Assembly: GCF_020622265.1 (NCBI RefSeq)
Contig: NZ_JACNMQ010000003.1
Span: 310,001 to 374,000, forward strand
Reading direction: 5' to 3'
Source of the DNA: Halomonas sp. M20
GTDB lineage: Bacteria > Pseudomonadota > Gammaproteobacteria > Pseudomonadales > Halomonadaceae
Length of the DNA: 64,000 nucleotides
Shown here in pieces: positions 1 to 64,000 of the stretch. Below the pieces are notes generated by a model. That model was not told where the DNA came from. It searched no databases and worked only from the letters and a program-made list of their open reading frames with translations. Every line of letters starts with the position of its first letter. Position 1 is the stretch's first letter. The position numbers were made by a program, and so were the translations under genes.

Positions 1-69
1 AGTTCTATCAAAGACATATTTAACACCTTCTGATTAAAATTTAATAAGTACAATTAAAGGAAGCCTACA

Positions 70-1584
70 ATGTCTTCAGATATCAGTGCAGAGTCGTTGA
101 GTGCTCAAAAAGAGACGCCTAGAAACAAGCTTCTAGAACAGTCTATTTTACCGGTTGCGATCAATCAGAAACCTATATCTGCATTAGGCTTTGTATGGAT
201 CTGGATTGGTATCGCAGTCATGATCGCAACTTTTCAACTTGGAGCTAATGGTGTTACTGGTCTGCCACTAGCTCAAGTTGTGACAGTAATCTTTATCGCT
301 AATATGGTGCTGGCCCTCTTGATGATGCTAACCGCTGACATCGGGACGGAGCATGGTCTTTCGTTTGCCGTTTATTTACGAGCGCCTTTTGGAGTGTTCG
401 GGACTCACTTGCCTTCTGTATTCAGAGGTGTAGTCGCTGCTATTTGGTTCGGAATTTTGACGTACTTGGGTGCCCTTGCTCTCAATGGAATCGTTGAATA
501 TTTTATAGGATACTCTAACTGGCCTCTTTGGTATGCAGTTTTTGCTCTTGTTCAAATGGCTAATACTGCCCTCGGGATAAAGGCCGTCGAACGCCTTGCC
601 GCCATAGCTGCACCCGCAATAATGGTGATATCTATTTGGATGTATTACACGCTTGACGTGCTTGCAAAGACGAAAGGCGTTAATATATGGACTTTTGTTG
701 GGAATCAAGAGGTTACTATTTTGACTCTGTTTCTCGCTAATGTCGCATTCTGGTCCACCTTGGCCATTGATATCCCTAATATTACGAGGTTTGTCAAAGC
801 ACACTCTGGTACAAAGAACTTTTTCTCACGCAATAGAAATATTTTTGCGGCACAGCTTTTCGCTTTGCCCGTTACTCAAGCTTGGGTAGCCTTGATTGGA
901 GCCGTTTCTTTCATTGCTGCCGGCGATTGGAATCCAATCAATGTTATACAAGAACAAAGTGCTGGTTTTAGTCTTATCGTGTTATTGATTTTAATAATAT
1001 TAGCGCAGTGGTCAACAAATAGTGCTGCCAATCTTATACCGGCGGCCCTGACATTTGTGAATGCGGGAGCTCCATATGTTAAATACCCTATGGCAGTATT
1101 TATTGCTGGTGTAGTCGGTACTCTCTCCATGCCTTGGGCCATTCTAGATAATCTTTTTTCTTTCTTATTTTCTTATGGGTCATTTCTCTCGGCGATTGGC
1201 GGTATCATGATTGCGGATTATTATCTAATAAGGAAGCGGCGGCTCAATGTACCTGAACTCTATATATATTCAGGTCAGTTTTATTATACAAAGGGATTCA
1301 ATCTGGCTGGTGTGGTAGCCTGGTTTAGTGCGGGTGGTATCGCATTTTACTCTGGGTCCTGGGCATTTTTGGTCGGGTTCTTTTCCGGAGCCATCATATA
1401 TTTCATATTGATGAAAGCTTTTGTTATGCGAAAATATACTCAGACGGAGTGTAGCAATAAAAATAGTGACGAGTTTTTAGCGACGAGTGTTGGCATGAAC
1501 TGGATCTACGATGAAAAGAGCAAGCGCTTTTCGCGCGTACCAAATGAAAAAACCGAGCTGAAGGCGGCTAGAGAGGACCTTTAA
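70..1584 (+). CDS. NCS1-family nucleobase/hydantoin-type cation symporter
   Basis: This 504-residue inner-membrane protein has about twelve hydrophobic segments and the layout of the NCS1 family (cytosine, allantoin, hydantoin and thiamine permeases), which couple uptake to Na+ or H+. The ATG at 70 is preceded by AAAGGAAGCC, a good ribosome binding site. Typical family stretches are an early membrane segment reading FQLGANGVTGLPLAQV and a central NITRFVK. The substrate cannot be read from sequence. The neighbouring N-carbamoylsarcosine amidase-like gene makes a hydantoin or creatinine breakdown product, or a ureide, a reasonable guess (inference). The gene is clearly more AT-rich than the sulfite reductase and sarcosine genes downstream, which suggests recent acquisition. 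Its divergent-facing partner is the LysR gene that converges on it. Confidence 0.88.
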   Translation: MSSDISAESLSAQKETPRNKLLEQSILPVAINQKPISALGFVWIWIGIAVMIATFQLGANGVTGLPLAQVVTVIFIANMVLALLMMLTADIGTEHGLSFAVYLRAPFGVFGTHLPSVFRGVVAAIWFGILTYLGALALNGIVEYFIGYSNWPLWYAVFALVQMANTALGIKAVERLAAIAAPAIMVISIWMYYTLDVLAKTKGVNIWTFVGNQEVTILTLFLANVAFWSTLAIDIPNITRFVKAHSGTKNFFSRNRNIFAAQLFALPVTQAWVALIGAVSFIAAGDWNPINVIQEQSAGFSLIVLLILIILAQWSTNSAANLIPAALTFVNAGAPYVKYPMAVFIAGVVGTLSMPWAILDNLFSFLFSYGSFLSAIGGIMIADYYLIRKRRLNVPELYIYSGQFYYTKGFNLAGVVAWFSAGGIAFYSGSWAFLVGFFSGAIIYFILMKAFVMRKYTQTECSNKNSDEFLATSVGMNWIYDEKSKRFSRVPNEKTELKAAREDL

Positions 1585-1649
1585 AATATTTTCGTGGAAT
1601 GATAGTGCTGCGGCAGGGATGATAGCCACTTGCATTCGTGCCGCAGACT

Positions 1650-2555
1650 TCATTGAATATCCAGCTCGTTTTGCAGCAAGTCTCTGAACAACTTAAAGCT
1701 TGAGCTAATATAAGATTGATTCCATGCGGCGATCGTCTCGATCCTGTGTTGTTCGTTCGCAAGTGGCACGATAGCGATGCCTTCGCGCTTGAAACTCTTT
1801 GCGCATTCGGAGTACAGGGATATCCCCATGTTGGCAGCCACCAGCCCGAAGATGCCATTGCTGGTGGTAGCCTCTTGAATGACATAAGGTGTAAAGCCCG
1901 ATTTCAAGCACAGCTCGAAGGTATAAGTACGGAACGCTTGCCAGCCACTTTCCGCGCCCAGTATGAATCTTTCCTCCGCTAACTCTTCTATCTTGATGCT
2001 CTTGCGGGTGGCCAGCGGATGTCGCCTGGGCAGGATGACAACGACCCTCTCCAATGCCAATCGATGTGTTTCCACGCCCTTGAGTTCGAGAGGGCCGATC
2101 AAGAAACCGACATCTATGTCGTAGTCCTTTATTGCCTGGTATTGCTCATGAGAAGGCATATAAGTGAGATCGATCGCAATGTCGGGGTATTTTTCCTTGA
2201 AACGATCGAGTATCTCGGGAAGCACACCATTTATAGAAAAGTCGTTATAAGCAACGGTGATGCGCCCAATATCGCCTTGGGCGGCAAGTTGGGCGAGATG
2301 GACCCCCCTTTCCAGATGGCTGAGGGCGTCTTGGCATTCCGCTAGAAATAGCCTCCCGGCGTCGGTGAGTTCAACCTGTCGTGTAGTTCGCTTGAATAGC
2401 TCCGCTCCGATACTTTCTTCTAACCCTTTGATAAGGCGGCTAAAGGCAGGCTGCGTGATGCACAGAATATCGGCTGCTTTCTTGAAATGCAGCGTTTCGG
2501 CCACGGCGATGAAGGCTCTTATATGACGAAGATCGAATTTAATATTATTGTTCAT
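1650..2555 (-). CDS. LysR-family transcriptional regulator
   Basis: The 301-residue product has the LysR plan: a winged helix-turn-helix at residues about 6-65 (FDLRHIRAFIAVAETLHF, then the recognition helix TQPAFSRLIKGLEE) followed by a periplasmic-binding-protein-like effector domain (GRITVAYNDFSINGVLPEIL, then PRRHPLATRKSIKIEEL). It is the usual length for the family. It converges on the NCS1 permease gene, leaving 65 bases between the stops. It faces away from the amidase gene at 3150, with an interrupted 594-base spacer between them. It is a likely regulator of one or both neighbours, but the effector is unknown. LysR proteins commonly sense a substrate or intermediate of the pathway they control. 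Confidence 0.9.
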   Translation of the reverse strand: MNNNIKFDLRHIRAFIAVAETLHFKKAADILCITQPAFSRLIKGLEESIGAELFKRTTRQVELTDAGRLFLAECQDALSHLERGVHLAQLAAQGDIGRITVAYNDFSINGVLPEILDRFKEKYPDIAIDLTYMPSHEQYQAIKDYDIDVGFLIGPLELKGVETHRLALERVVVILPRRHPLATRKSIKIEELAEERFILGAESGWQAFRTYTFELCLKSGFTPYVIQEATTSNGIFGLVAANMGISLYSECAKSFKREGIAIVPLANEQHRIETIAAWNQSYISSSFKLFRDLLQNELDIQ

Positions 2556-2749
2556 GATGTTATCAGTTTTATAGAAAATGGCATTATACGGTAAGAGTTG
2601 TGGCGCATGGGCTGGTTGTTGTCAAGCAAAATGCCGATTCAGGCGTCGGTGCGATAACAACTGACAGAATGAGGTGCGGCAGTATGTTCAACAAGCGAGC
2701 AAAACCTGTTCTTTCCTATGCTGACTCGGGCGCGACGCTACTGACAGCA

Positions 2750-2872
2750 TTGAGTACGACGCATGCAGCGACAGGTGTTCGAGTACATTGAACTGTTTAC
2801 AACCGGCAACGGCGGCACTGAGCAATCGAGACGATCAGCCCAGCTGCGTTGGAGACCCGAATGATAGCCTAG
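2750..2872 (+). pseudogene. IS3-family transposase C-terminal fragment, decayed
   Basis: Reading through one lost base and one in-frame stop, this stretch translates as VRRMQRQVFEYIELF, then YNRQRRH, then AIETISPAALETRMIA and a stop at 2870-2872. That matches the pattern that ends IS3-type orfB transposases (FEYIE-FYNRxRRHS-lGy-sPxxfE). No start, no DDE core and no inverted repeats are visible, so only the tail survives. It lies in the spacer between the LysR gene and the amidase gene, in line with an insertion and decay event there. The motif is short, so the assignment rests on recognition of this tail pattern. Confidence 0.6.
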
Positions 2873-2914
2873 TCGAGCATTTACCAATGCAGGCAAGAAC
2901 GCTTCTTTATTTTT

Positions 2915-2941
2915 AACCGTTTATTCCTGGACGGTTTTTTT
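2915..2941 (+). terminator. Rho-independent-type hairpin with T run
   Basis: A six-base stem AACCGT (2915-2920) pairs perfectly with ACGGTT (2931-2936) around a ten-base loop and runs into a T tract ending at 2941. It lies just after the IS3 transposase remnant and has no other gene upstream on the same strand, so it may be a leftover of the element or its insertion context. Confidence 0.5.
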
Positions 2942-3080
2942 ATGCTTGGTTGTCGATAAACATTCCTCGAATAGTTATTTAAAGCAATGGCACATTGTTA
3001 ACTTTAAGGCATTAATAAAATTAAAAAAGGAATTGGATATTATTAATTGCCACGCTTAACCTTGATGGTGTCAGAGGCAA

Positions 3081-3104
3081 AATACTCTCTCAAGAATGAG
3101 TATT
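3081..3104. promoter_or_regulatory. Inverted repeat upstream of the amidase gene, candidate operator
   Basis: AATACTC (3081-3087) and GAGTATT (3098-3104) form perfect seven-base arms around a ten-base spacer, ending 45 bases before the ATG at 3150. The inner ATAC...GTAT symmetry and size fit a LysR-type or similar dimer site. The rest of the spacer back to 2556 is AT-rich and holds the transposase remnant, a hairpin with T run, and no gene I can support. Confidence 0.35.
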
Positions 3105-3149
3105 ACCCTTAATTTATTTTGAATTTCCCTCTTATTAGGAAGCAAGGAA

Positions 3150-3842
3150 ATGTCACAAGATCTAATGAAGATGCTGGAGCAAGCCTTCGAGGAATCCATC
3201 AAACTGTATCAGGAGCGCGGCTTTCAGCGGCGCGTCGGCTTTGGTAAGCGTCCCGCGCTGGTAAGCGTTGATCTCGCCAATGCTTGGACCCGCCCGGGCA
3301 ATCCCTTCACCTGCGACCAGGAGAAGATGGACAACGAGATCATTCCCGGCATGCAGAAGCTCCTCAAGGCCTTCCGCGCCGCGAACCTGCCAGTTATCCA
3401 CGTAACCACGGCCTATGAGATCACCGACCGCAACGCGCCTTTCACCGATATGGGGCTTTGGCACGACAAAATTCCCATCGACGTTGTCGATCTTGCCGAC
3501 AAGGAGCTCTGGGCCATCGATAGCCGTATCGCGCCGGTCAAAGGTGAATACACGCTGCTGAAAAAGCGTGCATCGTCCTTCCACGGCACCGAGCTTGCTG
3601 GCATCCTACGCGCCAATAACGTCGACACGATTCTCGTGACTGGTGTAACGGCCTGTGCCTGTGTTCGGCAGACGATCTGCGATGGTATTGCGGACGGTTT
3701 TCGCCCTATTGCGGTCAAAGAATGCATCGGCGACCGGGTGCCTGGCGCTGTAGCCTGGAACCTGTTCGACATCGACGCCAAGTTCGGCGATGTAGAATCC
3801 GTGGATACCTGCATTGACTATTTGAACAGTCTAGCTAAATAA
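3150..3842 (+). CDS. Isochorismatase-fold amidohydrolase, N-carbamoylsarcosine amidase-like
   Basis: The 230-residue product belongs to the cysteine-hydrolase (isochorismatase) fold. The expected catalytic triad is visible: Asp41 in VSVDLANAWTRPG, Lys138 or Lys139 in LLKKRASSFHGT, and Cys171 in VTACACVRQT. The long N-terminal helix before the core and the AWTRPG segment resemble N-carbamoylsarcosine amidases, which split N-carbamoylsarcosine into sarcosine, CO2 and ammonia in creatinine and N-methylhydantoin breakdown. Other ureide amidases of this fold are possible. The start has an AGGAAGCAAGGAA ribosome site. The neighbouring NCS1 permease and the sarcosine oxidase operon 12 kb away fit the proposed role, but the exact substrate is inference. 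Confidence 0.75.
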   Translation: MSQDLMKMLEQAFEESIKLYQERGFQRRVGFGKRPALVSVDLANAWTRPGNPFTCDQEKMDNEIIPGMQKLLKAFRAANLPVIHVTTAYEITDRNAPFTDMGLWHDKIPIDVVDLADKELWAIDSRIAPVKGEYTLLKKRASSFHGTELAGILRANNVDTILVTGVTACACVRQTICDGIADGFRPIAVKECIGDRVPGAVAWNLFDIDAKFGDVESVDTCIDYLNSLAK

Positions 3843-3863
3843 CCTCGACCATTTTCATGTATC

Positions 3864-3900
3864 GCCTGGCAAGCCAATGGTCTGTCAGGCTTCTTTTTTT
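3864..3900 (+). terminator. Rho-independent terminator after the amidase gene
   Basis: An eight-base stem with one G-T wobble pairs GCCTGGCA (3864-3871) with TGTCAGGC (3883-3890), followed by TTCTTTTTTT. It starts 22 bases after the amidase stop. It overlaps the upstream extension of the next open frame, which supports the later start chosen for that gene. Confidence 0.8.
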
Positions 3901-3990
3901 ACGTACTTGAACTTTTTCCTATCTCGATCCGGCTATACCCGGCGCAATATTTGCTATCGTGACATCTCTCCTACTGATCGGAAATCAACC

Positions 3991-5019
3991 GTGGAGCTCA
4001 ACACTCGAGGGTTGTCCATTGGCTTCGTATTGCTGCCGCGCTTCACCCTGTTGCCCTTTGCCGGCTTCGTCGATTGCCTGCGTCTGGCGGCGGACGAGGG
4101 CGATATGAGTCGTCAGTTGCGTTGTAATTGGACTTTCATGACCAGCGACGGCGAGAGTGCGCTATCGAGCAGCGGGGCGGCGATATCACCCTGCCAGACC
4201 TATCAGCCGCCAGAGAATTTCGATTATCTGGTGGTCATTGCCGGGGTGCTCAAGGACAAGGAGATGGTGGATCGTGTAACCATTGACTATCTCAAGCGGG
4301 CGGATCGGCTCGGCGTTCCGCTGGTGGGGATCTGTACCGGAGTGTTTGCTCTGATTCAGGCGGGCTTGATGAATCGGCGGCGCTGCTGCGTGAGCTGGTA
4401 TCACCACACGGATCTCGTGAAGCGCTTTCCCCAGGTTACCCCGGAATCGGATCAGCTGTTCATCGATGACGGCGATCGCCTGACCTGCGCGGGAGGAATC
4501 GCCTCTGCGGATCTGGCCGCTTATCTGGTCGAGCGCCACTTGGGCCGGGCCTGGGCCAAGAAGAGTCTGCATATCATGCTGATCGACGAGGCGCGCCAGG
4601 GCAATCATCCGCAACCCCATCCGCTGGTACTCAATAAGGTCGATAATCGCCAGGTGCGCAAGGCCATCTCTCTGATCGAACAGCATCTGGGGGAGTTGAT
4701 TCCCATCGATGAACTCGCAGAGCGCGTAGGGTGTTCTCGCCGCGCCCTGGAGCGGCATTTTCGCGAAACATTGGGGGTCAGCCCACAGAAGTTTTCCCGG
4801 GATCTACGCTTGCGCTATGGCCTGTGGCTGCTCAATTTCACCCAGAAAAGCATCACCGAGGTTGGCGAACGCTGCGGGTTTTCCGATACCGCGCACTTTT
4901 CGCGCAACTTCAAGGACTCCTTTGGCTACACGCCGTCGGAGGTCAGAAAGGGCGAGACTCAGTTGCCGGAGAATCTGGTAGATCCTTTCTTCCTGCATAT
5001 CGGCAAGCTGGATGGATAG
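3991..5019 (+). CDS. GlxA-type transcriptional regulator (DJ-1/PfpI domain plus AraC HTH)
   Basis: The product, 342 residues from the GTG at 3991, has an N-terminal glutamine-amidotransferase-like (DJ-1/PfpI) domain, residues about 5-190. It contains GLSIGFVLLPRFTLLPFAGFVDCLR and the nucleophile-elbow region VGICTGVFALIQAG. The C-terminus is an AraC-type double helix-turn-helix (ELAERVGCSRRALERHFRETLGVSP, then CGFSDTAHFSRNFKDSFGYTPSEVR). An upstream extension to 3877 is open but crosses a terminator, so I prefer the GTG. In pseudomonads, regulators of this architecture (GbdR, SouR, CdhR, ArgR) control glycine betaine, sarcosine, carnitine and arginine catabolism. A role in sarcosine-related control here is plausible inference. 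Confidence 0.87.
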   Translation: MELNTRGLSIGFVLLPRFTLLPFAGFVDCLRLAADEGDMSRQLRCNWTFMTSDGESALSSSGAAISPCQTYQPPENFDYLVVIAGVLKDKEMVDRVTIDYLKRADRLGVPLVGICTGVFALIQAGLMNRRRCCVSWYHHTDLVKRFPQVTPESDQLFIDDGDRLTCAGGIASADLAAYLVERHLGRAWAKKSLHIMLIDEARQGNHPQPHPLVLNKVDNRQVRKAISLIEQHLGELIPIDELAERVGCSRRALERHFRETLGVSPQKFSRDLRLRYGLWLLNFTQKSITEVGERCGFSDTAHFSRNFKDSFGYTPSEVRKGETQLPENLVDPFFLHIGKLDG

Positions 5020-5133
5020 AAAAAGCATGAGGCAATAAATAATGTGGCATTTTATATCTAATGTCTTAAATTGTATTTTTAGCTCCCGTTCAATGTCAGG
5101 CTAACCTTACAAAGGAATGCAATATCGGGGTAT

Positions 5134-5159
5134 AGACAAATGTTGCAATAACAATGTCT
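5134..5159. promoter_or_regulatory. Imperfect dyad upstream of the PQQ dehydrogenase genes
   Basis: AGACA (5134-5138) and TGTCT (5155-5159) flank TGTT and AACA, giving a nine-base-pair dyad with a small asymmetric bulge, 78 bases before the ATG at 5238. It may be an operator or a weak hairpin. The rest of the 5020-5237 spacer shows no gene. Confidence 0.25.
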
Positions 5160-5237
5160 ACACAAGGACAAGGTGATCAACTCGATTCTCTTCGATCGGG
5201 TTTTACCCAATCCGATCTTATAAGGAAATAACAGCTC

Positions 5238-5606
5238 ATGCCCCAATCTCGTTCGTCCAAAGTCGGCGCCATACTGCTTTTTGTAGCCTCTCTCGCCGGG
5301 CTTGGCGTTGCCCTCTATGCCTATTTTGCACCGCTTACCGGTGTTACCGGCTCAATTGGCGCACTTGTCGTCATTCTGGCCTGCATCGCGCTCGCAGTCA
5401 TGGCACTCATGCTGGCAGCAGCGAAAGGCCGTGGCGCTCTCATCGCTTTGCGGATCTTGATTCTTGTTGGTCTTGTCGGCACCTGCTTTGCCGGGCTCCT
5501 TTTGCATCAGTGGTGGATCGGGGTTGCCATGGCGGTCGGCCTTCTCGGGTTGATACTCGACATGGTTCGTCATACCAGCAATGCCAATCGTTTTGTCTAT
5601 TCGTAA
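5238..5606 (+). CDS. Small four-helix membrane protein, probable membrane anchor of PQQ dehydrogenase
   Basis: This 122-residue protein has four hydrophobic segments (about residues 10-30, 38-60, 66-90 and 90-110) and little else. The start has a TAAGGAAATAACAG ribosome site. Its stop lies 11 bases before the start of the PQQ-dependent dehydrogenase gene, so the two are surely co-transcribed. Membrane-bound glucose and quinate dehydrogenases normally carry a membrane region of this size at their own N-terminus, where ubiquinone is reduced. Here it seems to be a separate polypeptide. That function is inference from size, topology and position. Confidence 0.72.
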   Translation: MPQSRSSKVGAILLFVASLAGLGVALYAYFAPLTGVTGSIGALVVILACIALAVMALMLAAAKGRGALIALRILILVGLVGTCFAGLLLHQWWIGVAMAVGLLGLILDMVRHTSNANRFVYS

Positions 5607-5617
5607 GGAATCCACTC

Positions 5618-7690
5618 GTGCCGACATCCAACTCCATCGTATACCGTCTTTTTATAGCTACTGCGCTTGCGCTGCTTGTCGCACCAGCTTCGCTGCTGGC
5701 CCAGGATCAACCAGCCAACTCAGATCAGCCGATGGATTCGAGCCAGACAGCTGTTCAAAGTCAGTCTCAAGAACAGGATAAGTCCGCTGAACAGAAAGGC
5801 GCTGCCTCACAGGAGTACGCTGCAGCGCCGGTACCTCTTGTGCCCGAAACCCCCACCTGGGACAGCTTCCATGGTCAGCTGAATGCCCAGAAATACAGCC
5901 CGCTTGATCAGATCACTGCGGAGAACGTGGGTGAGTTGGAAAAGGTTTGGGAAGTGCATACTGGCGACGTTTCTGATGGCTCCGGCGATCTGCCTCCCAC
6001 CGTCTGGTCCGCGACACCGATCTTCGCTAACGAGACGCTATATATCGGTACGCCATTTTACCGCATCCTGGCGCTCGACCCGGCCACCGGTGAGGAGAAG
6101 TGGAGTTTCGATACACAGTCCGAGTTGAAGGCGTTGACCCAGCCTGCCTTGAAAAATCGCGGCGTGGCTTACTGGGAAGCCGATGACCCGAAAGAGGGTG
6201 AGGCCTGCCAGAAGATCATCTACATGGGCACCATGGATGCGCAGCTTTTCGCCGTGGATGCTGACAGCGGTAAACCCTGCGCCGATTTCGCCGATAATGG
6301 CGTGCTCAATGTCAATCAATGGAACACCATCAACGACAAATTCCCCTTGTCGCTGCTGCAGCCCCCCAACGTGATCGGCGATCGGTTGATCTTGGGCTGG
6401 GCGGGCAAGGACTGGGCTTATGAGCAGACGCCACCGGGAACGGTTTTTGCCCTGAATGCCCGCACCGGCGAGCGTGAATGGACCTTTGAAGCCTTGCCCG
6501 AGGAGCTGCGCGAGAAAAGCGGTACCGCTAACGTCTGGACCCACATGTCCGCAGACGAAGAGCTCGGACTTGTCTATTTGCCGGTCTCGTCCCCCTCGCC
6601 GAACTACTGGGGCGGCAACCGTACCCAGGACGCGCCCCTAGCGACCTCAACGACCGCACTGAATATCGACACCGGTGAGGTGGTTTGGTCCCGTCAATGG
6701 GTGCATCACGATATCTGGGATTACGATACCAACTCTGCCCCGACGCTGATGGATATCACCGTGGATGGCGAGGAAATCCCCGCGCTGATGCAGGCCACCA
6801 AGCAGGGTTTTCTGTTCGTCGTGAACCGAGAAACCGGCGAGGATGTCTGGCCGATCGAGGAACGTCCGGTGCCTGGCGGCGATGGCTCCGTGAAGGGCGA
6901 GGTCTATGCCGATACTCAGCCTTTTCCGACCAAGCCTGCGCCGCTTCTCGATCAATCCGAGAAGCCGGAGATCTGGTGGCTGGCGGATGCGGTGGGAATG
7001 GGGCAATGCTCCCGCCTGTGGGATGATCTCTGGTACGAAGGCATGTACACCCCGCCCACGACCCAGGACGAGGGGGTGTTAACCTATCCGGACAGTTCCG
7101 GGGGCGTGCAGTGGGGCGGGGTAGCTTTTGATCCGCAGAGCCAGACGGCAATCGTGAACACTTCGCATATCGTGCAGTACGTAAAACTCTATGGTCGCGA
7201 GGCCTATGAAAAAGCGGATAGCGGATCGGGCAACAAGAGCGGGTTCTCGGCCCAAGAGGGCGCGCCCTACGGCATGCGTCTCAAGACGGCGCTGAACTGG
7301 CTCGGCATGCCCTGTTGGGAGCCGCCTTTCGGCGAAATCGTGGCACTCGACATGAAAACCGGCGATATCAATTGGCGTCGGCCGGTGGGGGCCTCTCAAC
7401 AATACGGCTTCTTCATGCCGGAAAACTGGGGCTCGCCTACCATCGGTGGCCCGGCGGTCACCGCCGGTGGGGTCGTGTTCATCGGCGCTTCCATGGACGC
7501 TAAACTGCGTGCCTATTCCCTCGAGACCGGCGAAGAGCTCTGGGAGGATCAGGCTGAAGCGCCGGCAGTTGCAAATCCCGCGGTCTACGAATACGACGAT
7601 CGGCAATATGTTGCCTTCGCAGCCGGCGGTAATACGATCATGAAGGATCAGGTTGGCGATCAGATCGTGGTGTACGCGTTGCCGGAATAG
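5618..7690 (+). CDS. PQQ-dependent dehydrogenase, glucose/quinate/shikimate type, secreted catalytic subunit
   Basis: I place the start at the GTG at 5618 (TAAGGAA ribosome site), giving 690 residues. An N-terminal signal peptide (VYRLFIATALALLVAPASLLAQ) is followed by a low-complexity Gln/Ser-rich linker to about residue 65. An eight-bladed beta-propeller quinoprotein domain follows. Repeated W-motif pieces are visible: LALDPATGEEKWSF, FALNARTGEREWTF, LDMKTGDINWRR and YSLETGEELWED. WVHHDIWDYD and NWGSPTIGGPAVTAGGVVFIGA are typical of the glucose/quinate/shikimate group. The enzyme should oxidise a sugar, polyol or quinate in the periplasm and pass electrons to ubiquinone. Family members are usually about 800 residues with a fused membrane region. 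That region is missing here and is probably supplied by the preceding gene. The substrate is not determined. Confidence 0.9.
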   Translation: MPTSNSIVYRLFIATALALLVAPASLLAQDQPANSDQPMDSSQTAVQSQSQEQDKSAEQKGAASQEYAAAPVPLVPETPTWDSFHGQLNAQKYSPLDQITAENVGELEKVWEVHTGDVSDGSGDLPPTVWSATPIFANETLYIGTPFYRILALDPATGEEKWSFDTQSELKALTQPALKNRGVAYWEADDPKEGEACQKIIYMGTMDAQLFAVDADSGKPCADFADNGVLNVNQWNTINDKFPLSLLQPPNVIGDRLILGWAGKDWAYEQTPPGTVFALNARTGEREWTFEALPEELREKSGTANVWTHMSADEELGLVYLPVSSPSPNYWGGNRTQDAPLATSTTALNIDTGEVVWSRQWVHHDIWDYDTNSAPTLMDITVDGEEIPALMQATKQGFLFVVNRETGEDVWPIEERPVPGGDGSVKGEVYADTQPFPTKPAPLLDQSEKPEIWWLADAVGMGQCSRLWDDLWYEGMYTPPTTQDEGVLTYPDSSGGVQWGGVAFDPQSQTAIVNTSHIVQYVKLYGREAYEKADSGSGNKSGFSAQEGAPYGMRLKTALNWLGMPCWEPPFGEIVALDMKTGDINWRRPVGASQQYGFFMPENWGSPTIGGPAVTAGGVVFIGASMDAKLRAYSLETGEELWEDQAEAPAVANPAVYEYDDRQYVAFAAGGNTIMKDQVGDQIVVYALPE

Positions 7691-7718
7691 ACCTCTAGCG
7701 TCATGCCGTTTTCATGAT

Positions 7719-7749
7719 AAAAACGCCGGCCTCGCAAGCGGGACCGGCG
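7719..7749 (-). terminator. Rho-independent terminator of the peroxiredoxin gene
   Basis: On the minus strand a GC-rich hairpin (CGCCGG at 7744-7749 read in reverse, pairing with 7724-7729, with further pairing inside) is followed by TTTTT at 7723-7719. It lies 21 bases after the peroxiredoxin stop. It sits between the convergent PQQ dehydrogenase and peroxiredoxin genes, and no T run follows it on the plus strand. Confidence 0.7.
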
Positions 7750-7769
7750 CATTTGTCTCGTAACGGCTA

Positions 7770-8402
7770 TTAACGTGGCTGACGTACCACCCGCAAGTAG
7801 GAGGTCTTTGTTTCCCAGCCTTCCGGGAAGCGCTCCTTGGCGGCTTCATCCGAGACCGAGGGAGCGATGATGACGTCCTCGCCGTTTTGCCAGTCCACCG
7901 GGGTTGCCACCTGGTGCTTGCTGGTCAACTGCAGCGAGTCGATCACCCGCAGGATCTCGTCGACGTTACGCCCGGTGCTCGGTGGATAAGTCAGGGTTAA
8001 GCGAATTTTCTTGTCCGGGTCGATGACGAACACGGTGCGCACGGTGACCTTGGGATCCGCCTTGGGATGGATCATGCCGTAGAGGTTGGCCACAGTCTGG
8101 TCCGGGTCTGCCAGCAAAGGGTAGTTGAGCGCCGCGCCCTGGGTGGTTTCGATATCCTTGGCCCAGCCCTGGTGAGAGTCCAGTGGATCCACGGAGACGC
8201 CCAAAAGCTTGACGCCACGCTGGTCGAATTCCGGGCGACGCTTGGCGAAGGCGCCGAGCTCCGTGGTGCAGACCGGGGTGTAGTCCGCCGGATGGGAGAA
8301 CAGCACGGCCCAGTCGTTTCCGAGCCAGTCGTGGAAGCTGATTTCACCCTCGGTGGATTCGACGGTGAAGTCCGGTGCGGTGTCGCCTAGTTGTAGTGCC
8401 AT
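7770..8402 (-). CDS. 1-Cys peroxiredoxin (Prx6 type)
   Basis: The 210-residue protein carries the peroxidatic cysteine Cys45 in HPADYTPVCTTEL, preceded by a thioredoxin-fold start (GDTAPDFTVESTEG). The long C-terminal part (PVDWQNGEDVIIAPSVSDEAAKERFPEGWETKTSYLR) is that of Prx6-type peroxiredoxins. These reduce hydrogen peroxide and organic peroxides and lack the C-terminal resolving cysteine of AhpC. The start ATG has an AAAAGGAGCCTCTC ribosome site. It lies 34 bases downstream of cysI on the same strand, so it may be read from the cysJI promoter. A link between sulfite reduction and peroxide defence would make sense but is not shown. Confidence 0.93.
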   Translation of the reverse strand: MALQLGDTAPDFTVESTEGEISFHDWLGNDWAVLFSHPADYTPVCTTELGAFAKRRPEFDQRGVKLLGVSVDPLDSHQGWAKDIETTQGAALNYPLLADPDQTVANLYGMIHPKADPKVTVRTVFVIDPDKKIRLTLTYPPSTGRNVDEILRVIDSLQLTSKHQVATPVDWQNGEDVIIAPSVSDEAAKERFPEGWETKTSYLRVVRQPR

Positions 8403-8436
8403 GAGAGGCTCCTTTTGCGGTAGGTAAGATGAAGGG

Positions 8437-10167
8437 TCATTGTTCGTGGAAATGACGCCCGGCGGTGGTTTCCTTGATCACCCCAGCGCGGATCACGAAG
8501 TCGCCGAAATGCTCGCTTTGCTCGCGCTCCTTCGCGTAGCGATGCAGCAGCGGCGTCAACTCCTCGAGAATCGTCGCTTCGTCGATGTTCTCGCGATAAA
8601 GCTTGTTGAGCCGCTGCCCGGTGAAGTTGCCGCCGAGATAGAGGTTGTAGCGCCCCAGCGCCTTACCGACGAAGCCGATCTCGGCCAAATAAGGGCGGGC
8701 GCAGCCGTTGGGGCAACCGGTCATGCGCATCACGATGGCATCCTCGGCGAGCCCCGCCTCGGCCATGATTTCGTCGAGCTTGTCGATGAGTGACGGCAGG
8801 TAGCGCTCGCTCTCCGCCATGGCCAGGCCGCAGGTGGGGAAGGCCACACAGGCCATGGACTGACGGCGCAGCGCCGTGGTGTTGCGGCTCAGGCGGTACT
8901 TGTCCAACAGGGCGTCGATGGTTTCGCGCTGCTCGTCGGCGACGTTGGCGATGATCAGGTTCTGGTTGGTGGTCAGCAGTATGTCGCCGTCATGGCGTTG
9001 GGCGATCTCACGCATGCCGGTCATCAGCTGGCGGTCGGTGTCGACGAAATCCGCAATGCGGCCATTCTCTACGAACAGGCCGTAGTGCCAGTGGCCGTTC
9101 TCGCCCTGATACCAGCCATAGCGGTCGCCGTTGCTGTCGAACTGGAAATCGCGGGCTTCTTCCAGGGCGTAGCCCAGGCGACGCTCCACTTCACTGCGGA
9201 ACCAGTCGACGCCGTGGGTCTCGAGAGTGTATTTCAGCCGCGCCTGCTTACGGTCGTGGCGGTTGCCGTAGTCGCGCTGCACCAGCATGACCTTCTCCGC
9301 CACTTCGACGACGCGCTCCACCGGGCAGTAGCCGATGACGTCGCCGGTACGCGGGAAAGTTTCCGGTTCGCCGTGGGTCATGCCCATGCCGCCGCCGACG
9401 CTGACGTTGAAGCCCTTGAGTTCGCCGCTTTCGACATGCGCGATGAAGCCCAAATCGTGGGCGAAGACATCCACGTCGTTCTCGGGGGGAATCGCCAGGG
9501 CGATCTTGAACTTGCGCGGCAGATAGTGCTTCGTGTAAAGCGGTTCTTGCTCCTCCGGGCCGCCGGCCACCCGCTCCTCACCCAGAAAGATCTCGTGATA
9601 AGCCCGGGTGGTCGGCAGCAGATGGGCGCTGATCTCGCCGGCCAGTTCATAGGCTTGGCGATGAATGGGCGAAACATGAGGGTTGGCGGTACTGATGACG
9701 TTGCGGTTGACGTCGCCGCAGGCGGCGATGGTGTCGAGCATGGCGTCGTTGACCGCCTTCAGGTGGGCACGCAGGTCGTTCTTGAATACGCCATGATACT
9801 GAAAGGTCTGGCGGGTGGTGATGCGCAGGGTGCCGTTGGCGTAGTGCCGCGCCGCCTCGTCGAGCTTGAGCCATTGTGCGCTGCTCATTACCCCGCCGGG
9901 CATGCGCAGGCGCACCATGAAGGAGTAGAGCGGCTCGAGCTTCTGCTGGCGGCGCTCGCTGCGCACGTCCCGGTCGTCCTGCATGTAGAAGCCGTGGAAC
10001 TTGGTTAGCTGGGTGTCGCTGTCCGCCACGGCGCCGGTGGCGCGGTCGGCCATGCCTTCCACGAGCTCACCGCGCAGGTAATCGGCGTTCACCTTGAGGC
10101 GCTCGTTGGCGTGCAGCTCTTCTAGGAAGTCAGGGTCTTCTTTGAGTCGTTCGATATAGTGGGTCAT
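8437..10167 (-). CDS. cysI: Sulfite reductase (NADPH) hemoprotein beta subunit
   Basis: The 576-residue product is a full-length CysI. It binds siroheme and a 4Fe-4S cluster and reduces sulfite to sulfide with electrons from CysJ. The four cluster cysteines are visible as Cys440 and Cys446 (ACVAFPTCGLAMAE) and Cys485 and Cys489 (MTGCPNGCARPY), with the spacing known for the Escherichia coli enzyme. Other family blocks are RITTRQTFQYHG and NFTGQRLNKLYREN. Its ATG overlaps the cysJ stop by one base (TGATG), so the two subunits are translationally coupled. It acts in the cytoplasm in assimilatory sulfate reduction. Confidence 0.97.
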   Translation of the reverse strand: MTHYIERLKEDPDFLEELHANERLKVNADYLRGELVEGMADRATGAVADSDTQLTKFHGFYMQDDRDVRSERRQQKLEPLYSFMVRLRMPGGVMSSAQWLKLDEAARHYANGTLRITTRQTFQYHGVFKNDLRAHLKAVNDAMLDTIAACGDVNRNVISTANPHVSPIHRQAYELAGEISAHLLPTTRAYHEIFLGEERVAGGPEEQEPLYTKHYLPRKFKIALAIPPENDVDVFAHDLGFIAHVESGELKGFNVSVGGGMGMTHGEPETFPRTGDVIGYCPVERVVEVAEKVMLVQRDYGNRHDRKQARLKYTLETHGVDWFRSEVERRLGYALEEARDFQFDSNGDRYGWYQGENGHWHYGLFVENGRIADFVDTDRQLMTGMREIAQRHDGDILLTTNQNLIIANVADEQRETIDALLDKYRLSRNTTALRRQSMACVAFPTCGLAMAESERYLPSLIDKLDEIMAEAGLAEDAIVMRMTGCPNGCARPYLAEIGFVGKALGRYNLYLGGNFTGQRLNKLYRENIDEATILEELTPLLHRYAKEREQSEHFGDFVIRAGVIKETTAGRHFHEQ

Positions 10168-12002
10168 CAGTACACATCCCGCTGGTAGCGCTTGGCTTTC
10201 TGTAGATCACGCACATAGTCTGCCGCCGCATCCTCGCTGCGCCCGCCTTGCTCACGAATCACATCGATCAGCGCCTGATTGACGTCCGCGGCCATGCGCT
10301 CGCCGTCGCCGCAAACGTAAAAATGCGCGCCTTCCTCCAACCAGGCATAGACGTCCTGGGCGTTCTCGCGCAAGCGGTCCTGGACATAGACTTTCTCCTG
10401 CTGATCCCGGGAGAAGGCCACGTCGAGCCGGTTGAGCAGCCCCTTGCCGCGCCAATTGAGCCATTCCGCCTGGTAGAGAAAATCGCTGCGAAAACGGCGA
10501 TCGCCGAAGAACAGCCAGTTCTTGCCCTGGGCGCCGGTCTCCTCACGCTGTTGCAGAAAGGATCGGAAAGGCGCCACCCCGGTGCCCGGCCCCACCATGA
10601 TGGTGGGCGTGGCGTCATCAGAAGGCAGCTTGAAGTTCTTGTTGCGGTCGATGTAGACCGGCACGCTGTCACCGGGCTGAATGCGATCGGCCAGATAGGT
10701 GCTGGTCACGCCGTTACGCTGGCGGCCGTGAGTCTCGTAGCGCACCGCGCCCACAGTCAGGTGGACCTCGTCCGGGTTGGCCTCGAGGCTCGAGGCGATG
10801 GAGTAGAGCCGCGGCGGCAGCTTGCGCAGCGCCGCAAGAAAGTCCTTGGCGGCCAGTCCCGTCACCGGAAAATGCTCGAGCACGTCGATGATGTGGCGGC
10901 CGTGCATCCACTCGCGCAGCTCGCCTCGGGCTTCCTCGCCCAGCAGGCGACGCAGTTCCTCGGCTTCCGAGAGCTCCGCCCAGTGGTTCAGGAAAGGACG
11001 GGTCAGGGTGGTGACTTCGAACTCCCCCAATAGCGCTTCTCTTAGCTTGCGGCCCTCGCCGAGATCTTCCTCGGCATCCAGACGTAGCGTTTCGAGCAGC
11101 TCGTCCACGTAGCGGGGATCGTTCTGGGGCAGGATGCCCAGGGCGTCGCCGGGCTGATAGTCGAGGCCCGAGTCCTCCAGGGAAAGCTCCAGATGATGGG
11201 TGGCCTTGTCAGAGCCGCGGCCGTTGAGCAGCACCGAATCCAGCACCTCGGCCTGAAAGGGGTTCTTCTTCGAGTACTGGGTCGCAGGTTCGGCAACAGC
11301 GGTCAGCGGTATCTGACCGGGGGCCGCTGTAGCTTCGGGTGCGGCCCCTGAGGCGACATCACCGCCGGACAACTCGCCGAAACGATTGAGCACCGATTCG
11401 ATCCAGGCTTCGGCGGGATCTTCGTAGTCGACATCGCAGTCCTGACGGTCATGGATGCGCTCGCCGCCCAGAGCCGCGAAGCGCTCGTCCAGGTGCTTGC
11501 CGGTATAACAGAAATATTCGTAGCTCGAATCACCCAGGCCGAGCACGCTAAAGCGCGAGCCCTCGAGCTTGGGCGCCTTACGCCCGTCGACCAGCTCGAA
11601 GAAGCCCTCGGCGGTATCCGGCGGCTCGCCTTCGCCCTGGGTGCTCACCACCACCAGGTAGTTGCCGGCTTGCTTGAAGTCCTTCTTGTTGGCCTCGGCC
11701 ATGTCCAGCAGTCGGGCCTTAAAGCCCCGCGCCTGGGCGCGCTCGAAGGCCTGTTGAGCTACACCTTCAGCGTTACCAGTCTGGCTACCGTAGAGCACGG
11801 TGATCTCTAATGCTTCGGGCGCGGCGGTGTTGGCGGCAGTCTGAGAGGCACTCGGCGCGATACTCTGCGCTGTCAGACCAGCGAGATAGCCGCTCAGCCA
11901 AGTCATCTGCTCACCGTTGAGACCGGACAGCGCTTGATTCAACTGTGTGGCCTGCTCGGCCCTCAGAGGGCTGGTGGTATCAGACAAAGGCGCATATGAC
12001 AT
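10167..12002 (-). CDS. cysJ: Sulfite reductase (NADPH) flavoprotein alpha subunit
   Basis: This 611-residue CysJ has three regions in the expected order. A flavodoxin-like FMN domain spans about residues 68-210 (ITVLYGSQTGNAEGVAQQ). An FAD-binding connection domain follows (LPPRLYSIASS, then VGAVRYETHGRQRNGVTSTYLAD). The NADP-binding ferredoxin-reductase domain comes last (IMVGPGTGVAPFRSFLQQRE) and ends in KRYQRDVY, the aromatic tail seen in CysJ. It passes electrons from NADPH through FAD and FMN to CysI. It is the first gene of the cysJ-cysI unit and lies opposite the NhaC gene across a 345-base spacer. Confidence 0.97.
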   Translation of the reverse strand: MSYAPLSDTTSPLRAEQATQLNQALSGLNGEQMTWLSGYLAGLTAQSIAPSASQTAANTAAPEALEITVLYGSQTGNAEGVAQQAFERAQARGFKARLLDMAEANKKDFKQAGNYLVVVSTQGEGEPPDTAEGFFELVDGRKAPKLEGSRFSVLGLGDSSYEYFCYTGKHLDERFAALGGERIHDRQDCDVDYEDPAEAWIESVLNRFGELSGGDVASGAAPEATAAPGQIPLTAVAEPATQYSKKNPFQAEVLDSVLLNGRGSDKATHHLELSLEDSGLDYQPGDALGILPQNDPRYVDELLETLRLDAEEDLGEGRKLREALLGEFEVTTLTRPFLNHWAELSEAEELRRLLGEEARGELREWMHGRHIIDVLEHFPVTGLAAKDFLAALRKLPPRLYSIASSLEANPDEVHLTVGAVRYETHGRQRNGVTSTYLADRIQPGDSVPVYIDRNKNFKLPSDDATPTIMVGPGTGVAPFRSFLQQREETGAQGKNWLFFGDRRFRSDFLYQAEWLNWRGKGLLNRLDVAFSRDQQEKVYVQDRLRENAQDVYAWLEEGAHFYVCGDGERMAADVNQALIDVIREQGGRSEDAAADYVRDLQKAKRYQRDVY

Positions 12003-12062
12003 CGAATTAGCCGTCTCTATTCATGAAGAGTCGATCAGGCTAGCGGCTTTGTGAGTCGATTC

Positions 12063-12094
12063 AAAAGAATAAAAATAAATTCTTTTATTCTTTT
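12063..12094. promoter_or_regulatory. Perfect 12-bp inverted repeat upstream of cysJ
   Basis: AAAAGAATAAAA (12063-12074) and TTTTATTCTTTT (12083-12094) are exact reverse complements separated by eight bases. The repeat starts 61 bases upstream of the cysJ start codon. The whole spacer 12003-12347 is AT-rich, holds no gene and must carry the divergent promoters of cysJ and nhaC. The repeat could be a regulator site, for instance for CysB or an H-NS-like protein, or simply a cruciform-prone sequence. I cannot assign a factor. Confidence 0.4.
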
Positions 12095-12347
12095 CAGGAA
12101 TTTGTAAATGAAAGACCTTTTTCTACTTGTATTGCTGACGTTCGAAGGACTCTAAGCAGAAAGTAGACAATTCTCGCATTTGTTATACAAATAGTTTCTT
12201 TCGCCTTGAAAACAAGGGGTTAGAACGGCTTTTTTTTCTGCAATAAACTTGGCGCATTTATTCAATTCCTGACGACATCTCTCCGCTATTAATGGCTGAC
12301 ATACATTTGTTAGCTTTTACGACAACTACAGCTAAGGGGAAGTCATT

Positions 12348-13850
12348 GTGATTGAAAGCTGTCGCAAGCCCAGCTTGCCTTTGGCACTCTTGCCCATCGT
12401 ACTGACGTTTTTGGTGTTGGGTACGCAGCTGTTCATCTTCGATACCTTTACGCCCCATGTGCCCTTGGTGATCGGCATTGCCATTACTGCGGTACTGGGT
12501 CGCTATTTGAATTGCGCCTGGCAGGACATGGAAGAGGGCATGCTGCATGTGGTGAGCATCGGCCTGCCTGCGGTGGGTATCCTGATTCTGGTGGGAATGA
12601 TCACCGGCGTGTGGATTTCCAGTGGCACTGTGCCAACGCTGATCTACTATGGTCTCGAGGTCTTGAGCCCCGAAGTGTTCCTGACGGCGGCGGCGATCCT
12701 GTGCGCCGTAGTCTCCGTATCCTTGGGTACTTCCTGGGGTACCGTGGGTACCGTAGGCCTGGCGTTGATGGGTATCGGGGCCGGTTTCGAGATTCCCGTC
12801 TACTGGACCGCCGGTGCCGTGGTATCCGGCGCATTCTTCGGCGACAAGGTCTCGCCGCTTTCCGATACCACCAATCTGGCCCCAGCGGTGACCGGGGTAA
12901 ACCTGTTCGATCATATTCGCAACCTGATGCCGACCACGCTGCCGGCCATGCTGATCGCCTTGATCATCTATACCATCGTTGGCTTTGGCATGGTGGGTGA
13001 CGAAGCCGCTTCCTTTGCGCGAATTACTGCCATCAATACCGGGCTTGCCGACAACTTCACGCTTTCCCTGTGGACGATACTGCCAGTGGTGCTGGTCATC
13101 GCATTCGCGGTGATGCGTATGCCAGCCATGCCGGTACTGTTCATGGGGGTGGTACTCGGCGGCCTGACGGCGTTGCTGTTTCAGGACGCCCCGGTCAAGG
13201 ACATCTTTACCTACGCTTTTTCCGGCTATGAGATCACTACCGGGGTGGATGAGATCGATGGTCTTCTGAATCGCGGCGGCATTCAGTCCATGACCTGGGT
13301 AATCACCCTGTTGTTAATTGCGCTGTCCTTCGGTGGCATCCTGGAAAGTACCGGCTGCATGAAGGCGATCATCGAGGCGGTGGTCAAGCGGGCGCGCCGC
13401 TTCGGCTCGCTGCAGTCCTCTGCCATCGGCAGTGCCATCGCCACCAACGTGGTCGCAGGCGACCCTTATCTATCGATCACCTTGACCGGGCGCATGTTCG
13501 GACCGGTCTATCGCGGCATGAAGTACTCCATGCTCAACCTCTCTCGCGCCACGGAAGAGGGCGGCACGTTGGTATCGCCGCTGATTCCTTGGAACGCGGG
13601 GGGCGCCGTGGTCATCACCTCTCTGGGGCTTGGGGTCTACAGCGGCAATATGGAGCATCTTCTATATATCCCACTGGCCTTTGCCTGCTGGCTGTCGCCG
13701 CTGATCGGGATTCTCTATGCCTGGACGGGGTGGTTCTCTCCCAAGGCGAGCGAGAAAGAGCAGGCCCAGTGGAAAGCCCAGGGCGAGGAAATCATGGACG
13801 TGACTTACGTTCAGAACGAGACCCGTTCGAGAGTCTATCGCGTCAACTAG
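12348..13850 (+). CDS. nhaC: Na+/H+ antiporter, NhaC family
   Basis: The 500-residue product has about eleven membrane segments and the NhaC signatures: SVSLGTSWGTVGTVGLALMGIG, GAFFGDKVSPLSDTTNLAPAV and AIATNVVAGDPYLSITL. It exchanges cytoplasmic Na+ for external H+, which matters for pH and salt homeostasis in a halophile. Some NhaC-like proteins exchange organic acids (malate/lactate type), so the ion specificity is a family-level call. The GTG start at 12348 is preceded by AAGGGGAAGTCATT. It is a single-gene unit, with glyA 153 bases downstream. Confidence 0.9.
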   Translation: MIESCRKPSLPLALLPIVLTFLVLGTQLFIFDTFTPHVPLVIGIAITAVLGRYLNCAWQDMEEGMLHVVSIGLPAVGILILVGMITGVWISSGTVPTLIYYGLEVLSPEVFLTAAAILCAVVSVSLGTSWGTVGTVGLALMGIGAGFEIPVYWTAGAVVSGAFFGDKVSPLSDTTNLAPAVTGVNLFDHIRNLMPTTLPAMLIALIIYTIVGFGMVGDEAASFARITAINTGLADNFTLSLWTILPVVLVIAFAVMRMPAMPVLFMGVVLGGLTALLFQDAPVKDIFTYAFSGYEITTGVDEIDGLLNRGGIQSMTWVITLLLIALSFGGILESTGCMKAIIEAVVKRARRFGSLQSSAIGSAIATNVVAGDPYLSITLTGRMFGPVYRGMKYSMLNLSRATEEGGTLVSPLIPWNAGGAVVITSLGLGVYSGNMEHLLYIPLAFACWLSPLIGILYAWTGWFSPKASEKEQAQWKAQGEEIMDVTYVQNETRSRVYRVN

Positions 13851-14003
13851 CAGTAAATAACCGCATTTGGATTATTGATTGGTACCTGAAACGCACTCTC
13901 ACTAGCTTGTAAGCAAGCGTCGCTGAACCGATACAGAGCGATCATGAAAATATCACGTAATAGCACATCGAGCACAGCTCTCGATTACAACAAGGAGAAG
14001 ACC

Positions 14004-15302
<1,299 letters not shown>

Positions 15303-15324
15303 GATAAGCCCCGAGGAGAGCTTT

Positions 15325-16575
15325 ATGCAACGTTATTCCGGCTTCGGCTTGGTCAAGCACGCACTGAGCCATCATGAAAACTGGCAGCGCCAGTGGCGTA
15401 ATCCCACGCCCAAGAAGCAGTACGATGTGATCATCGTCGGGGGTGGCGGCCACGGGCTGGCCACCGCCTATTACCTGGCTAAGAACCACGGCATCAAGAA
15501 CGTGGCCGTGGTCGAGAAAGGCTGGCTGGGCGGCGGTAATACCGCTCGTAATACCACCATCGTGCGCTCCAACTATCTTTGGGACGAGGCGGCGCGGTTA
15601 TACAACCATTCCCTCGACCTGTGGAAGGGACTGTCTCAGGACATCAACTACAACGTGATGTTCTCTCAGCGTGGCGTCATGAACCTGGGCCATACCCTGC
15701 AGGACATGCGTGACATCCAGCGCCGGGTCAACGCCAACCGCTTGAACGGCATCGACAGTGAGGTGATCACTCCTGAGCGGATCAAGGAGATCGTGCCGAT
15801 CATCGACACCTCCACGCGTGCCCGCTATCCGATCATGGGGGCTTCGTGGCAGAAAAGCGCCGGTGTTGCGCGCCACGACGCCGTGGCCTGGGGCTATGCC
15901 CGCGCCGCGGACTCTCTGGGAGTCGACCTGCTGCAGAATACCGAAGTGACCGGTTTCAAGATTCGTGACGGTCAGGTGTATGGCGTACACACCAACCGCG
16001 GCGATATCGAAGCCAAAACCATCGGTTGCGTGGCGGCGGGTAACTCCGGAGTACTGGCGAACATGGCTGGGCTTAAGCTACCGCTGGAATCCCATCCACT
16101 GCAGGCACTGGTCTCCGAGCCGCTCAAGCCGATTCTCGACACCGTGGTGATGTCCAACCATGTGCATGGCTACGTCAGCCAGTCGGACAAGGGCGACCTG
16201 GTCATTGGCGCCGGTATCGACGGCTATCTCGGCTACGGTCAGCGCGGCAGCTACTCCACCGTGGAGCATACCCTGCAGGCCATCGTCGAGATGTTCCCGA
16301 TGTTCTCCCGGGTGCGCATGAACCGTCAGTGGGGCGGTATCGTAGATACCTGCGCTGACGCCTGCCCGATCCTGTCGAAGACCAAGGTCAAGGGCCTGTT
16401 CTTCAACTGCGGTTGGGGCACCGGCGGCTTCAAGGCCACCCCGGGTTCTGGGCATGTGTTTGCCGCCAGCCTCGCCAAGGGTGAAATGCATCCCATCGCC
16501 GAGCCGTTCTCTATCGATCGCTTCAATACGGGCGCACTGGTAGACGAACACGGTGCCGCTGGTGTCGCCCACTGA
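15325..16575 (+). CDS. soxB: Sarcosine oxidase beta subunit
   Basis: The 416-residue protein starts at the ATG at 15325 after a GAGGAGAGC ribosome site. The FAD-binding Rossmann motif is near residue 36 ([23 protein letters not shown]). It is followed by [23 protein letters not shown], characteristic of heterotetrameric sarcosine oxidase beta subunits. SoxB oxidises sarcosine's methyl group and, in the characterised enzymes, binds FMN covalently as well as FAD. The other subunits are SoxD, SoxA and SoxG. It is the second gene of glyA-soxBDAG. A 172-base gap to soxD follows, unusually wide for this operon. Confidence 0.96.
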
Positions 16576-16630
16576 TTTCTGCGAGCTGCGCCGCGCGATG
16601 GCGGCGTTGTTCGACTCATCGGAATCCTCA

Positions 16631-16646
16631 TGTACAAACACGTACA
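16631..16646. promoter_or_regulatory. Dyad in the soxB-soxD gap
   Basis: TGTAC (16631-16635) and GTACA (16642-16646) form a perfect five-base dyad around six bases, about 100 bases before soxD. The 172-base gap has no gene that I can support. The dyad could be an internal regulator site giving soxDAG a second promoter, or chance. Confidence 0.2.
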
Positions 16647-16747
16647 CTCCGGTTCCTCTTTGTCGAACGCCTTGCCCTCATCGCGACACGCAGCGCAGAA
16701 GTTGTTAGTGGTGAATTACGATTTTTTCCCTTAGAGGGGACCTGACA

Positions 16748-17170
16748 ATGTTCTATATTCATTGCCCTTACTGCGACGAGCATCGCGAAGAGGAAGAGTT
16801 TCATCCCAAGGGCCAGGCGCACATCGCGCGGCCGGCGGACCCGGAGAACTGCACGGAGGAGGAGTGGGGCGACTATCTGTTCTTCCGCGACAATCCACGC
16901 GGTATCCACCATGAGCTGTGGGTACACGCCATAGGCTGTCGCAAGTTCTTCAACATCACCCGTAACACGGCGACCTACGAGATTCTCGAGACCTATCGCA
17001 TGGGCGAGCGCCCGGCGGTAACCGCAGAAAATCTGCCAGACAAGCAGAAGCAGTCTGGCGTTCAAGCCGCGGATGCCGGCTGGCAGACCGTAGGCGCTCG
17101 TCCTGAAAGCGAAGCGCTGAACGAAAGCAGCGAGTCACAGGGCAAAGCCAATAAGGAGGAGTCGGTATGA
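16748..17170 (+). CDS. soxD: Sarcosine oxidase delta subunit
   Basis: SoxD is the small zinc-binding subunit of heterotetrameric sarcosine oxidase. The zinc ligands are visible: Cys6 and Cys9 in HCPYCDEHREEEEF, and the HxxxC pair in HAIGCRKFFNITRNT. At 140 residues it is longer than the roughly 90-110 typical of the family. The extra length is a polar, weakly conserved C-terminal tail after ETYRMGERP. The start has a TTAGAGGGGACCTGACA ribosome site. Its stop overlaps the soxA start by four bases (ATGA), so soxD and soxA are translationally coupled. Confidence 0.95.
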   Translation: MFYIHCPYCDEHREEEEFHPKGQAHIARPADPENCTEEEWGDYLFFRDNPRGIHHELWVHAIGCRKFFNITRNTATYEILETYRMGERPAVTAENLPDKQKQSGVQAADAGWQTVGARPESEALNESSESQGKANKEESV

Positions 17171-20100
17171 CTCAGACCAATCGTCTGCAGCAAGGCGGTC
17201 GTATCGATCGTTCCAAGGTTCTGAGCTTCAGCTTCAACGGCAAGACCTATCAGGGCCATGCTGGCGATACGCTTGCAGCGGCGCTGTTGGCCAACGGCAT
17301 CGATGTGGTCAACCGTAGCTTCAAGTACTCCCGGCCCCGGGGTATCGTCGCCGCCGGTGCGGAAGAGCCCAATGCGCTGTTTCAGCTGGGTCAGACGGAA
17401 GCAGCGCAAGTGCCCAACGTGCGCGCCACTCAGCAGGCGCTGTACAACGGCCTGACCGTTCGCTCCACCAACGGCTGGCCCAACGTCCAGAAGGACATGA
17501 TGAGCTGGGTCGGCAAGCTGGGCGGCGGTTTCATGCCCCCGGGCTTCTATTACAAGACCTTCATGGCGCCGGCTTCAATGTGGATGACTTATGAAAAGTA
17601 CATCCGCAAGGGTGCTGGCCTGGGGCGTGCTCCCAAGGAAAGCGATCCGGACATTTACGATCATCTCAATCAGCACTGCGACGTGCTGGTGATCGGTGCC
17701 GGCCCGGCGGGTCTGTCCGCGGCGCTTTCGGCGGCCACCAGCGGCGCTCGGGTGATCCTGTGCGACGAGCAGGAAGAGATGGGCGGTTCGCTGCTTGATA
17801 GCCGTGAAACCCTGGACGGCGCGCCGGCAGCGAAGTGGGCTGAAAGTACGCTGTCCACGCTGGCAGGCATGGACAATGTAACCCTGTTGCCGCGTACCAC
17901 TGCCAATGGCTATCACGATCACAACTTCGTGACCCTGCACGAGCGTCGCACCGAACACCTGGCGGACACTGCGCCGATGGTCAACAACCATCGCCAGGCT
18001 CGTTCCAGGCTGCATCGCGTGCGTGCCGATCAGGTGGTACTGGCCACCGGCACCCATGAACGGCCGTTGGTATATGCCAACAATGACGTCCCGGGCAACA
18101 TGCTCGCCGGTGCTGTTTCAAGCTACATTCAGCGCTATGCCGTGGTACCGGGTAACAAGCTGGTGCTCTCCACCACCAACGACCATGCCTATCGTGCCGC
18201 GCTGGATTGGACCGAGGCAGGCCGCGAGGTGGTCGCCATCGTCGATGCCCGGGCTAACCCGGACGGCGATCTGGTCAAGGAAGCCCAGGCCAAGGGCATC
18301 CGTCTTATCACTGGCTCCGCGGTCATCGAAGGCAAGGGCGCCAATCGCGTCACCGGTGCCCGGGTCGCGAAGATCGACGCAGAGCGTTTTGCCGTGACCG
18401 GTCAGGTGGAAGAGCTTGCGTGCGACACCATCGCCAGCTCCGGCGGCTATAGCCCGGTGGTGCATCTGGCCTCCCACACCGGCTCGCGCCCGACCTGGCG
18501 TGACGATCTGCTAGGTTTCGTGCCCGGCAAAGTGACCGGTATGCATTTTGCCGGCGGTGTTCAGGGCATCTATGGCTTGGCGGAGGTCCTTGGCGATGGC
18601 GCTCAGGCCGGCGCCCAGGCAACCAAGGCCAGCGGTATCGACACCCTCAAGGATATCGAGCTGCCTGGCGCGGATTCCCCCAAAGAGTCCCCGGCCTGCG
18701 CGCTCTACCAAGTGCCTCACGAGAAGCCGACCTTGCGTGCGCCCAAGCAGTTCGTCGATCAGCAGAACGACGTCACTGCCGCAGGCATCGAAGTGGCAAC
18801 GAAAGAAGGGTTCGAGTCCATTGAGCACGTCAAGCGCTATACCGCCATGGGTTTCGGGACCGACCAGGGCAAGCTCGGCAACATCAACGGCATGGCCATT
18901 GCTGCGCGCTTTTTGAAGCGCTCGATTCCGGAAGTGGGCACCACGGTATTCCGCCCCAACTACACTCCGGTTACCTTTGGCGCCATTGCTGGCCGTCACG
19001 CCAAGGAGTTGTTCGATCCGGAACGCTATACCGCCATGCATCAGTGGCATGTGGAGAATGGCGCCGAGTTTGAAGACGTCGGCCAGTGGAAGCGCCCCTG
19101 GTACTTCCCGCGCAAGGTCAACGGCAAGCTCGAAACCATGCACGAGGCGGTTTCTCGGGAGAGCCTGGCAGTGCGTACCGGCGTGGGCATTCTGGATGCC
19201 ACGACCCTGGGCAAGATCGACATTCAGGGCCCGGACGCCCGGGAATTCCTGGGGCGTATCTACACCAACAAGTGGGCCAAGCTGGCGCCGGGTCGCGTGC
19301 GCTACGGCTTGATGTGCAAAGACGACGGCATGCTGATGGACGACGGTACCACCAGCTGCCTGGGCGAGAATCACTTCCTGATGACCACTACCACCGGCGG
19401 TGCCGCCGGGGTCATGGAGTGGCTCGAGTTGTGGCATCAGACTGAATGGCCTGAGCTACAGGTGTACTTCACCTCGGTCACGGACCACTGGGCAACCATG
19501 ACCGTGACCGGCCCGGACGCGCGCAAGCTGCTTTCGGAAGTCACCGACATCGACCTGGACAAAGAGCAGTTCAAGTTCATGGACTGGCGCAACGGCAAGG
19601 TCGCGGACGTGCCCGCTCGAGTGTTCCGCATCTCCTTCACCGGGGAGCTGGCCTACGAGATCAACGTTCAGGCCAACTACGCCCTGCATGTTTGGAAGAC
19701 GCTGTTCGAGCACGGCAAGAAGTACGATCTGACCCCTTACGGCACGGAAACCATGCACGTACTGCGCGCCGAGAAAGGATTGATCATTGCCGGGCAGGAC
19801 ACGGACGGCTCCGTGACCCCGGAAGATTTGGGCATGTACTGGGCGGTTGGCTACGACAAGCCCTACTCCTGGATCGGCAAGCGTGCCCTGACGCGTACGG
19901 ATACCGCGCGCAAGGATCGCAAGCAGCTGGTGGGCCTCAAGCCCACGGACCCGAAGGTCGTGCTGGAAGAGGGCGCTCAGATCGTCTTCGATCCGAACGA
20001 GGAAATTCCCATGTCCATGCAGGGGCATGTGACCTCGAGCTACTACAGCCCGAATCTGGAGCACGGGTTTGCCCTCGCGGTGGTCAAGGGCGGTCAGGAG

Positions 20101-20208
20101 CGCATGGGCCAGAAGGTGTATTTGCCCATGTCCGACGGCGTGACCCATGAAGCCGAGATCGTCAGCACCGTATTCATCGATCCCAAGGGAGAGCGTCAAC
20201 ATGTCTGA
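17167..20208 (+). CDS. soxA: Sarcosine oxidase alpha subunit
   Basis: The 1013-residue protein is a full-length SoxA. It opens with a 2Fe-2S-ferredoxin-like region (residues 20-80, FNGKTYQGHAGDTLAAALLANG). A pyridine-nucleotide/FAD-type Rossmann domain follows near residue 172 (DVLVIGAGPAGLSAALSAATSG). The C-terminal third is GcvT-like and folate-binding (PWYFPRKVNGKLETMHEAVS, then GPDAREFLGRIYTNKWAKL). Here the imine from sarcosine is transferred to tetrahydrofolate, giving glycine and 5,10-methylene-tetrahydrofolate. The ATG follows AATAAGGAGGAGTCGGT, a strong ribosome site, and overlaps the soxD stop. The soxG start overlaps its last eight bases. Confidence 0.97.
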   Translation: MTQTNRLQQGGRIDRSKVLSFSFNGKTYQGHAGDTLAAALLANGIDVVNRSFKYSRPRGIVAAGAEEPNALFQLGQTEAAQVPNVRATQQALYNGLTVRSTNGWPNVQKDMMSWVGKLGGGFMPPGFYYKTFMAPASMWMTYEKYIRKGAGLGRAPKESDPDIYDHLNQHCDVLVIGAGPAGLSAALSAATSGARVILCDEQEEMGGSLLDSRETLDGAPAAKWAESTLSTLAGMDNVTLLPRTTANGYHDHNFVTLHERRTEHLADTAPMVNNHRQARSRLHRVRADQVVLATGTHERPLVYANNDVPGNMLAGAVSSYIQRYAVVPGNKLVLSTTNDHAYRAALDWTEAGREVVAIVDARANPDGDLVKEAQAKGIRLITGSAVIEGKGANRVTGARVAKIDAERFAVTGQVEELACDTIASSGGYSPVVHLASHTGSRPTWRDDLLGFVPGKVTGMHFAGGVQGIYGLAEVLGDGAQAGAQATKASGIDTLKDIELPGADSPKESPACALYQVPHEKPTLRAPKQFVDQQNDVTAAGIEVATKEGFESIEHVKRYTAMGFGTDQGKLGNINGMAIAARFLKRSIPEVGTTVFRPNYTPVTFGAIAGRHAKELFDPERYTAMHQWHVENGAEFEDVGQWKRPWYFPRKVNGKLETMHEAVSRESLAVRTGVGILDATTLGKIDIQGPDAREFLGRIYTNKWAKLAPGRVRYGLMCKDDGMLMDDGTTSCLGENHFLMTTTTGGAAGVMEWLELWHQTEWPELQVYFTSVTDHWATMTVTGPDARKLLSEVTDIDLDKEQFKFMDWRNGKVADVPARVFRISFTGELAYEINVQANYALHVWKTLFEHGKKYDLTPYGTETMHVLRAEKGLIIAGQDTDGSVTPEDLGMYWAVGYDKPYSWIGKRALTRTDTARKDRKQLVGLKPTDPKVVLEEGAQIVFDPNEEIPMSMQGHVTSSYYSPNLEHGFALAVVKGGQERMGQKVYLPMSDGVTHEAEIVSTVFIDPKGERQHV

Positions 20209-20851
20209 TCAGACTTACGGCAACGTCGCTGTCTTCGATACGCGGCCCGAGAAGGATATCGCGACCGAGTCGCCGCTGTCCGTGGCCTACCATCAAGGTA
20301 ATGCGCCGAAACCGACTCAGCAAAGCCAGGTCGTGCTCGAGGAGAAGCCATTTCTCGGTCATCTAATCCTGCGCGGTGGCGCCATCGTCCTCGACGAGGC
20401 TGTACGGGACGTGCTCGGTATGAGCCTGCCCGGGCGCCCCTTGGGGTTGGCTCACGACAGCAGCGGTGAGCGCAGCGTGCAGTGGATATCCCCGGACGAA
20501 TGGCTCGTCATCGTACCCGGTGGTGAAGAGTTCGATCTGGAAAACCGCTTGCGCGAGAAACTGGGTGATGCGCATTTCGCCATCCTCAACGCCAGCGGCG
20601 GTCAGACCCTGGTGGAATTGTCCGGTGAGAAGGCGCGAGAGCTTCTGATGAAGTCCGTACCTTATGACGTGCACCCGGCCAACTTTCCAGTGGGCAAGGC
20701 GGTCAGCGTGGTGTTCGCCAAGTCCAGCGCCATTCTGCGCCGCCCCAGCGAAGAGCGCTACGAGCTAGTGCTGCGCAGAAGCTTCGCCGACTACTGCTAT
20801 CGCTGGCTACTGGATGCCGGCGAGGAGTTTGGAATTGGCGTGAAGCGCTGA
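20201..20851 (+). CDS. soxG: Sarcosine oxidase gamma subunit
   Basis: From the ATG at 20201 (ribosome site AAGGGAGAGCGTCAAC) the product has 216 residues. SoxG is a GcvT-like subunit that packs against SoxA and carries no cofactor of its own. The family segments WISPDEWLVIVPGG, LNASGGQTLVELSGEKAR and LLMKSVPYDVHP are visible. An upstream in-frame start at 20147 would lie well inside soxA and is less likely. It is the last gene of the operon and is followed by a strong terminator. Confidence 0.95.
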   Translation: MSDQTYGNVAVFDTRPEKDIATESPLSVAYHQGNAPKPTQQSQVVLEEKPFLGHLILRGGAIVLDEAVRDVLGMSLPGRPLGLAHDSSGERSVQWISPDEWLVIVPGGEEFDLENRLREKLGDAHFAILNASGGQTLVELSGEKARELLMKSVPYDVHPANFPVGKAVSVVFAKSSAILRRPSEERYELVLRRSFADYCYRWLLDAGEEFGIGVKR

Positions 20852-20877
20852 GCCAAAAAGAGTTAGATAGGTGAACG

Positions 20878-20906
20878 AAGGCCGGGAGAACATCCCGGCC
20901 TTTTTT
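20878..20906 (+). terminator. Rho-independent terminator of the sox operon
   Basis: A perfect eight-base stem GGCCGGGA (20880-20887) and TCCCGGCC (20893-20900) encloses GAACA and runs into TTTTTT (20901-20906). Only two A residues precede it, so it is a poor terminator for the convergent restriction gene on the other strand. Confidence 0.92.
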
Positions 20907-20941
20907 GATTCAATGAGCTTGATTTCGTATTGGTGATCTAT

Positions 20942-23767
20942 TCACTGAACATGTTCTTGAATCACATCCCGTGTCTGTGATGGATCAAATACCGTATCGA
21001 ACGCCCATTGACCGAAGCCTCCTTGGATATTGACCGCCTCTACCCAAGCCTTCATAGCTTCCCGCTTGGCGGCGTTCTGGGCACTATCTTGACCCTTGAC
21101 TTCCAATACTAGAGTTTTTCCATTGTTCAAGCGGATCAAGTAGTCGGGTATGAAATTGCGGGAAGAGCCGCGCCATAGATAACGAACCTTGAAATCCAGA
21201 TGATCGTTCTTGGCCCAGGCGGTGATATTCGAGTCCTTCTCGCAAATTTCGGCAACGACTTTTTCCCAGGTGCTATCGTAGACCACATGGCTGATCTGCG
21301 AGCGCTGAGTTGCCTTGCATGGTTTAGTGGTGAGCCAAGAGCGCATATAGGCCGTGGAACCGATGGGTCGATGTTCATCAAAAATCACCTCTTGGCGCTC
21401 CACGTTCTGCTCGGATACATAGCGACTGACGTGAGCGACGATCATGTCCATGTTGAGAGCGAACAACAGGCGGCGACGAACGGGATCCTGATGCCACAAA
21501 CTTGGAATATCGAGCTTGTTGCTGTCCAGAAACTGCTCCACTAACCGTATCAGTTGCACGGCCAGGTACTGCTTGTCGCCACCGAAGACAGCCTCGTTTT
21601 GCAGGTAGAGTTTCCTGGCGGCCCGGAAGACGAGATTCTGTAAACGAAAGTCTTCGATGGCTTCCTCGAGGTCGATCTCCTTGATCATGGCGAGATTTGG
21701 CGCACCGGTCAGCGAGGGCGCAATATCCGCGTTCAGTGGCGTCCGGGCCGGGTCGAGTTTGAGCTCCGGTACGGCCTGCCAGTCCATTACGAGCTCCGGC
21801 TTGAGCACGCTGTCGATGCGCTCGACGTTGGGCCAGCGAATCTCGAACTGGTTACGTCCCGGCTCCACTTCGACTCTGACACTTGGCTTGGGCGGCGGTG
21901 GCGGCTCGCCACCGCCGCTGAGATCCTGAAATATGGACAGGGGCACGCCGAAGACGTTGACATACTCCGGCAAGAACCTGCCCTCATCATCCATGTCATG
22001 AGCGACCCGGCGCAGTCCCCGACCGATGACTTGCTCGCAAAGTAGCTGGCTGGTGAAGGCTCGAAGTCCCATGATGTGAGTGACGTTGGCGGCATCCCAA
22101 CCCTCGGAGAGCATCGCCACCGAGATTACGTTCTGTAGATATTGACCTGGCTTGCCACGCTTACCCACAGTGTCCACCAGTGCGCGTAGCTGTTCTTCCT
22201 GTTTCAAGCTCAGAATGTCAGCTTTCTTGTCGGTGGGAAGATTGGCCGCCTCGATCAGCTCTTTCAGCCGTTCGGCATATTCCTTGTTCTTGCTGATCGA
22301 CTCACCGCGCTCTGCCTTCTCCAGGACCTTGGAATCGACCCGGAGAGTGTGGTTAGGCGCCTGGGTGCCGGAGATAAGGCAATCCCCGTTGTTGAAGAAG
22401 TGCTCGACACGCGCTGCGGTCTCGGTACGGTTACATACCGTCAGCATGACCGGAGGAATAGTGTGGCCGTTTTCGTGCCATTGCCGTGCGGTTTCCTTCC
22501 AGTCGTAGGCCAGTAGGGCATAGGCCTTTTGCACCAAGTCTGGTAGGGGAGCGTGCAGCTCGGCTCTGCGGTTGAGATCCTCCTTTACCTCCTCCTCGCG
22601 GTAGAGATGGTAGAGCTTGCTGGCGTAAGTCTTGGCATTAGGCAGGGCGTCGTCACGAACCACGACCCTTGGTGTCTTCACCAGCCCGGCTTCGATGGCG
22701 TCGTTGAGCCCGAAGTCGGACACGATCCACTCGAAGAGCCCCGCCTCGGTATTGCTCTTGCCTGTTGGCGCGAAAGGCGTCGCAGAGAGATCGAAACAGC
22801 GACGAATCCGTCGCGTCTTGTGGATGCGATCGAGTCCCTCGATCCAGCGAGTGGCTTCCTCGAGGTCGAGCCCCAACGCATCGGCCTCTCCCTTGCTCAC
22901 CTTCATTTCGGCTCGTTGGCGGTAGGCGTGGTGGGCCTCGTCGTTGATGACAAGAAGATCCTTATGCTCAGCCAGCTTGCCCAGCACACGGCGAGTGAAG
23001 GCTTCATCACTCTCTTCCCCCTTCTTGACCACGGAGCGTGCCTGCTCCTTCAACGGCATCAGGGCATGCCAGTTCTCGACCGCAATCTCGACCCGGTTCA
23101 ATTGCTGGCGCATCGACTCGTTGGGGCATAGCCGAAACTCATCGTAGACGTTGGTTGGGTTGCCTGGGTAGAGGACCTGCAGGCGGCTCTTCACCGTAAG
23201 CCCCGGGGTGACCACAAATACCGCCTTCGAGAAACGCCGGTCGTTGGGGTATTGAATGGCATTCAGCGCTTGCCAGGTAATGATCAGCGCCATCACTGTG
23301 GTCTTGCCCGAACCGGTGGCCATCTTGTTACAGATGCGCTCCCACTCGCCGCCGTCACCCTGCAGGAAGATGCCTTGGCGGAACGATGGCTGAGCCTCCA
23401 GCCACCAGATGAGCGTCTCGATGGCCTCCAACTGGCAGAAATAGAACGGATACTGACGTGGCCCACCCTCCCAGCGGCGAGCGTCGGAGTCCCACTCTCC
23501 TCTCTCATGCCAATGCTCTAGCAATTGTCGAGTCACGCTGGTAATGCCGGGATAACCGGCAGCACGCCACTCATCGACCCGTTGGCGAATGCGGTTCACC
23601 TGATCGAGGGGTTCGGTGCGTTGGGTATTGTTACGGGTATCGAATATCTCGTAAGCGGCAGGCCGACGCCCATGATGCAACATCATCACCTTGCCATTTT
23701 CGTCTTGCCTCCAGTAGACGACAGGGCTGTCATAGGGAGAGTTGACGATCAGTGACTGGGCCGTCAT
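20942..23767 (-). CDS. DEAD/DEAH helicase-nuclease, restriction subunit of a type III-like system
   Basis: The 941-residue protein is a superfamily 2 helicase with a C-terminal nuclease. Walker A is at about residue 149 (MATGSGKTTVMALIITW), the DEAH box near 275 (LLVINDEAHHAYRQR), motif III is CFDLSATPFAPTGK, and motif VI near 580 is QVIGRGLRR. Near the C-terminus, FIPDYLIRLNNGKTLVLEVKGQ matches the PD...(D/E)xK nuclease motif. It resembles the BPTD_3080-type restriction proteins, relatives of type III Res subunits. Its ATG overlaps the stop of the AlbA_2 gene by four bases, so the three genes form one unit. It probably cleaves unmodified DNA after translocation, together with the methyltransferase. 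Specificity is unknown. Confidence 0.88.
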   Translation of the reverse strand: MTAQSLIVNSPYDSPVVYWRQDENGKVMMLHHGRRPAAYEIFDTRNNTQRTEPLDQVNRIRQRVDEWRAAGYPGITSVTRQLLEHWHERGEWDSDARRWEGGPRQYPFYFCQLEAIETLIWWLEAQPSFRQGIFLQGDGGEWERICNKMATGSGKTTVMALIITWQALNAIQYPNDRRFSKAVFVVTPGLTVKSRLQVLYPGNPTNVYDEFRLCPNESMRQQLNRVEIAVENWHALMPLKEQARSVVKKGEESDEAFTRRVLGKLAEHKDLLVINDEAHHAYRQRAEMKVSKGEADALGLDLEEATRWIEGLDRIHKTRRIRRCFDLSATPFAPTGKSNTEAGLFEWIVSDFGLNDAIEAGLVKTPRVVVRDDALPNAKTYASKLYHLYREEEVKEDLNRRAELHAPLPDLVQKAYALLAYDWKETARQWHENGHTIPPVMLTVCNRTETAARVEHFFNNGDCLISGTQAPNHTLRVDSKVLEKAERGESISKNKEYAERLKELIEAANLPTDKKADILSLKQEEQLRALVDTVGKRGKPGQYLQNVISVAMLSEGWDAANVTHIMGLRAFTSQLLCEQVIGRGLRRVAHDMDDEGRFLPEYVNVFGVPLSIFQDLSGGGEPPPPPKPSVRVEVEPGRNQFEIRWPNVERIDSVLKPELVMDWQAVPELKLDPARTPLNADIAPSLTGAPNLAMIKEIDLEEAIEDFRLQNLVFRAARKLYLQNEAVFGGDKQYLAVQLIRLVEQFLDSNKLDIPSLWHQDPVRRRLLFALNMDMIVAHVSRYVSEQNVERQEVIFDEHRPIGSTAYMRSWLTTKPCKATQRSQISHVVYDSTWEKVVAEICEKDSNITAWAKNDHLDFKVRYLWRGSSRNFIPDYLIRLNNGKTLVLEVKGQDSAQNAAKREAMKAWVEAVNIQGGFGQWAFDTVFDPSQTRDVIQEHVQ

Positions 23768-25671
23768 TCGGAGACTCCTTCTGCCGTGCGATAGCGCTGT
23801 AGGCGATGGTTAGGTGTGTCTGGGTAAAGGGGCTGCAGTTTCCCCTCCTTGACGAGAGGTGTCAGGTAGCGGTCCCGTAGTCCGTCAGGATTTCGGTCGA
23901 CCAATTCGGCTAACTCAGCACGACTGAGAAATTGTTGCTGGCATAGCTTCAAAAGAATCGCGCGCATGGTTTCCGGAGCCGTTCGTTTGTTATCGCGCAC
24001 CGGCTTGGCAATCGCCAATAACGCTTCATCTGTGTCGGTGTCAAGCGGACCAGCTTCCGTTTTCTTTATGCTGTTCGCACTCTGTGGGAAGTTCGCATCG
24101 CTGTGTAGGGAGAACGGGTCACTGTGTGAGGAGGTCGGATTGCTATGTGGGGAGTTCATGTCACTATGTAGGGGCTCGCTCCCTCCAGTGTCGGCGACAG
24201 TATAATAGGCGCCACGGCGCGCCCCGTGAGGTACCAGCATTTCCTTCTCCACCAGACCACGCAACACCTGAGTAATATCGACCCGGTGCAGTGTCAGCAT
24301 CTCCTGAAGACGCTGGTTGGTTACCTGGCCTTCTACTTCTGCGGTGACCAGCGCCTGGGCCTCGTTCTTCGAAAGCTCCTGGAAAGCAAGGCCAAACCGC
24401 GCGCTTAGCTCGGCCATCACGTTCTCCGCCATGACGCTGATCAGCGGTAGCAGCAAAATGACCCGGTCTGGCCGAAAGCGCTCGCGCAGGCTGGGAGGCT
24501 GCCATAGATGGGCATGCCAGCTGCTGCGAATCTTGTCGAGCCCTGAGCCCGCTTTATCGCCTACTCCCAACAGCTGGAACATCTTCTGCAGCGACTTGTT
24601 ACGGCATTCGCTGACACCGCCCGCCATTAGTTGCTCCAACGACAGCAGCAAGGTACCAGGGTTGGAGAATTCAAAGCGGTCCTTGAAACGATCGATCACG
24701 ATACCGCCCTGGCCGTAGTGGTCAGCATGGATCAAGGCGTTGACCAGGGCCTCCTTGAGCGCCTCGTGGGCGTCGGTCTGGCTCTTGCGATCGGGCTGGA
24801 AAGGAATCTTGAGGGCCGGATCGTTAGTCAGTTTCTGCGAGACACGCTGATAGAACTGAAACAAATTGGCTTCCCAGGTGCCGTCGATGGTGATCCTGTC
24901 GCTCCAGCGTGTCGCCGCATCGTCTGCTAGGCGCTCACGATAATCGAGATGGAAGCCGGGCAGGGCGGCGTGGTCCTGGATCGCTTCGGTCTTGCCGAAC
25001 ATCAAAAGCCCCGCCAGGGTCAGCCCAGCCTGGCCGGTCTGGCGGTCTTTACGCCATCCGCCCAGCTTGGTCAGCAGGCCTCTGTCGTCTTCGCTCAGCC
25101 AAGGATGATCGGGTATACGCGAGGCCATGCGGTTACGGAATTGCTTGAGCGAGGTACTATCCAGATCTTCCAGGCCAAATAGCTCGAGGATTCGACCGTC
25201 AGCGGGCTCTTGTTCGAGGCGGTCGGCGAACATGCGCTGCACCTCGGCTTCATTGCAGCGGAAGTCCCCTTCGTGGTTACGCCGGTAGGTGCCTTTGAAT
25301 GGGTCCACACCGATATAGACCGGGCGTTCACTATGCGAGGCACGTGGAACTTCGATCACCAGGATATCGTTGCCCTGAAACGACTCGATGCTGACATGGC
25401 GCTCCTGCAGGATGTTGACGCTTACCTTCTGGCGGTTGTTGAGGGTTGTCCAGAACTCACGCCGCAGCTTGTCAATATCTGAAATACCCGAGGTCACTGG
25501 CCCATCGTCAGTCTCCTTGACCCCTAAATAGAGCGTCCCGCCGGTTGTATTGGCAAAGGCGCTATAGGTCTCCCAAAGATCCTTGGGCAGGCCGCCCCGT
25601 GCCGACTTGTACTCGGTGTCGACCCCTTCATGGCGGGCCAGCACCTCGAGGAGGCTCGGTTGCTGTGTCAT
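23764..25671 (-). CDS. AlbA_2/Schlafen-like domain plus GHKL ATPase protein of the restriction system
   Basis: The 635-residue protein starts with an AlbA_2 (Schlafen-type, nucleic-acid-binding) domain at residues about 10-130 (DTEYKSARGGLPKDLWETYSAFANTTGGTLYLGV). A GHKL-type ATP-binding region follows at about 305-375 (EALKEALVNALIHADHYGQGG, then EFSNPGTLLLS). Winged-helix-like regions come next. A low-complexity linker of tandem seven-residue units (HSD-x4, residues about 497-530) precedes a C-terminal winged-helix-like region. It lies between the methyltransferase and nuclease genes with a three-base gap and a four-base overlap. Its role may be regulation, DNA binding or effector activity. 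AlbA_2 proteins occur in many defence loci, but this one's function is not established. Confidence 0.8.
   Translation of the reverse strand: MTQQPSLLEVLARHEGVDTEYKSARGGLPKDLWETYSAFANTTGGTLYLGVKETDDGPVTSGISDIDKLRREFWTTLNNRQKVSVNILQERHVSIESFQGNDILVIEVPRASHSERPVYIGVDPFKGTYRRNHEGDFRCNEAEVQRMFADRLEQEPADGRILELFGLEDLDSTSLKQFRNRMASRIPDHPWLSEDDRGLLTKLGGWRKDRQTGQAGLTLAGLLMFGKTEAIQDHAALPGFHLDYRERLADDAATRWSDRITIDGTWEANLFQFYQRVSQKLTNDPALKIPFQPDRKSQTDAHEALKEALVNALIHADHYGQGGIVIDRFKDRFEFSNPGTLLLSLEQLMAGGVSECRNKSLQKMFQLLGVGDKAGSGLDKIRSSWHAHLWQPPSLRERFRPDRVILLLPLISVMAENVMAELSARFGLAFQELSKNEAQALVTAEVEGQVTNQRLQEMLTLHRVDITQVLRGLVEKEMLVPHGARRGAYYTVADTGGSEPLHSDMNSPHSNPTSSHSDPFSLHSDANFPQSANSIKKTEAGPLDTDTDEALLAIAKPVRDNKRTAPETMRAILLKLCQQQFLSRAELAELVDRNPDGLRDRYLTPLVKEGKLQPLYPDTPNHRLQRYRTAEGVSE
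24080..24184 (-). repeat. 21-bp tandem repeat inside the AlbA_2 gene
   Basis: Degenerate units of 21 bases start at 24080, 24101, 24122, 24143 and 24164, most opening with CTRTGTRGGGAG on the plus strand. They keep frame and encode the HSD-type heptapeptide linker. Loss or gain of units would change linker length without a frameshift. Confidence 0.8.
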
Positions 25672-25674
25672 GGG

Positions 25675-28600
25675 TCAGTCCAGCCGAATGACTTTCAGCG
25701 ACTCGATGCCGCGATTGTCGACGATCTTCACCGCGATGCAGCGGTTATCGCCGGGTTCGAAGGGCAACGATTTCGTGCCATGAAACTTGTCCAGCTGTTC
25801 CTCGTTCAGCTCGGCGCGAATGTCTTTCTTGAGCTTGTACCAGCCATCTTTCTTGCCGGCCATGGGAAAGAATACCTGGCGCGGGTAGAGGGAACGGTCG
25901 TCATAGTCGGTGTCCAATTCCCAGACGGCAATGTCGCGTTTGCCGCCGGATTTCAGCTCACCGGTCTTGGTATCGAAGTAGTCGAAGCCGTGGACCTCGA
26001 CCTGTAGCTTGCCGCCCTTGAGTTCGTGGATCTCCACGTCCGGCTGGCCCATCAGCCAGAAGGATTCGTTGCTGCGGCTATTCTTCTTGAGATCTTCCGT
26101 GAGCAGATCGGTGTTCATCTGCACCTTGAGCGCCTGGATGCCTTTGATGCTGTCGATGTCCTTAGCGGCTTCGGGGTCGAAGGTGAACGCACAGAACACC
26201 AGTAACTTGGGCAGTGGGAACAGGTCGCCGGCCTCGTTCTTGGCGATCTCCACCTGGCGCTGCTCCAGCGCGGCGTATTCGGGCCCGAAGCTGACGGCGA
26301 CACGCTCACCAGTGTCGGTCACAGTACCTACGGCATGCAGGTACTTCATTCCCGGCAGGGTTTCCAGATCCATCAGCTTGAGGTGCTGGCCCCCCTTGCC
26401 GCGAATACCCGCTTTCAGCAGTTCGTCGCGCCATTGGGCATGGCGAGAGGTCGCACCGGAGCGAGCCACCGCCACATCGGCCTCCTTGGGCTGCTCGGCT
26501 TCGTCCAGACCCAGCACGGTGGCAAACGGCACTGCCTCGACGGTGAAGGGGCCGGTGATGCGCCGCTTGTCCTTGCTGACGGTGGGCTGATCAAACAGCA
26601 CCTCCTGGCCGGCATGATTGGCGATGCTAGTGTCCATTTGTTGCTGCATGGCCTGGCGGCAGGAGTGAAAACCCGCCAGAGCATGCAAGGCTTCTTGATT
26701 CCAGTGCTCGGGGTAGTCGAAAGGCACTTCCCATTCCAGCAGCGCGTTAACCGGCACTTCTTCGCCAGAGGGCAGCGTCTGGGTCTTGCCCGCATTCTTG
26801 ACGAAATCAATCTGTTGCCCCTTGCGTGCGCCTTCCGTAACGGTAAAGGCACGCGAGGGAGGCTCTTTTTGCAGGGCCTCGTTCAGGCGCTCCAGGCAGT
26901 GCTGTATGGCAGGATGCTTCTTCTCGTAGATTTCGTCGATCTCGGGGTTGTTGGCGATCGACTTCAGGGTGATGTGCGGCACCGTCTTGTAGATAAAGCC
27001 GCCACGCAGACCCTCCTGGGGGTATTTCAGCTCGAAGTAGTCATAGCTGGCGGTCATCAGCCGCTGCTTGGCCAGGGTCACGGCGACCCGAGAGGTATCG
27101 CAGGTGATCCAGCGCCGGCCCCACTTCTCCGCCACATAGGCGGTAGTGCCGGAGCCGCAGGTGGGGTCCAGTACCAGGTCGCCAGGGTCAGTAGTCATTA
27201 GAATACAGCGTTCGATCACTCTTGTTGTAGTCTGTACTACATAAGCCTTTCCTTGCTCAGCAGTCCCCATGGTGTCATCCCATAGGTTGGTTAGAACAAC
27301 AGCCGGGAAATCATCAACATAGATTTTATAATTGACGAAGTCTTTTGTTAACCGCAATCTAGAAGCGCGTATAAGCTTCTCCATGCCTTTAGCGCTTGTC
27401 TTCCAACCCCCTTTGTTCGGCCTCAAGCCCTTTCCTTGAAGCATAAAATCAAATGTCGTTGATTCACTTGCAGTTTCAGAGACGAGCGGCCCTCCAAGGA
27501 AAACTCTACAACATGAAGGTATTGTTTTTGGATGCCTTTTTTCTTCTTTCTTTAGCGGCCTAACTTTCCCGAAATTATCTTCAATCTGGTTATACCTTTC
27601 ACCCGGACCCTCCCCGACAACCTTATCTTTATAAAGCCTTCTAAATTTTGCTTTTCCTGAATCTTTAGAAAACCAAACAACATAGTCGGAAACATTGTCA
27701 ATAAACTGCTCACCCATCCCCCCAGTTTTTTTTGTTGTAATCACGCTTATGAGATTTTTAGAACCAAATATTTCATCTAATAACTCTTTTACGTGATGTA
27801 GATTTTCATCCGAAATCTGCACAAAGATCGAGCCACTATCACTCAACAGCTCCCTCGCCAGCAGCAGACGATTACGTAGATAGGTGAGGTAAGAGTGAAT
27901 GCCCAGCTCCCAGGTATCCCGGAAGGCCTTGATCATCTCCGGCTCTTGGGTCAGGTCCTCGTCCCTGCGATCTGTCACGTCCCGCTTGTGGGTGAACGGC
28001 TGGAAGTTGGAGCCGTACTTGATGCCGTAAGGCGGGTCGATATAGATCATCTGCACCTGGCCGGCCATGCCTTCCTTGTGCAGCATGGAATTCATCACCA
28101 GCAGCGAATCGCCGGCGATCAGGCGGTTGGCCCAGTCGCGCTCATGCTTGTAGAAGTCGATGGCCTCGCGCAGCGGCAAGTTCTCGAAGGGCGCGTGGAA
28201 CATGTCCGGCTGGAAGGTGCTGCTGCTCTCTTTTCCACCCTGCTTACCAGACTTCAGTTTCTTCTGCACGGCAGCCAGGATGGTGGCCGGGTCGATGCGC
28301 TCATGCACATGCAGCGAGACGGTATCCACTTCGAAGCTGGTGCGCTCGGCCTTGCCGGTCCACTGCAGGTAGGGTGACTGCAGGCGCTTCAACTCCTCCA
28401 GGGCCGCCTTCATCTGCGCCTGATCGCCGGAGGCCAGGGCGTCGTCGATCAGATTCTCAATCTGGGCACGAGTAGCGGAGGAGTCGAAGCGCAGCTCCGG
28501 GTCCAGGTGCGGGTCGTAGGCCCAGGTGTTCTTTTCCTCTACGCCGTCACTGGCGGTATCCACCATGCCCACGTGGGGGTTGTTCTTGCGCTTTTCGTCA

Positions 28601-29010
28601 TAGCGATAGGAAAGCACCTGAGCGTGGTCCGCTTTCTTGTTTGACTTCCCCGCTGGCTTCACGGCCGAGACGGGCTTGTTCTTCGGCGGATGCAACGGCA
28701 ACTCCGCGGGAGTCTCCTGCATTTCCAGAGTTAGGGCAGGAGCGGAAGATTCCTGAATCGAGGATTCTTGTCGCGCCAGTTCGGGGGTTGTCCCTTTCGC
28801 CAAAAAGACCGAGCCGCCGCGACCGCGTCCCTTGTCGAGTACGCCTTCGGTGAGCAACGCTTTCTGCACGCGCCAATAATCCGCTTCCGCCGCCGGCTCG
28901 CCCGTAGCGTTTGCCAGCAGTTTCTGAAGTTTGGCGTTGCCAATAGTGCTGCCGTCGGCGGGAACGTGAGAAAGGATCAGCTCGCGCAGTTGGGCGTCGG
29001 AGTGGCTCAT
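25675..29010 (-). CDS. Site-specific DNA methyltransferase of type III Mod-like class
   Basis: From the ATG at 29010 (ribosome site AGGAAATCCTTC) the product has 1111 residues. An N-terminal winged-helix-like region spans about residues 5-75 (LRELILSHVPADGSTIGNAKLQ). The catalytic motif DPPYG is at about residue 325 and the AdoMet motif DPTCGSGTT at about 614. This order is that of beta-class amino-methyltransferases, which make N6-methyladenine or N4-methylcytosine, including type III Mod subunits. The region between the motifs (about 385-600) should hold target recognition. Its DNA (about 27215-27850) is much more AT-rich than either side, which suggests a swapped recognition domain. The long C-terminal part has no motif I recognise. 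It is the first gene of a three-gene defence unit. Confidence 0.9.
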   Translation of the reverse strand: MSHSDAQLRELILSHVPADGSTIGNAKLQKLLANATGEPAAEADYWRVQKALLTEGVLDKGRGRGGSVFLAKGTTPELARQESSIQESSAPALTLEMQETPAELPLHPPKNKPVSAVKPAGKSNKKADHAQVLSYRYDEKRKNNPHVGMVDTASDGVEEKNTWAYDPHLDPELRFDSSATRAQIENLIDDALASGDQAQMKAALEELKRLQSPYLQWTGKAERTSFEVDTVSLHVHERIDPATILAAVQKKLKSGKQGGKESSSTFQPDMFHAPFENLPLREAIDFYKHERDWANRLIAGDSLLVMNSMLHKEGMAGQVQMIYIDPPYGIKYGSNFQPFTHKRDVTDRRDEDLTQEPEMIKAFRDTWELGIHSYLTYLRNRLLLARELLSDSGSIFVQISDENLHHVKELLDEIFGSKNLISVITTKKTGGMGEQFIDNVSDYVVWFSKDSGKAKFRRLYKDKVVGEGPGERYNQIEDNFGKVRPLKKEEKRHPKTIPSCCRVFLGGPLVSETASESTTFDFMLQGKGLRPNKGGWKTSAKGMEKLIRASRLRLTKDFVNYKIYVDDFPAVVLTNLWDDTMGTAEQGKAYVVQTTTRVIERCILMTTDPGDLVLDPTCGSGTTAYVAEKWGRRWITCDTSRVAVTLAKQRLMTASYDYFELKYPQEGLRGGFIYKTVPHITLKSIANNPEIDEIYEKKHPAIQHCLERLNEALQKEPPSRAFTVTEGARKGQQIDFVKNAGKTQTLPSGEEVPVNALLEWEVPFDYPEHWNQEALHALAGFHSCRQAMQQQMDTSIANHAGQEVLFDQPTVSKDKRRITGPFTVEAVPFATVLGLDEAEQPKEADVAVARSGATSRHAQWRDELLKAGIRGKGGQHLKLMDLETLPGMKYLHAVGTVTDTGERVAVSFGPEYAALEQRQVEIAKNEAGDLFPLPKLLVFCAFTFDPEAAKDIDSIKGIQALKVQMNTDLLTEDLKKNSRSNESFWLMGQPDVEIHELKGGKLQVEVHGFDYFDTKTGELKSGGKRDIAVWELDTDYDDRSLYPRQVFFPMAGKKDGWYKLKKDIRAELNEEQLDKFHGTKSLPFEPGDNRCIAVKIVDNRGIESLKVIRLD

Positions 29011-29376
29011 GAAGGATTTCCTAGCGTACTCAGATTCATTCGATGGGCGATAGCATACCGCAAAGCCATTTATCCTGGTGCTTGGATTGGGCCAAGGCAA
29101 GATCGGCTATTCTGCGTATTGCATGATGCGAGCAAGTCTGGCCGATGCTGAGACTCTGGAGGCGCCCCGCTGACACTTGGACGCAGGGGAGCATACAGTC
29201 TCGAGCTGAAAGCGCTATCAAGATATCAATGCGTTGGACGATAATGATGTTCAGCACCTCCTTTTCTTTCTTTTTATAGAAATAGACCCGTTATCGGCTT
29301 TATTCCCACGATTGCCCTAAGGCAAGACAGTGATAAGTTGATTACCAACTTACAATATTCTTCGCAGGGCCCACCA
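29011..29376. other. Spacer between the restriction system and lipoprotein gene
   Basis: These 366 bases separate the divergent methyltransferase and lipoprotein genes and must hold both promoters. I see no coding frame with a ribosome site, no RNA gene and no clear repeat. The part near 29250-29285 is T-rich. Confidence 0.5.
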
Positions 29377-30060
29377 ATGACAATCATCACGCGTTTCATG
29401 GGCGTCATTACGCTGGCGGCATTCGTCAGCGGTTGCGCGACATCAGGGAGCGATCTTGTTCCGCCCGCTTATGGAACAGGCCATAGTGATGGTTTGCGTC
29501 AAGGCGAAGGGCTCTACGCTGCCGAGGGTGCAGACGAGGAGAGCTCTCCCTACCAGGCCTTGATGACCAATATGCTTGCCACTGCCAGCACGGCACTGCT
29601 CTTGAGTAGCAATGCTGGAATTGGATTGTCGCTAGGCAAGTCGTTTGGTCTCGGCTTTGCGGCCACGATGCTGGATCCCTTTCAGGATCAGGACAGAGAA
29701 CAAGACGAGGCGTCTGTCAGTGCACCGGTAGCGCCTATGGCCTTGCAGACGATGACCCCGGAACAGATGCAAGCCCAACTGCGTGCCTCCCTGCAGCAGG
29801 CAGGCCTTCAAGCGCTGGTAGGTATGGGTGTGCCCCAGGCAACCCTCGCGCAAGGGATGCAGGTCAAGGCATTTTACGATCAGGCCAGCAATAACATGCT
29901 CGTGGCCAGTGAAGAGGATGGCTGCATCAAGATGGTTGGCAAAGACGGTGAAGGAACCTGCGTGCTTTCATTGCAACTTCAAGGGCCGACCCAGCTTTCC
30001 AGCCCAAGGAGCCCCTTGTTCGCCGATGCCTATGTACCGCCGGGCTATTTTGGCTTGTAG
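29377..30060 (+). CDS. Predicted outer-membrane or periplasmic lipoprotein, unknown function
   Basis: The 227-residue product starts at the ATG at 29377; a TTG 39 bases upstream is less likely. It has a lipoprotein signal: RFMGVITLAAFVSGC, where the final Cys would be lipidated by the Lgt/Lsp pathway. The rest is Gln/Met/Ala-rich with one hydrophobic stretch at about residues 62-85 (LMTNMLATASTALLLSSNAGIG). The C-terminus holds VASEEDGCIKMVGKDGEGTCVLS, with two cysteines able to form a disulfide. I do not recognise a family. It is a single gene between the restriction system and the lysine island, and converges on the dpkA-like gene with 27 bases between the stops. Confidence 0.75.
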   Translation: MTIITRFMGVITLAAFVSGCATSGSDLVPPAYGTGHSDGLRQGEGLYAAEGADEESSPYQALMTNMLATASTALLLSSNAGIGLSLGKSFGLGFAATMLDPFQDQDREQDEASVSAPVAPMALQTMTPEQMQAQLRASLQQAGLQALVGMGVPQATLAQGMQVKAFYDQASNNMLVASEEDGCIKMVGKDGEGTCVLSLQLQGPTQLSSPRSPLFADAYVPPGYFGL

Positions 30061-30087
30061 GCAATCCCCAACCAAATTGCGGCTGTA

Positions 30088-31110
30088 TCACTCATCCAGC
30101 AGAGAACGTAGCTCGAGATAAAGCTTTTCCGATATCTCGATGCCATCTTTCTCGCTTTTCTCTCTGTTTTTATAGCGCCTTCCCGAAGGCAGTCGAGCAC
30201 CTTGGGATTCGACTGAGTCGAAAAGAGTTTCGGCGCGGGCCAAATGCTCCTCGAAATTCCTGCCTGCAGTCATGGCGGGGTCCATGGCGATTATCACCTC
30301 GCCGTGGTAAGGCAATGCGCCTTTGCTCTTATCATGTTGTGATGATTCATAGCTCATCAGGTCGCCTATCAAGGGGCCGGCGATAAGCTCGATCATCATG
30401 GAAAGTGCTGCTCCCTTGTGTTCGCCGAATGTCAGCAGGGCTCCTTTCTCGAGTACCGTTCGCGGGTCGTTGCATCCTTGTCCCTTCGAGTCGACTCCCC
30501 AGCCATCGGGTATCGGCTTGCCTTCGCGCTCGTATAGTTCGACATCGCCCCTAGCGACCGTGCTGGTGGCGAAGTCGAAGACGAAGGGCGGCTTACCGGG
30601 TCTTGGCCAGCCAAATGCAAACGGGTTGGTGCCGAGAAGCGGCGCGCTTCCGCCATGTGGGGCGACATAAGCCTGGGTAGGGTTGCAGGCAATTGCTACC
30701 AAACCTTGCCTGGTGATCTGCTCTACTTCGATCCAGAGCGCGGAAAAATGCACGCAGTGGTTGATGGCAAGCAGCGCGATGCCATTCTCTTTCGCCTTTT
30801 CTATCAGCAGCGGTAGGCCAAGAGAGAAAGAGAGCTGTGAGAAGCCGCCATTGGCATTGATGCGTACGATGCTGCCTGAAGCGTCTTCGACATGAGGCTC
30901 GGCATCCGGGACGACGCCGCCCGCCTCTAGCGTCTTGATGCAGCCCAGGATTCGGTAAAGGCCGTGGGAGCCGCAGCCGTCTTTTTGTCCCGCAACGACC
31001 GTCTCGCTTAGCCCGCGCGAGACGTCTTTGCTGAAGCCTTTTTTCAACAATATATTCCGGGACATGGTCAGCGCGTCTTCTTCGCTCAAGAACACCGTTT
31101 TATCCGCCAT
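30088..31110 (-). CDS. dpkA: Ldh-family NAD(P)H-dependent imine reductase, Delta1-piperideine-2-carboxylate reductase-like
   Basis: The 340-residue protein belongs to the malate/L-sulfolactate/DpkA dehydrogenase family, which uses NAD(P)H without a Rossmann fold. Family features are DGCGSHGLYRILG, INHCVHFSALW, PHGGSAPLLGTNPFAFG and FGEHKGAALSMMIEL. It resembles, as I recall it, the Pseudomonas putida DpkA enzyme, which reduces Delta1-piperideine-2-carboxylate (from D-lysine) to L-pipecolate and also the pyrroline homologue. Its position directly after amaA (37-base gap, same strand), whose substrate would be L-pipecolate, strongly supports that role. A general 2-keto acid or ureidoglycolate dehydrogenase is the alternative. 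It is the last gene of the minus-strand lysine unit. Confidence 0.8.
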   Translation of the reverse strand: MADKTVFLSEEDALTMSRNILLKKGFSKDVSRGLSETVVAGQKDGCGSHGLYRILGCIKTLEAGGVVPDAEPHVEDASGSIVRINANGGFSQLSFSLGLPLLIEKAKENGIALLAINHCVHFSALWIEVEQITRQGLVAIACNPTQAYVAPHGGSAPLLGTNPFAFGWPRPGKPPFVFDFATSTVARGDVELYEREGKPIPDGWGVDSKGQGCNDPRTVLEKGALLTFGEHKGAALSMMIELIAGPLIGDLMSYESSQHDKSKGALPYHGEVIIAMDPAMTAGRNFEEHLARAETLFDSVESQGARLPSGRRYKNREKSEKDGIEISEKLYLELRSLLDE

Positions 31111-31147
31111 GGCAACCTCGCTATTGTTGAATGGAGTTTACGAGTTT

Positions 31148-32428
31148 TCATGCGACCACGCGCAAGCATTGCCCAGCATGGTAAAGCGTGAATCCGCTCT
31201 CATAGGCGAAGCTACGTGCCCCAATGGCGGAAACGGGCTTCCGGTATCGAATGGGTAGCGGCAGCTCTTCATCCGAGTCATCCTGAATCAACTTGGCGAA
31301 GCCCTTGCCCACGACCGTACCTGTCGTGACGCCGCGGCCGTTATAGCCGGAAACCGCCAATATGCCCCGAGCAGGCGAGAACAGGCGTAACATATGGTCC
31401 GGGGTGAAACCGATCTGGCCGGTCCAGGTGTACTCCCACTTGAGTTTGCCAAGCTGAGGGAAGTAGTCATCCTTGATGCGGTCTGCCCAGCATTTGATGA
31501 ACGCCAGTGGTTTACTCTCACCACGCCCCAGGCTACCCAGCAGCAATCTGCCTTCGGCGTCGCGGCGCAGACTGCTGAGAACGGTGCGCGTATCCCAGGC
31601 GCCCTGGCGCTCCGGCAGGATCTCACCAGCCAATTCATCGGATAGCGGTCTCGAGGCGACCTGGAAGAAGTGGCCGCAAAAGAAATGCTGGCGAACCTGA
31701 TTCCAGTGATCCTCGGTGTAGGCGTTGGTAGCGATTACCAGGCGCGGTGCTTTGACGCTACCCTTGGCGGTAAATGCGCACCAGTCATCACCTTGGCGTT
31801 CAATACCGGTCACGGCACTATGGATATGAAGTCGAGCACCCGCCCCCGAGGCAGCCCGCGCCAAGCCCCGAGTATAAGCAGTGGGATTGAGCGTGCCGGC
31901 ACGTTTGTCCAGTAACGCGCGACGAATGCGCTGGGTGCCGATGCGCTGCCGGCAGGCCTCGTCTTCGAGCAGTTCCACCGGTGCGCCCCGTTGCTGGAAT
32001 TGCTTGAAGCGACGCTCCAGCTCCCCTGCACCCATGTCGTTATGCGCCAGGTACAAGGTACCGGTTCGAGTCGCGTCACAGTTGATGTGATGCTTCTCGA
32101 TCAGCTTGAAAACCTCGGCGGGCGCGCCGCCGAGCACCCGGTTGGCCCGCTCGCCATCTTCCGGACCCAGAGTTTCGAGAATATCGTCCGGTGGAATCCA
32201 CAGCCCCGCATTGACCAGACCCACGTTGAGTCCCGAGCCGCCGCTGGGTATGTCCCCGGCCTCGAGCAGGGTCACCTTTATGCCGGCCTCGGCTAGGTGC
32301 AGCGCAGTGCTAAGCCCGGTGATACCACCGCCGATCACGACAACCTCGGCGGTGTGATCACCCTGCAGCGCATCAAGAGGCAGGGCTGGTTCCGGGGAGG
32401 TGTCGTACCAGAGACAGGCGGATTTCAT
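31148..32428 (-). CDS. amaA: FAD-dependent L-pipecolate oxidase
   Basis: The 426-residue protein is a DadA/GlpD-type flavoenzyme with the dinucleotide motif at about residue 30 (VVVIGGGITGLSTALHLAEAG). Downstream blocks include GSGLNVGLVNAGLWIPPDD, TRTVLSSLRRDAEGRLLLGSLG and the C-terminal ESGFTLYHAGQCLRVV. These match my memory of Pseudomonas putida AmaA, which oxidises L-pipecolate to Delta1-piperideine-6-carboxylate, in equilibrium with alpha-aminoadipate semialdehyde. The ATG has an AAAGGAGAGCAT ribosome site. It lies between the NSS transporter pair and the dpkA-like gene. amaB, whose product takes the next step, is the first gene of the same strand cluster. Confidence 0.85.
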   Translation of the reverse strand: MKSACLWYDTSPEPALPLDALQGDHTAEVVVIGGGITGLSTALHLAEAGIKVTLLEAGDIPSGGSGLNVGLVNAGLWIPPDDILETLGPEDGERANRVLGGAPAEVFKLIEKHHINCDATRTGTLYLAHNDMGAGELERRFKQFQQRGAPVELLEDEACRQRIGTQRIRRALLDKRAGTLNPTAYTRGLARAASGAGARLHIHSAVTGIERQGDDWCAFTAKGSVKAPRLVIATNAYTEDHWNQVRQHFFCGHFFQVASRPLSDELAGEILPERQGAWDTRTVLSSLRRDAEGRLLLGSLGRGESKPLAFIKCWADRIKDDYFPQLGKLKWEYTWTGQIGFTPDHMLRLFSPARGILAVSGYNGRGVTTGTVVGKGFAKLIQDDSDEELPLPIRYRKPVSAIGARSFAYESGFTLYHAGQCLRVVA

Positions 32429-32458
32429 ATGCTCTCCTTTGCAATGCTAACGGCGTAG

Positions 32459-32758
32459 CTAGGTAGCGGCCGACTCATCGCGCCAGTCGTAGAAGTGTCG
32501 GGGATTGTCTTGCAGCGCCCGTTGCTGGGTATCGAGCAGTTCACGCATTTCCTCGGCTTGCTCACCCTCGGGATGGTGAGCAAGCCAGCCTTCGAGGTCG
32601 CGCATTGCCCGGGGCGAGAGAGGCTCGAAGCTCTTTTGCGTTTCGAGCAGGGTGAGTTTGCGTTCCTCCTGGCGCATCGAGTAGACGAGCGCAGTGCTGG
32701 CTACACCCCACAGGGCGATAATGCAGGCAATCATGACGATAATGGCGGTAAGACTCAT
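32459..32758 (-). CDS. MetS-like small subunit of the NSS transporter
   Basis: From the ATG at 32758 the protein has 99 residues. The N-terminus is a single membrane helix (SLTAIIVMIACIIALWGVASTALVYSMRQ), followed by a charged cytoplasmic tail. Small one-helix proteins of this type (MetS in Corynebacterium glutamicum) are needed by certain sodium-dependent amino acid transporters and are encoded right after them. Here the ATG overlaps the transporter stop by four bases (ATGA). The tail, about 70 residues with EPLSPRAMRDLEGWLAHHPEGEQAEEM, is longer than in the minimal MetS that I know. The longer open frame from 32827 lies mostly inside the transporter gene and is not chosen. Confidence 0.75.
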   Translation of the reverse strand: MSLTAIIVMIACIIALWGVASTALVYSMRQEERKLTLLETQKSFEPLSPRAMRDLEGWLAHHPEGEQAEEMRELLDTQQRALQDNPRHFYDWRDESAAT

Positions 32759-34206
32759 GATGACTGGCCTCCGACGCTGGTGGCAGGATAGGCGTCTCCC
32801 TGGCGGCGACCCATGATCCACATGCAAAGCGGAATCGTCAGCGTCAGGATTATCAAGCCACTGACGGTCTTCCAGGGCGTCGCGGTCAGGTTGCTGTAGA
32901 GGAAATAAACCATGATGAAGAGCATGATCGCCGGGATCTCGAAACGAATGATGCTCTCCCAGAATTTAGGCACGTATAGATCGGCACCGCGATTGAGGCT
33001 GAGAATGCGCAAGCGATTGGCATCGAACTTCCAGCCAATACTGAGCATGATGATGAAGGTCGCCAACGGCAGTCCCCAGTTGCCCACCACGAAGTCCAGA
33101 TAGCCGAGGATGGAGGCGTTCATGGCGCTTGGAATGCCCAGCAGCCAGATGATGCCGCAGATGGTCAACACCGCCTTGCCGCGAGAAGTCTTGAGCTCTT
33201 CCTTGTAGGTGGTTACACCGACTTCGGTGATGGCGATCGCGGTGGTCAGATTGGCGAAGAAGAAGCCCATGAAGAACAGCAGCGCCCAGATATAACCACC
33301 GGACATGTTGCCGAAGGCGCTGGCCAGGGCCACGAAGGCAAGCTCCGCCCCGGAGGTCGGCGAGATACCCATGGCGAAGACGATGGGAAATACAGCAAAG
33401 ATAGCCAGCAAGCCGAAGCTGGTATTGCCGATGGCGGTGAATATGCCACCGCCCAGGGGAATATCGTCGTCGCGCCCCAGATAGCTGCCATAGGTCAAGG
33501 CGATGCCCCAGCCGAGCCCCGTCGAGAACAGTGCCTGTCCCAGTGCGGCGAGCCAGGTTTGACCTCGGGCCAGATACTCCCAGTCCGGCGAGAAGCTGAA
33601 CTCGAGCCCGGCCATCGCACCCGGCAGGGTCACGCCGCGTATGGCGATGGCGATCAGCGAAACGGTGAGGATGGGCATCATCCATTTGGCCAGGCGTTCG
33701 ATGCCGCCCTTGATGCCCTTGAGCAGAATGACCGTGACGATCAACATCGCAACGGTATGCATGCCCACGTTCAAGGCAGTATTGCTGCTGAATGCCTGCC
33801 ATAGGGCGGCGGTATCGAACTGTGTCTGAGTGAAGGAGCCGATTACCGCATGATAGGTGTAATAGATCGACCAGCCGACGATCGAGGAGTAATAGGACAT
33901 CAACACGATGTTGAAGACCAGGATCACCAGCCCGAAGCCAACGAACTTGTTGTTGCCGTATATCTTGCGGAAAGTGCCGAGCAGCCCTTGGCGTGTATAG
34001 CGCCCAAGGCTGGTTTCACCCATCAGGCCGGGCACGGCGATCAAGTAGAGTAGTATGAAATAGGCGATCAGAAAGGCGCCGCCGCCGTTCTCGCCGGTGA
34101 CATAGGGCATCCGCCAGATGTTGCCGGCACCGACCATGGCCCCGACTACCGCCATCAGGTAGCCGAACCGGCTACCCCATTGTTCTCTTGAAATTGTCGT
34201 TGTCAT
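32755..34206 (-). CDS. Sodium-dependent amino acid transporter, NSS/SNF family
   Basis: The protein has 483 residues from the ATG at 34206 (GGAG seven bases upstream) and about twelve membrane segments. The N-terminal NSS signature is clear: EQWGSRFGYLMAVVGAMVGAGNIWRMPYVTGENGGGAFL, shown here in two overlapping blocks as GSRFGYLMAVVGAMVGAGN and IWRMPYVTGENGGGAFL. It should co-import Na+ and an amino acid. An in-frame ATG at 34233 has no better ribosome site. The context, between a lysine-type binding protein and L-pipecolate oxidase, suggests a lysine-derived substrate such as pipecolate or hydroxylysine (inference). Characterised relatives import methionine, alanine, tryptophan or leucine. 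Confidence 0.9.
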   Translation of the reverse strand: MTTTISREQWGSRFGYLMAVVGAMVGAGNIWRMPYVTGENGGGAFLIAYFILLYLIAVPGLMGETSLGRYTRQGLLGTFRKIYGNNKFVGFGLVILVFNIVLMSYYSSIVGWSIYYTYHAVIGSFTQTQFDTAALWQAFSSNTALNVGMHTVAMLIVTVILLKGIKGGIERLAKWMMPILTVSLIAIAIRGVTLPGAMAGLEFSFSPDWEYLARGQTWLAALGQALFSTGLGWGIALTYGSYLGRDDDIPLGGGIFTAIGNTSFGLLAIFAVFPIVFAMGISPTSGAELAFVALASAFGNMSGGYIWALLFFMGFFFANLTTAIAITEVGVTTYKEELKTSRGKAVLTICGIIWLLGIPSAMNASILGYLDFVVGNWGLPLATFIIMLSIGWKFDANRLRILSLNRGADLYVPKFWESIIRFEIPAIMLFIMVYFLYSNLTATPWKTVSGLIILTLTIPLCMWIMGRRQGDAYPATSVGGQSS

Positions 34207-34259
34207 CGCTTGGCTCCATGACGCGTCAGTCAAGTGGGCGACACGCTATCCTCGCGACT

Positions 34260-34334
34260 CCGTTAAAACGGCGAGGTTGTGACGGAAGCCGCAGTCAATC
34301 GAGGGTACTTCCTTGTTCCCGTTATATTTAACGG
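34260..34334. promoter_or_regulatory. Two CCGTT...AACGG palindromes upstream of the NSS transporter gene
   Basis: CCGTT-AA-AACGG lies at 34260-34271 and CCGTTA-TATT-TAACGG at 34319-34334, both in the 140-base gap between the binding-protein and transporter genes. Similar arms at two places suggest an operator pair for one regulator rather than a terminator, as no T run follows on the minus strand. Confidence 0.35.
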
Positions 34335-34346
34335 CGCTTAGCACAA

Positions 34347-35120
34347 TCAGGAAGCGTCTCCCTCCGGGAAATACTTGGTATAAATCTCGTCGTAGGTACC
34401 ATCTTCTTTTAATTCCGCCAGCGCTTTGTTGAACTTCTCCACGAGCGCTTGATCGCGCTTGCGAAATGCAATGCCGAACCCTTCGCCGAAGTACTTCTCC
34501 GGTTCGTTGATGAGCTCTCCGATTATTCGGTACTCGCCGTTACCGTCATCGAGCAGTGCAGCGACTCCCGCGGGATGATCGAGAAAGATCAGGTCCACGC
34601 GATCCGACTGCATGTCCATGATCATGTCCGAGGTGGTCGAGTAGCGGTTGATGGCGGCAACGTCACTGAAGGTGTCGGTAACGTAGTTGTCCTGAAGCGT
34701 GCCGCGCTGAACGCCGATAGTCTTGCCTTTCAGACCGTCCGAATCGATCTCGTCCAGCTCTGAGTCGCTTTCGCCAAACCAGGCGGAGTAGGGTTTGATG
34801 TAGGGGGCGGAAAACAGCACGGTTTCGCGTCGCGAGTCATTGATCGTCATGGACGACATGATGGCGTCGTACTTGCGGGCCAGCAGGGCCGGGATGATCC
34901 CGCTCCAACCTTGAACTATCCATTCGCATTCGAGCCCTAGGGATTCGCATAGGGCGTTGCCTAGATCGATGTCGAAGCCGGTGAGTTCGCCGTTAGGCAG
35001 GCGATACTCCATGGGAGCCGTGGGGACATCCACGCCGAAGCGCAGCGAGTCGTCAGCCTGGGCGACGCTGGTCAATGACAGCAGCACACCGGCGGTAAAG
35101 GTTACGAGTTTGTTGTTCAT
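34347..35120 (-). CDS. Periplasmic amino acid-binding protein (lysine/arginine/ornithine type)
   Basis: The 257-residue protein has a signal peptide (NKLVTFTAGVLLSLTSVAQA) and the family-3 solute-binding domain: SLRFGVDVPTAPMEYRLPNGELTGFDIDLGNALCESLG, seen as FGVDVPTAPMEYRLPNGEL and FDIDLGNALCESLG. ARKYDAIMSSMTINDSRRE and GFGIAFRKRDQALVEKFNKAL are typical of binding proteins for basic amino acids. No ABC permease or ATPase gene is present nearby, so its membrane partners must be elsewhere. It is 108 bases downstream of the kinase-lyase gene on the same strand. Lysine or hydroxylysine is a likely ligand from context. Confidence 0.88.
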   Translation of the reverse strand: MNNKLVTFTAGVLLSLTSVAQADDSLRFGVDVPTAPMEYRLPNGELTGFDIDLGNALCESLGLECEWIVQGWSGIIPALLARKYDAIMSSMTINDSRRETVLFSAPYIKPYSAWFGESDSELDEIDSDGLKGKTIGVQRGTLQDNYVTDTFSDVAAINRYSTTSDMIMDMQSDRVDLIFLDHPAGVAALLDDGNGEYRIIGELINEPEKYFGEGFGIAFRKRDQALVEKFNKALAELKEDGTYDEIYTKYFPEGDAS

Positions 35121-35228
35121 GGTGATGAAATCCTATGGCTATTGGAATGTTGTTGCCGAAAGACAGCATCCTGCGACGTTGCTTGCACCCTCTTTTGAGT
35201 TGGAAAAATTCGCTTCCATGTATGCCAG

Positions 35229-37541
35229 TCAATGGCAGTACAGATCGAAACTGGCCTCGAGCTTGGTCAGAAAGTTGTCGACGTCTTCCCGCTGTATGGC
35301 CAGCGGTGGCTTGATCTTGAGCACGTTGTCGTCCGGGCCGTCGGTGGATAGCAAGACGCCGTTGAGACGCAGGTAGTGGCAGATGCGCTTCGCCGTGGCC
35401 TTGTCCGGGGCGAGCGTAGACGGGCCGTCGATGATCTCGACGCCGATGAACAGCCCTTGCCCGCGCACCTGGCCGACCCGGGCAAAGTTTGATGCCAGAG
35501 CCTCGAGGCGTGCCTTCAGCTCAGTACCGAGAGTCGCCGCATGGACCTGCAGCCCCCCAGCCTCGATCTCTTCCAGTACCGCGAGGCCGATGGCGCAGGA
35601 CACGGGGTTGCCGGCGAAGGTATTGAAGTACTCCATGCCGGTGCAAAAGGCGTTGGCGATGGCGCGGGTGGTCACGACGCCGGCGATAGGATGGCCGTTG
35701 CCCATAGGCTTGCCCAGAGTGACGATGTCCGGCGTGACGGCGTACTGCTCGAAGGCCCAGAAGCTGCTGCCGGCACGCCCGAAGCCGACCTGCACCTCGT
35801 CGGCGATGTAGACGGTGCCGCGCTCTCGCAGAGTCTGGGTGATGCCTTCGATATAGCGACTCGGCCATACCCACTGGCCGCCGACACCAGCGAAGCTCTC
35901 GGCGAAGAAGGCCGCGGGGGGCTCCCGGGCAGCGTCGAGGGTCGCCAGCGCGTCTTCCAGGTAGCGCTCGGCGGCAGTGTCGCCGCGATAGCAGCCACGG
36001 TAGTTATCCGGGAAGGGCAGCTTGATCACATGATCCGGCGTTCCCTGCCCGCCGGGACCGTCATGCTTGTAGGGGCTGATGTCGATCATGCTCGACAGGT
36101 GGCCGTGGTAGGCGTGATCGATCACCGCCACGTCGTGGCGCCGGGTATATTGACGCGCCAGGCGTAGGGCAAGATCGTTGGCCTCGCTGCCGGAGTTGAC
36201 CAGGAACACCACTTCCAGATGATCCGGCAGGGTCGCGAGCAGGCGCTCGGAGTAGGCGACGATGGTGTCGTGCAGGTAGCGCGTGTTGGTGTTCAGCTCG
36301 GCCATCTGTCGGGCGCCGGCCTCGACGACGCGAGGATTGGCGTGGCCGACGTGACAGACGTTGTTGACCAGGTCCAGATAGCGACGGCCATCCTCGGCGA
36401 TCAGATAGGCCATGTCGCCGCGCAGGATCTTGAGTGGATGGCGATAGGCATGGCTCAGGGTTGGCGAGAGCATCTGACGGCGGGCCTGGAGCAAGGTGCC
36501 GATGCTGTTTCGCCCCGCGTAGGATCCGTCCTGACCGGGTGTCAGGGAGTCATCTTCGGCCAGGCAGGCGGCGTCTAGTGCTTGCGCCATGACTTCGGGA
36601 GTTAATGTCGCGAAAGCGTGCCATTGGGTCAGAACTTGCTCTTGGGAGATCGCCACGTAAGGATCGTCCCGACCCTCATCGACGGCCTTCAGGTAGTTCA
36701 GCCGGCTTAGCAGGATACGTAGTAGTATGAGGCGTGGCAGGCACTCGAGCTCCACCGCCGTCAACGGCCGGACGCTGTGATAGCCCAGGGTGAGCTGCTC
36801 GAGGGCCTCCAGGCGGTCGGGACAGCGGTCGGTCAGATACACGGCGGCGACGGCGAGTTCGTTGACGGTGAAGGCGAGGCAAGCATCGCCGAAGTCGATC
36901 AGCCCGCTTGGATACTCGCTATCCGGCGCCTTGAGGAACAGGTTGTAGTCGTTGGCATCGTTGTGAATCAACTGAGTGGGCAGCGCTTCCTCGCGCGCCA
37001 TGACGAACTCGATGCAGGTCGTCATCATTTCACGCATGCCGGGTTCCAGGGCGTTCGCCTCGGGGCGGGCCGGCAGGCGCTTGTATTGAGACAGGTCCCA
37101 GTCATGGCACGGCCCCTGGGGCCAATGCATGTCCTGCAGGGCTAGATCCAGGCGGGCCAGGCACTCGCCGGTGGTGAACAGCTGGGCCTCGCTGGGCGCC
37201 ATACTCTCGGCCCACAGGCTGCCTGGAATAAGGCTCATGAGACGTAGCCGCCACGTCTCGCCGTCGAGGCTGATGGGCACGCTCAGACGGCCCTCGCGGT
37301 CGCGGCGGTGGCGCGGGATCTCGATGCCTCCCAGGTCATGCGTCTCCAGCGCCGCCATCAACTCGGCCTCGGCGAGGGTGCCCGTTGCCTGGCTCAGCTT
37401 CGCGATCAGCGATTCGCCATCCGCGAGCGTCAGGCGGAAGTTGAGATCCGCGTAGCCATCGAGTCTCTCGAGGGTGCCGGTAAAGCCGTAAGCGCGCTCT
37501 ATCGCTTGGGCAATCGTGATGGCTTGAGGACTTGATGGCAT
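35229..37541 (-). CDS. Fused APH-type kinase and class III PLP phospho-lyase, predicted hydroxylysine kinase/5-phosphohydroxylysine lyase
   Basis: This 770-residue fusion has two catalytic domains. Residues about 10-300 are an aminoglycoside-phosphotransferase/choline-kinase-type kinase, with catalytic loop HNDANDYN at 193-200 and metal motif LIDFGDACLAF. Residues about 335-765 are a class III aminotransferase fold, with VNSGSEANDLALRLARQYT, ADEVQVGFGRAG and the PLP lysine Lys611 in TLGKPMGNGHP. In mammals the same two activities are separate: hydroxylysine kinase, and the phospholyase PHYKPL that turns 5-phosphohydroxylysine into aminoadipate semialdehyde, ammonia and phosphate. amaB, which oxidises that semialdehyde, lies 57 bases upstream on the same strand, so the prediction is chemically coherent. 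The ethanolamine-phosphate lyase branch is the main alternative. Confidence 0.8.
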   Translation of the reverse strand: MPSSPQAITIAQAIERAYGFTGTLERLDGYADLNFRLTLADGESLIAKLSQATGTLAEAELMAALETHDLGGIEIPRHRRDREGRLSVPISLDGETWRLRLMSLIPGSLWAESMAPSEAQLFTTGECLARLDLALQDMHWPQGPCHDWDLSQYKRLPARPEANALEPGMREMMTTCIEFVMAREEALPTQLIHNDANDYNLFLKAPDSEYPSGLIDFGDACLAFTVNELAVAAVYLTDRCPDRLEALEQLTLGYHSVRPLTAVELECLPRLILLRILLSRLNYLKAVDEGRDDPYVAISQEQVLTQWHAFATLTPEVMAQALDAACLAEDDSLTPGQDGSYAGRNSIGTLLQARRQMLSPTLSHAYRHPLKILRGDMAYLIAEDGRRYLDLVNNVCHVGHANPRVVEAGARQMAELNTNTRYLHDTIVAYSERLLATLPDHLEVVFLVNSGSEANDLALRLARQYTRRHDVAVIDHAYHGHLSSMIDISPYKHDGPGGQGTPDHVIKLPFPDNYRGCYRGDTAAERYLEDALATLDAAREPPAAFFAESFAGVGGQWVWPSRYIEGITQTLRERGTVYIADEVQVGFGRAGSSFWAFEQYAVTPDIVTLGKPMGNGHPIAGVVTTRAIANAFCTGMEYFNTFAGNPVSCAIGLAVLEEIEAGGLQVHAATLGTELKARLEALASNFARVGQVRGQGLFIGVEIIDGPSTLAPDKATAKRICHYLRLNGVLLSTDGPDDNVLKIKPPLAIQREDVDNFLTKLEASFDLYCH

Positions 37542-37598
37542 GAGGGCATCCTTACGAAGGCGTGCTTGGGGCGACTCCAGGAAGCCGCCCTTGTCTGC

Positions 37599-39092
37599 TC
37601 AATCGAACTTGATCCCTTGAGCCAGGGGCAGTTCGCGGGAGTAGTTGACGGTATTGGTCTGGCGACGCATGTAGCTTTTCCACACGTCCGAGCCGGACTC
37701 GCGGCCGCCGCCGGTTTCCTTCTCGCCGCCGAAGGCGCCGCCAATCTCCGCGCCGCTGGGGCCGATGTTGACGTTGGCGATACCGCAGTCGCTGCCCACA
37801 TCCGAGGTGAACATCTCCGCCTCGCGCACGTCGCAGGTGAAGATGCAGGATGACAACCCTTGGGGCACATCGTTATGCACTCTCATCGCCTCATCGAACT
37901 CGCGATAGCTCATGACATAGAGGATCGGGGCGAAGGTCTCGCGCTTGACCAGCTCATCCTGCTGTTCGACTTCGACGATAGAGGGGCTGACGTAGTAGCC
38001 CTCTGAGCACTGCTCGATCTGTTGGCGTTCGCCACCGAACACCCTGGCACCCTGTTCCTTGGCCTTGCCGAGCACCGACTGCATCTGCTCGAAGGCCTGG
38101 CTGTCGATCAGCGGGCCGACCAGATTCCCCTTCATGGGATCGCCGATGGAGACGCCGCTATAGGCCTTCTTGAGGCGTTCGATTACCTCGTCCTTGACGG
38201 ATTCATGAACGATCAGGCGGCGCAGGCTGGTGCAGCGCTGCCCCGCAGTGCCCACCGCCGAGAACAGGATGGCGCGCACCGCCAGGTCCAGATCGGCGCT
38301 GGGCGCCAGGATCATGGCGTTGTTGCCGCCCAGTTCGAGGATGCTGCGACCGAAGCGTGCCGCGACCCGAGGGCCCACGTCGCGACCCATACGGGTGCTG
38401 CCGGTGGCGCTGAGCAGCGGGATTCGGGGATCGTCGGCTAGCTTTTCGCCGGCGGCACGATCTCCGACGATCACCTGGCTTAGATTCTCGGGGGCCTCGT
38501 CGCCGAATTCAGCCATGGCGCGCTCCAACAGCGCCTGGCAGGCAAGGGCGGTGAGCGGCGTTTTCTCAGAAGGCTTCCAGATCAAACTGTTGCCGCATAC
38601 CAGTGCCAGGGCGGCGTTCCAGGCCCAGGGTGCCACCGGGAAGTTGAAAGCGGTGATCAGGCCGACCGGGCCGAGCGGATGCCAGGTTTCACGCATGTGA
38701 TGCCCCGGGCGTTCGGAGGCGATGGTCAGGCCGAACAGTTGCCGCGACTGACCGACTGCCAGATCGCAGATGTCGATCATCTCCTGCACTTCACCCTGGC
38801 CCTCCGGCAGGATCTTGCCGCACTCGTGAGAGACCAGAGCGCCCAGGTCGTCCTTGTGGCGGCGTAGCTGCTCGCCGAACAGGCGTACCAGCTCACCGCG
38901 TCGCGGTGCCGGCACCCGACGCCACTGTTCGAAAGCCTGCACGGCCTTGGCAATATGCGCATCCACCGCCTCAGCGTCTTCCAGGCGAACCTTGCCGATC
39001 ACACTGCCGTCGGTCGGTGTGGTCACATCATAGTCGCCCTGCTGGTACTGCTCGGTCGTTACACCGAGACGCTGCATGAGGGAATCGATCAT
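37599..39092 (-). CDS. amaB: Alpha-aminoadipate semialdehyde dehydrogenase (ALDH7 type)
   Basis: From the ATG at 39092 (strong AGGAGGAACA ribosome site) the protein has 497 residues. Family-7 aldehyde dehydrogenase features are visible: NFPVAPWAWNAALALVCGNS, general-base glutamate in SILELGGNNAMI, the catalytic cysteine in GTAGQRCTSLRRLIV and GGAFGGEKETGGGRESGSDVW. The relatives antiquitin (ALDH7A1) and Pseudomonas AmaB oxidise alpha-aminoadipate semialdehyde (piperideine-6-carboxylate) to 2-aminoadipate with NAD+. Both upstream branches in this cluster, pipecolate (AmaA) and hydroxylysine (kinase-lyase), end at this substrate. It heads the minus-strand unit and shares a 126-base divergent region, with a conserved motif, with the LysR gene. 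Confidence 0.92.
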   Translation of the reverse strand: MIDSLMQRLGVTTEQYQQGDYDVTTPTDGSVIGKVRLEDAEAVDAHIAKAVQAFEQWRRVPAPRRGELVRLFGEQLRRHKDDLGALVSHECGKILPEGQGEVQEMIDICDLAVGQSRQLFGLTIASERPGHHMRETWHPLGPVGLITAFNFPVAPWAWNAALALVCGNSLIWKPSEKTPLTALACQALLERAMAEFGDEAPENLSQVIVGDRAAGEKLADDPRIPLLSATGSTRMGRDVGPRVAARFGRSILELGGNNAMILAPSADLDLAVRAILFSAVGTAGQRCTSLRRLIVHESVKDEVIERLKKAYSGVSIGDPMKGNLVGPLIDSQAFEQMQSVLGKAKEQGARVFGGERQQIEQCSEGYYVSPSIVEVEQQDELVKRETFAPILYVMSYREFDEAMRVHNDVPQGLSSCIFTCDVREAEMFTSDVGSDCGIANVNIGPSGAEIGGAFGGEKETGGGRESGSDVWKSYMRRQTNTVNYSRELPLAQGIKFD

Positions 39093-39156
39093 TGTTCCTC
39101 CTGGAAATACTGTGAATCGCGAACACTGCCCAGCAGTATCACCAGAGGCATTGACC

Positions 39157-39203
39157 CGCCTCAAACGACGTTTTATACAGATGTCATTCCTTTTTTTCTT
39201 GAT
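39157..39203 (-). promoter_or_regulatory. Conserved two-block element upstream of amaB
   Basis: On the minus strand, ATCAAGAAAAAAAGGAAT (39203-39186) is followed after 17 bases by TCGTTTGAGGCG (39168-39157). The first block is identical over 18 bases, and the second over 10 of 12, to a pair at 40189-40235 in front of hglS, with exactly the same spacing. It begins 16 bases before the LysR start codon and ends 65 bases before amaB, so it could serve both divergent genes. Confidence 0.75.
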
Positions 39204-39218
39204 CCTGAGGTGAGAAGC

Positions 39219-40142
39219 ATGAATCGTCAGCATCTGCCGTCTTTAACGGCCATGCAGTGCTTCGAGGCAGCAGCGCGGCATCTGAGCTTCACTCGTGCGG
39301 CGGCGGAGCTGTGCCTGACCCAGAGCGCGGTGAGCAAGCAGGTGGCACAGCTCGAGTCGATCCTCGAGCAGCGCCTGTTCCGGCGTGTTCGCAAGCGCCT
39401 GCAAGTGACGCCGGAAGGCTCGCTGTATCTCACCGATGTGCGCAAGATTCTGGCTCAGGTCGAGATGTCCATGCGCTACATGCAGTCCTATGGCGGTGAG
39501 AGCGAGGTGCTCAAGGTAACTACCCTGCCCACCTTCGGCGCCCGTTGGCTGATACCCCGGCTCAATGGATTCCGCTTTCGCCATCCCAAGGTCTATCTCG
39601 ATATCAGCAACCGTATCGAACCCTTCGACCTGGAGAAGGAGCGCGTCGATGTGGCCTTCTTCTTCGGTCACGGAGCCTGGCCCAGGGCGGAATGCATCAA
39701 GCTGCTCGACGAGGAAGTGGTGCCGGTGTGTGCCCCGACGGTGTTGCCGACGCAGCGTTTGAGCGATCCATTGGCGTTGACCAAGTTGGTGTTGCTACAG
39801 AGTGCGACGCGCCCCGAAGCCTGGCACGAGTGGTTCGAGGCGCAGGGTTGCTATACCGAACACAGCTACCACGGGCCGCGCTTCGACACCTTCTCCATGG
39901 CGCTACGCGCCGCTAGGGCCGGCTGCGGCGTGGCGTTGGTGCCGCGCTTTCTCGCCGAGGAAGAACTCGAGACGGGCCAGTTGATCATCCCCTGGACGTT
40001 CGCCCTGAAAAGCTACGATGCGTATTATCTGGCTTATCCCGAGCATATGGGCGAGGTGGCCAAGGTGCGCGGCTTCATCGACTGGATTCTCGAGCATCGT
40101 GAGACGGCAGCTGCTCCGTCTCTTGCTGCGAGCGTTTCATGA
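39219..40142 (+). CDS. LysR-family regulator (GcvA-like) of the lysine/hydroxylysine island
   Basis: The 307-residue protein starts at the ATG at 39219 (TGAGGTGAGAAGC). The helix-turn-helix spans about residues 8-65 (LPSLTAMQCFEAAARHLSF, then CLTQSAVSKQVAQLES) in the GcvA/AmpR style. An effector domain follows (LKVTTLPTFGARWLIPRLNGFR, then APTVLPTQRL). A longer open frame from 38955 runs into amaB and is not supported. It is divergent from amaB and followed by hglS on the same strand. Copies of one conserved DNA element lie in front of both amaB and hglS, which makes this protein the best candidate to bind them. The co-inducer might be aminoadipate or a related intermediate (inference). Confidence 0.88.
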   Translation: MNRQHLPSLTAMQCFEAAARHLSFTRAAAELCLTQSAVSKQVAQLESILEQRLFRRVRKRLQVTPEGSLYLTDVRKILAQVEMSMRYMQSYGGESEVLKVTTLPTFGARWLIPRLNGFRFRHPKVYLDISNRIEPFDLEKERVDVAFFFGHGAWPRAECIKLLDEEVVPVCAPTVLPTQRLSDPLALTKLVLLQSATRPEAWHEWFEAQGCYTEHSYHGPRFDTFSMALRAARAGCGVALVPRFLAEEELETGQLIIPWTFALKSYDAYYLAYPEHMGEVAKVRGFIDWILEHRETAAAPSLAASVS

Positions 40143-40188
40143 AGATCATGCACGATTATTGCCAGGCCTCGGGTGCATTGAGTCTCGC

Positions 40189-40235
40189 ATCAAGAAAAAA
40201 AGGAATATGTAGCCCGCCTTTTTTCGCTTGAGCCG
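40189..40235 (+). promoter_or_regulatory. Conserved two-block element upstream of hglS
   Basis: ATCAAGAAAAAAAGGAAT (40189-40206) and, 17 bases on, TCGCTTGAGCCG (40224-40235) copy the element in front of amaB in the same orientation relative to the target gene. TCAAG and CTTGA at the two ends are inverted, in line with a dyad bound by a LysR-type tetramer. It ends 94 bases before the hglS ATG. Confidence 0.75.
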
Positions 40236-40329
40236 CTGCCCTCGGGCTGTTCTCATCTTACCTATCTTTGTCATCGGGCAACTCCGCCAGCAAACCCGAT
40301 ACAGTAATGAACCTTCTCAGGAGTACTGC

Positions 40330-41720
40330 ATGACCACGACGTCCTTCGTCTCCAGCGACGAGATTCGCACGCGTTTCTCTCAGGCGTTATCCGCCATGTA
40401 CCAGGCGGAGGTGCCGCAGTACGGCACGCTGCTGGAGCTTGCCGATCAGGTCAACCAGGAAACACTTGCGGCCAATCCCACCCTCGCCGAGCGCCTTGAA
40501 TCTGATAGTGAGCTTGATCGGCTGGACGTCGAGCGCCACGGTGCGATCCGCGTCGGCACAGCGGAAGAACTTGCCATGCTGCGCCGCCTGTTCGCGGTGA
40601 TGGGCATGCAGCCGGTGGGCTATTACGATCTCTCCGAGGCCGGTGTGCCGGTACACGCCACCGCATTTCGCCCCGTCGACGAGGCAGCCCTCAAACGCAA
40701 CCCCTTTCGTATCTTTACCTCATTGCTGCGCCTGGAGCTGATCGAGAGTGCTGAGCTGCGCGAGCGAGCTTCGGCCATTCTTGCCGAGCGCGACATCTTT
40801 ACCCCGGGCGCCCGGGAACTGATCGCACTTTACGAGGAACAAGGCGGCCTCAGCGATACGCAGGCGGATCGCTTCGTTGAAGAGGCGCTGGAGACCTTCC
40901 GCTGGCATCACGACGCCACCGTGGATCACAAGACCTATCAGGCGCTGCTCGAAGAGCACCGCCTGATCGCCGATGTGGTCTGCTTCCGCGGGCCGCACAT
41001 CAACCATCTGACGCCACGCACTCTGAACATCGACGAGGTGCAGCGGCGCATGCCGGACGTCGGCATGAATCCCAAGGCGGTGATCGAAGGCCCGCCCCGG
41101 CGCAATTGCCCGATCCTGCTGCGTCAGACCAGCTTCAAGGCCCTGGAGGAGCAGGTGCATTTCGACGGCGAGCACCAAGGCACCCATACCGCCCGCTTCG
41201 GTGAGATCGAACAGCGCGGTGCGGCGCTGACAGCCAAGGGACGCGCTCTCTATGACCGGCTTTTGGCAACCGCCCGGAAGCAAACCGCGGGCCTTGATAA
41301 TCGTGCCCATCAGCAGAGGCTGAGTGAGATATTCGCCGAGTTTCCGGACAGCGAAGAGCAACTTCGCCGCGAAGGTCTAGCCTTCTTCGATTACCGGCTC
41401 ACCGATAAAGGACGTGAGGAAGGGGCCGAATGCGACGAGGACGAAGAACTGGAAACGCTGATCGCCCAAGGGCTGGTCAGCGCCCGGCCGATCACCTACG
41501 AAGATTTTCTGCCGGTGAGCGCGGCGGGCATCTTTCAGTCGAACCTGGGGGGGGCAGTCACGAAACCTACGCCGGCAATGCCAACCGGGAGGCCTTCGAG
41601 GCAGCGCTGGGTGCTCCTGTGACCGATGAGTTAGCGCTATACGCCGCCCTTGAAAAGGCTTCCGCCGAGCGGGTGCGAGAGTGCCTGGCCGAAGCCTCTA
41701 AACTTGAAGTCGATGGATGA
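40330..41720 (+). pseudogene. hglS: 2-oxoadipate dioxygenase/decarboxylase (DUF1338), frameshifted near the C-terminus
   Basis: HglS converts 2-oxoadipate to 2-hydroxyglutarate and CO2 with Fe(II) and O2 in the aminoadipate branch of lysine catabolism. Starting at the ATG at 40330 (TCAGGAG), the residues reported for the Pseudomonas putida enzyme fall at the same numbers: metal ligands His70 (DVERHGAIR), His226 (RGPHINHLTPR) and Glu294 (FGEIEQRG), and substrate-binding Arg74. The frame breaks in a run of eight G at 41547-41554, about residue 406. As written the protein ends with unrelated residues at 41622. Adding one G restores NLGGGSHETYAGNANREAFE and a normal end at 41720, about 463 residues. 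Thus either a recent mutation, a slippery phase-variable tract or a sequencing error is present. The metal centre is upstream of the break, but the C-terminal domain would be lost. Confidence 0.88.
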
Positions 41721-41753
41721 TCACGCCGCCTGATTGACTGGGGCCAACAAGAA

Positions 41754-41907
41754 TTAGCGAATCGCTGAATAAATCGCCGAGTGAAATGAAGTGCAAGGCG
41801 CACGAAGCACAGAAGACGAGACATAACATGGGGTTAGGCGAGTCTTCGAGCACCGCGCAACACAGCAATTCGTTCATGCAGGCATTTATTCAGTGATTCT
41901 TTAGCGA
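41754..41907. mobile_element. MITE-like non-coding element
   Basis: GAATCGCTGAATAAAT (41759-41774) and ATTTATTCAGTGATTC (41884-41899) are inverted repeats with one mismatch, enclosing about 109 bases without a gene. TTAGCGA occurs at both outer edges (41754-41760 and 41901-41907), as expected for a target duplication. The right end touches the ribosome site of the E1 gene. There is no second copy in this window to prove mobility. Confidence 0.5.
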
Positions 41908-41921
41908 GGAGCCAAACAACA

Positions 41922-44123
41922 ATGAACCCCTTCCCCTTGGAAGAGCGCCTGTTCGAGGTATTACGCGACGGTGACTGGCCGAGCCCCGCCCAGGCGTGGC
42001 GTCTCGATGAAGTGGGGCTGACGGCGCCGATGCTTGCGGAGCTGTTCGAGTCCCAGGTGCTCAGCCGCCAACTGGACCTGCATGCCCGGCGGCTGCAGGC
42101 CCGCGGCGAGGCGTTCTATACCATCGGCAGCTCCGGCCACGAAGGCAACGCGGCGATCGCCGCCGCGTTTCGGGTGACCGACCCAGCGTTCCTGCACTAT
42201 CGCGACGCGGCTTTTCTGCTCCAGCGCAGCAAGCAGTTGCCCGGGCAGACGCCAATCTACGACATGCTGCTGAGTTTCGCCGCCTCGAGCGAAGACCCGA
42301 TCTCCGGTGGCCGCCACAAGGTGCTGGGCTCCAAGGCGCTCAACGTGCCGCCCCAGACCAGCACCATCGCCTCGCACCTGCCCAAGGCGGTGGGTGCCGC
42401 CCATGGCCTCGGCCTGTGGCGTCGCATACGCGGATCGGGGGAGTGGCCAACGGACAGCGTGGTGCTGTGTAGCTTCGGCGATGCCTCCTTCAACCACTCG
42501 ACGACCCAAGGGGCGCTCAACGCAGCGGCCTGGGCGGCCTACCAGGGCACGCCGATGCCCCTGGTCATGATCTGCGAGGACAACGGCATCGGCATCTCCA
42601 CGCCGACCCCCGCCGGCTGGATCGAACGAAGCATGCGCGGGCGCCCCGGCTTTCACTACATCAGTTGCGACGGGCTCGATCTGCTTGATACCTACCGTGC
42701 TGCTCGTGAGGCGGAACGCCTGGCGCGACGCCTCAAACAGCCGGTGTTTTTGCACATGCACTGCGTGCGCCTGATGGGCCACGCCGGTTCCGACGCTCAG
42801 CAGTCTTATCTCTCGGCGAAGCAGATCAAGGCCGCCGAGGCTCGCGATCCGCTGCTGTACAGCGCCGGCCTGTTGATACGTCATGGCGTGCTCGAACCCG
42901 AGACCATTCAGGCGCTTTACCATCATATTGGCGAACGGGTCGCCCAGGTCGCGGAAGTGGCGATTCGCCAGCCCAAGCTGGAAAGCGCCGAGGCGGTGAT
43001 GGCCTCCATCGTGCCGCCGCATCGCCCCAGCCGTCGTCAGTCCATCGAAAGTGAAGTCGATAAAACGCCGGCGACCATGGCCCGGCTGCTCAGCCAGACC
43101 CTGTATCGGCTGATGGCGGAATACCCGCACCTGGTCATGGCCGGGGAGGACATCGGCCGCAAGGGCGGCGTCTACGGCGTGACCCAGCGGCTGCAGGCCA
43201 AGTACGGCGCCTATCGCATCATCGATACCCTGCTCGACGAGCAGAGCATTTTAGGGCTGGGCATCGGCCTGGCCCAGAACGGCTTCGTGCCCATCGTCGA
43301 GATACAGTTCCTGGCCTATCTGCACAACGCCGAGGACCAGCTGCGCGGCGAGGCCTCCACGCTCAGCTTCTTCTCGAAGGGGCAGTACACTAACCCCATG
43401 GTGATACGCATCGCCGGTCTCGGCTATCAGAAGGGCTTCGGCGGGCATTTCCACAACGACAACGCTATCGCCGTGCTGCGCGACATTCCCGGCCTGCTGG
43501 TGGCTTGCCCGTCGAACGCCGCAGACGCGGTGGGGCTCTTGCAGGAGGCGGTGCGCCTGGCGGACGAGGAGCAGCGCATCGTGGTGATGCTCGAACCCAT
43601 CGCCCTGTATCACTGTCGCGATCTCATTGAGGAAGGCGATCAGCGCTGGAGCTTTGCCGATCCCGGCCCGGAATATCATCTGCCCGTGGGTTCGCTGGGC
43701 CAGTGGGGCGAGGGGCGCGATCTGGCGATCCTCACCTACGGCAACGGCGTCTATCTCGCGCATCAGGCCCGGGAGCGGCTCGAGGCCCAGGGCATCCAAC
43801 TTCGCATCATCGATCTGCGCTGGCTGACGGCGCTGGATCACGACGAGATACATCGTCGGGTCAACGACTGCGCCCAGATATTGTGCGTGGACGAATGCCG
43901 CCGCAGTGGCTCGCCCAGCGAGGAGGTCATCACCGGCCTGGTGGAGCGAGGCGTGGAGTCTCATCGCCTGCACCGCCTGACCGCCGAGGACAGCTTCATC
44001 CCCCTGGGGCCGGCGGCGACGGTCACGCTGCCCTCGGTCGCGGCGATCATCGAGCGTGCGAAAGCCTTGTTCCCAAGCAAACCGCGTCTGAACGGACAAC
44101 AACAGGAAGCCGGACATGAGTGA
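41922..44123 (+). CDS. TPP-dependent 2-oxoacid dehydrogenase E1, alpha and beta fused
   Basis: The 733-residue protein joins a branched-chain-type E1 alpha domain (about residues 30-350) and an E1 beta domain (about 375-715). The thiamine pyrophosphate motif is GDASFNHSTTQGALNAAAW followed by MICEDNGIGIS. The beta part shows MAGEDIGRKGGVYGVTQRL, TLLDEQSILGLGIGLA and FHNDNAIAVLRDIPGL. Such E1 enzymes decarboxylate a 2-oxoacid and hand the acyl group to lipoyl E2. No E2 or E3 gene is nearby. Instead the gene overlaps a FabD-like acyltransferase by eight bases. Placement after hglS points to 2-oxoadipate or another lysine-derived oxoacid as substrate (inference). The ribosome site is AGCGAGGAGCC. 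Confidence 0.85.
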   Translation: MNPFPLEERLFEVLRDGDWPSPAQAWRLDEVGLTAPMLAELFESQVLSRQLDLHARRLQARGEAFYTIGSSGHEGNAAIAAAFRVTDPAFLHYRDAAFLLQRSKQLPGQTPIYDMLLSFAASSEDPISGGRHKVLGSKALNVPPQTSTIASHLPKAVGAAHGLGLWRRIRGSGEWPTDSVVLCSFGDASFNHSTTQGALNAAAWAAYQGTPMPLVMICEDNGIGISTPTPAGWIERSMRGRPGFHYISCDGLDLLDTYRAAREAERLARRLKQPVFLHMHCVRLMGHAGSDAQQSYLSAKQIKAAEARDPLLYSAGLLIRHGVLEPETIQALYHHIGERVAQVAEVAIRQPKLESAEAVMASIVPPHRPSRRQSIESEVDKTPATMARLLSQTLYRLMAEYPHLVMAGEDIGRKGGVYGVTQRLQAKYGAYRIIDTLLDEQSILGLGIGLAQNGFVPIVEIQFLAYLHNAEDQLRGEASTLSFFSKGQYTNPMVIRIAGLGYQKGFGGHFHNDNAIAVLRDIPGLLVACPSNAADAVGLLQEAVRLADEEQRIVVMLEPIALYHCRDLIEEGDQRWSFADPGPEYHLPVGSLGQWGEGRDLAILTYGNGVYLAHQARERLEAQGIQLRIIDLRWLTALDHDEIHRRVNDCAQILCVDECRRSGSPSEEVITGLVERGVESHRLHRLTAEDSFIPLGPAATVTLPSVAAIIERAKALFPSKPRLNGQQQEAGHE

Positions 44124-45177
44124 GCTGACCCAGCCATCCCCCAAGGAACGCCTGTTGATCGTCTGCCCCGGGCGCGGCACCTACAACCAGGCGGAGTGGG
44201 GCACCCTGACCCGCCACGCCACCGGCAGCGAATGGCTTGCGCGCTTCGATGCGCTGCGTCGCGAGCAAGATCAGCCCACCCTCAGCGAACTCGACGGCGA
44301 GACCCCGTTCCGTTTGAGCTTGCACGGCCGCGGCGATCACGCCTCGCCGCTGATCTACGCTTGCGCCCTGACGGATGCGCTGGCCATCGACCAGGAGCGT
44401 TACGAGATCTGCGCCGTAACCGGCAACTCCATGGGCTGGTACATCGCCCTGGCCCTCGGCGGCGCGCTGTCCCAGAACGACGCCTTCACGCTGATCAACA
44501 CCATGGGCCACCTGATGCAGACCACCCTCAATGGCGGACAGCTGCTCTATCCCTGGGTCGACGACCAGTGGCGGCCACAGCCCGAGCGCCGCCGGGAACT
44601 GCTGGCGTTGATCGAGAAACTGCATGGCCAGGACGGCAGTGAGCTTTATCTTTCCATCGATCTTGGCGGCATGCTGGTATTCGGCGGCAACGAAGCAGGG
44701 CTCAAGCGGCTTACCGAGGAGCTACCGCCAATGGAGCGCTTTCCCATGCGCCTGCATCAGCACGCGGCTTTTCACACGCCGATGCAGGAAGGCGTGAAGG
44801 CTGAGGCCAGAACGCGCCTGCCGGCGACGCCGTTTCAGGCGCCCGAGGTGCCGTTGATCGACGGCCGCGGCAAGCTCTGGACGCCCTGGAGCACCGATCC
44901 GGAAGCACTGTGGGACTATACCCTCGGCGAACAACTGGTAACACCTTACGACTTCACCGCTGCCCTCAAGGTGGGTGTGCGCGAGTTCGCCCCGGACCGC
45001 ATCGTCATTCCCGGCCCTGGCTCGACCCTCGGCGGCGCCGTTGCCCAGGCGCTGATCCAGCTCAACTGGTGGGGGCTCGACAGCAAGGCGGCGTTTCAGG
45101 CCATGCAGCAGGATGACCCAAGACTGATCAGCATGGGGATTGAAGAGCAGCGAGAGTGGTTGGTGGGAAAGAAGTAG
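44116..45177 (+). CDS. FabD-like acyltransferase, unknown specificity
   Basis: The 353-residue protein has the malonyl-transferase (FabD) fold. The nucleophile Ser105 lies in VTGNSMGWYIALALGGALS, where the usual GHSLG elbow reads GNSMG. The partner histidine is His220 in QHAAFHTPMQEGV, and PGPGSTLGGAVAQALIQLNW closes the domain. FabD normally moves malonyl groups from CoA to acyl carrier protein and has an arginine that binds the malonyl carboxylate; I could not place that arginine with confidence. It is translationally coupled to the fused E1 gene. No acyl carrier protein or ketosynthase is near. A role in moving the acyl group made by the E1 enzyme is possible but unproven. Confidence 0.78.
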   Translation: MSELTQPSPKERLLIVCPGRGTYNQAEWGTLTRHATGSEWLARFDALRREQDQPTLSELDGETPFRLSLHGRGDHASPLIYACALTDALAIDQERYEICAVTGNSMGWYIALALGGALSQNDAFTLINTMGHLMQTTLNGGQLLYPWVDDQWRPQPERRRELLALIEKLHGQDGSELYLSIDLGGMLVFGGNEAGLKRLTEELPPMERFPMRLHQHAAFHTPMQEGVKAEARTRLPATPFQAPEVPLIDGRGKLWTPWSTDPEALWDYTLGEQLVTPYDFTAALKVGVREFAPDRIVIPGPGSTLGGAVAQALIQLNWWGLDSKAAFQAMQQDDPRLISMGIEEQREWLVGKK

Positions 45178-45330
45178 TAGATTAGGTATTTCGTATTGAA
45201 TGGTGGTGTGTTCGTGAGTGAGCGTCTGTTTGTTTGCGACCCAAAGCGGTCATGCTGAAAAAGGCAGCCGGCACCTTTATTAGCAAAATACAGTGTGCGG
45301 TCTAATCACTGTTATTCATAAAAAGAGAAA

Positions 45331-45906
45331 GTTAAGTGGAAAATATCACACTGCATTCTATAGACAGAGCATCTGAAGAAGCAGTCAGCCTTTGGTCGCT
45401 TGCAAGCAGCCAATACCCACTGAAGAACCGACTGATTCAGGAGTATGCAAATACAACAATAATAGAGGTTTTAAGTTCCTTTTCTCTGAATGCTCGTCGA
45501 GCAATGGAGGTGCTACCACCAAAAGTTAAATACCCATTAAATTCAGCTCGGTGGCAATGGGAACCGACCAGCAAAGGTGAAAAAGTAGCAGACCTATGGG
45601 ATGCACTAAACAGAATAATACACGCTCAAAAATTATATGTTGGTTTTGAGCGTTTACCTCATAGTGTGTCGGTTATTGATGGCGGTGCAATAATTGTTCC
45701 ATATATTCAGGCAGAAACAGACCGAAAGGAATTGGCATTTATCGATCCGTTTTCCTTATCTCATGCATTTTTGTATGATGCATTGCCAGCTCTTATTGAG
45801 GCGAGGAGAAATATATCGACCGGTAAAATCCACTGAATGCATAACAAGGCCATCCGCTTCCTTCGGTCGCCGGACGCTTCTTGCGCCGCGCCGTTTATGA
45901 CAACGC
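45331..45906 (+). other. Possible integron-type gene cassette (core site, ORF, attC-like hairpin)
   Basis: GTTAAGT at 45331-45337 fits the integron core consensus GTTRRRY immediately before the ORF start. Right after the stop, GCATAACAAGGC (45839-45850) and a partly complementary GCGCCGTTTATGAC (45888-45901) bracket a GC-rich foldable stretch with GGACGC inside, like a degenerate attC. The trailing core is imperfect and no integrase gene is in the window, so this is tentative. Confidence 0.33.
45336..45836 (+). CDS. Hypothetical protein, AT-rich orphan
   Basis: The 166-residue product starts at GTG 45336. I recognise no family. It reads as a soluble, mostly helical protein: LWSLASSQYPLKNRLIQEY, ALNRIIHAQKLYVGF and DPFSLSHAFLYDALPALIEA. 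No signal peptide or membrane helix is seen. The DNA is much more AT-rich than the flanking lysine genes, so it was probably acquired separately. It starts inside a GTTRRRY-like core and is followed at once by an attC-like structure, which is how cassette genes are arranged. It opens the 45.2-48.6 kb accessory island. Confidence 0.6.
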   Translation: MENITLHSIDRASEEAVSLWSLASSQYPLKNRLIQEYANTTIIEVLSSFSLNARRAMEVLPPKVKYPLNSARWQWEPTSKGEKVADLWDALNRIIHAQKLYVGFERLPHSVSVIDGGAIIVPYIQAETDRKELAFIDPFSLSHAFLYDALPALIEARRNISTGKIH

Positions 45907-45921
45907 TACATTGCGACAATC

Positions 45922-46086
45922 CTAATGATCGATGTCGTCATGCTCGTCCATAAAGGCCATCAGCTTGACCTGAGCGCATTGCTCAGGCGTCTGCGCCTGG
46001 ACTGGCCCAATAGGATTTTTTCGTAGCTCTTGTTTAGCGATCTGATGAACGAGCACGTTCTTCGACCAGCCGAACTTGCGGGTCAT
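45922..46086 (-). pseudogene. Short fragment resembling the DUF1016 (YhcG) N-terminal domain
   Basis: A 54-residue frame from the ATG at 46086 to the TAG at 45922 reads MTRKFGWSKNVLVHQIAKQE and ends in FMDEHDDIDH. GWSxNVLVHQI is the hallmark of the DUF1016 N-terminal region of YhcG-type PD-(D/E)XK nucleases, which are about 350 residues. A stop lies just upstream and the nuclease domain is absent, so this is probably a relic. The remaining bases of the 45907-46241 gap show no gene. Confidence 0.45.
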
Positions 46087-46241
46087 GCGTAGCTAGATGC
46101 AGAGCGTCGGATGATAGGCTGAGCTTCTGAACGGCAATTAAATATGGGGCAAGATCTTTATTGCCATCTCTAAAGAGATATTAAATCGCTATCACCGAGC
46201 CGTTGTTTGAATAGAGGATTTGAGCTGTGGTTACGTTAGTG

Positions 46242-47261
46242 TTACTCTTTGAAATTTAACATTTCCACAAACTCTGCATCGCTGGGTATGTGCACATTGC
46301 TTGTATCTATTTTATCAGTGACCTCTAGCCTATCACATTCAGGCTCAGTGCCTTTGGTAGCTAGACCAATCTGTGCTTTGTTCATTTTTATATATATAAC
46401 TTTTGCTTTATGACCGTACTTTTGTAAAAGTCCTAGTCTAACTTTTTGCCAATATGAAGGCTTTGAGCTATTGACTTTAATTTCGAATGCTATGCACTCT
46501 CCATTCTTATTTCCGATGAAATCATAACGCCCAGGATGTCCAGCAGGGAATTTCTTCATCGCCGTTCGATTTGCTTGTTTCATGCGCTCTTCAGATTCTG
46601 TGTCTTTTCTAGCTCTGGCTTTCATTATTTCATCACCAGGATAGGGAAGAGCTTCAGTCTTCATATGCTTACGCCAGCAAGCCATTACATAGTCACTTAT
46701 TAGCATATTTGTAAGTATGAAATCTTTTCCATAAGGCGCCACTTGTTTGTGTTTGCCGAGAAGCATATCAGTAAAATGATCAAGACAGTGAGTAACCAGT
46801 CTATGGCCCTTTAGCTTAATCTCTAAACCATTATTATCATAGGTAGCATGGAAAAAGGGGTTGTATGGCTCAATGCTGTCAAGCCAGTCCTTTTCGAGAA
46901 AAGCTTGTATGTTTGCACAAGGAGCTTGATCAGGTAGATTGTCCCGCATAGCGCAGGATGAGCAATCACGACATTCAATCGCTAAATTTTTTATTAGTTG
47001 CTGCGGATGGTCTGCCCAGCGAGGCGCTACAGGATCTATCCATTCAGTCTGTAAGCCGCAACCATAATTAAAGCCGAACAACCCCCATGAGTAACCGATT
47101 CCCTGATCTGGAATGTTAGGAATCGTAGTGACCTTGTGCATAATCTCCTTGCTACTCGAACTACATCCGAACCTAACTAATTCGTAACCTTCTGCTTCGA
47201 GGTGCTTCTGGGCAATATATTCGCCAATATCACCAATCACTGATTGCTTTGTGGTTGCCAT
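46242..47261 (-). CDS. Hypothetical protein with a PD-(D/E)XK nuclease-like motif
   Basis: This AT-rich gene encodes 339 residues. The N-terminus, GDIGEYIAQKHLEAEGYELVRFG (seen here as GDIGEYIAQKHLEAEG and YELVRFG), is like the first helix of restriction-endonuclease folds. Asp247, Glu260 and Lys262 in RYDFIGNKNGECIAFEIKVNS give the D...ExK pattern. A cysteine cluster at 97, 100, 103 and 115 (ECRDCSSCAM...PC) could bind a metal. I do not recognise a named family. The composition and neighbours (a toxin-antitoxin pair, a nuclease relic) suggest a mobile defence or maintenance gene. No methyltransferase partner is adjacent. Confidence 0.65.
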   Translation of the reverse strand: MATTKQSVIGDIGEYIAQKHLEAEGYELVRFGCSSSSKEIMHKVTTIPNIPDQGIGYSWGLFGFNYGCGLQTEWIDPVAPRWADHPQQLIKNLAIECRDCSSCAMRDNLPDQAPCANIQAFLEKDWLDSIEPYNPFFHATYDNNGLEIKLKGHRLVTHCLDHFTDMLLGKHKQVAPYGKDFILTNMLISDYVMACWRKHMKTEALPYPGDEIMKARARKDTESEERMKQANRTAMKKFPAGHPGRYDFIGNKNGECIAFEIKVNSSKPSYWQKVRLGLLQKYGHKAKVIYIKMNKAQIGLATKGTEPECDRLEVTDKIDTSNVHIPSDAEFVEMLNFKE

Positions 47262-47469
47262 TATCTCGCTTATTTGATGTATATGTGGTAATTATACATT
47301 AACTTCAACCAATAAATCAGCGGGGCGGCATAAAGTTCTAAGCACAAAATCATTGGAATGTACCCGGTTCAGCGACTGATTTTTTTCAAACAGTGGTTGG
47401 TGTATCTCTCAGCTGGTACAGATCCCGAGGAAAACCTTCCTCCGCCGGAGTAACGGCGAGGGGGAAACG

Positions 47470-47814
47470 TCAGGCTACTGCCGTCAGCGTGAAGTCGACA
47501 TGCACGGCATCGAAAGGAAATACGATCTGGCCGTCGTCGGTGCGATCCAGAATGCCGGCGTCGAGTAGCGCATGGATATCGCCATGCACCGTCTTTACGT
47601 CTCGTTCGACTCGCCGGGCTGCCTCGCGAATGCTCATGGCTTTTTGGCCAGTCATCGCCTTGAGCAGTTGCCAACGTTTACGTGTCATGGTTTGCCACAG
47701 CAAGTCCAAGGACGAGAAGGAGATATGAGTGCCTTGCCGCTTACCCTCGAAGGCCGCCAGCGCGCGCCGGGTGACGTCATCGCGTGAAGCGACAGAAAGC
47801 GTTACGGTCGTCAT
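47470..47814 (-). CDS. Winged-helix regulator of HVO_A0114 type, probable antitoxin-like
   Basis: The ATG at 47814 has a perfectly placed GGAGG and gives 114 residues; a start at 47826 is possible. The core reads LLWQTMTRKRWQLLKAMTGQ, then SIREAARRVERDVKTVHGDIHALLDAGI, a winged helix-turn-helix as in the HVO_A0114 group. Such regulators are often antitoxins next to a TumE/DUF6516 toxin. No full toxin of that kind is upstream here. The frame stays open from the start back to 47994, which could be a toxin remnant or chance. It lies 70 bases downstream of vapC on the same strand. Confidence 0.7.
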   Translation of the reverse strand: MTTVTLSVASRDDVTRRALAAFEGKRQGTHISFSSLDLLWQTMTRKRWQLLKAMTGQKAMSIREAARRVERDVKTVHGDIHALLDAGILDRTDDGQIVFPFDAVHVDFTLTAVA

Positions 47815-47884
47815 GTGCGCCTCCATTGGTCCAAATCGGACTAGAAATTGACCATCAGTTTCGGGAAAGTCGGCGCGCAGTTCG

Positions 47885-48292
47885 TCACCTGACTTCCTTG
47901 GTGCCAGGCAGGGCAAGCGCTCGGCGATCGAAGGTATAGGTTCCCGAGAACGGCTCGTCTTTCGAGCGTGCAAGATAGGCGGCTTTTCTGGCAATCAAGG
48001 CATCGGGGAAATCCGCATTCGACTGGCGATAATCCTGCAAAGCCTGCCATACCGTCTCGTCGTCCTCGAACATCAGCGTCGGCTCTTGTAGCAGGCTGTT
48101 AATGACGTCGATCAGCGCTTGCTTGTCGGCGCGGTACTTCTTGCCTTTCAGTGTCCAGAGCGTTTCGACAAGGACGATATCCGTTATCAATACCAGGTTA
48201 TCGCCCTGGATCAGTGCCTTGGCCCGGCGCGCCTGGGCCTCATCATCCTGCAATAGATAGCGCAAGAGCACATTGGTATCGATGGCGATCAC
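47885..48292 (-). CDS. vapC: PIN-domain toxin, VapC family
   Basis: The 135-residue protein is a PIN-domain ribonuclease. The acidic metal site begins with Asp5 in IAIDTNVLLRYLLQDD and continues with Glu in DIVLVETLWTLKG and Asp residues in NADFPDALIA and YTFDRRALAL. VapC toxins cleave tRNA or rRNA and are held inactive by VapB. Its ATG overlaps the antitoxin stop by four bases, the normal order. The pair probably serves to stabilise the island or respond to stress. Confidence 0.9.
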   Translation of the reverse strand: MIAIDTNVLLRYLLQDDEAQARRAKALIQGDNLVLITDIVLVETLWTLKGKKYRADKQALIDVINSLLQEPTLMFEDDETVWQALQDYRQSNADFPDALIARKAAYLARSKDEPFSGTYTFDRRALALPGTKEVR

Positions 48293-48546
48293 GTCGCCGA
48301 TTTCCGGCTGGCATCGCGCTGCTCCAGTGCTTCTTGCAAGGAGTCTTCATCGCTCAGAGAAGGGTCTCCCGAAAGATGGGCAAGCGCACCCTCGGCCGCG
48401 CCAAGGCGTTGTTTCATCAGAGTGATTTGCCCGTCGTGGATGAACACCTTGATCTTGTCTCCAGGCGTAATGCCTACCTCCCGACAAAGATCGATGGGTA
48501 GCGTGATTTGCCGCTTCGAGCTGATGGTAGCCAGGGTCTTGGCCAT
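48289..48546 (-). CDS. vapB: AbrB/MazE-fold antitoxin, VapB type
   Basis: From the ATG at 48546 (ribosome site AAAGGAGCGAAGCAC) the protein has 85 residues. The N-terminal SpoVT/AbrB fold is clear: TLATISSKRQITLPIDLCREVGITPGDKIKVFIHDGQ, seen as KRQITLPIDLCREVGITPGD. The C-terminal acidic helix (DPSLSDEDSLQEALEQRD) would wrap the toxin. It should bind its own promoter as dimers and neutralise VapC. Confidence 0.88.
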   Translation of the reverse strand: MAKTLATISSKRQITLPIDLCREVGITPGDKIKVFIHDGQITLMKQRLGAAEGALAHLSGDPSLSDEDSLQEALEQRDASRKSAT

Positions 48547-48724
48547 GTGCTTCGCTCCTTTGCGCATCAGGATGCGTAAATATTGAGTATGCTTTACTTT
48601 TCGTTAATAGTAAATTTCAAAGCGGCGTCAGCAAATCCATCGATAAACAGCAGTGGTAGCTGATAGAGGAAAGGCAAGCTGTTAGGCTGCTCACACTATT
48701 TGTCACCGGCCGCTATAACTCGTC

Positions 48725-50041
48725 ATGCCCACCTCGGCTTCTCCCTTGACGCGCCATGTTCTGGCCGGCCTGCTGATCCTTTCCGGCCTGCTGCTTCAGA
48801 TTCTTAGCTTCACTGATTTCGTTCCGGCGCCGCATCTGGTGGGTTACGCCTTCTGGCTGGCGACGCTGCTGCTGTGGCGCGACCTGCCCGGGCGTACCCG
48901 GCTTCAGGCGGGTATTCTCGCCGGGCTCGGGCTTGCCATGCTGCTGCTGACCGATCTCTATTACGGGGAGCCACTGCACTGGCCTAGTGTGCTCGATGGC
49001 AATACCCATGTGGTGGCGATGCTGGTGGGGGTCAGTTTTATCGGATTGATCGGCAACCGCCGGAAACGCTCTCTCGGGCGCTCTGTCACTGGAGTGCGTG
49101 GTACCGCCGGCACCTGGCTGGGCGTCCATCTGCTGGGGACCATTCTCAATCTCTCGACGGTCTTCATGATCGGCGATCGTCTGGCCCGGCATGGCCCTCT
49201 TTCTTTACCCCAACTGTTGGCCCTCAATCGTGGCCTTTCCAGCGCGGCGCTGTGGTCGCCCTTCTTTGCTTCCATGGGCGTGGTGATGACGCTTGCGCCG
49301 GAGATGACCTATCTGAACGTGCTGGCGGTAGGCTTGCCGCTGGCGCTGCTGGCTGGTGTGGTCACGCTGGTCGATCTCTCCCGACGCTTCGATCTCTCGG
49401 AAGTGGCAGGGTTTTCCCTCTCGCCGCGCAGCTTGATGATGCCGTCTGGCATGGCGCTGCTGGTGCTGCTCTTTCACTACCAACTGCTGCCGGGGTTGCA
49501 GATCATCAGCATCATTACCTTTCTGCTACCGGCAGTTGCACTGATCAGCAATCTGGTTCAAGGGCCACGCTGGACGCTCAAACGCGTTCGTCAGCATGCG
49601 CTGGAGCGGCTGCCTGCCATGCGCGGCGAGATCTCTCTTTTTCTCTGCGCGGGGCTTTTTACGCTGGGTCTTTCGAGTTTGATCGATGCCGCGACCGGCG
49701 GTGAATGGACGCTTTTTGCCGAGTTTGGCGCTATTCAAGGGGTAATCAGTTTCCTGGTCATCGTGGCCAGCGCTATCGTCGGCCTGCATCCCATCATCGG
49801 CGTGTCGGTGCTCGCCTCGATGTTGGAGCTCCAAGGTGGCGAGCAGACCCTGTTTGCCTTCGTCGCCCTCGGTGCCTGGGCGGTGGGTACCGCCGCCGGC
49901 CCGCTTTCCGGCATCAATCTCTCATTACAGGGGCGCTATGGCATCAGCAGTTACCGCATGATGAAGCACAACCTGGGTTATGCAGCGGTGATGGCCGGGT
50001 TGGTATCGGCGGGCATCTTCGGGCTCGATTTCTGGTTGTGA
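48725..50041 (+). CDS. Polytopic membrane protein of unknown function
   Basis: The 438-residue protein has about eleven to twelve membrane segments, for example HVLAGLLILSGLLLQILSF and GMALLVLLFHYQLLPGLQI. NRGLSSAALWSPFFASMGVVM and GPLSGINLSLQGRYGISSY recall arrangements in ion-transporter-superfamily permeases, but I cannot name a family. No clear ribosome site precedes the ATG at 48725, so the true start could differ. It is a single gene between the VapBC pair and the LysE remnant. Confidence 0.72.
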   Translation: MPTSASPLTRHVLAGLLILSGLLLQILSFTDFVPAPHLVGYAFWLATLLLWRDLPGRTRLQAGILAGLGLAMLLLTDLYYGEPLHWPSVLDGNTHVVAMLVGVSFIGLIGNRRKRSLGRSVTGVRGTAGTWLGVHLLGTILNLSTVFMIGDRLARHGPLSLPQLLALNRGLSSAALWSPFFASMGVVMTLAPEMTYLNVLAVGLPLALLAGVVTLVDLSRRFDLSEVAGFSLSPRSLMMPSGMALLVLLFHYQLLPGLQIISIITFLLPAVALISNLVQGPRWTLKRVRQHALERLPAMRGEISLFLCAGLFTLGLSSLIDAATGGEWTLFAEFGAIQGVISFLVIVASAIVGLHPIIGVSVLASMLELQGGEQTLFAFVALGAWAVGTAAGPLSGINLSLQGRYGISSYRMMKHNLGYAAVMAGLVSAGIFGLDFWL

Positions 50042-50127
50042 GGTGAGGAGGTCGATAAAGCCTTCTTGTTAGATCCGCCTCGAATATAGTGGCTACATTT
50101 TATTCTCAATAAGAATAGGAGACCGCT

Positions 50128-50301
50128 ATGTCCTGGGAGTTCTTGCTGATGTCATTCGTCGTCGTGCTGTTGCCGGGCACGGGTGTGATCTACACGCTTG
50201 CCGTCGGCCTGATCCGCCGCCCCGGAGTCTTGCAATGGATCAGGCGCGCCTTCGCGGGGGCCTTCGGTTTCCTCGGGGCCAGGCTGGCGACTTCTGAGTA
50301 A
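50128..50301 (+). pseudogene. LysE-family exporter with an internal deletion
   Basis: A 57-residue frame with a good ribosome site (AATAGGAGACCGCT) reads as the first 30 or so residues of a LysE/RhtB exporter (WEFLLMSFVVVLLPGTGVIY then TLAVGL) joined directly to the last 25 or so (RPGVLQWIRRAFAGAFGFLG then ARLATSE). About 150 residues are missing, yet the frame is kept. The product could not be a working transporter. The join lies near 50209-50215. Confidence 0.75.
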
Positions 50302-50410
50302 TAGTGTCTTGTTGCCGTGTTTCTGGGGCTAAACATGGCGTTTATTCCCAATCCTCGACGCTGGCTGGTTAGAATGGTTATTGCCTTTCATCTTGATCGA
50401 GGAGCCTCGC

Positions 50411-51277
50411 ATGAGCGCCACCGACACCTGGATTCTCGCCGCCCAGTGCCCCAGCCTTCTGGGCACCGTGGATGTGGTCACGCGCTTCTTGAAGGAGCAG
50501 CGCTGCTACATCACTGAGCTCAACTCCTTCGACGATCGCTTGGCAGAGCGCTTTTTCATCCGTGTCGAGTTTCGTCCCGAAGAAGCGGGTTTCGATGGCG
50601 AGTGCTTCCAAGCCGAGTTTGCCCCTCGGGCGCAGGAGTTCGACATGAGCTTCGAGCTGACCCCGCCGGGCCGGCGTACCCCGGTAGTGATCATGGTCTC
50701 GAAGACGGATCATTGCCTGAACGATCTGCTGTATCGCTATCGTACCGGTCAGTTGCCCATCGACGTGCGGGCGATCATCTCCAATCATCCGGATCTCGAA
50801 CCCCTAGCCGCCTGGCACGAGATACCGTATTACCACTGCCCGATCACACCGGAGACCAAACCCCAGCAGGAAGCCGAGGTGTGGCGCATCATCGAGGGAA
50901 CCGGCGCCGAACTGGTTATCCTGGCGCGCTACATGCAGGTGCTGTCGAGCGATATGTGTGCGCGCCTGAGCGGCTGGGCGATCAATATCCACCACTCGCT
51001 GCTGCCGGGGTTCAAGGGGGCCAAGCCCTACCATCAGGCCTACGAGAAGGGCGTCAAGCTGGTTGGCGCCACGGCCCACTACATCAACGACGACCTTGAT
51101 GAAGGGCCGATCATTACCCAAGGAATCGAGCCGGTGGATCATAGCCACTACCCCGAGGATCTGGTGGCCAAAGGCCGAGACATCGAACGCCAGACCCTGG
51201 CTCGGGCGGTGGATTACCACTTGCAGCGCCGGGTGTTTTTGCACGCCAAGCGCACGGTGGTGTTTGCGGGAAGTTAG
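50411..51277 (+). CDS. purU: Formyltetrahydrofolate deformylase
   Basis: The 288-residue protein starts at the ATG at 50411 (GAGGAGCCTCGC). An N-terminal ACT domain (WILAAQCPSLLGTVDVVTRFL) precedes a formyltransferase-type catalytic domain, with INIHHSLLPGFKGAKPYHQAY and GATAHYINDDLDEGPIITQ. It hydrolyses 10-formyl-tetrahydrofolate to formate and tetrahydrofolate. In many bacteria purU accompanies sarcosine or betaine catabolism, where it drains C1 units. Here the sox operon is about 30 kb away, so any link is functional, not operonic. The stop overlaps the convergent oxidase gene's end by four bases. Confidence 0.95.
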   Translation: MSATDTWILAAQCPSLLGTVDVVTRFLKEQRCYITELNSFDDRLAERFFIRVEFRPEEAGFDGECFQAEFAPRAQEFDMSFELTPPGRRTPVVIMVSKTDHCLNDLLYRYRTGQLPIDVRAIISNHPDLEPLAAWHEIPYYHCPITPETKPQQEAEVWRIIEGTGAELVILARYMQVLSSDMCARLSGWAINIHHSLLPGFKGAKPYHQAYEKGVKLVGATAHYINDDLDEGPIITQGIEPVDHSHYPEDLVAKGRDIERQTLARAVDYHLQRRVFLHAKRTVVFAGS

Positions 51278-52443
51278 TGCGTCACCATCTCTGGCCGCAA
51301 TTCCGACACGCTGCTGCAACCCAGCAGGCCGATGGTCCTGTCGATTTCTCGTTGCAGGATATCGAGGGTGTGCTCGACACCGGCCTGACCGCCGGCGGCC
51401 AGGCCATATAGCGTTGCGCGCCCAAGCCAGACGGCATCCGCGCCCAGGGCCAGCGCCTTGACCACGTCCGTGCCGCGCCGAAAGCCGCTGTCGACGTAGA
51501 GCTGGCACCGATCACCCACTAGACGTCTGGCCTCGGGGAGCACCTCGAGCGGTGAGCGTGCATGGTTGAGCTGCCTGCCGCCGTGATTCGACAACAGGAT
51601 GCCATCCACGCCCAGGTTGGCGGCTTTCTCGGCTTCTTCTCCCGAGAGAAGGCCCTTGAGAACGAGCTTGCCCGGCCAGTAGTCGCGCAGCCAGGCGATA
51701 TCGTCCCAGTTCAGGGAAGGGTCGAGCTGCTCGCCGATCACCGCCGAGGCGCCTTGCACGGTGTCCTTTCCTGGCGGCAGCAGATCACCCAGATTCTTGA
51801 AGGTGGGTACGCCGTGTGGCACCAGGACGTCGAAAATCCAGCGTGGACGCGAAAGCACGTGCAGCAGGTTGCGCGCATCAAGCTTCATGGGTTTACGGAA
51901 GTTGCGCAGATCCCACTCCCGGTTGCCGTATATGGCGCTGTCAGTGGTGACGACGAGGGTTTCATAACCCGCGCTGCGGCAGCGCTCTATCAGTTTCCTG
52001 ACGTAGTCGCGATCGCGATAGAAGTAGATCTGCATCCAGGCGTTCACCCCCTCCACGTCGGCAATGTCTTCGAGCGACGTCGTCGAGACGTTGCTGAGCA
52101 CGAAAGGAATGTGCTTGTTCGCCGCGGCCGTGGCGAGCTTGGTATCGCCATTCTGGGTTACCAGCCCGTTATAGCCCGTGGGGCCGATCACCAGTGGCAT
52201 GGCGCAGGCAGTGCCCAGCAGCGGCGTGGCGAGGTCGCGCTTGCCGACCTTCGTCAGTGTTCTGGGCTGGAACAGGTAGTCGTCGAAGATGGCGCGATTG
52301 CGGGCGAGGGTTTGTTCGTCATCCGCACCGCCATAGATGTACTCGAAGACGAAATTGGGCAGCCGCCTTCGCGCGATACGCTCCAGGTCACCGATGCTCA
52401 GTGCCTTGTGATAGCGGGTTCCTGCATAGGGCCGGCGTTTCAT
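51274..52443 (-). CDS. FMN-dependent alpha-hydroxy acid oxidase/dehydrogenase
   Basis: The 389-residue protein belongs to the lactate/glycolate/mandelate (LldD) family. FMN-binding and catalytic stretches include FEYIYGGADDEQTLARNR near the N-terminus, LVIGPTGYNGLVTQNGD, and the catalytic His-Gly-Gly-Arg in GILLSNHGGRQLNHARSPLEVL, then VDSGFRRGTDVVKALALGAD. It oxidises an L-2-hydroxy acid to the 2-oxo acid, with a quinone or oxygen as acceptor. The substrate (lactate, mandelate, 2-hydroxyglutarate or other) is not evident. It is divergent from the hexuronate GntR gene across 127 bases, so it may share its regulation. Confidence 0.9.
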   Translation of the reverse strand: MKRRPYAGTRYHKALSIGDLERIARRRLPNFVFEYIYGGADDEQTLARNRAIFDDYLFQPRTLTKVGKRDLATPLLGTACAMPLVIGPTGYNGLVTQNGDTKLATAAANKHIPFVLSNVSTTSLEDIADVEGVNAWMQIYFYRDRDYVRKLIERCRSAGYETLVVTTDSAIYGNREWDLRNFRKPMKLDARNLLHVLSRPRWIFDVLVPHGVPTFKNLGDLLPPGKDTVQGASAVIGEQLDPSLNWDDIAWLRDYWPGKLVLKGLLSGEEAEKAANLGVDGILLSNHGGRQLNHARSPLEVLPEARRLVGDRCQLYVDSGFRRGTDVVKALALGADAVWLGRATLYGLAAGGQAGVEHTLDILQREIDRTIGLLGCSSVSELRPEMVTH

Positions 52444-52570
52444 CGTCTTTCTCGCGATCTAAATTAAACTAAGGTCTAAGATAAAGTGCTTTCACTCTTC
52501 CTTGCATACTACCATACTAGTTGTATCAGATAAGCTAGAGCTGCTCCTACCTAAATAGAGGCGCTTCGAC

Positions 52571-53320
52571 TTGAACACGAGATTGCTGACGCTATGGCAG
52601 AAAACAGATGATCGCGGCGCCGTGCGTCAGCGTCTCTATCATGTCCTGCGTCAGTCGATCATTCGTATGGTGCTGGCGCCGGGCCAGGCGCTTTCGGAAA
52701 AAGAGATCGCCGACACCTTCGATGTGAGTCGACAGCCGGTGCGCGAAGCCTTCATTCGCCTCTCCGAGGCGGGACTGGTGGAGGTGCGACCGCAGCGCGG
52801 TACCTATGTGGTACGGATCTCTCGGCAGGCGGTGCTGGAAGCGCGCTTCGTGCGCGAGGCGGTCGAGGTCGCCGTGGCGAAACTGGCCGCGGAACAGGGG
52901 CTGGACGAGGCGACGCTGAACGAGCTTCGGGAGTTGATCGAGCGCCAGCGGCGCTGCGTCGACCCTCAAGACTATGACCGCTTTTTCCAACTCGACGAGG
53001 CCTTCCACCGCACCCTGGCCCTGGGCGTCCATCAGCAGGCCGCCTGGCGTGTCACGGAGGAGGTCAAGGCGCAGCTGGATCGTGTGCGTTATCTCAGCGT
53101 GCCCGACAGTACCCCGATCGACAAGCTGATCGGGCAGCACACCCGCATCGTCGACACCATCGCACGGCGCGACGTCGAGGCGGCGGCTGAGGCCATGGCC
53201 GTGCATCAACGAGAAATCTGGCAGTCGCTGCCCGACCTGGTGCGCCGCTTTCCGGCGATGTTCGAGGATTCGGCAAGCGCGACGCTCGGAGCCGAACGGA
53301 CCACGGAGGCGGACCTATGA
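52571..53320 (+). CDS. GntR-family (FadR-type) regulator of the hexuronate cluster
   Basis: The 249-residue product starts at TTG 52571; no in-frame ATG lies near, so the start is less certain than most. The winged helix (residues about 16-82) is [29 protein letters not shown] then [19 protein letters not shown], here given in parts. The all-helical FCD effector domain follows, with Asp and His metal ligands probable in [11 protein letters not shown] and [17 protein letters not shown]. UxuR and ExuR are of this type. Its last four bases overlap the manD start, so it likely controls the operon it heads. Confidence 0.9.
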
Positions 53321-54528
53321 AGATCCGGGATGCCTATGTGATTGTCACAGCGCCAGGACGCAACTTCGTGACGCTCAAAATCGTCACCGCCTCGGGCATT
53401 TACGGCATCGGCGACGCCACTCTGAATGGCCGCGAGCAGGCGGTGGTCGCCTATCTCGAGGAGCACGTCATCCCCACCCTGATCGGTCGCGACGCCAGCC
53501 GTATCGAGGATACCTGGCACTATCTCTATCGCGGTGCCTACTGGCGGCGCGGGCCGGTGACCATGAGTGCCATCGCCGCGGTGGACATGGCGCTGTGGGA
53601 CATCAAGGCCAAGGCCGCTGGCATGCCGCTCTATCAGCTGCTCGGCGGAAAGAGCCGTGAAAGGGTCATGGCCTACGCCCACTGCACCGGCCGGGACATC
53701 GAGGCTTGCCTCGCCGAGGTGGCCCGCCATGTGGAGGTGGGCTATCAGGCAGTACGCGTGCAGGCCGGCATCCCCGGCATCCCCACCATCTACGGCGTCG
53801 CCAAGCGCGAGGGCGAGCGCTACGAGCCGGCGGATGCCGAACTGCCCGCCGAGCACGTATGGAGCAGCGAAAAGTATCTCAATCAGGTGCCCAAGCTGTT
53901 CGCCGCGGTACGCGAGCGCTTCGGTGATGATTTGCACGTGCTGCACGACGTCCACCACCGTCTTACCCCGATCGAGGCGGCCCGGTTGGGCAAGGCGGTC
54001 GAGCCCTACCATCTGTTCTGGCTGGAGGACTGCGTGCCCGCCGAGAACCAGCAGAGCCTCAAGCTGGTGCGCGAGCACACCACCACGCCCCTGGCCATCG
54101 GCGAGGTGTTCAATTCGATCCACGATTATCGCGAGCTGATCGAGAACCAGTGGATCGACTATATCCGCACGCCCTTGACTCACGGCGGCGGCATTACCCA
54201 TGTCCGCCGGATCGCCGATCTGGCCGCGCTGTATCACATTCGCACCGGCTTTCATGGCCCCACCGACCTGTCGCCGGTGTGTCTCGGCGCGGCGATCCAC
54301 TTCGATACCTGGGTGCCCAATTTCGGCATTCAGGAACATATGCCGCATGACGTCGCGACCGATCAGGTATTTCCCCACGACTACGTCTTCAAGGACGGCC
54401 ACTTCCTGGTAGGCGAAACGCCGGGTCACGGCGTCGATATAGACGAAACCCTGGCGTCCCGGTACCCCTACAAGCGTGCCAGCCTGCCGGTCAACCGGCT
54501 CGAGGACGGCACACTCTGGCATTGGTAG
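53317..54528 (+). CDS. manD: D-mannonate dehydratase, enolase superfamily (ManD/RspA type)
   Basis: The 403-residue protein closely follows characterised ManD enzymes: [29 protein letters not shown] near the start (shown in part), [20 protein letters not shown], and [14 protein letters not shown]. Metal ligands and catalytic residues are visible in [23 protein letters not shown] and [11 protein letters not shown], with the active Tyr in PTIYGVAKR. It dehydrates D-mannonate to 2-keto-3-deoxygluconate. The family also contains weakly active members with other aldonate substrates. The ATG overlaps the GntR gene. An unrelated dehydratase for the same reaction, UxuA, is in the same cluster. Confidence 0.92.
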
Positions 54529-54554
54529 CCCACCGAATGATTAAGGAGAGAAGC

Positions 54555-55577
54555 ATGCAAGCATTCCAGGTCAACGCCCCCCACGAGTTCGGTATCGTGG
54601 ATATCGAAGCGCCCCAGGCCAAGGCCGGTGAAGTGCTCGTCGCCGTCGCTTTCGCGGGTATCTGCGGTTCCGACATGCATATCATCCACGGCAACAACGC
54701 TTTCGTCCGCTTCCCGCGGGTCACTGGTCACGAGTTCGCCGGGGTGATCGAGGCGGTCGGCGAGGGCGTCGAGGGCATCGCCGCCGGCGAGCGGGTGTGT
54801 GTCGATCCGGTGGTCAGCTGTGGCGAGTGCTATCCGTGCCGCATCGGGCGTCCTAATATCTGCACCCGACTGGAAGTCATCGGCGTGCACCGCGACGGCG
54901 GCTTCGAACAGCGGGTCGGCGTGCCGGCGGCCAACGTACATCGCCTGCCCGAGCATGTCGGCCTCGATCAGGCGGCCCTGGTCGAACCCTATTCGATCGC
55001 CACCAACGTGCTCGATCGCATGCAGCCCATCGAAGGCGATGGCCTGCTGATCTTCGGCGCCGGCGTCATCGGCCTGACCATCCTGCAAGTCGCCCGGGCC
55101 AAGGGCCTGACCGATATCACCGTATGCGACGTCATCGATGCCCGCCTGGAGACGGCTCGCTCCCTGGGCGCCAGCCATGTCGTCAACGGCGAAAGGGAAG
55201 ACATCGAGGCGGTGATGGCCGAACGCACCCAGGGGGAGGGCGTGCCGCTGATCGCCGATGCCGCCTGCGTGCCGGCGCTGTTCCCGTCGCTGGTGCGCAT
55301 GGCCTCGCCGGCGGGGCGCATCGGCCTGCTGGGCTTCAATGCCACGCCCTGCGATCTGGTGCAGCTCGAGGTGATCAAAAAGGAGCTGACCCTGGTCGGT
55401 TCGCGGCTCAACAATCGCAAGTTCCCCGAAGTCATCGAGATGCTCGCCAGCGGGCGGCTCGATGCCACGGCGTTGGTCAGCCATCGGCTGCCCTTCGCCG
55501 AGATGAGTGAGGCGATCCACATGATCGATCATCATCCCGAAAGCGCGCGCAAGGTCTTGATCGACCTGAGTGCTTGA
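54555..55577 (+). CDS. Zinc-dependent medium-chain alcohol/polyol dehydrogenase (RspB-like)
   Basis: The 340-residue protein starts at the ATG at 54555 after AAGGAGAG. Catalytic zinc ligands appear in GICGSDMHIIHG and GHEFAGVIEAVGEGV, structural zinc cysteines in CGECYPCRIGRPNIC, and the NAD-binding glycine motif in LIFGAGVIGLTILQVARA. Such enzymes oxidise sugar acids or polyols, for example L-gulonate, L-idonate or mannonate. Gene order manD then this gene is that of rspAB in enterobacteria. The physiological substrate is likely a hexonate linked to 2-keto-3-deoxygluconate formation. Confidence 0.9.
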   Translation: MQAFQVNAPHEFGIVDIEAPQAKAGEVLVAVAFAGICGSDMHIIHGNNAFVRFPRVTGHEFAGVIEAVGEGVEGIAAGERVCVDPVVSCGECYPCRIGRPNICTRLEVIGVHRDGGFEQRVGVPAANVHRLPEHVGLDQAALVEPYSIATNVLDRMQPIEGDGLLIFGAGVIGLTILQVARAKGLTDITVCDVIDARLETARSLGASHVVNGEREDIEAVMAERTQGEGVPLIADAACVPALFPSLVRMASPAGRIGLLGFNATPCDLVQLEVIKKELTLVGSRLNNRKFPEVIEMLASGRLDATALVSHRLPFAEMSEAIHMIDHHPESARKVLIDLSA

Positions 55578-55623
55578 ACTCCATAGAAATAACAGCCACA
55601 ACACTGCGTCAGGAGTGACCACC

Positions 55624-56592
55624 ATGCTCAAGCAACTTTTCGCTAGTACCCTTATCGGCTCGACGCTGCTCGCGGCGCCTTTCGCCATGGCCGCCGACTA
55701 CACCCTCAAGTTCGGCCACCTGGCCAACGAGCAGCACGTCTGGAACCAGGCCGCCAAGCATTTCAAGCAGCAGGTCGAGGAGAACTCCGACGGCCAGATT
55801 GAAGTGCAGATTTTTCCCAACGAGCAGTTGGGCAATGAGATGGATACGATCAATAGCATCCAGCTCGGCACTGCCGACATGACCATCACCGGGGAAAGCC
55901 TGCAGAACTGGGCACCCCTGGCCGCGATGATGGCAGTACCCTACGCCTTTCGCGATTCGGAGCACCTGCGCAAGGCCGTCGAAGGCGAGGTCGGTGAGCA
56001 GATCGAGACTCAGATCGAGGAAAAGACCGGTCTGGTGCCGCTGACCTGGTTCGAGCGCGGGCCTCGTGAATTGACCTCCAACCGTCCCATCAAGAGTCCG
56101 GACGAGCTCAATGGCCTGCGTCTGCGTGTGCCCAACGTGCCGCTGTTCGTGGATACCTGGCAGGCGCTGGGCGCCAAGCCGACGCCGATGTCCTTCAGCG
56201 AGGTGTTCACGTCGCTGCAGCAGGGCACCATCGACGCCCAGGAGAATCCGTTGTCGTTGATCGAGAGCGCCAGCTTCAACGAAGTCCAGGACTACGTGAA
56301 CATGACCGATCACGTGCGTAGCTGGATCTACGTGGTGGTCGGCAAGAACAAGCTCGAATCGATGCCGGACGAGCTGCAGCAAGTCGTCATGGATGCCGCC
56401 GAGTCGATGCACGAGTTCGAGGCCGAGAAGTTCACCGAGGACCAGAAACGCCTCGAACAGGCCCTCAAGGATGCCGGCATGGAGTTCGTCGAGGTCGATC
56501 AGCAGGCCTTCGCCGAAAAGGCCAAGCCCGCCGTCGAAGCCTCGCTGAACGAAGAGCAGCAGGCGCTTTACGAGGCCATCCAGGACCTCTAA
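55624..56592 (+). CDS. dctP: TRAP transporter substrate-binding protein, DctP family
   Basis: From the ATG at 55624 the protein has 322 residues, with a signal peptide (KQLFASTLIGSTLLAAPFAMA). The mature domain shows KFGHLANEQHVWNQAAKHFK and the family signature with Arg (PDELNGLRLRVPNVPLFVDTW, given in part), which salt-bridges a substrate carboxylate. It delivers an organic or sugar acid to the DctQM permease. The surrounding genes suggest glucuronate, galacturonate, mannonate or fructuronate. No ligand can be chosen from sequence alone. Confidence 0.93.
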   Translation: MLKQLFASTLIGSTLLAAPFAMAADYTLKFGHLANEQHVWNQAAKHFKQQVEENSDGQIEVQIFPNEQLGNEMDTINSIQLGTADMTITGESLQNWAPLAAMMAVPYAFRDSEHLRKAVEGEVGEQIETQIEEKTGLVPLTWFERGPRELTSNRPIKSPDELNGLRLRVPNVPLFVDTWQALGAKPTPMSFSEVFTSLQQGTIDAQENPLSLIESASFNEVQDYVNMTDHVRSWIYVVVGKNKLESMPDELQQVVMDAAESMHEFEAEKFTEDQKRLEQALKDAGMEFVEVDQQAFAEKAKPAVEASLNEEQQALYEAIQDL

Positions 56593-56684
56593 GCCATTGC
56601 ACAACCGGCTTCGCATCCTGAATGGCGAGGTGTGCGAAGCCGGTAATCTCGAAATGAAGTGCATAAAGTATCAAGGGCGCTTAC

Positions 56685-57254
56685 ATGAATGAATCCGACA
56701 TGCAGCCTGGCGACTCTCTCCATGTCATCGCCGAGATACCTCCCTTGGGTGGAGCGTTTGGGCGGCTGGTAACGTGGCTTGATCGCTTGTTCGGTGTCCT
56801 GGCCTCCTTGGCGTTGCTGGGCATTGCGGCGGTAGTGTTGTTGCAAATTTTTGCGCGCCTGGCGCTGCCTAGCTCACCGGCATGGACGGAAGAGCTGTCG
56901 CGTTATCTCTTCATCTATATGGTGGCGCTCTCATCAGGGCTGGTGCTGCGGCGTAATCGGCATGTCAATGTAGAGTTGTTTCATCAGTTTCTCCCCTGGC
57001 GCGGGCAGTTGGCTTATCGCGCCCTGATATGCCTGTTGGTGGGAGGGTTCGCCCTGCTGATGGTGCCCTATGCCATGCAGTACGCACAGATCGGCGCCTT
57101 CCAGACGTCGCCGACGCTCAAGGTGCCGATGATTTATATCTTCTTTTCCACTGCTGTCCTGTTTGGACTCAATGTTCTTTACGCGGCGCTGAGCCTGATC
57201 GAGGCCGCCGTGGCTATCGTTCGTGGTCCGTCGTCTTACCAGGAGCGCGTGTGA
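56685..57254 (+). CDS. dctQ: TRAP transporter small permease, DctQ family
   Basis: The 189-residue protein has four membrane helices. Family features are FARLALPSSPAWTEELSRYLF and VALSSGLVLRRNRHVNVELF. It joins with DctM to form the Na+-driven TRAP permease. Its stop and the DctM start share one base (TGATG), so translation is coupled. Confidence 0.92.
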   Translation: MNESDMQPGDSLHVIAEIPPLGGAFGRLVTWLDRLFGVLASLALLGIAAVVLLQIFARLALPSSPAWTEELSRYLFIYMVALSSGLVLRRNRHVNVELFHQFLPWRGQLAYRALICLLVGGFALLMVPYAMQYAQIGAFQTSPTLKVPMIYIFFSTAVLFGLNVLYAALSLIEAAVAIVRGPSSYQERV

Positions 57255-58531
57255 TGGAAATCGCCATACTCTTCAGCGTGTTTCTTGTGCTGCTCCTGTT
57301 GGGCATGCCAATCGCCTTTGCCCTGGGCATTTCGTCGCTGAGCTATCTGCTTATCGAGGGCATCTCCCTGACGATCGTGCCACAGAAGCTGTACGGCGGT
57401 ATCGACTCCTTCGTGCTGCTGTGCATTCCCGGCTTCGTCCTGGCCGGCAATCTGATGAACGTGGGCAACATTACCGACCACATCATCCGCTTCTGCAATG
57501 CCCTGGTGGGTCATGTGCGCGGCGGACTAGGGCTGGCCAACGTCGGCGGCTCGATGCTGTTCGGCGGTATTTCCGGCACCGCGGTAGCCGATGCCGCCAG
57601 CATTGGCTCGGTGATGATCCCCGGCATGGCGCGTGCGGGCTATGACAAACCCTTCGCCGCTGCGGTGACCGCCGCCTCGTCCACCATTGGTCCGATCATT
57701 CCGCCCAGTGTGCCGATGATCATCGTCGGTTCGCTGGGCGGCGTCTCGGTGGGCAAGATGTTCCTGGCCGGCGCCATACCCGGGCTGTTGCTAGGAGTGG
57801 CGATGATGATCACCACCTACATCCTAGCGGTACGGCGCGGCTACCCGCGGGAGCGGCGCTCGAGCCTCAAGGAGCTGCTCAAGGAAGGGCGCAGCGCCTT
57901 CTGGGCATTGCTGATGACCTTCATCATTCTTTACGGGATCATCGGCGGCCTGTTCACCCCCACGGAGGCCTCGATCGTCGCCAGCCTGTATGCCTTCGTC
58001 ATCGGCATGTTCGTCTACAAGGGACTCAACTGGCGCAACCTGCCACAGATCATCGTTGATACGGTGCTGACCTCGGGGTCGCTGATGCTGCTGGTGGGGC
58101 TGGCCAATCTATTTGGATGGATTCTCACCAGCCAGCAGATTCCCCAGCTGATCGCCGACGGCATTCTCAACATCAGCGAAAAACCCATCGTGGTCATCCT
58201 GATCCTCAACCTGATCTTGTTGGTGGTGGGATCGTTCATGGAAACCATCGCCGCCCTGATCATCCTGTTCCCGGCACTTCTCGGCGTAGCGACGGGGGTC
58301 GGCATGGATCCGATCCATTTCGGTTTGATGGCGGTGCTCAACCTGATGATCGGCCTGACCACACCGCCGGTGGGGGTCTGTCTGTTCGTCGTCTCGGGTA
58401 TTGGCAAGCTGCCCATGCTGCGCGTGGCCCGCGCCATCCTGCCATTTTTGATCTGCAACCTGATCGTGCTGCTGTTGGTGTCGTATATCCCAGCGCTTTC
58501 CCTGTGGCTGCCCAACCTGTTGATGGAGTAA
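57254..58531 (+). CDS. dctM: TRAP transporter large permease, DctM family
   Basis: From the ATG at 57254 (AGGAGCGCGTGTG) the product has 425 residues and about twelve membrane segments of the ion-transporter superfamily. Visible blocks are LLLLGMPIAFALGISSLSYL, GGSMLFGGISGTAVADAASI, TAASSTIGPIIPPSVPMII and LMIGLTTPPVGVCLFVVSG. It is the Na+-coupled membrane component of the TRAP system with DctP and DctQ. The uxuB ribosome site overlaps its stop. Confidence 0.95.
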   Translation: MEIAILFSVFLVLLLLGMPIAFALGISSLSYLLIEGISLTIVPQKLYGGIDSFVLLCIPGFVLAGNLMNVGNITDHIIRFCNALVGHVRGGLGLANVGGSMLFGGISGTAVADAASIGSVMIPGMARAGYDKPFAAAVTAASSTIGPIIPPSVPMIIVGSLGGVSVGKMFLAGAIPGLLLGVAMMITTYILAVRRGYPRERRSSLKELLKEGRSAFWALLMTFIILYGIIGGLFTPTEASIVASLYAFVIGMFVYKGLNWRNLPQIIVDTVLTSGSLMLLVGLANLFGWILTSQQIPQLIADGILNISEKPIVVILILNLILLVVGSFMETIAALIILFPALLGVATGVGMDPIHFGLMAVLNLMIGLTTPPVGVCLFVVSGIGKLPMLRVARAILPFLICNLIVLLLVSYIPALSLWLPNLLME

Positions 58532-58536
58532 CGCCA

Positions 58537-59991
58537 ATGACCCAACTGAAGCGTGCTCCCGCCGCACCGCGCCAGGGCCGGATCGGTATCGTCCATCTGG
58601 GCTTGGGCGCATTCCACCGTGCGCATCAAGCGGTCTATTTGGAGCGCTATAGACAGCGAACGGGCGACGCCGCTTGGGGAATAAGCAGCGCCAATCTACG
58701 TTCGAGCGTCGGGCTGGTCGATACCCTGCGCGAGGCGGGTCATTGCCATCACGTGGCGGAATACGCCGACAGCGAAAGCGTGACGCTGCGCGAGATCGGC
58801 GTGATCGAAGAGACTCTGTTCACCGGCCAGGAGGATGGCCAATGGGGTCGCGATCTCGAGGCGTTGCTGACGCGTATGACCGCCCCCGAGACCCGTATCG
58901 TCACCCTGACCGTCACCGAGAAGGGCTATTTCCTGAGTCCGGCCAGCGGCGATTTGCTGATCGATGACCCCATGATCGCCTTCGATATCGCCAATCCCGC
59001 TTCACCGCGCACTGCGCCGGGTATCCTGGTCGAGGCCCTGGCGCGGCGCCGAGCGGCTGGCGTCGCTCCCTTCACGGTGCTTTCCTGCGACAACATGCCG
59101 GACAACGGCAAGCGTACCCGGGCTGCGGTGAGCCAGTTGGCGGCACGCCGTGACGCGGCGCTCGCCGAATGGGTCGAGCGCGCGGTGGCCTTTCCCTGCA
59201 GCATGGTCGATCGCATCGTGCCGGCCATGACCGAGACGGATTTTGCGCGTCTGGCAGAACTCGGTGTCGAGGACAAGAACGCCGTGGTCTGCGAAGCCTT
59301 CGCCCAGTGGGTGGTCGAGGAAGACTTCCCCCAGGGCCGCCCGGCCTGGGAGGCGGACGGCGTCGAGATGGTCTCCGATGTCGCGCCGTTCGAGGCCATG
59401 AAGCTCAGGATGCTCAACGGCAGCCATTCGCTGCTCGCCTACCTGGGGGCGCTCGACGGCATCGCGACCGTCTTCGAGGCGGTGAGCCGCGACGATCTTG
59501 AGACCCTGCTGCGCCGCTACATGCTGGAAGAGGCCGCACCGACCCTGGCCATGCCCGAGGGTACTGACCTCGAGGAGTACGCCGAGCGGCTCATCGCGCG
59601 TTTCGCCAACGACAGCCTGCGCCACCGTCTGCAGCAGATCGCCATGGACGGCAGTCAGAAACTGCCCCAGCGCTGGCTCGACGGTGCCGGAATGCGCCTT
59701 GAAGCCGGCGAGCCGGTGCCCTGCACGACGCTGGGCATCGCCGCCTGGATTCGCTATACCAAAGGCGAGGATTTAAGCGGCAACCCCTATCCGGTGGACG
59801 ACCCCCTGGCGGAGCATTTCCAGGCACTGCATCAACGCCACGGCGAAGATGCGGACACGCTTGTGCGGGCCTTTCTCGCTGAAGACGCCATCTTCGCGCC
59901 AGAGTTGGCACAAATGCCCGGTTTCCGCGAAGCAGTCGTCACCGCCTACCATACCCTGACACAGCGCAGCTTGAGCGCGGCGCTCGCTTAG
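58537..59991 (+). CDS. uxuB: Fructuronate reductase / mannitol dehydrogenase family
   Basis: From the ATG at 58537 the protein has 484 residues and starts with the NAD-binding region of the polyol-specific long-chain dehydrogenases (RIGIVHLGLGAFHRAHQAVY). The family signature with the catalytic lysine is near FEAMKLRMLNGSHSLLAYLG, and TVLSCDNMPDNGKRTRAAV is typical. UxuB reduces D-fructuronate to D-mannonate with NADH. Mannitol and tagaturonate dehydrogenases are close relatives. The neighbours manD, uxuA and kdgK make fructuronate reduction the best call. Confidence 0.92.
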   Translation: MTQLKRAPAAPRQGRIGIVHLGLGAFHRAHQAVYLERYRQRTGDAAWGISSANLRSSVGLVDTLREAGHCHHVAEYADSESVTLREIGVIEETLFTGQEDGQWGRDLEALLTRMTAPETRIVTLTVTEKGYFLSPASGDLLIDDPMIAFDIANPASPRTAPGILVEALARRRAAGVAPFTVLSCDNMPDNGKRTRAAVSQLAARRDAALAEWVERAVAFPCSMVDRIVPAMTETDFARLAELGVEDKNAVVCEAFAQWVVEEDFPQGRPAWEADGVEMVSDVAPFEAMKLRMLNGSHSLLAYLGALDGIATVFEAVSRDDLETLLRRYMLEEAAPTLAMPEGTDLEEYAERLIARFANDSLRHRLQQIAMDGSQKLPQRWLDGAGMRLEAGEPVPCTTLGIAAWIRYTKGEDLSGNPYPVDDPLAEHFQALHQRHGEDADTLVRAFLAEDAIFAPELAQMPGFREAVVTAYHTLTQRSLSAALA

Positions 59992-60021
59992 CTCGAGCGC
60001 GTCTGACACGAGGACATCATC

Positions 60022-61200
60022 ATGGAACATACCTGGCGCTGGTTCGGCCCCAACGATCCCATCCGCCTCGACGAGGTCCGCCAGACCGGGGCCACCGGCA
60101 TCGTCACCGCACTGCACGACGTTCCCAACGGCGAGGTGTGGACGACCGAGGCGATCGGCGAGCGTAAGCGGATGATCGAGGCGGCCGGCCTCTCCTGGTC
60201 GGTGGTGGAGAGCGTGCCGGTCACCGAGGCGATCAAGAAAGGACTGCCCGAGCGCGACGCGCACATCGAGACCTACTGCCAGACCCTGCGCAACCTGGCG
60301 GCCTGCGGTATCGACACCGTCTGCTACAACTTCATGCCGGTGCTCGACTGGACCCGTACCGATCTCACCTACCGCATGTCCGACGGGGCACTGGCGCTAC
60401 GCTTCGACCAGACCGCCTTCGCCGCCTTCGATCTCTACCTGCTCGAACGCCCCGGCGCGGCGCAGGAGTACGGCGACGACGAGAAGACCGCCGCGCAGGC
60501 CTATCTCGACACCCTCGACCAGCCGGCTCGGGACAAGCTCACCAATAACATCATCGCCGGGCTGCCCGGTGCCGAGGAACACTATACCCTCGCGCGCTTC
60601 CGCGAGGTGCTGGCCGAGTATGCCGAGATCGACGCTGCCACACTTCGCGAGCATCTGGGTTATTTCCTGCAGGCCATCATCCCGGTGGCCGAGGAGGCGG
60701 GCATCCGCATGGCGATTCATCCGGACGATCCGCCCCGGCCACTGCTCGGCCTACCCCGGGTGGTTTCCACTGCCGAGGATGCCCAGTGGATTCTCGATAC
60801 CGTGCCGAGCAAAGCCAACGGCCTGACCCTGTGCACCGGCTCCTACGGGGTGCGCGCGGACAACGACCTGGCGGACATGGCGCGGCGTTTCGGCCCTAAA
60901 ATCTACTTCACCCATCTGCGCTCCACTCAGCGCGAACAGCCGGACCCGCGCTCCTTCCATGAAGCGCCGCATCTGACGGGGGATGTGGACATGGTGGCGG
61001 TGATCGCGGCGCTGGTGGAAGAGGAGCGCCGCCGCGAGCGCGAAGGCGGCCCGCGCCTGCCGCTGCGCCCGGACCACGGCCACTACATCCTCGACGACCA
61101 GCACCGCGACACAGCGCCGGGCTACCCGCTCTACGGCCGCCTGCGCGGCCTGGCGGAACTGCGTGGGGTGGAGGTTGCGGTGAAGCAGTTGATGAAGTGA
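60022..61200 (+). CDS. uxuA: Mannonate dehydratase
   Basis: The 392-residue protein is a full-length UxuA of the xylose-isomerase-like fold: [54 protein letters not shown] and [12 protein letters not shown], ending in [12 protein letters not shown]. Metal-binding His and Cys residues are expected in these blocks. It turns D-mannonate into 2-keto-3-deoxygluconate. ManD, upstream, catalyses the same reaction with an unrelated fold. It lies 30 bases after uxuB. Confidence 0.95.
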
Positions 61201-61215
61201 ACGTTATCGCCATTA

Positions 61216-61262
61216 GGCAACACGCGCCCATTATTCGGCGGGACTGATGGGGACGCGTTGCC
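61216..61262. terminator. Large imperfect hairpin between uxuA and the HAD gene
   Basis: GGCAACACGCGCCCAT (61216-61231) and ATGGGGACGCGTTGCC (61247-61262) pair over 13 of 16 positions with a 15-base loop, in the gap between convergent genes. No T run follows on either strand, so it may slow or protect transcripts rather than act as a classical terminator. Confidence 0.4.
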
Positions 61263-61265
61263 GAC

Positions 61266-61934
61266 CTAGCGGTTTTGCGCGTTAAGTCCAGCGATAGCCT
61301 CAGCCAACTCGCTGGCGTGACGGATTTCGATGGCGCCTTCCGGTGCGGTTTCTTTCTCGGGAAAGTGGTTGAGATGGACTACCCTCATGCCCGCTTCTAG
61401 CCCGGCGGCCACGCCGACGGCGGCATCGTCGATCACCACGCAGCGTTCGGGCGGGTAGCCCAGAGCCTCCGCTGCCTTGAGATAGAGTGCCGGGTCGGGC
61501 TTCCACACGTTCAGGGTATAGGCGCTGAACAGGTTGTCGCCGAAGTGGTGGGCAAGGCCGGCGCTTTCCATGGCGCAACGGATCTTGCGTTCGGGGCCGT
61601 TGGAAACCACCGCCTTGGTGTGATCGGCAAGTGCCTCAAGAACTTCTGGCATACCGGTGATGGGTTCGAGTTCGGCGCGCATGCGAGCCTCCATCATCTC
61701 GCGCATGTCGGCTTCCATCCTGGGGAACAGGTTTTCGGCCAGAGCGCCATAACGCGCCTCCTGCGTCTGGACGATGGTAAGAAAGCGCACGCCACGAAAT
61801 TCCTGCATGTACTGCGCCGCGGTGAAGGGCAGGCCGTAGCGCGGCAGTACCTCCGCCATCACCTGGGCGAGCAGGATTTCGCTGTCGACCAGGGTGCCGT
61901 CGGAGTCGAAGAGCAGGCAAAGGGGAGCGGTCAT
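61266..61934 (-). CDS. HAD-family sugar phosphatase
   Basis: The 222-residue protein is a subfamily I HAD hydrolase. The nucleophile and acid are Asp10 and Asp12 in LLFDSDGTLVDSE; the later motifs are KAVVSNGPERKI and PERCVVIDDAAVGVAAGLEAG. It dephosphorylates a small sugar or sugar-acid phosphate (YfbT/beta-phosphoglucomutase-like group). The kdgK stop lies after its start (four-base overlap, kdgK upstream), so the two are co-translated. Possible substrates include phosphorylated intermediates of the hexuronate pathway. Confidence 0.88.
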   Translation of the reverse strand: MTAPLCLLFDSDGTLVDSEILLAQVMAEVLPRYGLPFTAAQYMQEFRGVRFLTIVQTQEARYGALAENLFPRMEADMREMMEARMRAELEPITGMPEVLEALADHTKAVVSNGPERKIRCAMESAGLAHHFGDNLFSAYTLNVWKPDPALYLKAAEALGYPPERCVVIDDAAVGVAAGLEAGMRVVHLNHFPEKETAPEGAIEIRHASELAEAIAGLNAQNR

Positions 61935-62917
61935 GGTTGACTCCAGGCATTGGCCTCGAGGGCGTCGAGCCGGGCGCGGCTGGGCAGCCCTTCCATATCG
62001 CCAAGCACCTGCACCGCGAGAGAGCCGATCAGGTTGCCTCGGCGTGCCGCCTCCTGGGGCGAGCGTCCGTCGAGCAGGGCGCTGACCGTTCCCACGGCGA
62101 AGGCATCGCCGGCGCCCACGGTATCGATCACCTCGGCCACCGGGAAGCCGGGCACGGTGACTTCCTCGTTTTGGCCGCCCAAGGTACCGCGATAGTAGCT
62201 GCCTTCAGGGCCGAGCTTGATGATTACCGCCTTGGCACCCTGATCCAGATAGAAGCCGGCGATGTCGTAAGCCGTCTCGTAACCGGTGAGCAGGCGGCCC
62301 TCGGCGAGCCCTGGCAGCACCCAGTCGGCGTCGGCCGCCAGTTCGTTCAAAGTGTCGCGCATGACGCTTTCACTTTCCCACAGGCTGGGACGCAGATTGG
62401 GGTCAAAGGAGATGCTGGCGCCGGCGGCTCGAGCGCGCGCCAGCAGATGGCGGGACAATTCCCGACAGCTTGCCGAGATAGCCGGGGGGATGCCGGTGGC
62501 ATGTAGATGGCGCAGAGCGGAAAAGTCGACGTTCTCGGCATCTTCAGTAGTGAGATGGCTGGCGGCGCTGCCCCGGCGAAAGTATTCGGTACGCGGATCC
62601 GTGCCGCCCACGGCACGCTCCTTGAACATCAGCCCGGTGGGGTGTTCGGGATCGACATTCAGATGGCGACAATCCAATCCTTCCGCTTCCAAAGTTCGGC
62701 GAATGAAGGTGCCGAAGCTATCGTCCCCGATCCGGCTTAGCCAACCGACATTAAAGCCCAGCCGCGAAAGGCCGATGGCAACATTGGTATCGGCCCCGGC
62801 GATACGACGCTGGAAGCGCTCGACATCCGCCAGATCGCCGGAGGTCTCGGCGATGAATAGCGCCATCGCCTCGCCGAAGGTAAGGATTTCGGGGCCGGAA
62901 GTAGGCGATTGCGTCAT
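61931..62917 (-). CDS. kdgK: 2-keto-3-deoxygluconate kinase (PfkB family)
   Basis: The 328-residue PfkB-family kinase opens with EILTFGEAMALFIAETSGDL. It shows the N-terminal PfkB block near GADTNVAIGLSRLGFNVGWL and the ATP/catalytic block EVIDTVGAGDAFAVGTVSAL, whose Asp is the base. With uxuA, manD and uxuB nearby, phosphorylation of 2-keto-3-deoxygluconate to KDPG is the best call; other sugar kinases of this family cannot be excluded. The ATG is preceded by AAAGGAGAAAAGT. The KDPG aldolase gene is not in the window. Confidence 0.88.
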   Translation of the reverse strand: MTQSPTSGPEILTFGEAMALFIAETSGDLADVERFQRRIAGADTNVAIGLSRLGFNVGWLSRIGDDSFGTFIRRTLEAEGLDCRHLNVDPEHPTGLMFKERAVGGTDPRTEYFRRGSAASHLTTEDAENVDFSALRHLHATGIPPAISASCRELSRHLLARARAAGASISFDPNLRPSLWESESVMRDTLNELAADADWVLPGLAEGRLLTGYETAYDIAGFYLDQGAKAVIIKLGPEGSYYRGTLGGQNEEVTVPGFPVAEVIDTVGAGDAFAVGTVSALLDGRSPQEAARRGNLIGSLAVQVLGDMEGLPSRARLDALEANAWSQP

Positions 62918-63006
62918 ACTTTTCTCCTTTGGATAGTGGGCCTATATCGTACCGCGTCACAGCGAGTGATATAACGCAGAAGACGCAACGCCAACCGGGA
63001 TGTTTC

Positions 63007-64000
63007 ATGACCGATCGTTCAAACCTCAAAGTCGATCTTGAATGCTCGCTCGCTGCCCAGCGTGAGGCTTTCAATCGTGAGCCCATGCCGGAAGCGGCGG
63101 AGCGCATTGGCCAACTCAAGGCGCTCAAGGAAAGCCTGATTCGCCATCAGGAGGCGCTTTTCGAGGCAATCAGCCGCGACTTCGGGCATCGCTCGCCGGA
63201 CGAGACCCGCTTCGCGGAGATAGTGCCGGCGGTGCAGGGCATCGATTACACCGTCAAGCGCGTGCGCCGCTGGATGAAGCCTTCCCGGCGCCGGGTCGGG
63301 ATAGCCTTTCAGCCGGGCCGGGCGCGGGTGGTGTATCAACCGCTCGGCGTGGTGGGCATCATCGTGCCCTGGAACTATCCCCTCTATCTGGCCCTGAGCC
63401 CATTGATCGCCGCGCTGGCCGCGGGCAATCGAGCGATGCTCAAGATGAGCGAGTTTACCCCGGCCACCGCCGAAGTGGTGACCCGCTTGCTGGGTGAGGT
63501 CTTCGAGGAAGACCGGGTCGCGGTGGTCACTGGCGAGGCGGACGTCGGCAAGGCGTTCTCGCAGTTGCCTTTCGATCATCTGCTGTTTACCGGCAGCACT
63601 GCGGTAGGCAAGCACGTGATGCGTGCCGCCGCGGACAATCTGACCCCGGTGACCCTGGAACTGGGTGGCAAGTCGCCGGCGATCATTTCCCAGGACGTGT
63701 CCATCGAGCACGCCGCCGAGCGCATTGCCTTCGGCAAGGGTCTCAATGCCGGCCAGACCTGTATTGCCCCGGACTATGTGCTCTGTCCGCGAGAGCGGGT
63801 CGATGAACTGGTGGAGGCGCTGCGTCAGCAGTTCACGCGTCTTTATCCAAGCCTCGTCGACAACCCGGACGTCACCTGGATCGTCAACGAGCGCCAGCAC
63901 AGCCGGCTCGTCGATGTGCTTGATGATGCCCGGGCTAAGGGGGCGCAACTTATTACCGTCAATCCGGCCAATGAGAGTCTTGAAGGAACGCGTATACTCC
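63007..64000 (+). CDS. Coniferyl aldehyde dehydrogenase-like, partial (cut by window end)
   Basis: The frame opens at the ATG at 63007 and is still open at 64000, about 331 residues; roughly 140 more would be expected. ALDH features are GVVGIIVPWNYPLYLALSPL, FTGSTAVGKHVMRAA, the general-base Glu in TLELGGKSPAII and the nucleophilic Cys in GLNAGQTCIAPDYVL. The N-terminus and the QTCIAPDY block fit the coniferyl aldehyde dehydrogenase (CalB) group, which oxidises aromatic or fatty aldehydes. It is divergent from kdgK by 89 bases. Confidence 0.9.
   Translation, partial: MTDRSNLKVDLECSLAAQREAFNREPMPEAAERIGQLKALKESLIRHQEALFEAISRDFGHRSPDETRFAEIVPAVQGIDYTVKRVRRWMKPSRRRVGIAFQPGRARVVYQPLGVVGIIVPWNYPLYLALSPLIAALAAGNRAMLKMSEFTPATAEVVTRLLGEVFEEDRVAVVTGEADVGKAFSQLPFDHLLFTGSTAVGKHVMRAAADNLTPVTLELGGKSPAIISQDVSIEHAAERIAFGKGLNAGQTCIAPDYVLCPRERVDELVEALRQQFTRLYPSLVDNPDVTWIVNERQHSRLVDVLDDARAKGAQLITVNPANESLEGTRIL

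What the first reader, a model, noticed from the sequence alone, without database searches (positions are those of the whole stretch)
30088..45177. Lysine/pipecolate/hydroxylysine catabolic island built around a fused kinase-phospholyase
Seen: on one strand amaB, an APH-kinase/PLP-lyase fusion, a basic amino acid binding protein, an NSS transporter with small subunit, amaA and a dpkA-like gene; on the other a LysR gene and hglS. Known: AmaA and AmaB act in pipecolate breakdown, hydroxylysine kinase and its phospholyase act in animals, and HglS acts on 2-oxoadipate. Inference: two branches (pipecolate and 5-hydroxylysine) meet at aminoadipate semialdehyde and continue to 2-hydroxyglutarate. A bacterial 5-hydroxylysine route is little described and could serve on collagen-derived material. 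The 2-aminoadipate aminotransferase is missing from the window.
Basis: partly seen in the sequence, partly recalled or inferred. Interest (0 to 1): 0.85.

Follow-up and report, generated by a model that had tools for sequence, protein, structure and literature searches.

The report
Bacterial hydroxylysine breakdown gene cluster
A bacterium carries a two-in-one enzyme that probably breaks down hydroxylysine, an amino acid of collagen, and in distant bacteria the same kind of enzyme sits beside sugar-cutting enzymes that could strip collagen's sugars off that amino acid.

Summary
The 770-aa APH kinase + class-III PLP lyase is intact; its lyase half is closest to human ethanolamine-phosphate phospholyase. 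AmaA, AmaB and HglS pass curated NCBIfam cut-offs. Corrections: hglS, the genome's only copy, is frameshifted near 41547; the 2-aminoadipate transaminase of relative G006 is missing; the genes at 41922-45177 are neighbours, not members.

The strongest evidence comes from elsewhere. Of 78 related loci with a fusion ORF, 23 lie within three ORFs of an enzyme of the aminoadipate-semialdehyde to 2-oxoadipate chain (AmaB/ALDH7, saccharopine dehydrogenases, HGLS), and 35 of GH2/GH42 beta-galactosidase or YgjK-like GH63 alpha-glucosidase. One protein fuses kinase, lyase and HGLS; LacZ and GH63 are fused in both orders. This fits collagen's Glc-alpha1,2-Gal-beta-O-hydroxylysine.

Best reading: hydroxylysine kinase plus 5-phosphohydroxylysine phospholyase, making aminoadipate semialdehyde. 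In this window the cassette (fusion plus binding protein) sits inside a pipecolate cluster that relatives have without it. No activity was tested; 37 of 78 loci show neither context. New variant of a known kind.

The parts
35229..37541 (-). Kinase-phospholyase fusion, 770 aa: APH kinase (28-260) plus class-III PLP lyase (369-763), no M23 domain between them
   Evidence: Pfam; best solved relative 6tor human ETNPPL, 3.6e-120; kinase residues H193, D195, N200, D216 and the expected PLP lysine K611 present (roles recalled from the families); AlphaFold mean pLDDT 87.2, pTM 0.67
34347..35120 (-). Periplasmic basic-amino-acid binding protein (SBP3, Arg/LAO type), second part of the cassette; no ABC ATPase or permease beside it in the window
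   Evidence: PF00497; TIGR01096 220 bits, below its cut-off of 256; best solved relatives arginine- and lysine/arginine/ornithine-binding proteins; in L031, L032 and L051 three ORFs and then the binding protein follow the fusion, the first being an ABC ATPase in L031; the other two are taken as permeases, not tested
37599..39092 (-). AmaB, piperideine-6-carboxylate / aminoadipate-semialdehyde dehydrogenase (ALDH7 type)
   Evidence: NF050084 811 bits, cut-off 730; start chosen at MIDSLM
32755..34233 (-). NSS-family sodium symporter, belongs to the pipecolate cluster
   Evidence: PF00209, NF037979 119 bits, cut-off 50; NSS beside amaA/amaB without fusion in L123, L124, L125
32459..32755 (-). Small ORF beside the transporter, possible small transporter subunit
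   Evidence: no NCBIfam hit; homologues in the same place in L123 (65%) and L124 (58%)
31148..32428 (-). AmaA, L-pipecolate oxidase
   Evidence: NF050086 677 bits, cut-off 600
30088..31110 (-). DpkA-like Ldh_2 reductase (delta1-piperideine-2-carboxylate reductase type)
   Evidence: PF02615; best solved relative 1wtj/2cwf/2cwh, 5.1e-75; no NCBIfam equivalog passed its cut-off
39219..40142 (+). LysR-type regulator, divergent from amaB (named from sequence, not by a model)
   Evidence: ORF; homologues at 74-84% beside amaB in G006 and in L123-L127, L129, L130
40330..41622 (+). hglS, 2-oxoadipate dioxygenase/decarboxylase, frameshifted near 41547; the residues homologous to the G006 C-terminus lie in another frame to about 41720
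   Evidence: NF049974 703 bits, cut-off 550; PF07063 positions 1-386 of 386; frame change

Best explanation
The fusion protein is a bifunctional 5-hydroxylysine catabolic enzyme. Its N-terminal kinase phosphorylates free 5-hydroxy-L-lysine with a nucleotide triphosphate; its C-terminal PLP domain eliminates phosphate and ammonia from 5-phosphohydroxylysine to give 2-aminoadipate 6-semialdehyde, which cyclises to piperideine-6-carboxylate. AmaB oxidises this to 2-aminoadipate. A transaminase, HglS and YdiJ would carry it to 2-oxoglutarate. In the window the cassette (fusion plus a basic-amino-acid binding protein) has been added to a pipecolate cluster (dpkA-like, amaA, small ORF, NSS, amaB, lysR, hglS), so D-lysine/pipecolate and hydroxylysine enter at the same aldehyde. 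In distant bacteria the same kind of fusion lies with beta-galactosidase and YgjK-like alpha-glucosidase, which suggests that the natural source is the Glc-alpha1,2-Gal-beta-O-hydroxylysine unit of collagen. Shown: gene identities, context counts, domain fusions. Inferred: substrate, reactions, collagen origin, and that the window host meets free hydroxylysine released by others.
For: Lyase half resembles the animal AGXT2L type: best solved hit human ETNPPL 405.6 bits against 318.8 for bacterial 5g4i; residues conserved in at least 93% of the 82 rows of its clade and in at most 35% of 14 rows outside include H397, N419, Y491-K492, E548, GME 635-637 and K744, and human ETNPPL has them by my reading of the alignment. 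Of 78 loci with a fusion ORF, within three ORFs: ALDH7/AmaB 12 (3 of them Halomonas or Vreelandella), HGLS 7, saccharopine-dehydrogenase pair 6, together 23; GH2 29, GH42 4, GH63 15, together 35; both kinds 17; either 41. L105, Chitinophaga: SusC-SusD-LacZ-GH63-fusion-HGLS-AmaB on one strand (SusC and SusD named by eye, not by a model). L132, from an evenly drawn Bacteroidia sample: HGLS-AmaB-GH63-GH42-fusion-YdiJ-like. L087: one 1078-aa protein with kinase, lyase and HGLS. LacZ-GH63 fused in L080 and L096, GH63-LacZ in L048. 32 loci have a glycosidase directly upstream on the same strand, gaps -94 to 191 bases. In 4 genomes with a single LacZ match that LacZ lies beside the fusion (G089, G093, G094, G095; places against ranges). 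L031, L032, L051: AmaB within three ORFs of the fusion and no AmaA in the held flank.
Against: No activity is measured, and sequence alone does not separate phosphoethanolamine from 5-phosphohydroxylysine lyases here; no PHYKPL or hydroxylysine kinase sequence was compared. 37 of 78 loci show neither context, and 6 of 11 fusion loci in the Bacteroidia sample have none of the reference genes nearby. Kinase-lyase fusions are not one clade: two (L013, L026) fall outside the window's group, so function may differ among them. In the window AmaB could be present only for pipecolate. The window genome has no LacZ-type and no GH63 match, so the collagen link is indirect for this host. hglS is frameshifted and the transaminase is missing.
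Confidence: 0.8

Rival explanations
1. The fusion is an ethanolamine kinase plus phosphoethanolamine phospholyase that makes acetaldehyde; its place beside amaB is incidental.
For: The closest solved relatives are ethanolamine-phosphate phospholyase (6tor) and the phospholyase 5g4i; sequence does not exclude it.
Against: Repeated neighbours belong to the aminoadipate-semialdehyde to 2-oxoadipate chain (ALDH7, saccharopine dehydrogenases, HGLS), and one protein contains HGLS itself. Three neighbouring dehydrogenases tested pass the piperideine-6-carboxylate model (824-838 bits, cut-off 730); the one acetaldehyde model listed, for L040, scored 218 against 900. No ethanolamine-utilisation gene was seen among 20 proteins of 13 loci given to Pfam, which is only part of the neighbours.
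Confidence: 0.08
2. The locus is an ordinary pipecolate cluster and the fusion is a bystander acting on another amino alcohol, or on another hydroxylysine isomer.
For: Eight amaB loci of seven other genomes of the family have amaA and amaB, seven of them with lysR, but no fusion; only 2 of 14 genomes of the genus, own included, have a fusion.
Against: The fusion is near AmaB where no AmaA is held (L031, L032, L051) and near ALDH7 or HGLS in alteromonads and Bacteroidota. Among those 80 loci amaA homologues, at 39-40%, were seen in only two, L035 (two ORFs from the fusion) and L042 (far end).
Confidence: 0.09
3. The pathway is decaying in this genome: the upper half works or is a relic, and the lower half no longer reaches 2-oxoglutarate.
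For: Frameshift in the only hglS; transaminase and two transporter-like genes of G006 absent between lysR and hglS; binding protein without ABC partners beside it.
Against: A one-base difference in a G-rich stretch may be a sequencing or assembly error; the minus-strand genes are open; a GABA transaminase might act on 2-aminoadipate; YdiJ passes its model. Compatible with the main reading of the enzyme itself.
Confidence: 0.35

Closest known systems
Animal hydroxylysine kinase (HYKK/AGPHD1) and 5-phosphohydroxylysine phospholyase (PHYKPL/AGXT2L2), Veiga-da-Cunha et al. 2012 (doi 10.1074/jbc.M111.323485; not held; seen only as a citation; content recalled)
   Same: Same predicted chemistry, same two superfamilies (APH kinase, class-III PLP lyase)
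   Different: Two separate proteins in animals; here one polypeptide in bacteria, with AmaB, and in relatives with glycosidases and HGLS. That bacterial fusions helped to find the animal enzymes is recalled and was not checked.
Pseudomonas pipecolate/D-lysine pathway (DpkA, AmaA, AmaB, transaminase, HglS, YdiJ; order of steps recalled)
   Same: AmaA, AmaB, HglS and YdiJ pass curated models
   Different: Adds the kinase-lyase entry point; in this genome the transaminase is missing and hglS is frameshifted
5-Hydroxylysine metabolism in Pseudomonas fluorescens (Friede and Henderson 1976; not held; seen as described in a passage of PMC12930750)
   Same: Bacterial use of 5-hydroxylysine
   Different: Described there as running through the lysine monooxygenase and racemase pathways; no kinase or phospholyase is mentioned in the passage
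PRK06148/PRK06149 kinase-M23-aminotransferase fusions (for example S. meliloti, L024)
   Same: Same kinase and lyase domains; lyase 53.7% identical to the window's
   Different: About 1000 aa with an M23 part between them; the window protein lacks it and scores below both models' cut-offs (776 of 1128, 553 of 973); L031 has the M23 part as a separate gene
Human PGGHG (GH65), alpha-glucosidase for Glc-alpha1,2-Gal-hydroxylysine of collagen (PMC8626586, passages)
   Same: Same predicted glycan target
   Different: Bacterial loci have YgjK-like GH63, or GH31 in L078, with GH2 or GH42 beta-galactosidase

Membership tests
AGXT2L-type PLP phospholyase (ETNPPL/PHYKPL) | Class-III aminotransferase fold with nearest solved relative a phospholyase | tested here: met
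   PF00202 256 bits, cut-off 30.5; 6tor 3.6e-120 and 5g4i 6.5e-94 rank first and second
AGXT2L-type PLP phospholyase (ETNPPL/PHYKPL) | Sequence signature of the animal-type lyases | tested here: inconclusive
   21 columns separate 82 rows with the window from 14 rows outside; the window has H397, N419, Y491, K492, E548, GME, K744. Human ETNPPL shares these by eye in the alignment; PHYKPL was not compared
AGXT2L-type PLP phospholyase (ETNPPL/PHYKPL) | Activity on 5-phosphohydroxylysine rather than phosphoethanolamine | not testable with these tools
   needs an enzyme assay
Hydroxylysine kinase (APH superfamily) | APH domain with catalytic HxD...N and DFG-like motifs | tested here: met
   PF01636 59.6 bits, cut-off 23.2; H193, D195, N200, D216 (motif roles recalled)
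Hydroxylysine kinase (APH superfamily) | Orthology to animal HYKK | not tested
   no HYKK sequence on hand; only solved hit at E 0.01 is 2ppq homoserine kinase, 5.2e-8
Pipecolate / D-lysine catabolic cluster | AmaA and AmaB | tested here: met
   NF050086 and NF050084 above cut-off
Pipecolate / D-lysine catabolic cluster | 2-aminoadipate transaminase | tested here: not met
   absent from the cluster; best genome match 44%, a GABA transaminase scoring 466 on NF049976, cut-off 650
Pipecolate / D-lysine catabolic cluster | Intact HglS and YdiJ | tested here: inconclusive
   HglS model passes, but the gene is frameshifted near its 3' end; YdiJ 1534 bits, cut-off 1350
Predicted collagen Glc-Gal-hydroxylysine utilisation locus | beta-galactosidase and alpha-glucosidase next to the fusion | tested here: not met
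   not in the window stretch; no LacZ-type and no GH63 match (the same query finds itself in G078) in the genome. Met in relatives such as L105, L092, L132

The most novel reading that the evidence does not exclude
There is a widespread, largely undescribed bacterial pathway that consumes the collagen unit Glc-alpha1,2-Gal-beta-O-hydroxylysine: a secreted GH63 alpha-glucosidase and a GH2/GH42 beta-galactosidase, sometimes one protein, free hydroxylysine; a kinase-phospholyase fusion turns it into aminoadipate semialdehyde; this then goes to 2-oxoglutarate through AmaB, a transaminase, HGLS and YdiJ, or in some marine bacteria meets saccharopine dehydrogenases, possibly to make lysine. The window is an amino-acid-only branch of it, inserted into a pipecolate cluster.
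Probability: 0.7. Interest if true: 0.82.

Novelty: new variant of a known kind. Interest (0 to 1): 0.7.

Why it matters
Hydroxylysine of collagen carries a characteristic disaccharide (PMC8626586, passages), and collagen is a very abundant animal protein. How bacteria use this sugar-amino acid unit is not described in the papers that I could search (open-licence PMC only, no preprints). The gene context gives each predicted step a candidate gene and makes the route testable with hydroxylysine and a handful of enzymes. It would also suggest a function for a group of bacterial proteins that the NCBIfam models matched here name only 'hypothetical protein' or 'aminotransferase' (PRK06148 and PRK06149).

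Tried and rejected
E1/acyltransferase pair (41922-45177) as a pathway member: rejected. E1 stands in G004, G012 and G013, which have no amaB and no fusion match. The same pair near a fusion in L043 is taken as chance, because an acyl-CoA dehydrogenase-like and an ArgR-like gene sit with it.

Ethanolamine reading: kept as a rival, not favoured.

S. meliloti, Azospirillum and Natribaculum relatives: LacZ was not among the references, so that was not asked there; no AmaB-type neighbour beyond a 27% aldehyde dehydrogenase in L026 and no HGLS was found. They neither support nor exclude the reading. The S. meliloti record showed no gene table.

Selection in the 78-locus count: loci are the best of 575 and partly related. 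L053 was dropped because its kinase and lyase are two ORFs, L101 because no fusion ORF was called; neighbours under 30% identity or 40% coverage were dropped, which removed truncated LacZ and ALDH7 pieces in L104. The 20 loci whose genomes were asked for LacZ counts (19 held) were chosen by me, 19 of the 20 with LacZ beside the fusion, so they show copy number, not adjacency rate. As a check, an even draw of 295 Bacteroidia genomes (seed G078 included) held fusions in 11 (E 1e-90) and this GH63 in 7 (E 1e-60), with 4 in both (3 without the seed; hypergeometric 3.5e-5, or 5.4e-4 without the seed), each pair on one contig within about 10 kb. That both draws held the same 295 genomes is taken from the shared handles. 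Seven of those 11 fusions are of the ~1000-aa M23 type. Against: GH63 without fusion in 3 genomes; 6 of the 11 fusion loci without any reference gene at 30% identity or more (L138 has a 24% ALDH hit).

Pfam on neighbours of other loci gave RuvB, ATP synthase, an amino acid permease (L055), an oligopeptide transporter (L103) and others: no rival pathway, little help. L059 has a trans-3-hydroxyproline dehydratase-like gene (338 bits, cut-off 540), a hint of collagen use only.

Plasmids: no record covers 80% of the cluster; the ten best of 46 matching records match at the AmaB gene. P. tunicata paper PMC2536512 (passages) concerns N6-hydroxylysine and collagenases, not this route.

Structure model: confident domains, uncertain arrangement; it adds nothing on substrate. 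FastTree is a quick method with many weak branches; only the split of 82 rows from 14 (support 100) and the five-row group of the window, G006, L031, L032 and L051 (100) are used.
Full report
What is there. The window lies in a 3.9-Mb genome (G000, contig C9, 310001-374000). AmaA, AmaB and HglS score above curated cut-offs; the dpkA-like gene is an Ldh_2 protein whose best solved relative is a delta1-piperideine-2-carboxylate reductase (5.1e-75); the binding protein resembles arginine- and lysine/arginine/ornithine-binding proteins. The fusion has an APH kinase and a class-III PLP domain; the best solved relative of the latter is human ethanolamine-phosphate phospholyase, before a bacterial phospholyase. 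The kinase half has only homoserine kinase 2ppq as a solved relative (5.2e-8). Residues expected from the two superfamilies are in place (roles recalled).

Corrections. hglS changes frame in a G-rich stretch near 41547: the window reads CTGGGGGGGGCAGT where relative G006 reads CTGGGGGGCGGCAGT, and the C-terminal stretch continues in another frame to about 41720. It is the only HGLS match in the genome, while the copies at this site in G004, G006 and G012 are open to their ends (482, 463 and 463 aa). Whether this is real or an error cannot be told here. The 2-aminoadipate transaminase is absent; G006 has it, with two transporter-like genes (a TAXI binding protein and a TRAP permease by my reading, not by a model), between lysR and hglS. 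YdiJ is present elsewhere. The E1 and acyltransferase genes are resident neighbours.

How the cluster was put together. Of 14 genomes of the genus (own included), two have the fusion: G000 and G006. Eight amaB loci from seven other genomes of the family all have amaA, and none has the fusion; divergent lysR stands in 7, the transaminase in 5, hglS in 4, the NSS transporter in 3, and a protein like window ORF 12348, not identified, in 3 others. In the window and G006 the fusion and binding protein stand between amaB and the transporter. In three other relatives (Halomonas L031 and L032, Vreelandella L051) a 939-945-aa fusion stands within three ORFs of amaB, followed by three ORFs (an ABC ATPase first in L031) and the binding protein, with no amaA in the held flank. 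L031 also carries the M23 part of PRK06148 as a gene of its own. So the fusion plus binding protein behaves as a cassette that joined a pipecolate cluster, and the window copy has lost, or never had, the ABC partners. In G012 the same chromosomal site has lysR and hglS but none of dpkA to amaB, so this stretch is gained or lost as a block.

What the fusion does: evidence from elsewhere. 78 have a fusion ORF. Within three ORFs of it: AmaB/ALDH7 in 12, HGLS in 7, a saccharopine-dehydrogenase pair in 6; GH2 in 29, GH42 in 4, GH63 in 15. 23 have an enzyme of the aminoadipate-semialdehyde to 2-oxoadipate chain, 35 a glycosidase, 17 both, 41 at least one, 37 neither. Names come from BLAST to references that were themselves checked with Pfam or NCBIfam in a few loci. 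The AmaB homologues tested in L040, L105 and L132 pass the piperideine-6-carboxylate dehydrogenase cut-off (824-838 bits, cut-off 730). In L087 HGLS is fused to the C-terminus of kinase and lyase. These partners meet at one metabolite chain, aminoadipate semialdehyde to 2-oxoadipate, which a hydroxylysine route predicts and an ethanolamine route does not.

The sugar enzymes. The GH2 proteins tested are LacZ type, above cut-off (L105 1003, L040 1054, L134 1037 bits; cut-off 999). The GH63 proteins tested are YgjK-like (L105: PRK10137 401 bits, L132: 360, both below the cut-off of 625; best solved hit of L105 is YgjK, 1.2e-82). YgjK binds galactose at subsite +1 in its complex with glucose and lactose (legend in PMC7263609, passage); that it prefers Glc-alpha1,2-Gal is recalled. 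LacZ and GH63 are one protein in L080 and L096, and in the reverse order in the Phycisphaera locus L048, which argues for consecutive action on one glycan. The glycosidase N-termini printed mostly look like secretion signals by eye, while the two fusion N-termini printed there do not. In 32 loci a glycosidase is directly upstream on the same strand, gap -94 to 191 bases. LacZ-type genes are few: 0 to 4 matches per genome in 19 genomes (20 asked for, one not held; chosen by me from loci with a fusion), and in four genomes with a single match it is the one beside the fusion. Collagen carries Glc-alpha1,2-Gal on hydroxylysine (PMC8626586, passages). Upstream of the LacZ, alteromonad loci carry a GntR-like regulator (12 loci within three ORFs) and in four loci galactokinase- and GalT-like genes on the other strand (L033, L040, L042, L081). 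GntR, GalK, GalT, SusC and SusD were named from sequence by eye.

A less selected test. In 295 evenly drawn Bacteroidia genomes (seed included) fusions were found in 11 and the L105-type GH63 in 7, with 4 in both; without the seed 3 of 294, hypergeometric p 5.4e-4, and each pair lies on one contig within about 10 kb. One of them, L132, holds HGLS, AmaB, GH63, GH42, fusion and a YdiJ-like protein in a row (YdiJ model 582 bits, below its cut-off of 1350). L134 has LacZ next to an M23-type fusion. Six of the 11 loci show none of the reference genes, and three genomes have the GH63 without a fusion.

Tree. The window's lyase falls in a group of 82 rows (support 100) that also holds G006, 79 of the 80 scan loci and the S. 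meliloti M23 fusion; 14 other class-III rows fall outside. The outside rows include two kinase-lyase fusions (L013, L026, on long branches) and lyases with a kinase as a separate neighbouring gene (L012, L025), so kinase-lyase pairing is not confined to one clade. 21 columns separate the two sets, and human ETNPPL follows the window's group at the positions that I read off the alignment. This places these fusions with the animal-type phospholyase but does not tell hydroxylysine from ethanolamine specificity.

Literature. Ten searches of the open-licence library listed no paper that, from its title, start of abstract or the passages read, describes a bacterial hydroxylysine kinase-phospholyase route or its link to galactosidases; most listed papers were not opened. 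One paper lists a gene annotated hydroxylysine kinase in a Herbaspirillum operon beside a 4-aminobutyrate aminotransferase (PMC13275390, one passage). Hydroxylysine use by P. fluorescens through lysine enzymes is cited in PMC12930750 (passage). The 2012 paper on the animal enzymes and the 1976 paper are not held.

Verdict. What is inferred and not shown: the substrate, both reactions, the collagen origin, and that this host uses the pathway.

Noticed in passing
window 20942-29100: ResIII helicase gene, Schlafen/AlbA_2 protein gene and N6/N4 DNA methylase gene in a row, like a type III restriction-modification system with an inserted partner, next to the metabolic cluster.
   Followed up: partly
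window 45336-48292: Low-GC stretch (0.47 against 0.57-0.65 in the other stretches measured) with a PIN-domain gene at 47885-48292 and a 339-aa protein without Pfam match.
   Followed up: no
window 41922-45177: E1 alpha/beta fusion plus an MdcH/FabD-like protein, genes overlapping by 8 bases, role unknown; E1 in 7 of 38 genomes searched and the pair, at 55% and 47% identity, in Thalassotalea L043.
   Followed up: partly
L038:12361-14597 and L033, L035, L045, L046, L050: Fusion near a pair of saccharopine-dehydrogenase-like genes (AlaDh_PNT type and Sacchrp_dh type in L038): hydroxylysine may be recycled to lysine, or lysine degraded through the same aldehyde.
   Followed up: partly
L031:7456-8331 and L031:9941-12763: The M23 part of PRK06148 is a separate gene, while the 940-aa fusion keeps about 170 extra residues between kinase and lyase.
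   Followed up: partly
L059:2664-8376: Acidobacterial fusion followed by a class I/II aminotransferase, an ornithine-cyclodeaminase-like protein and a trans-3-hydroxyproline dehydratase-like protein, another possible collagen link.
   Followed up: partly
L031:8440-9948, L051:5648-7243, L038:14699-16183: NhaC/ArcD-like antiporter near the fusion in Halomonas, Vreelandella and Colwellia, a candidate (hydroxy)lysine transporter.
   Followed up: no
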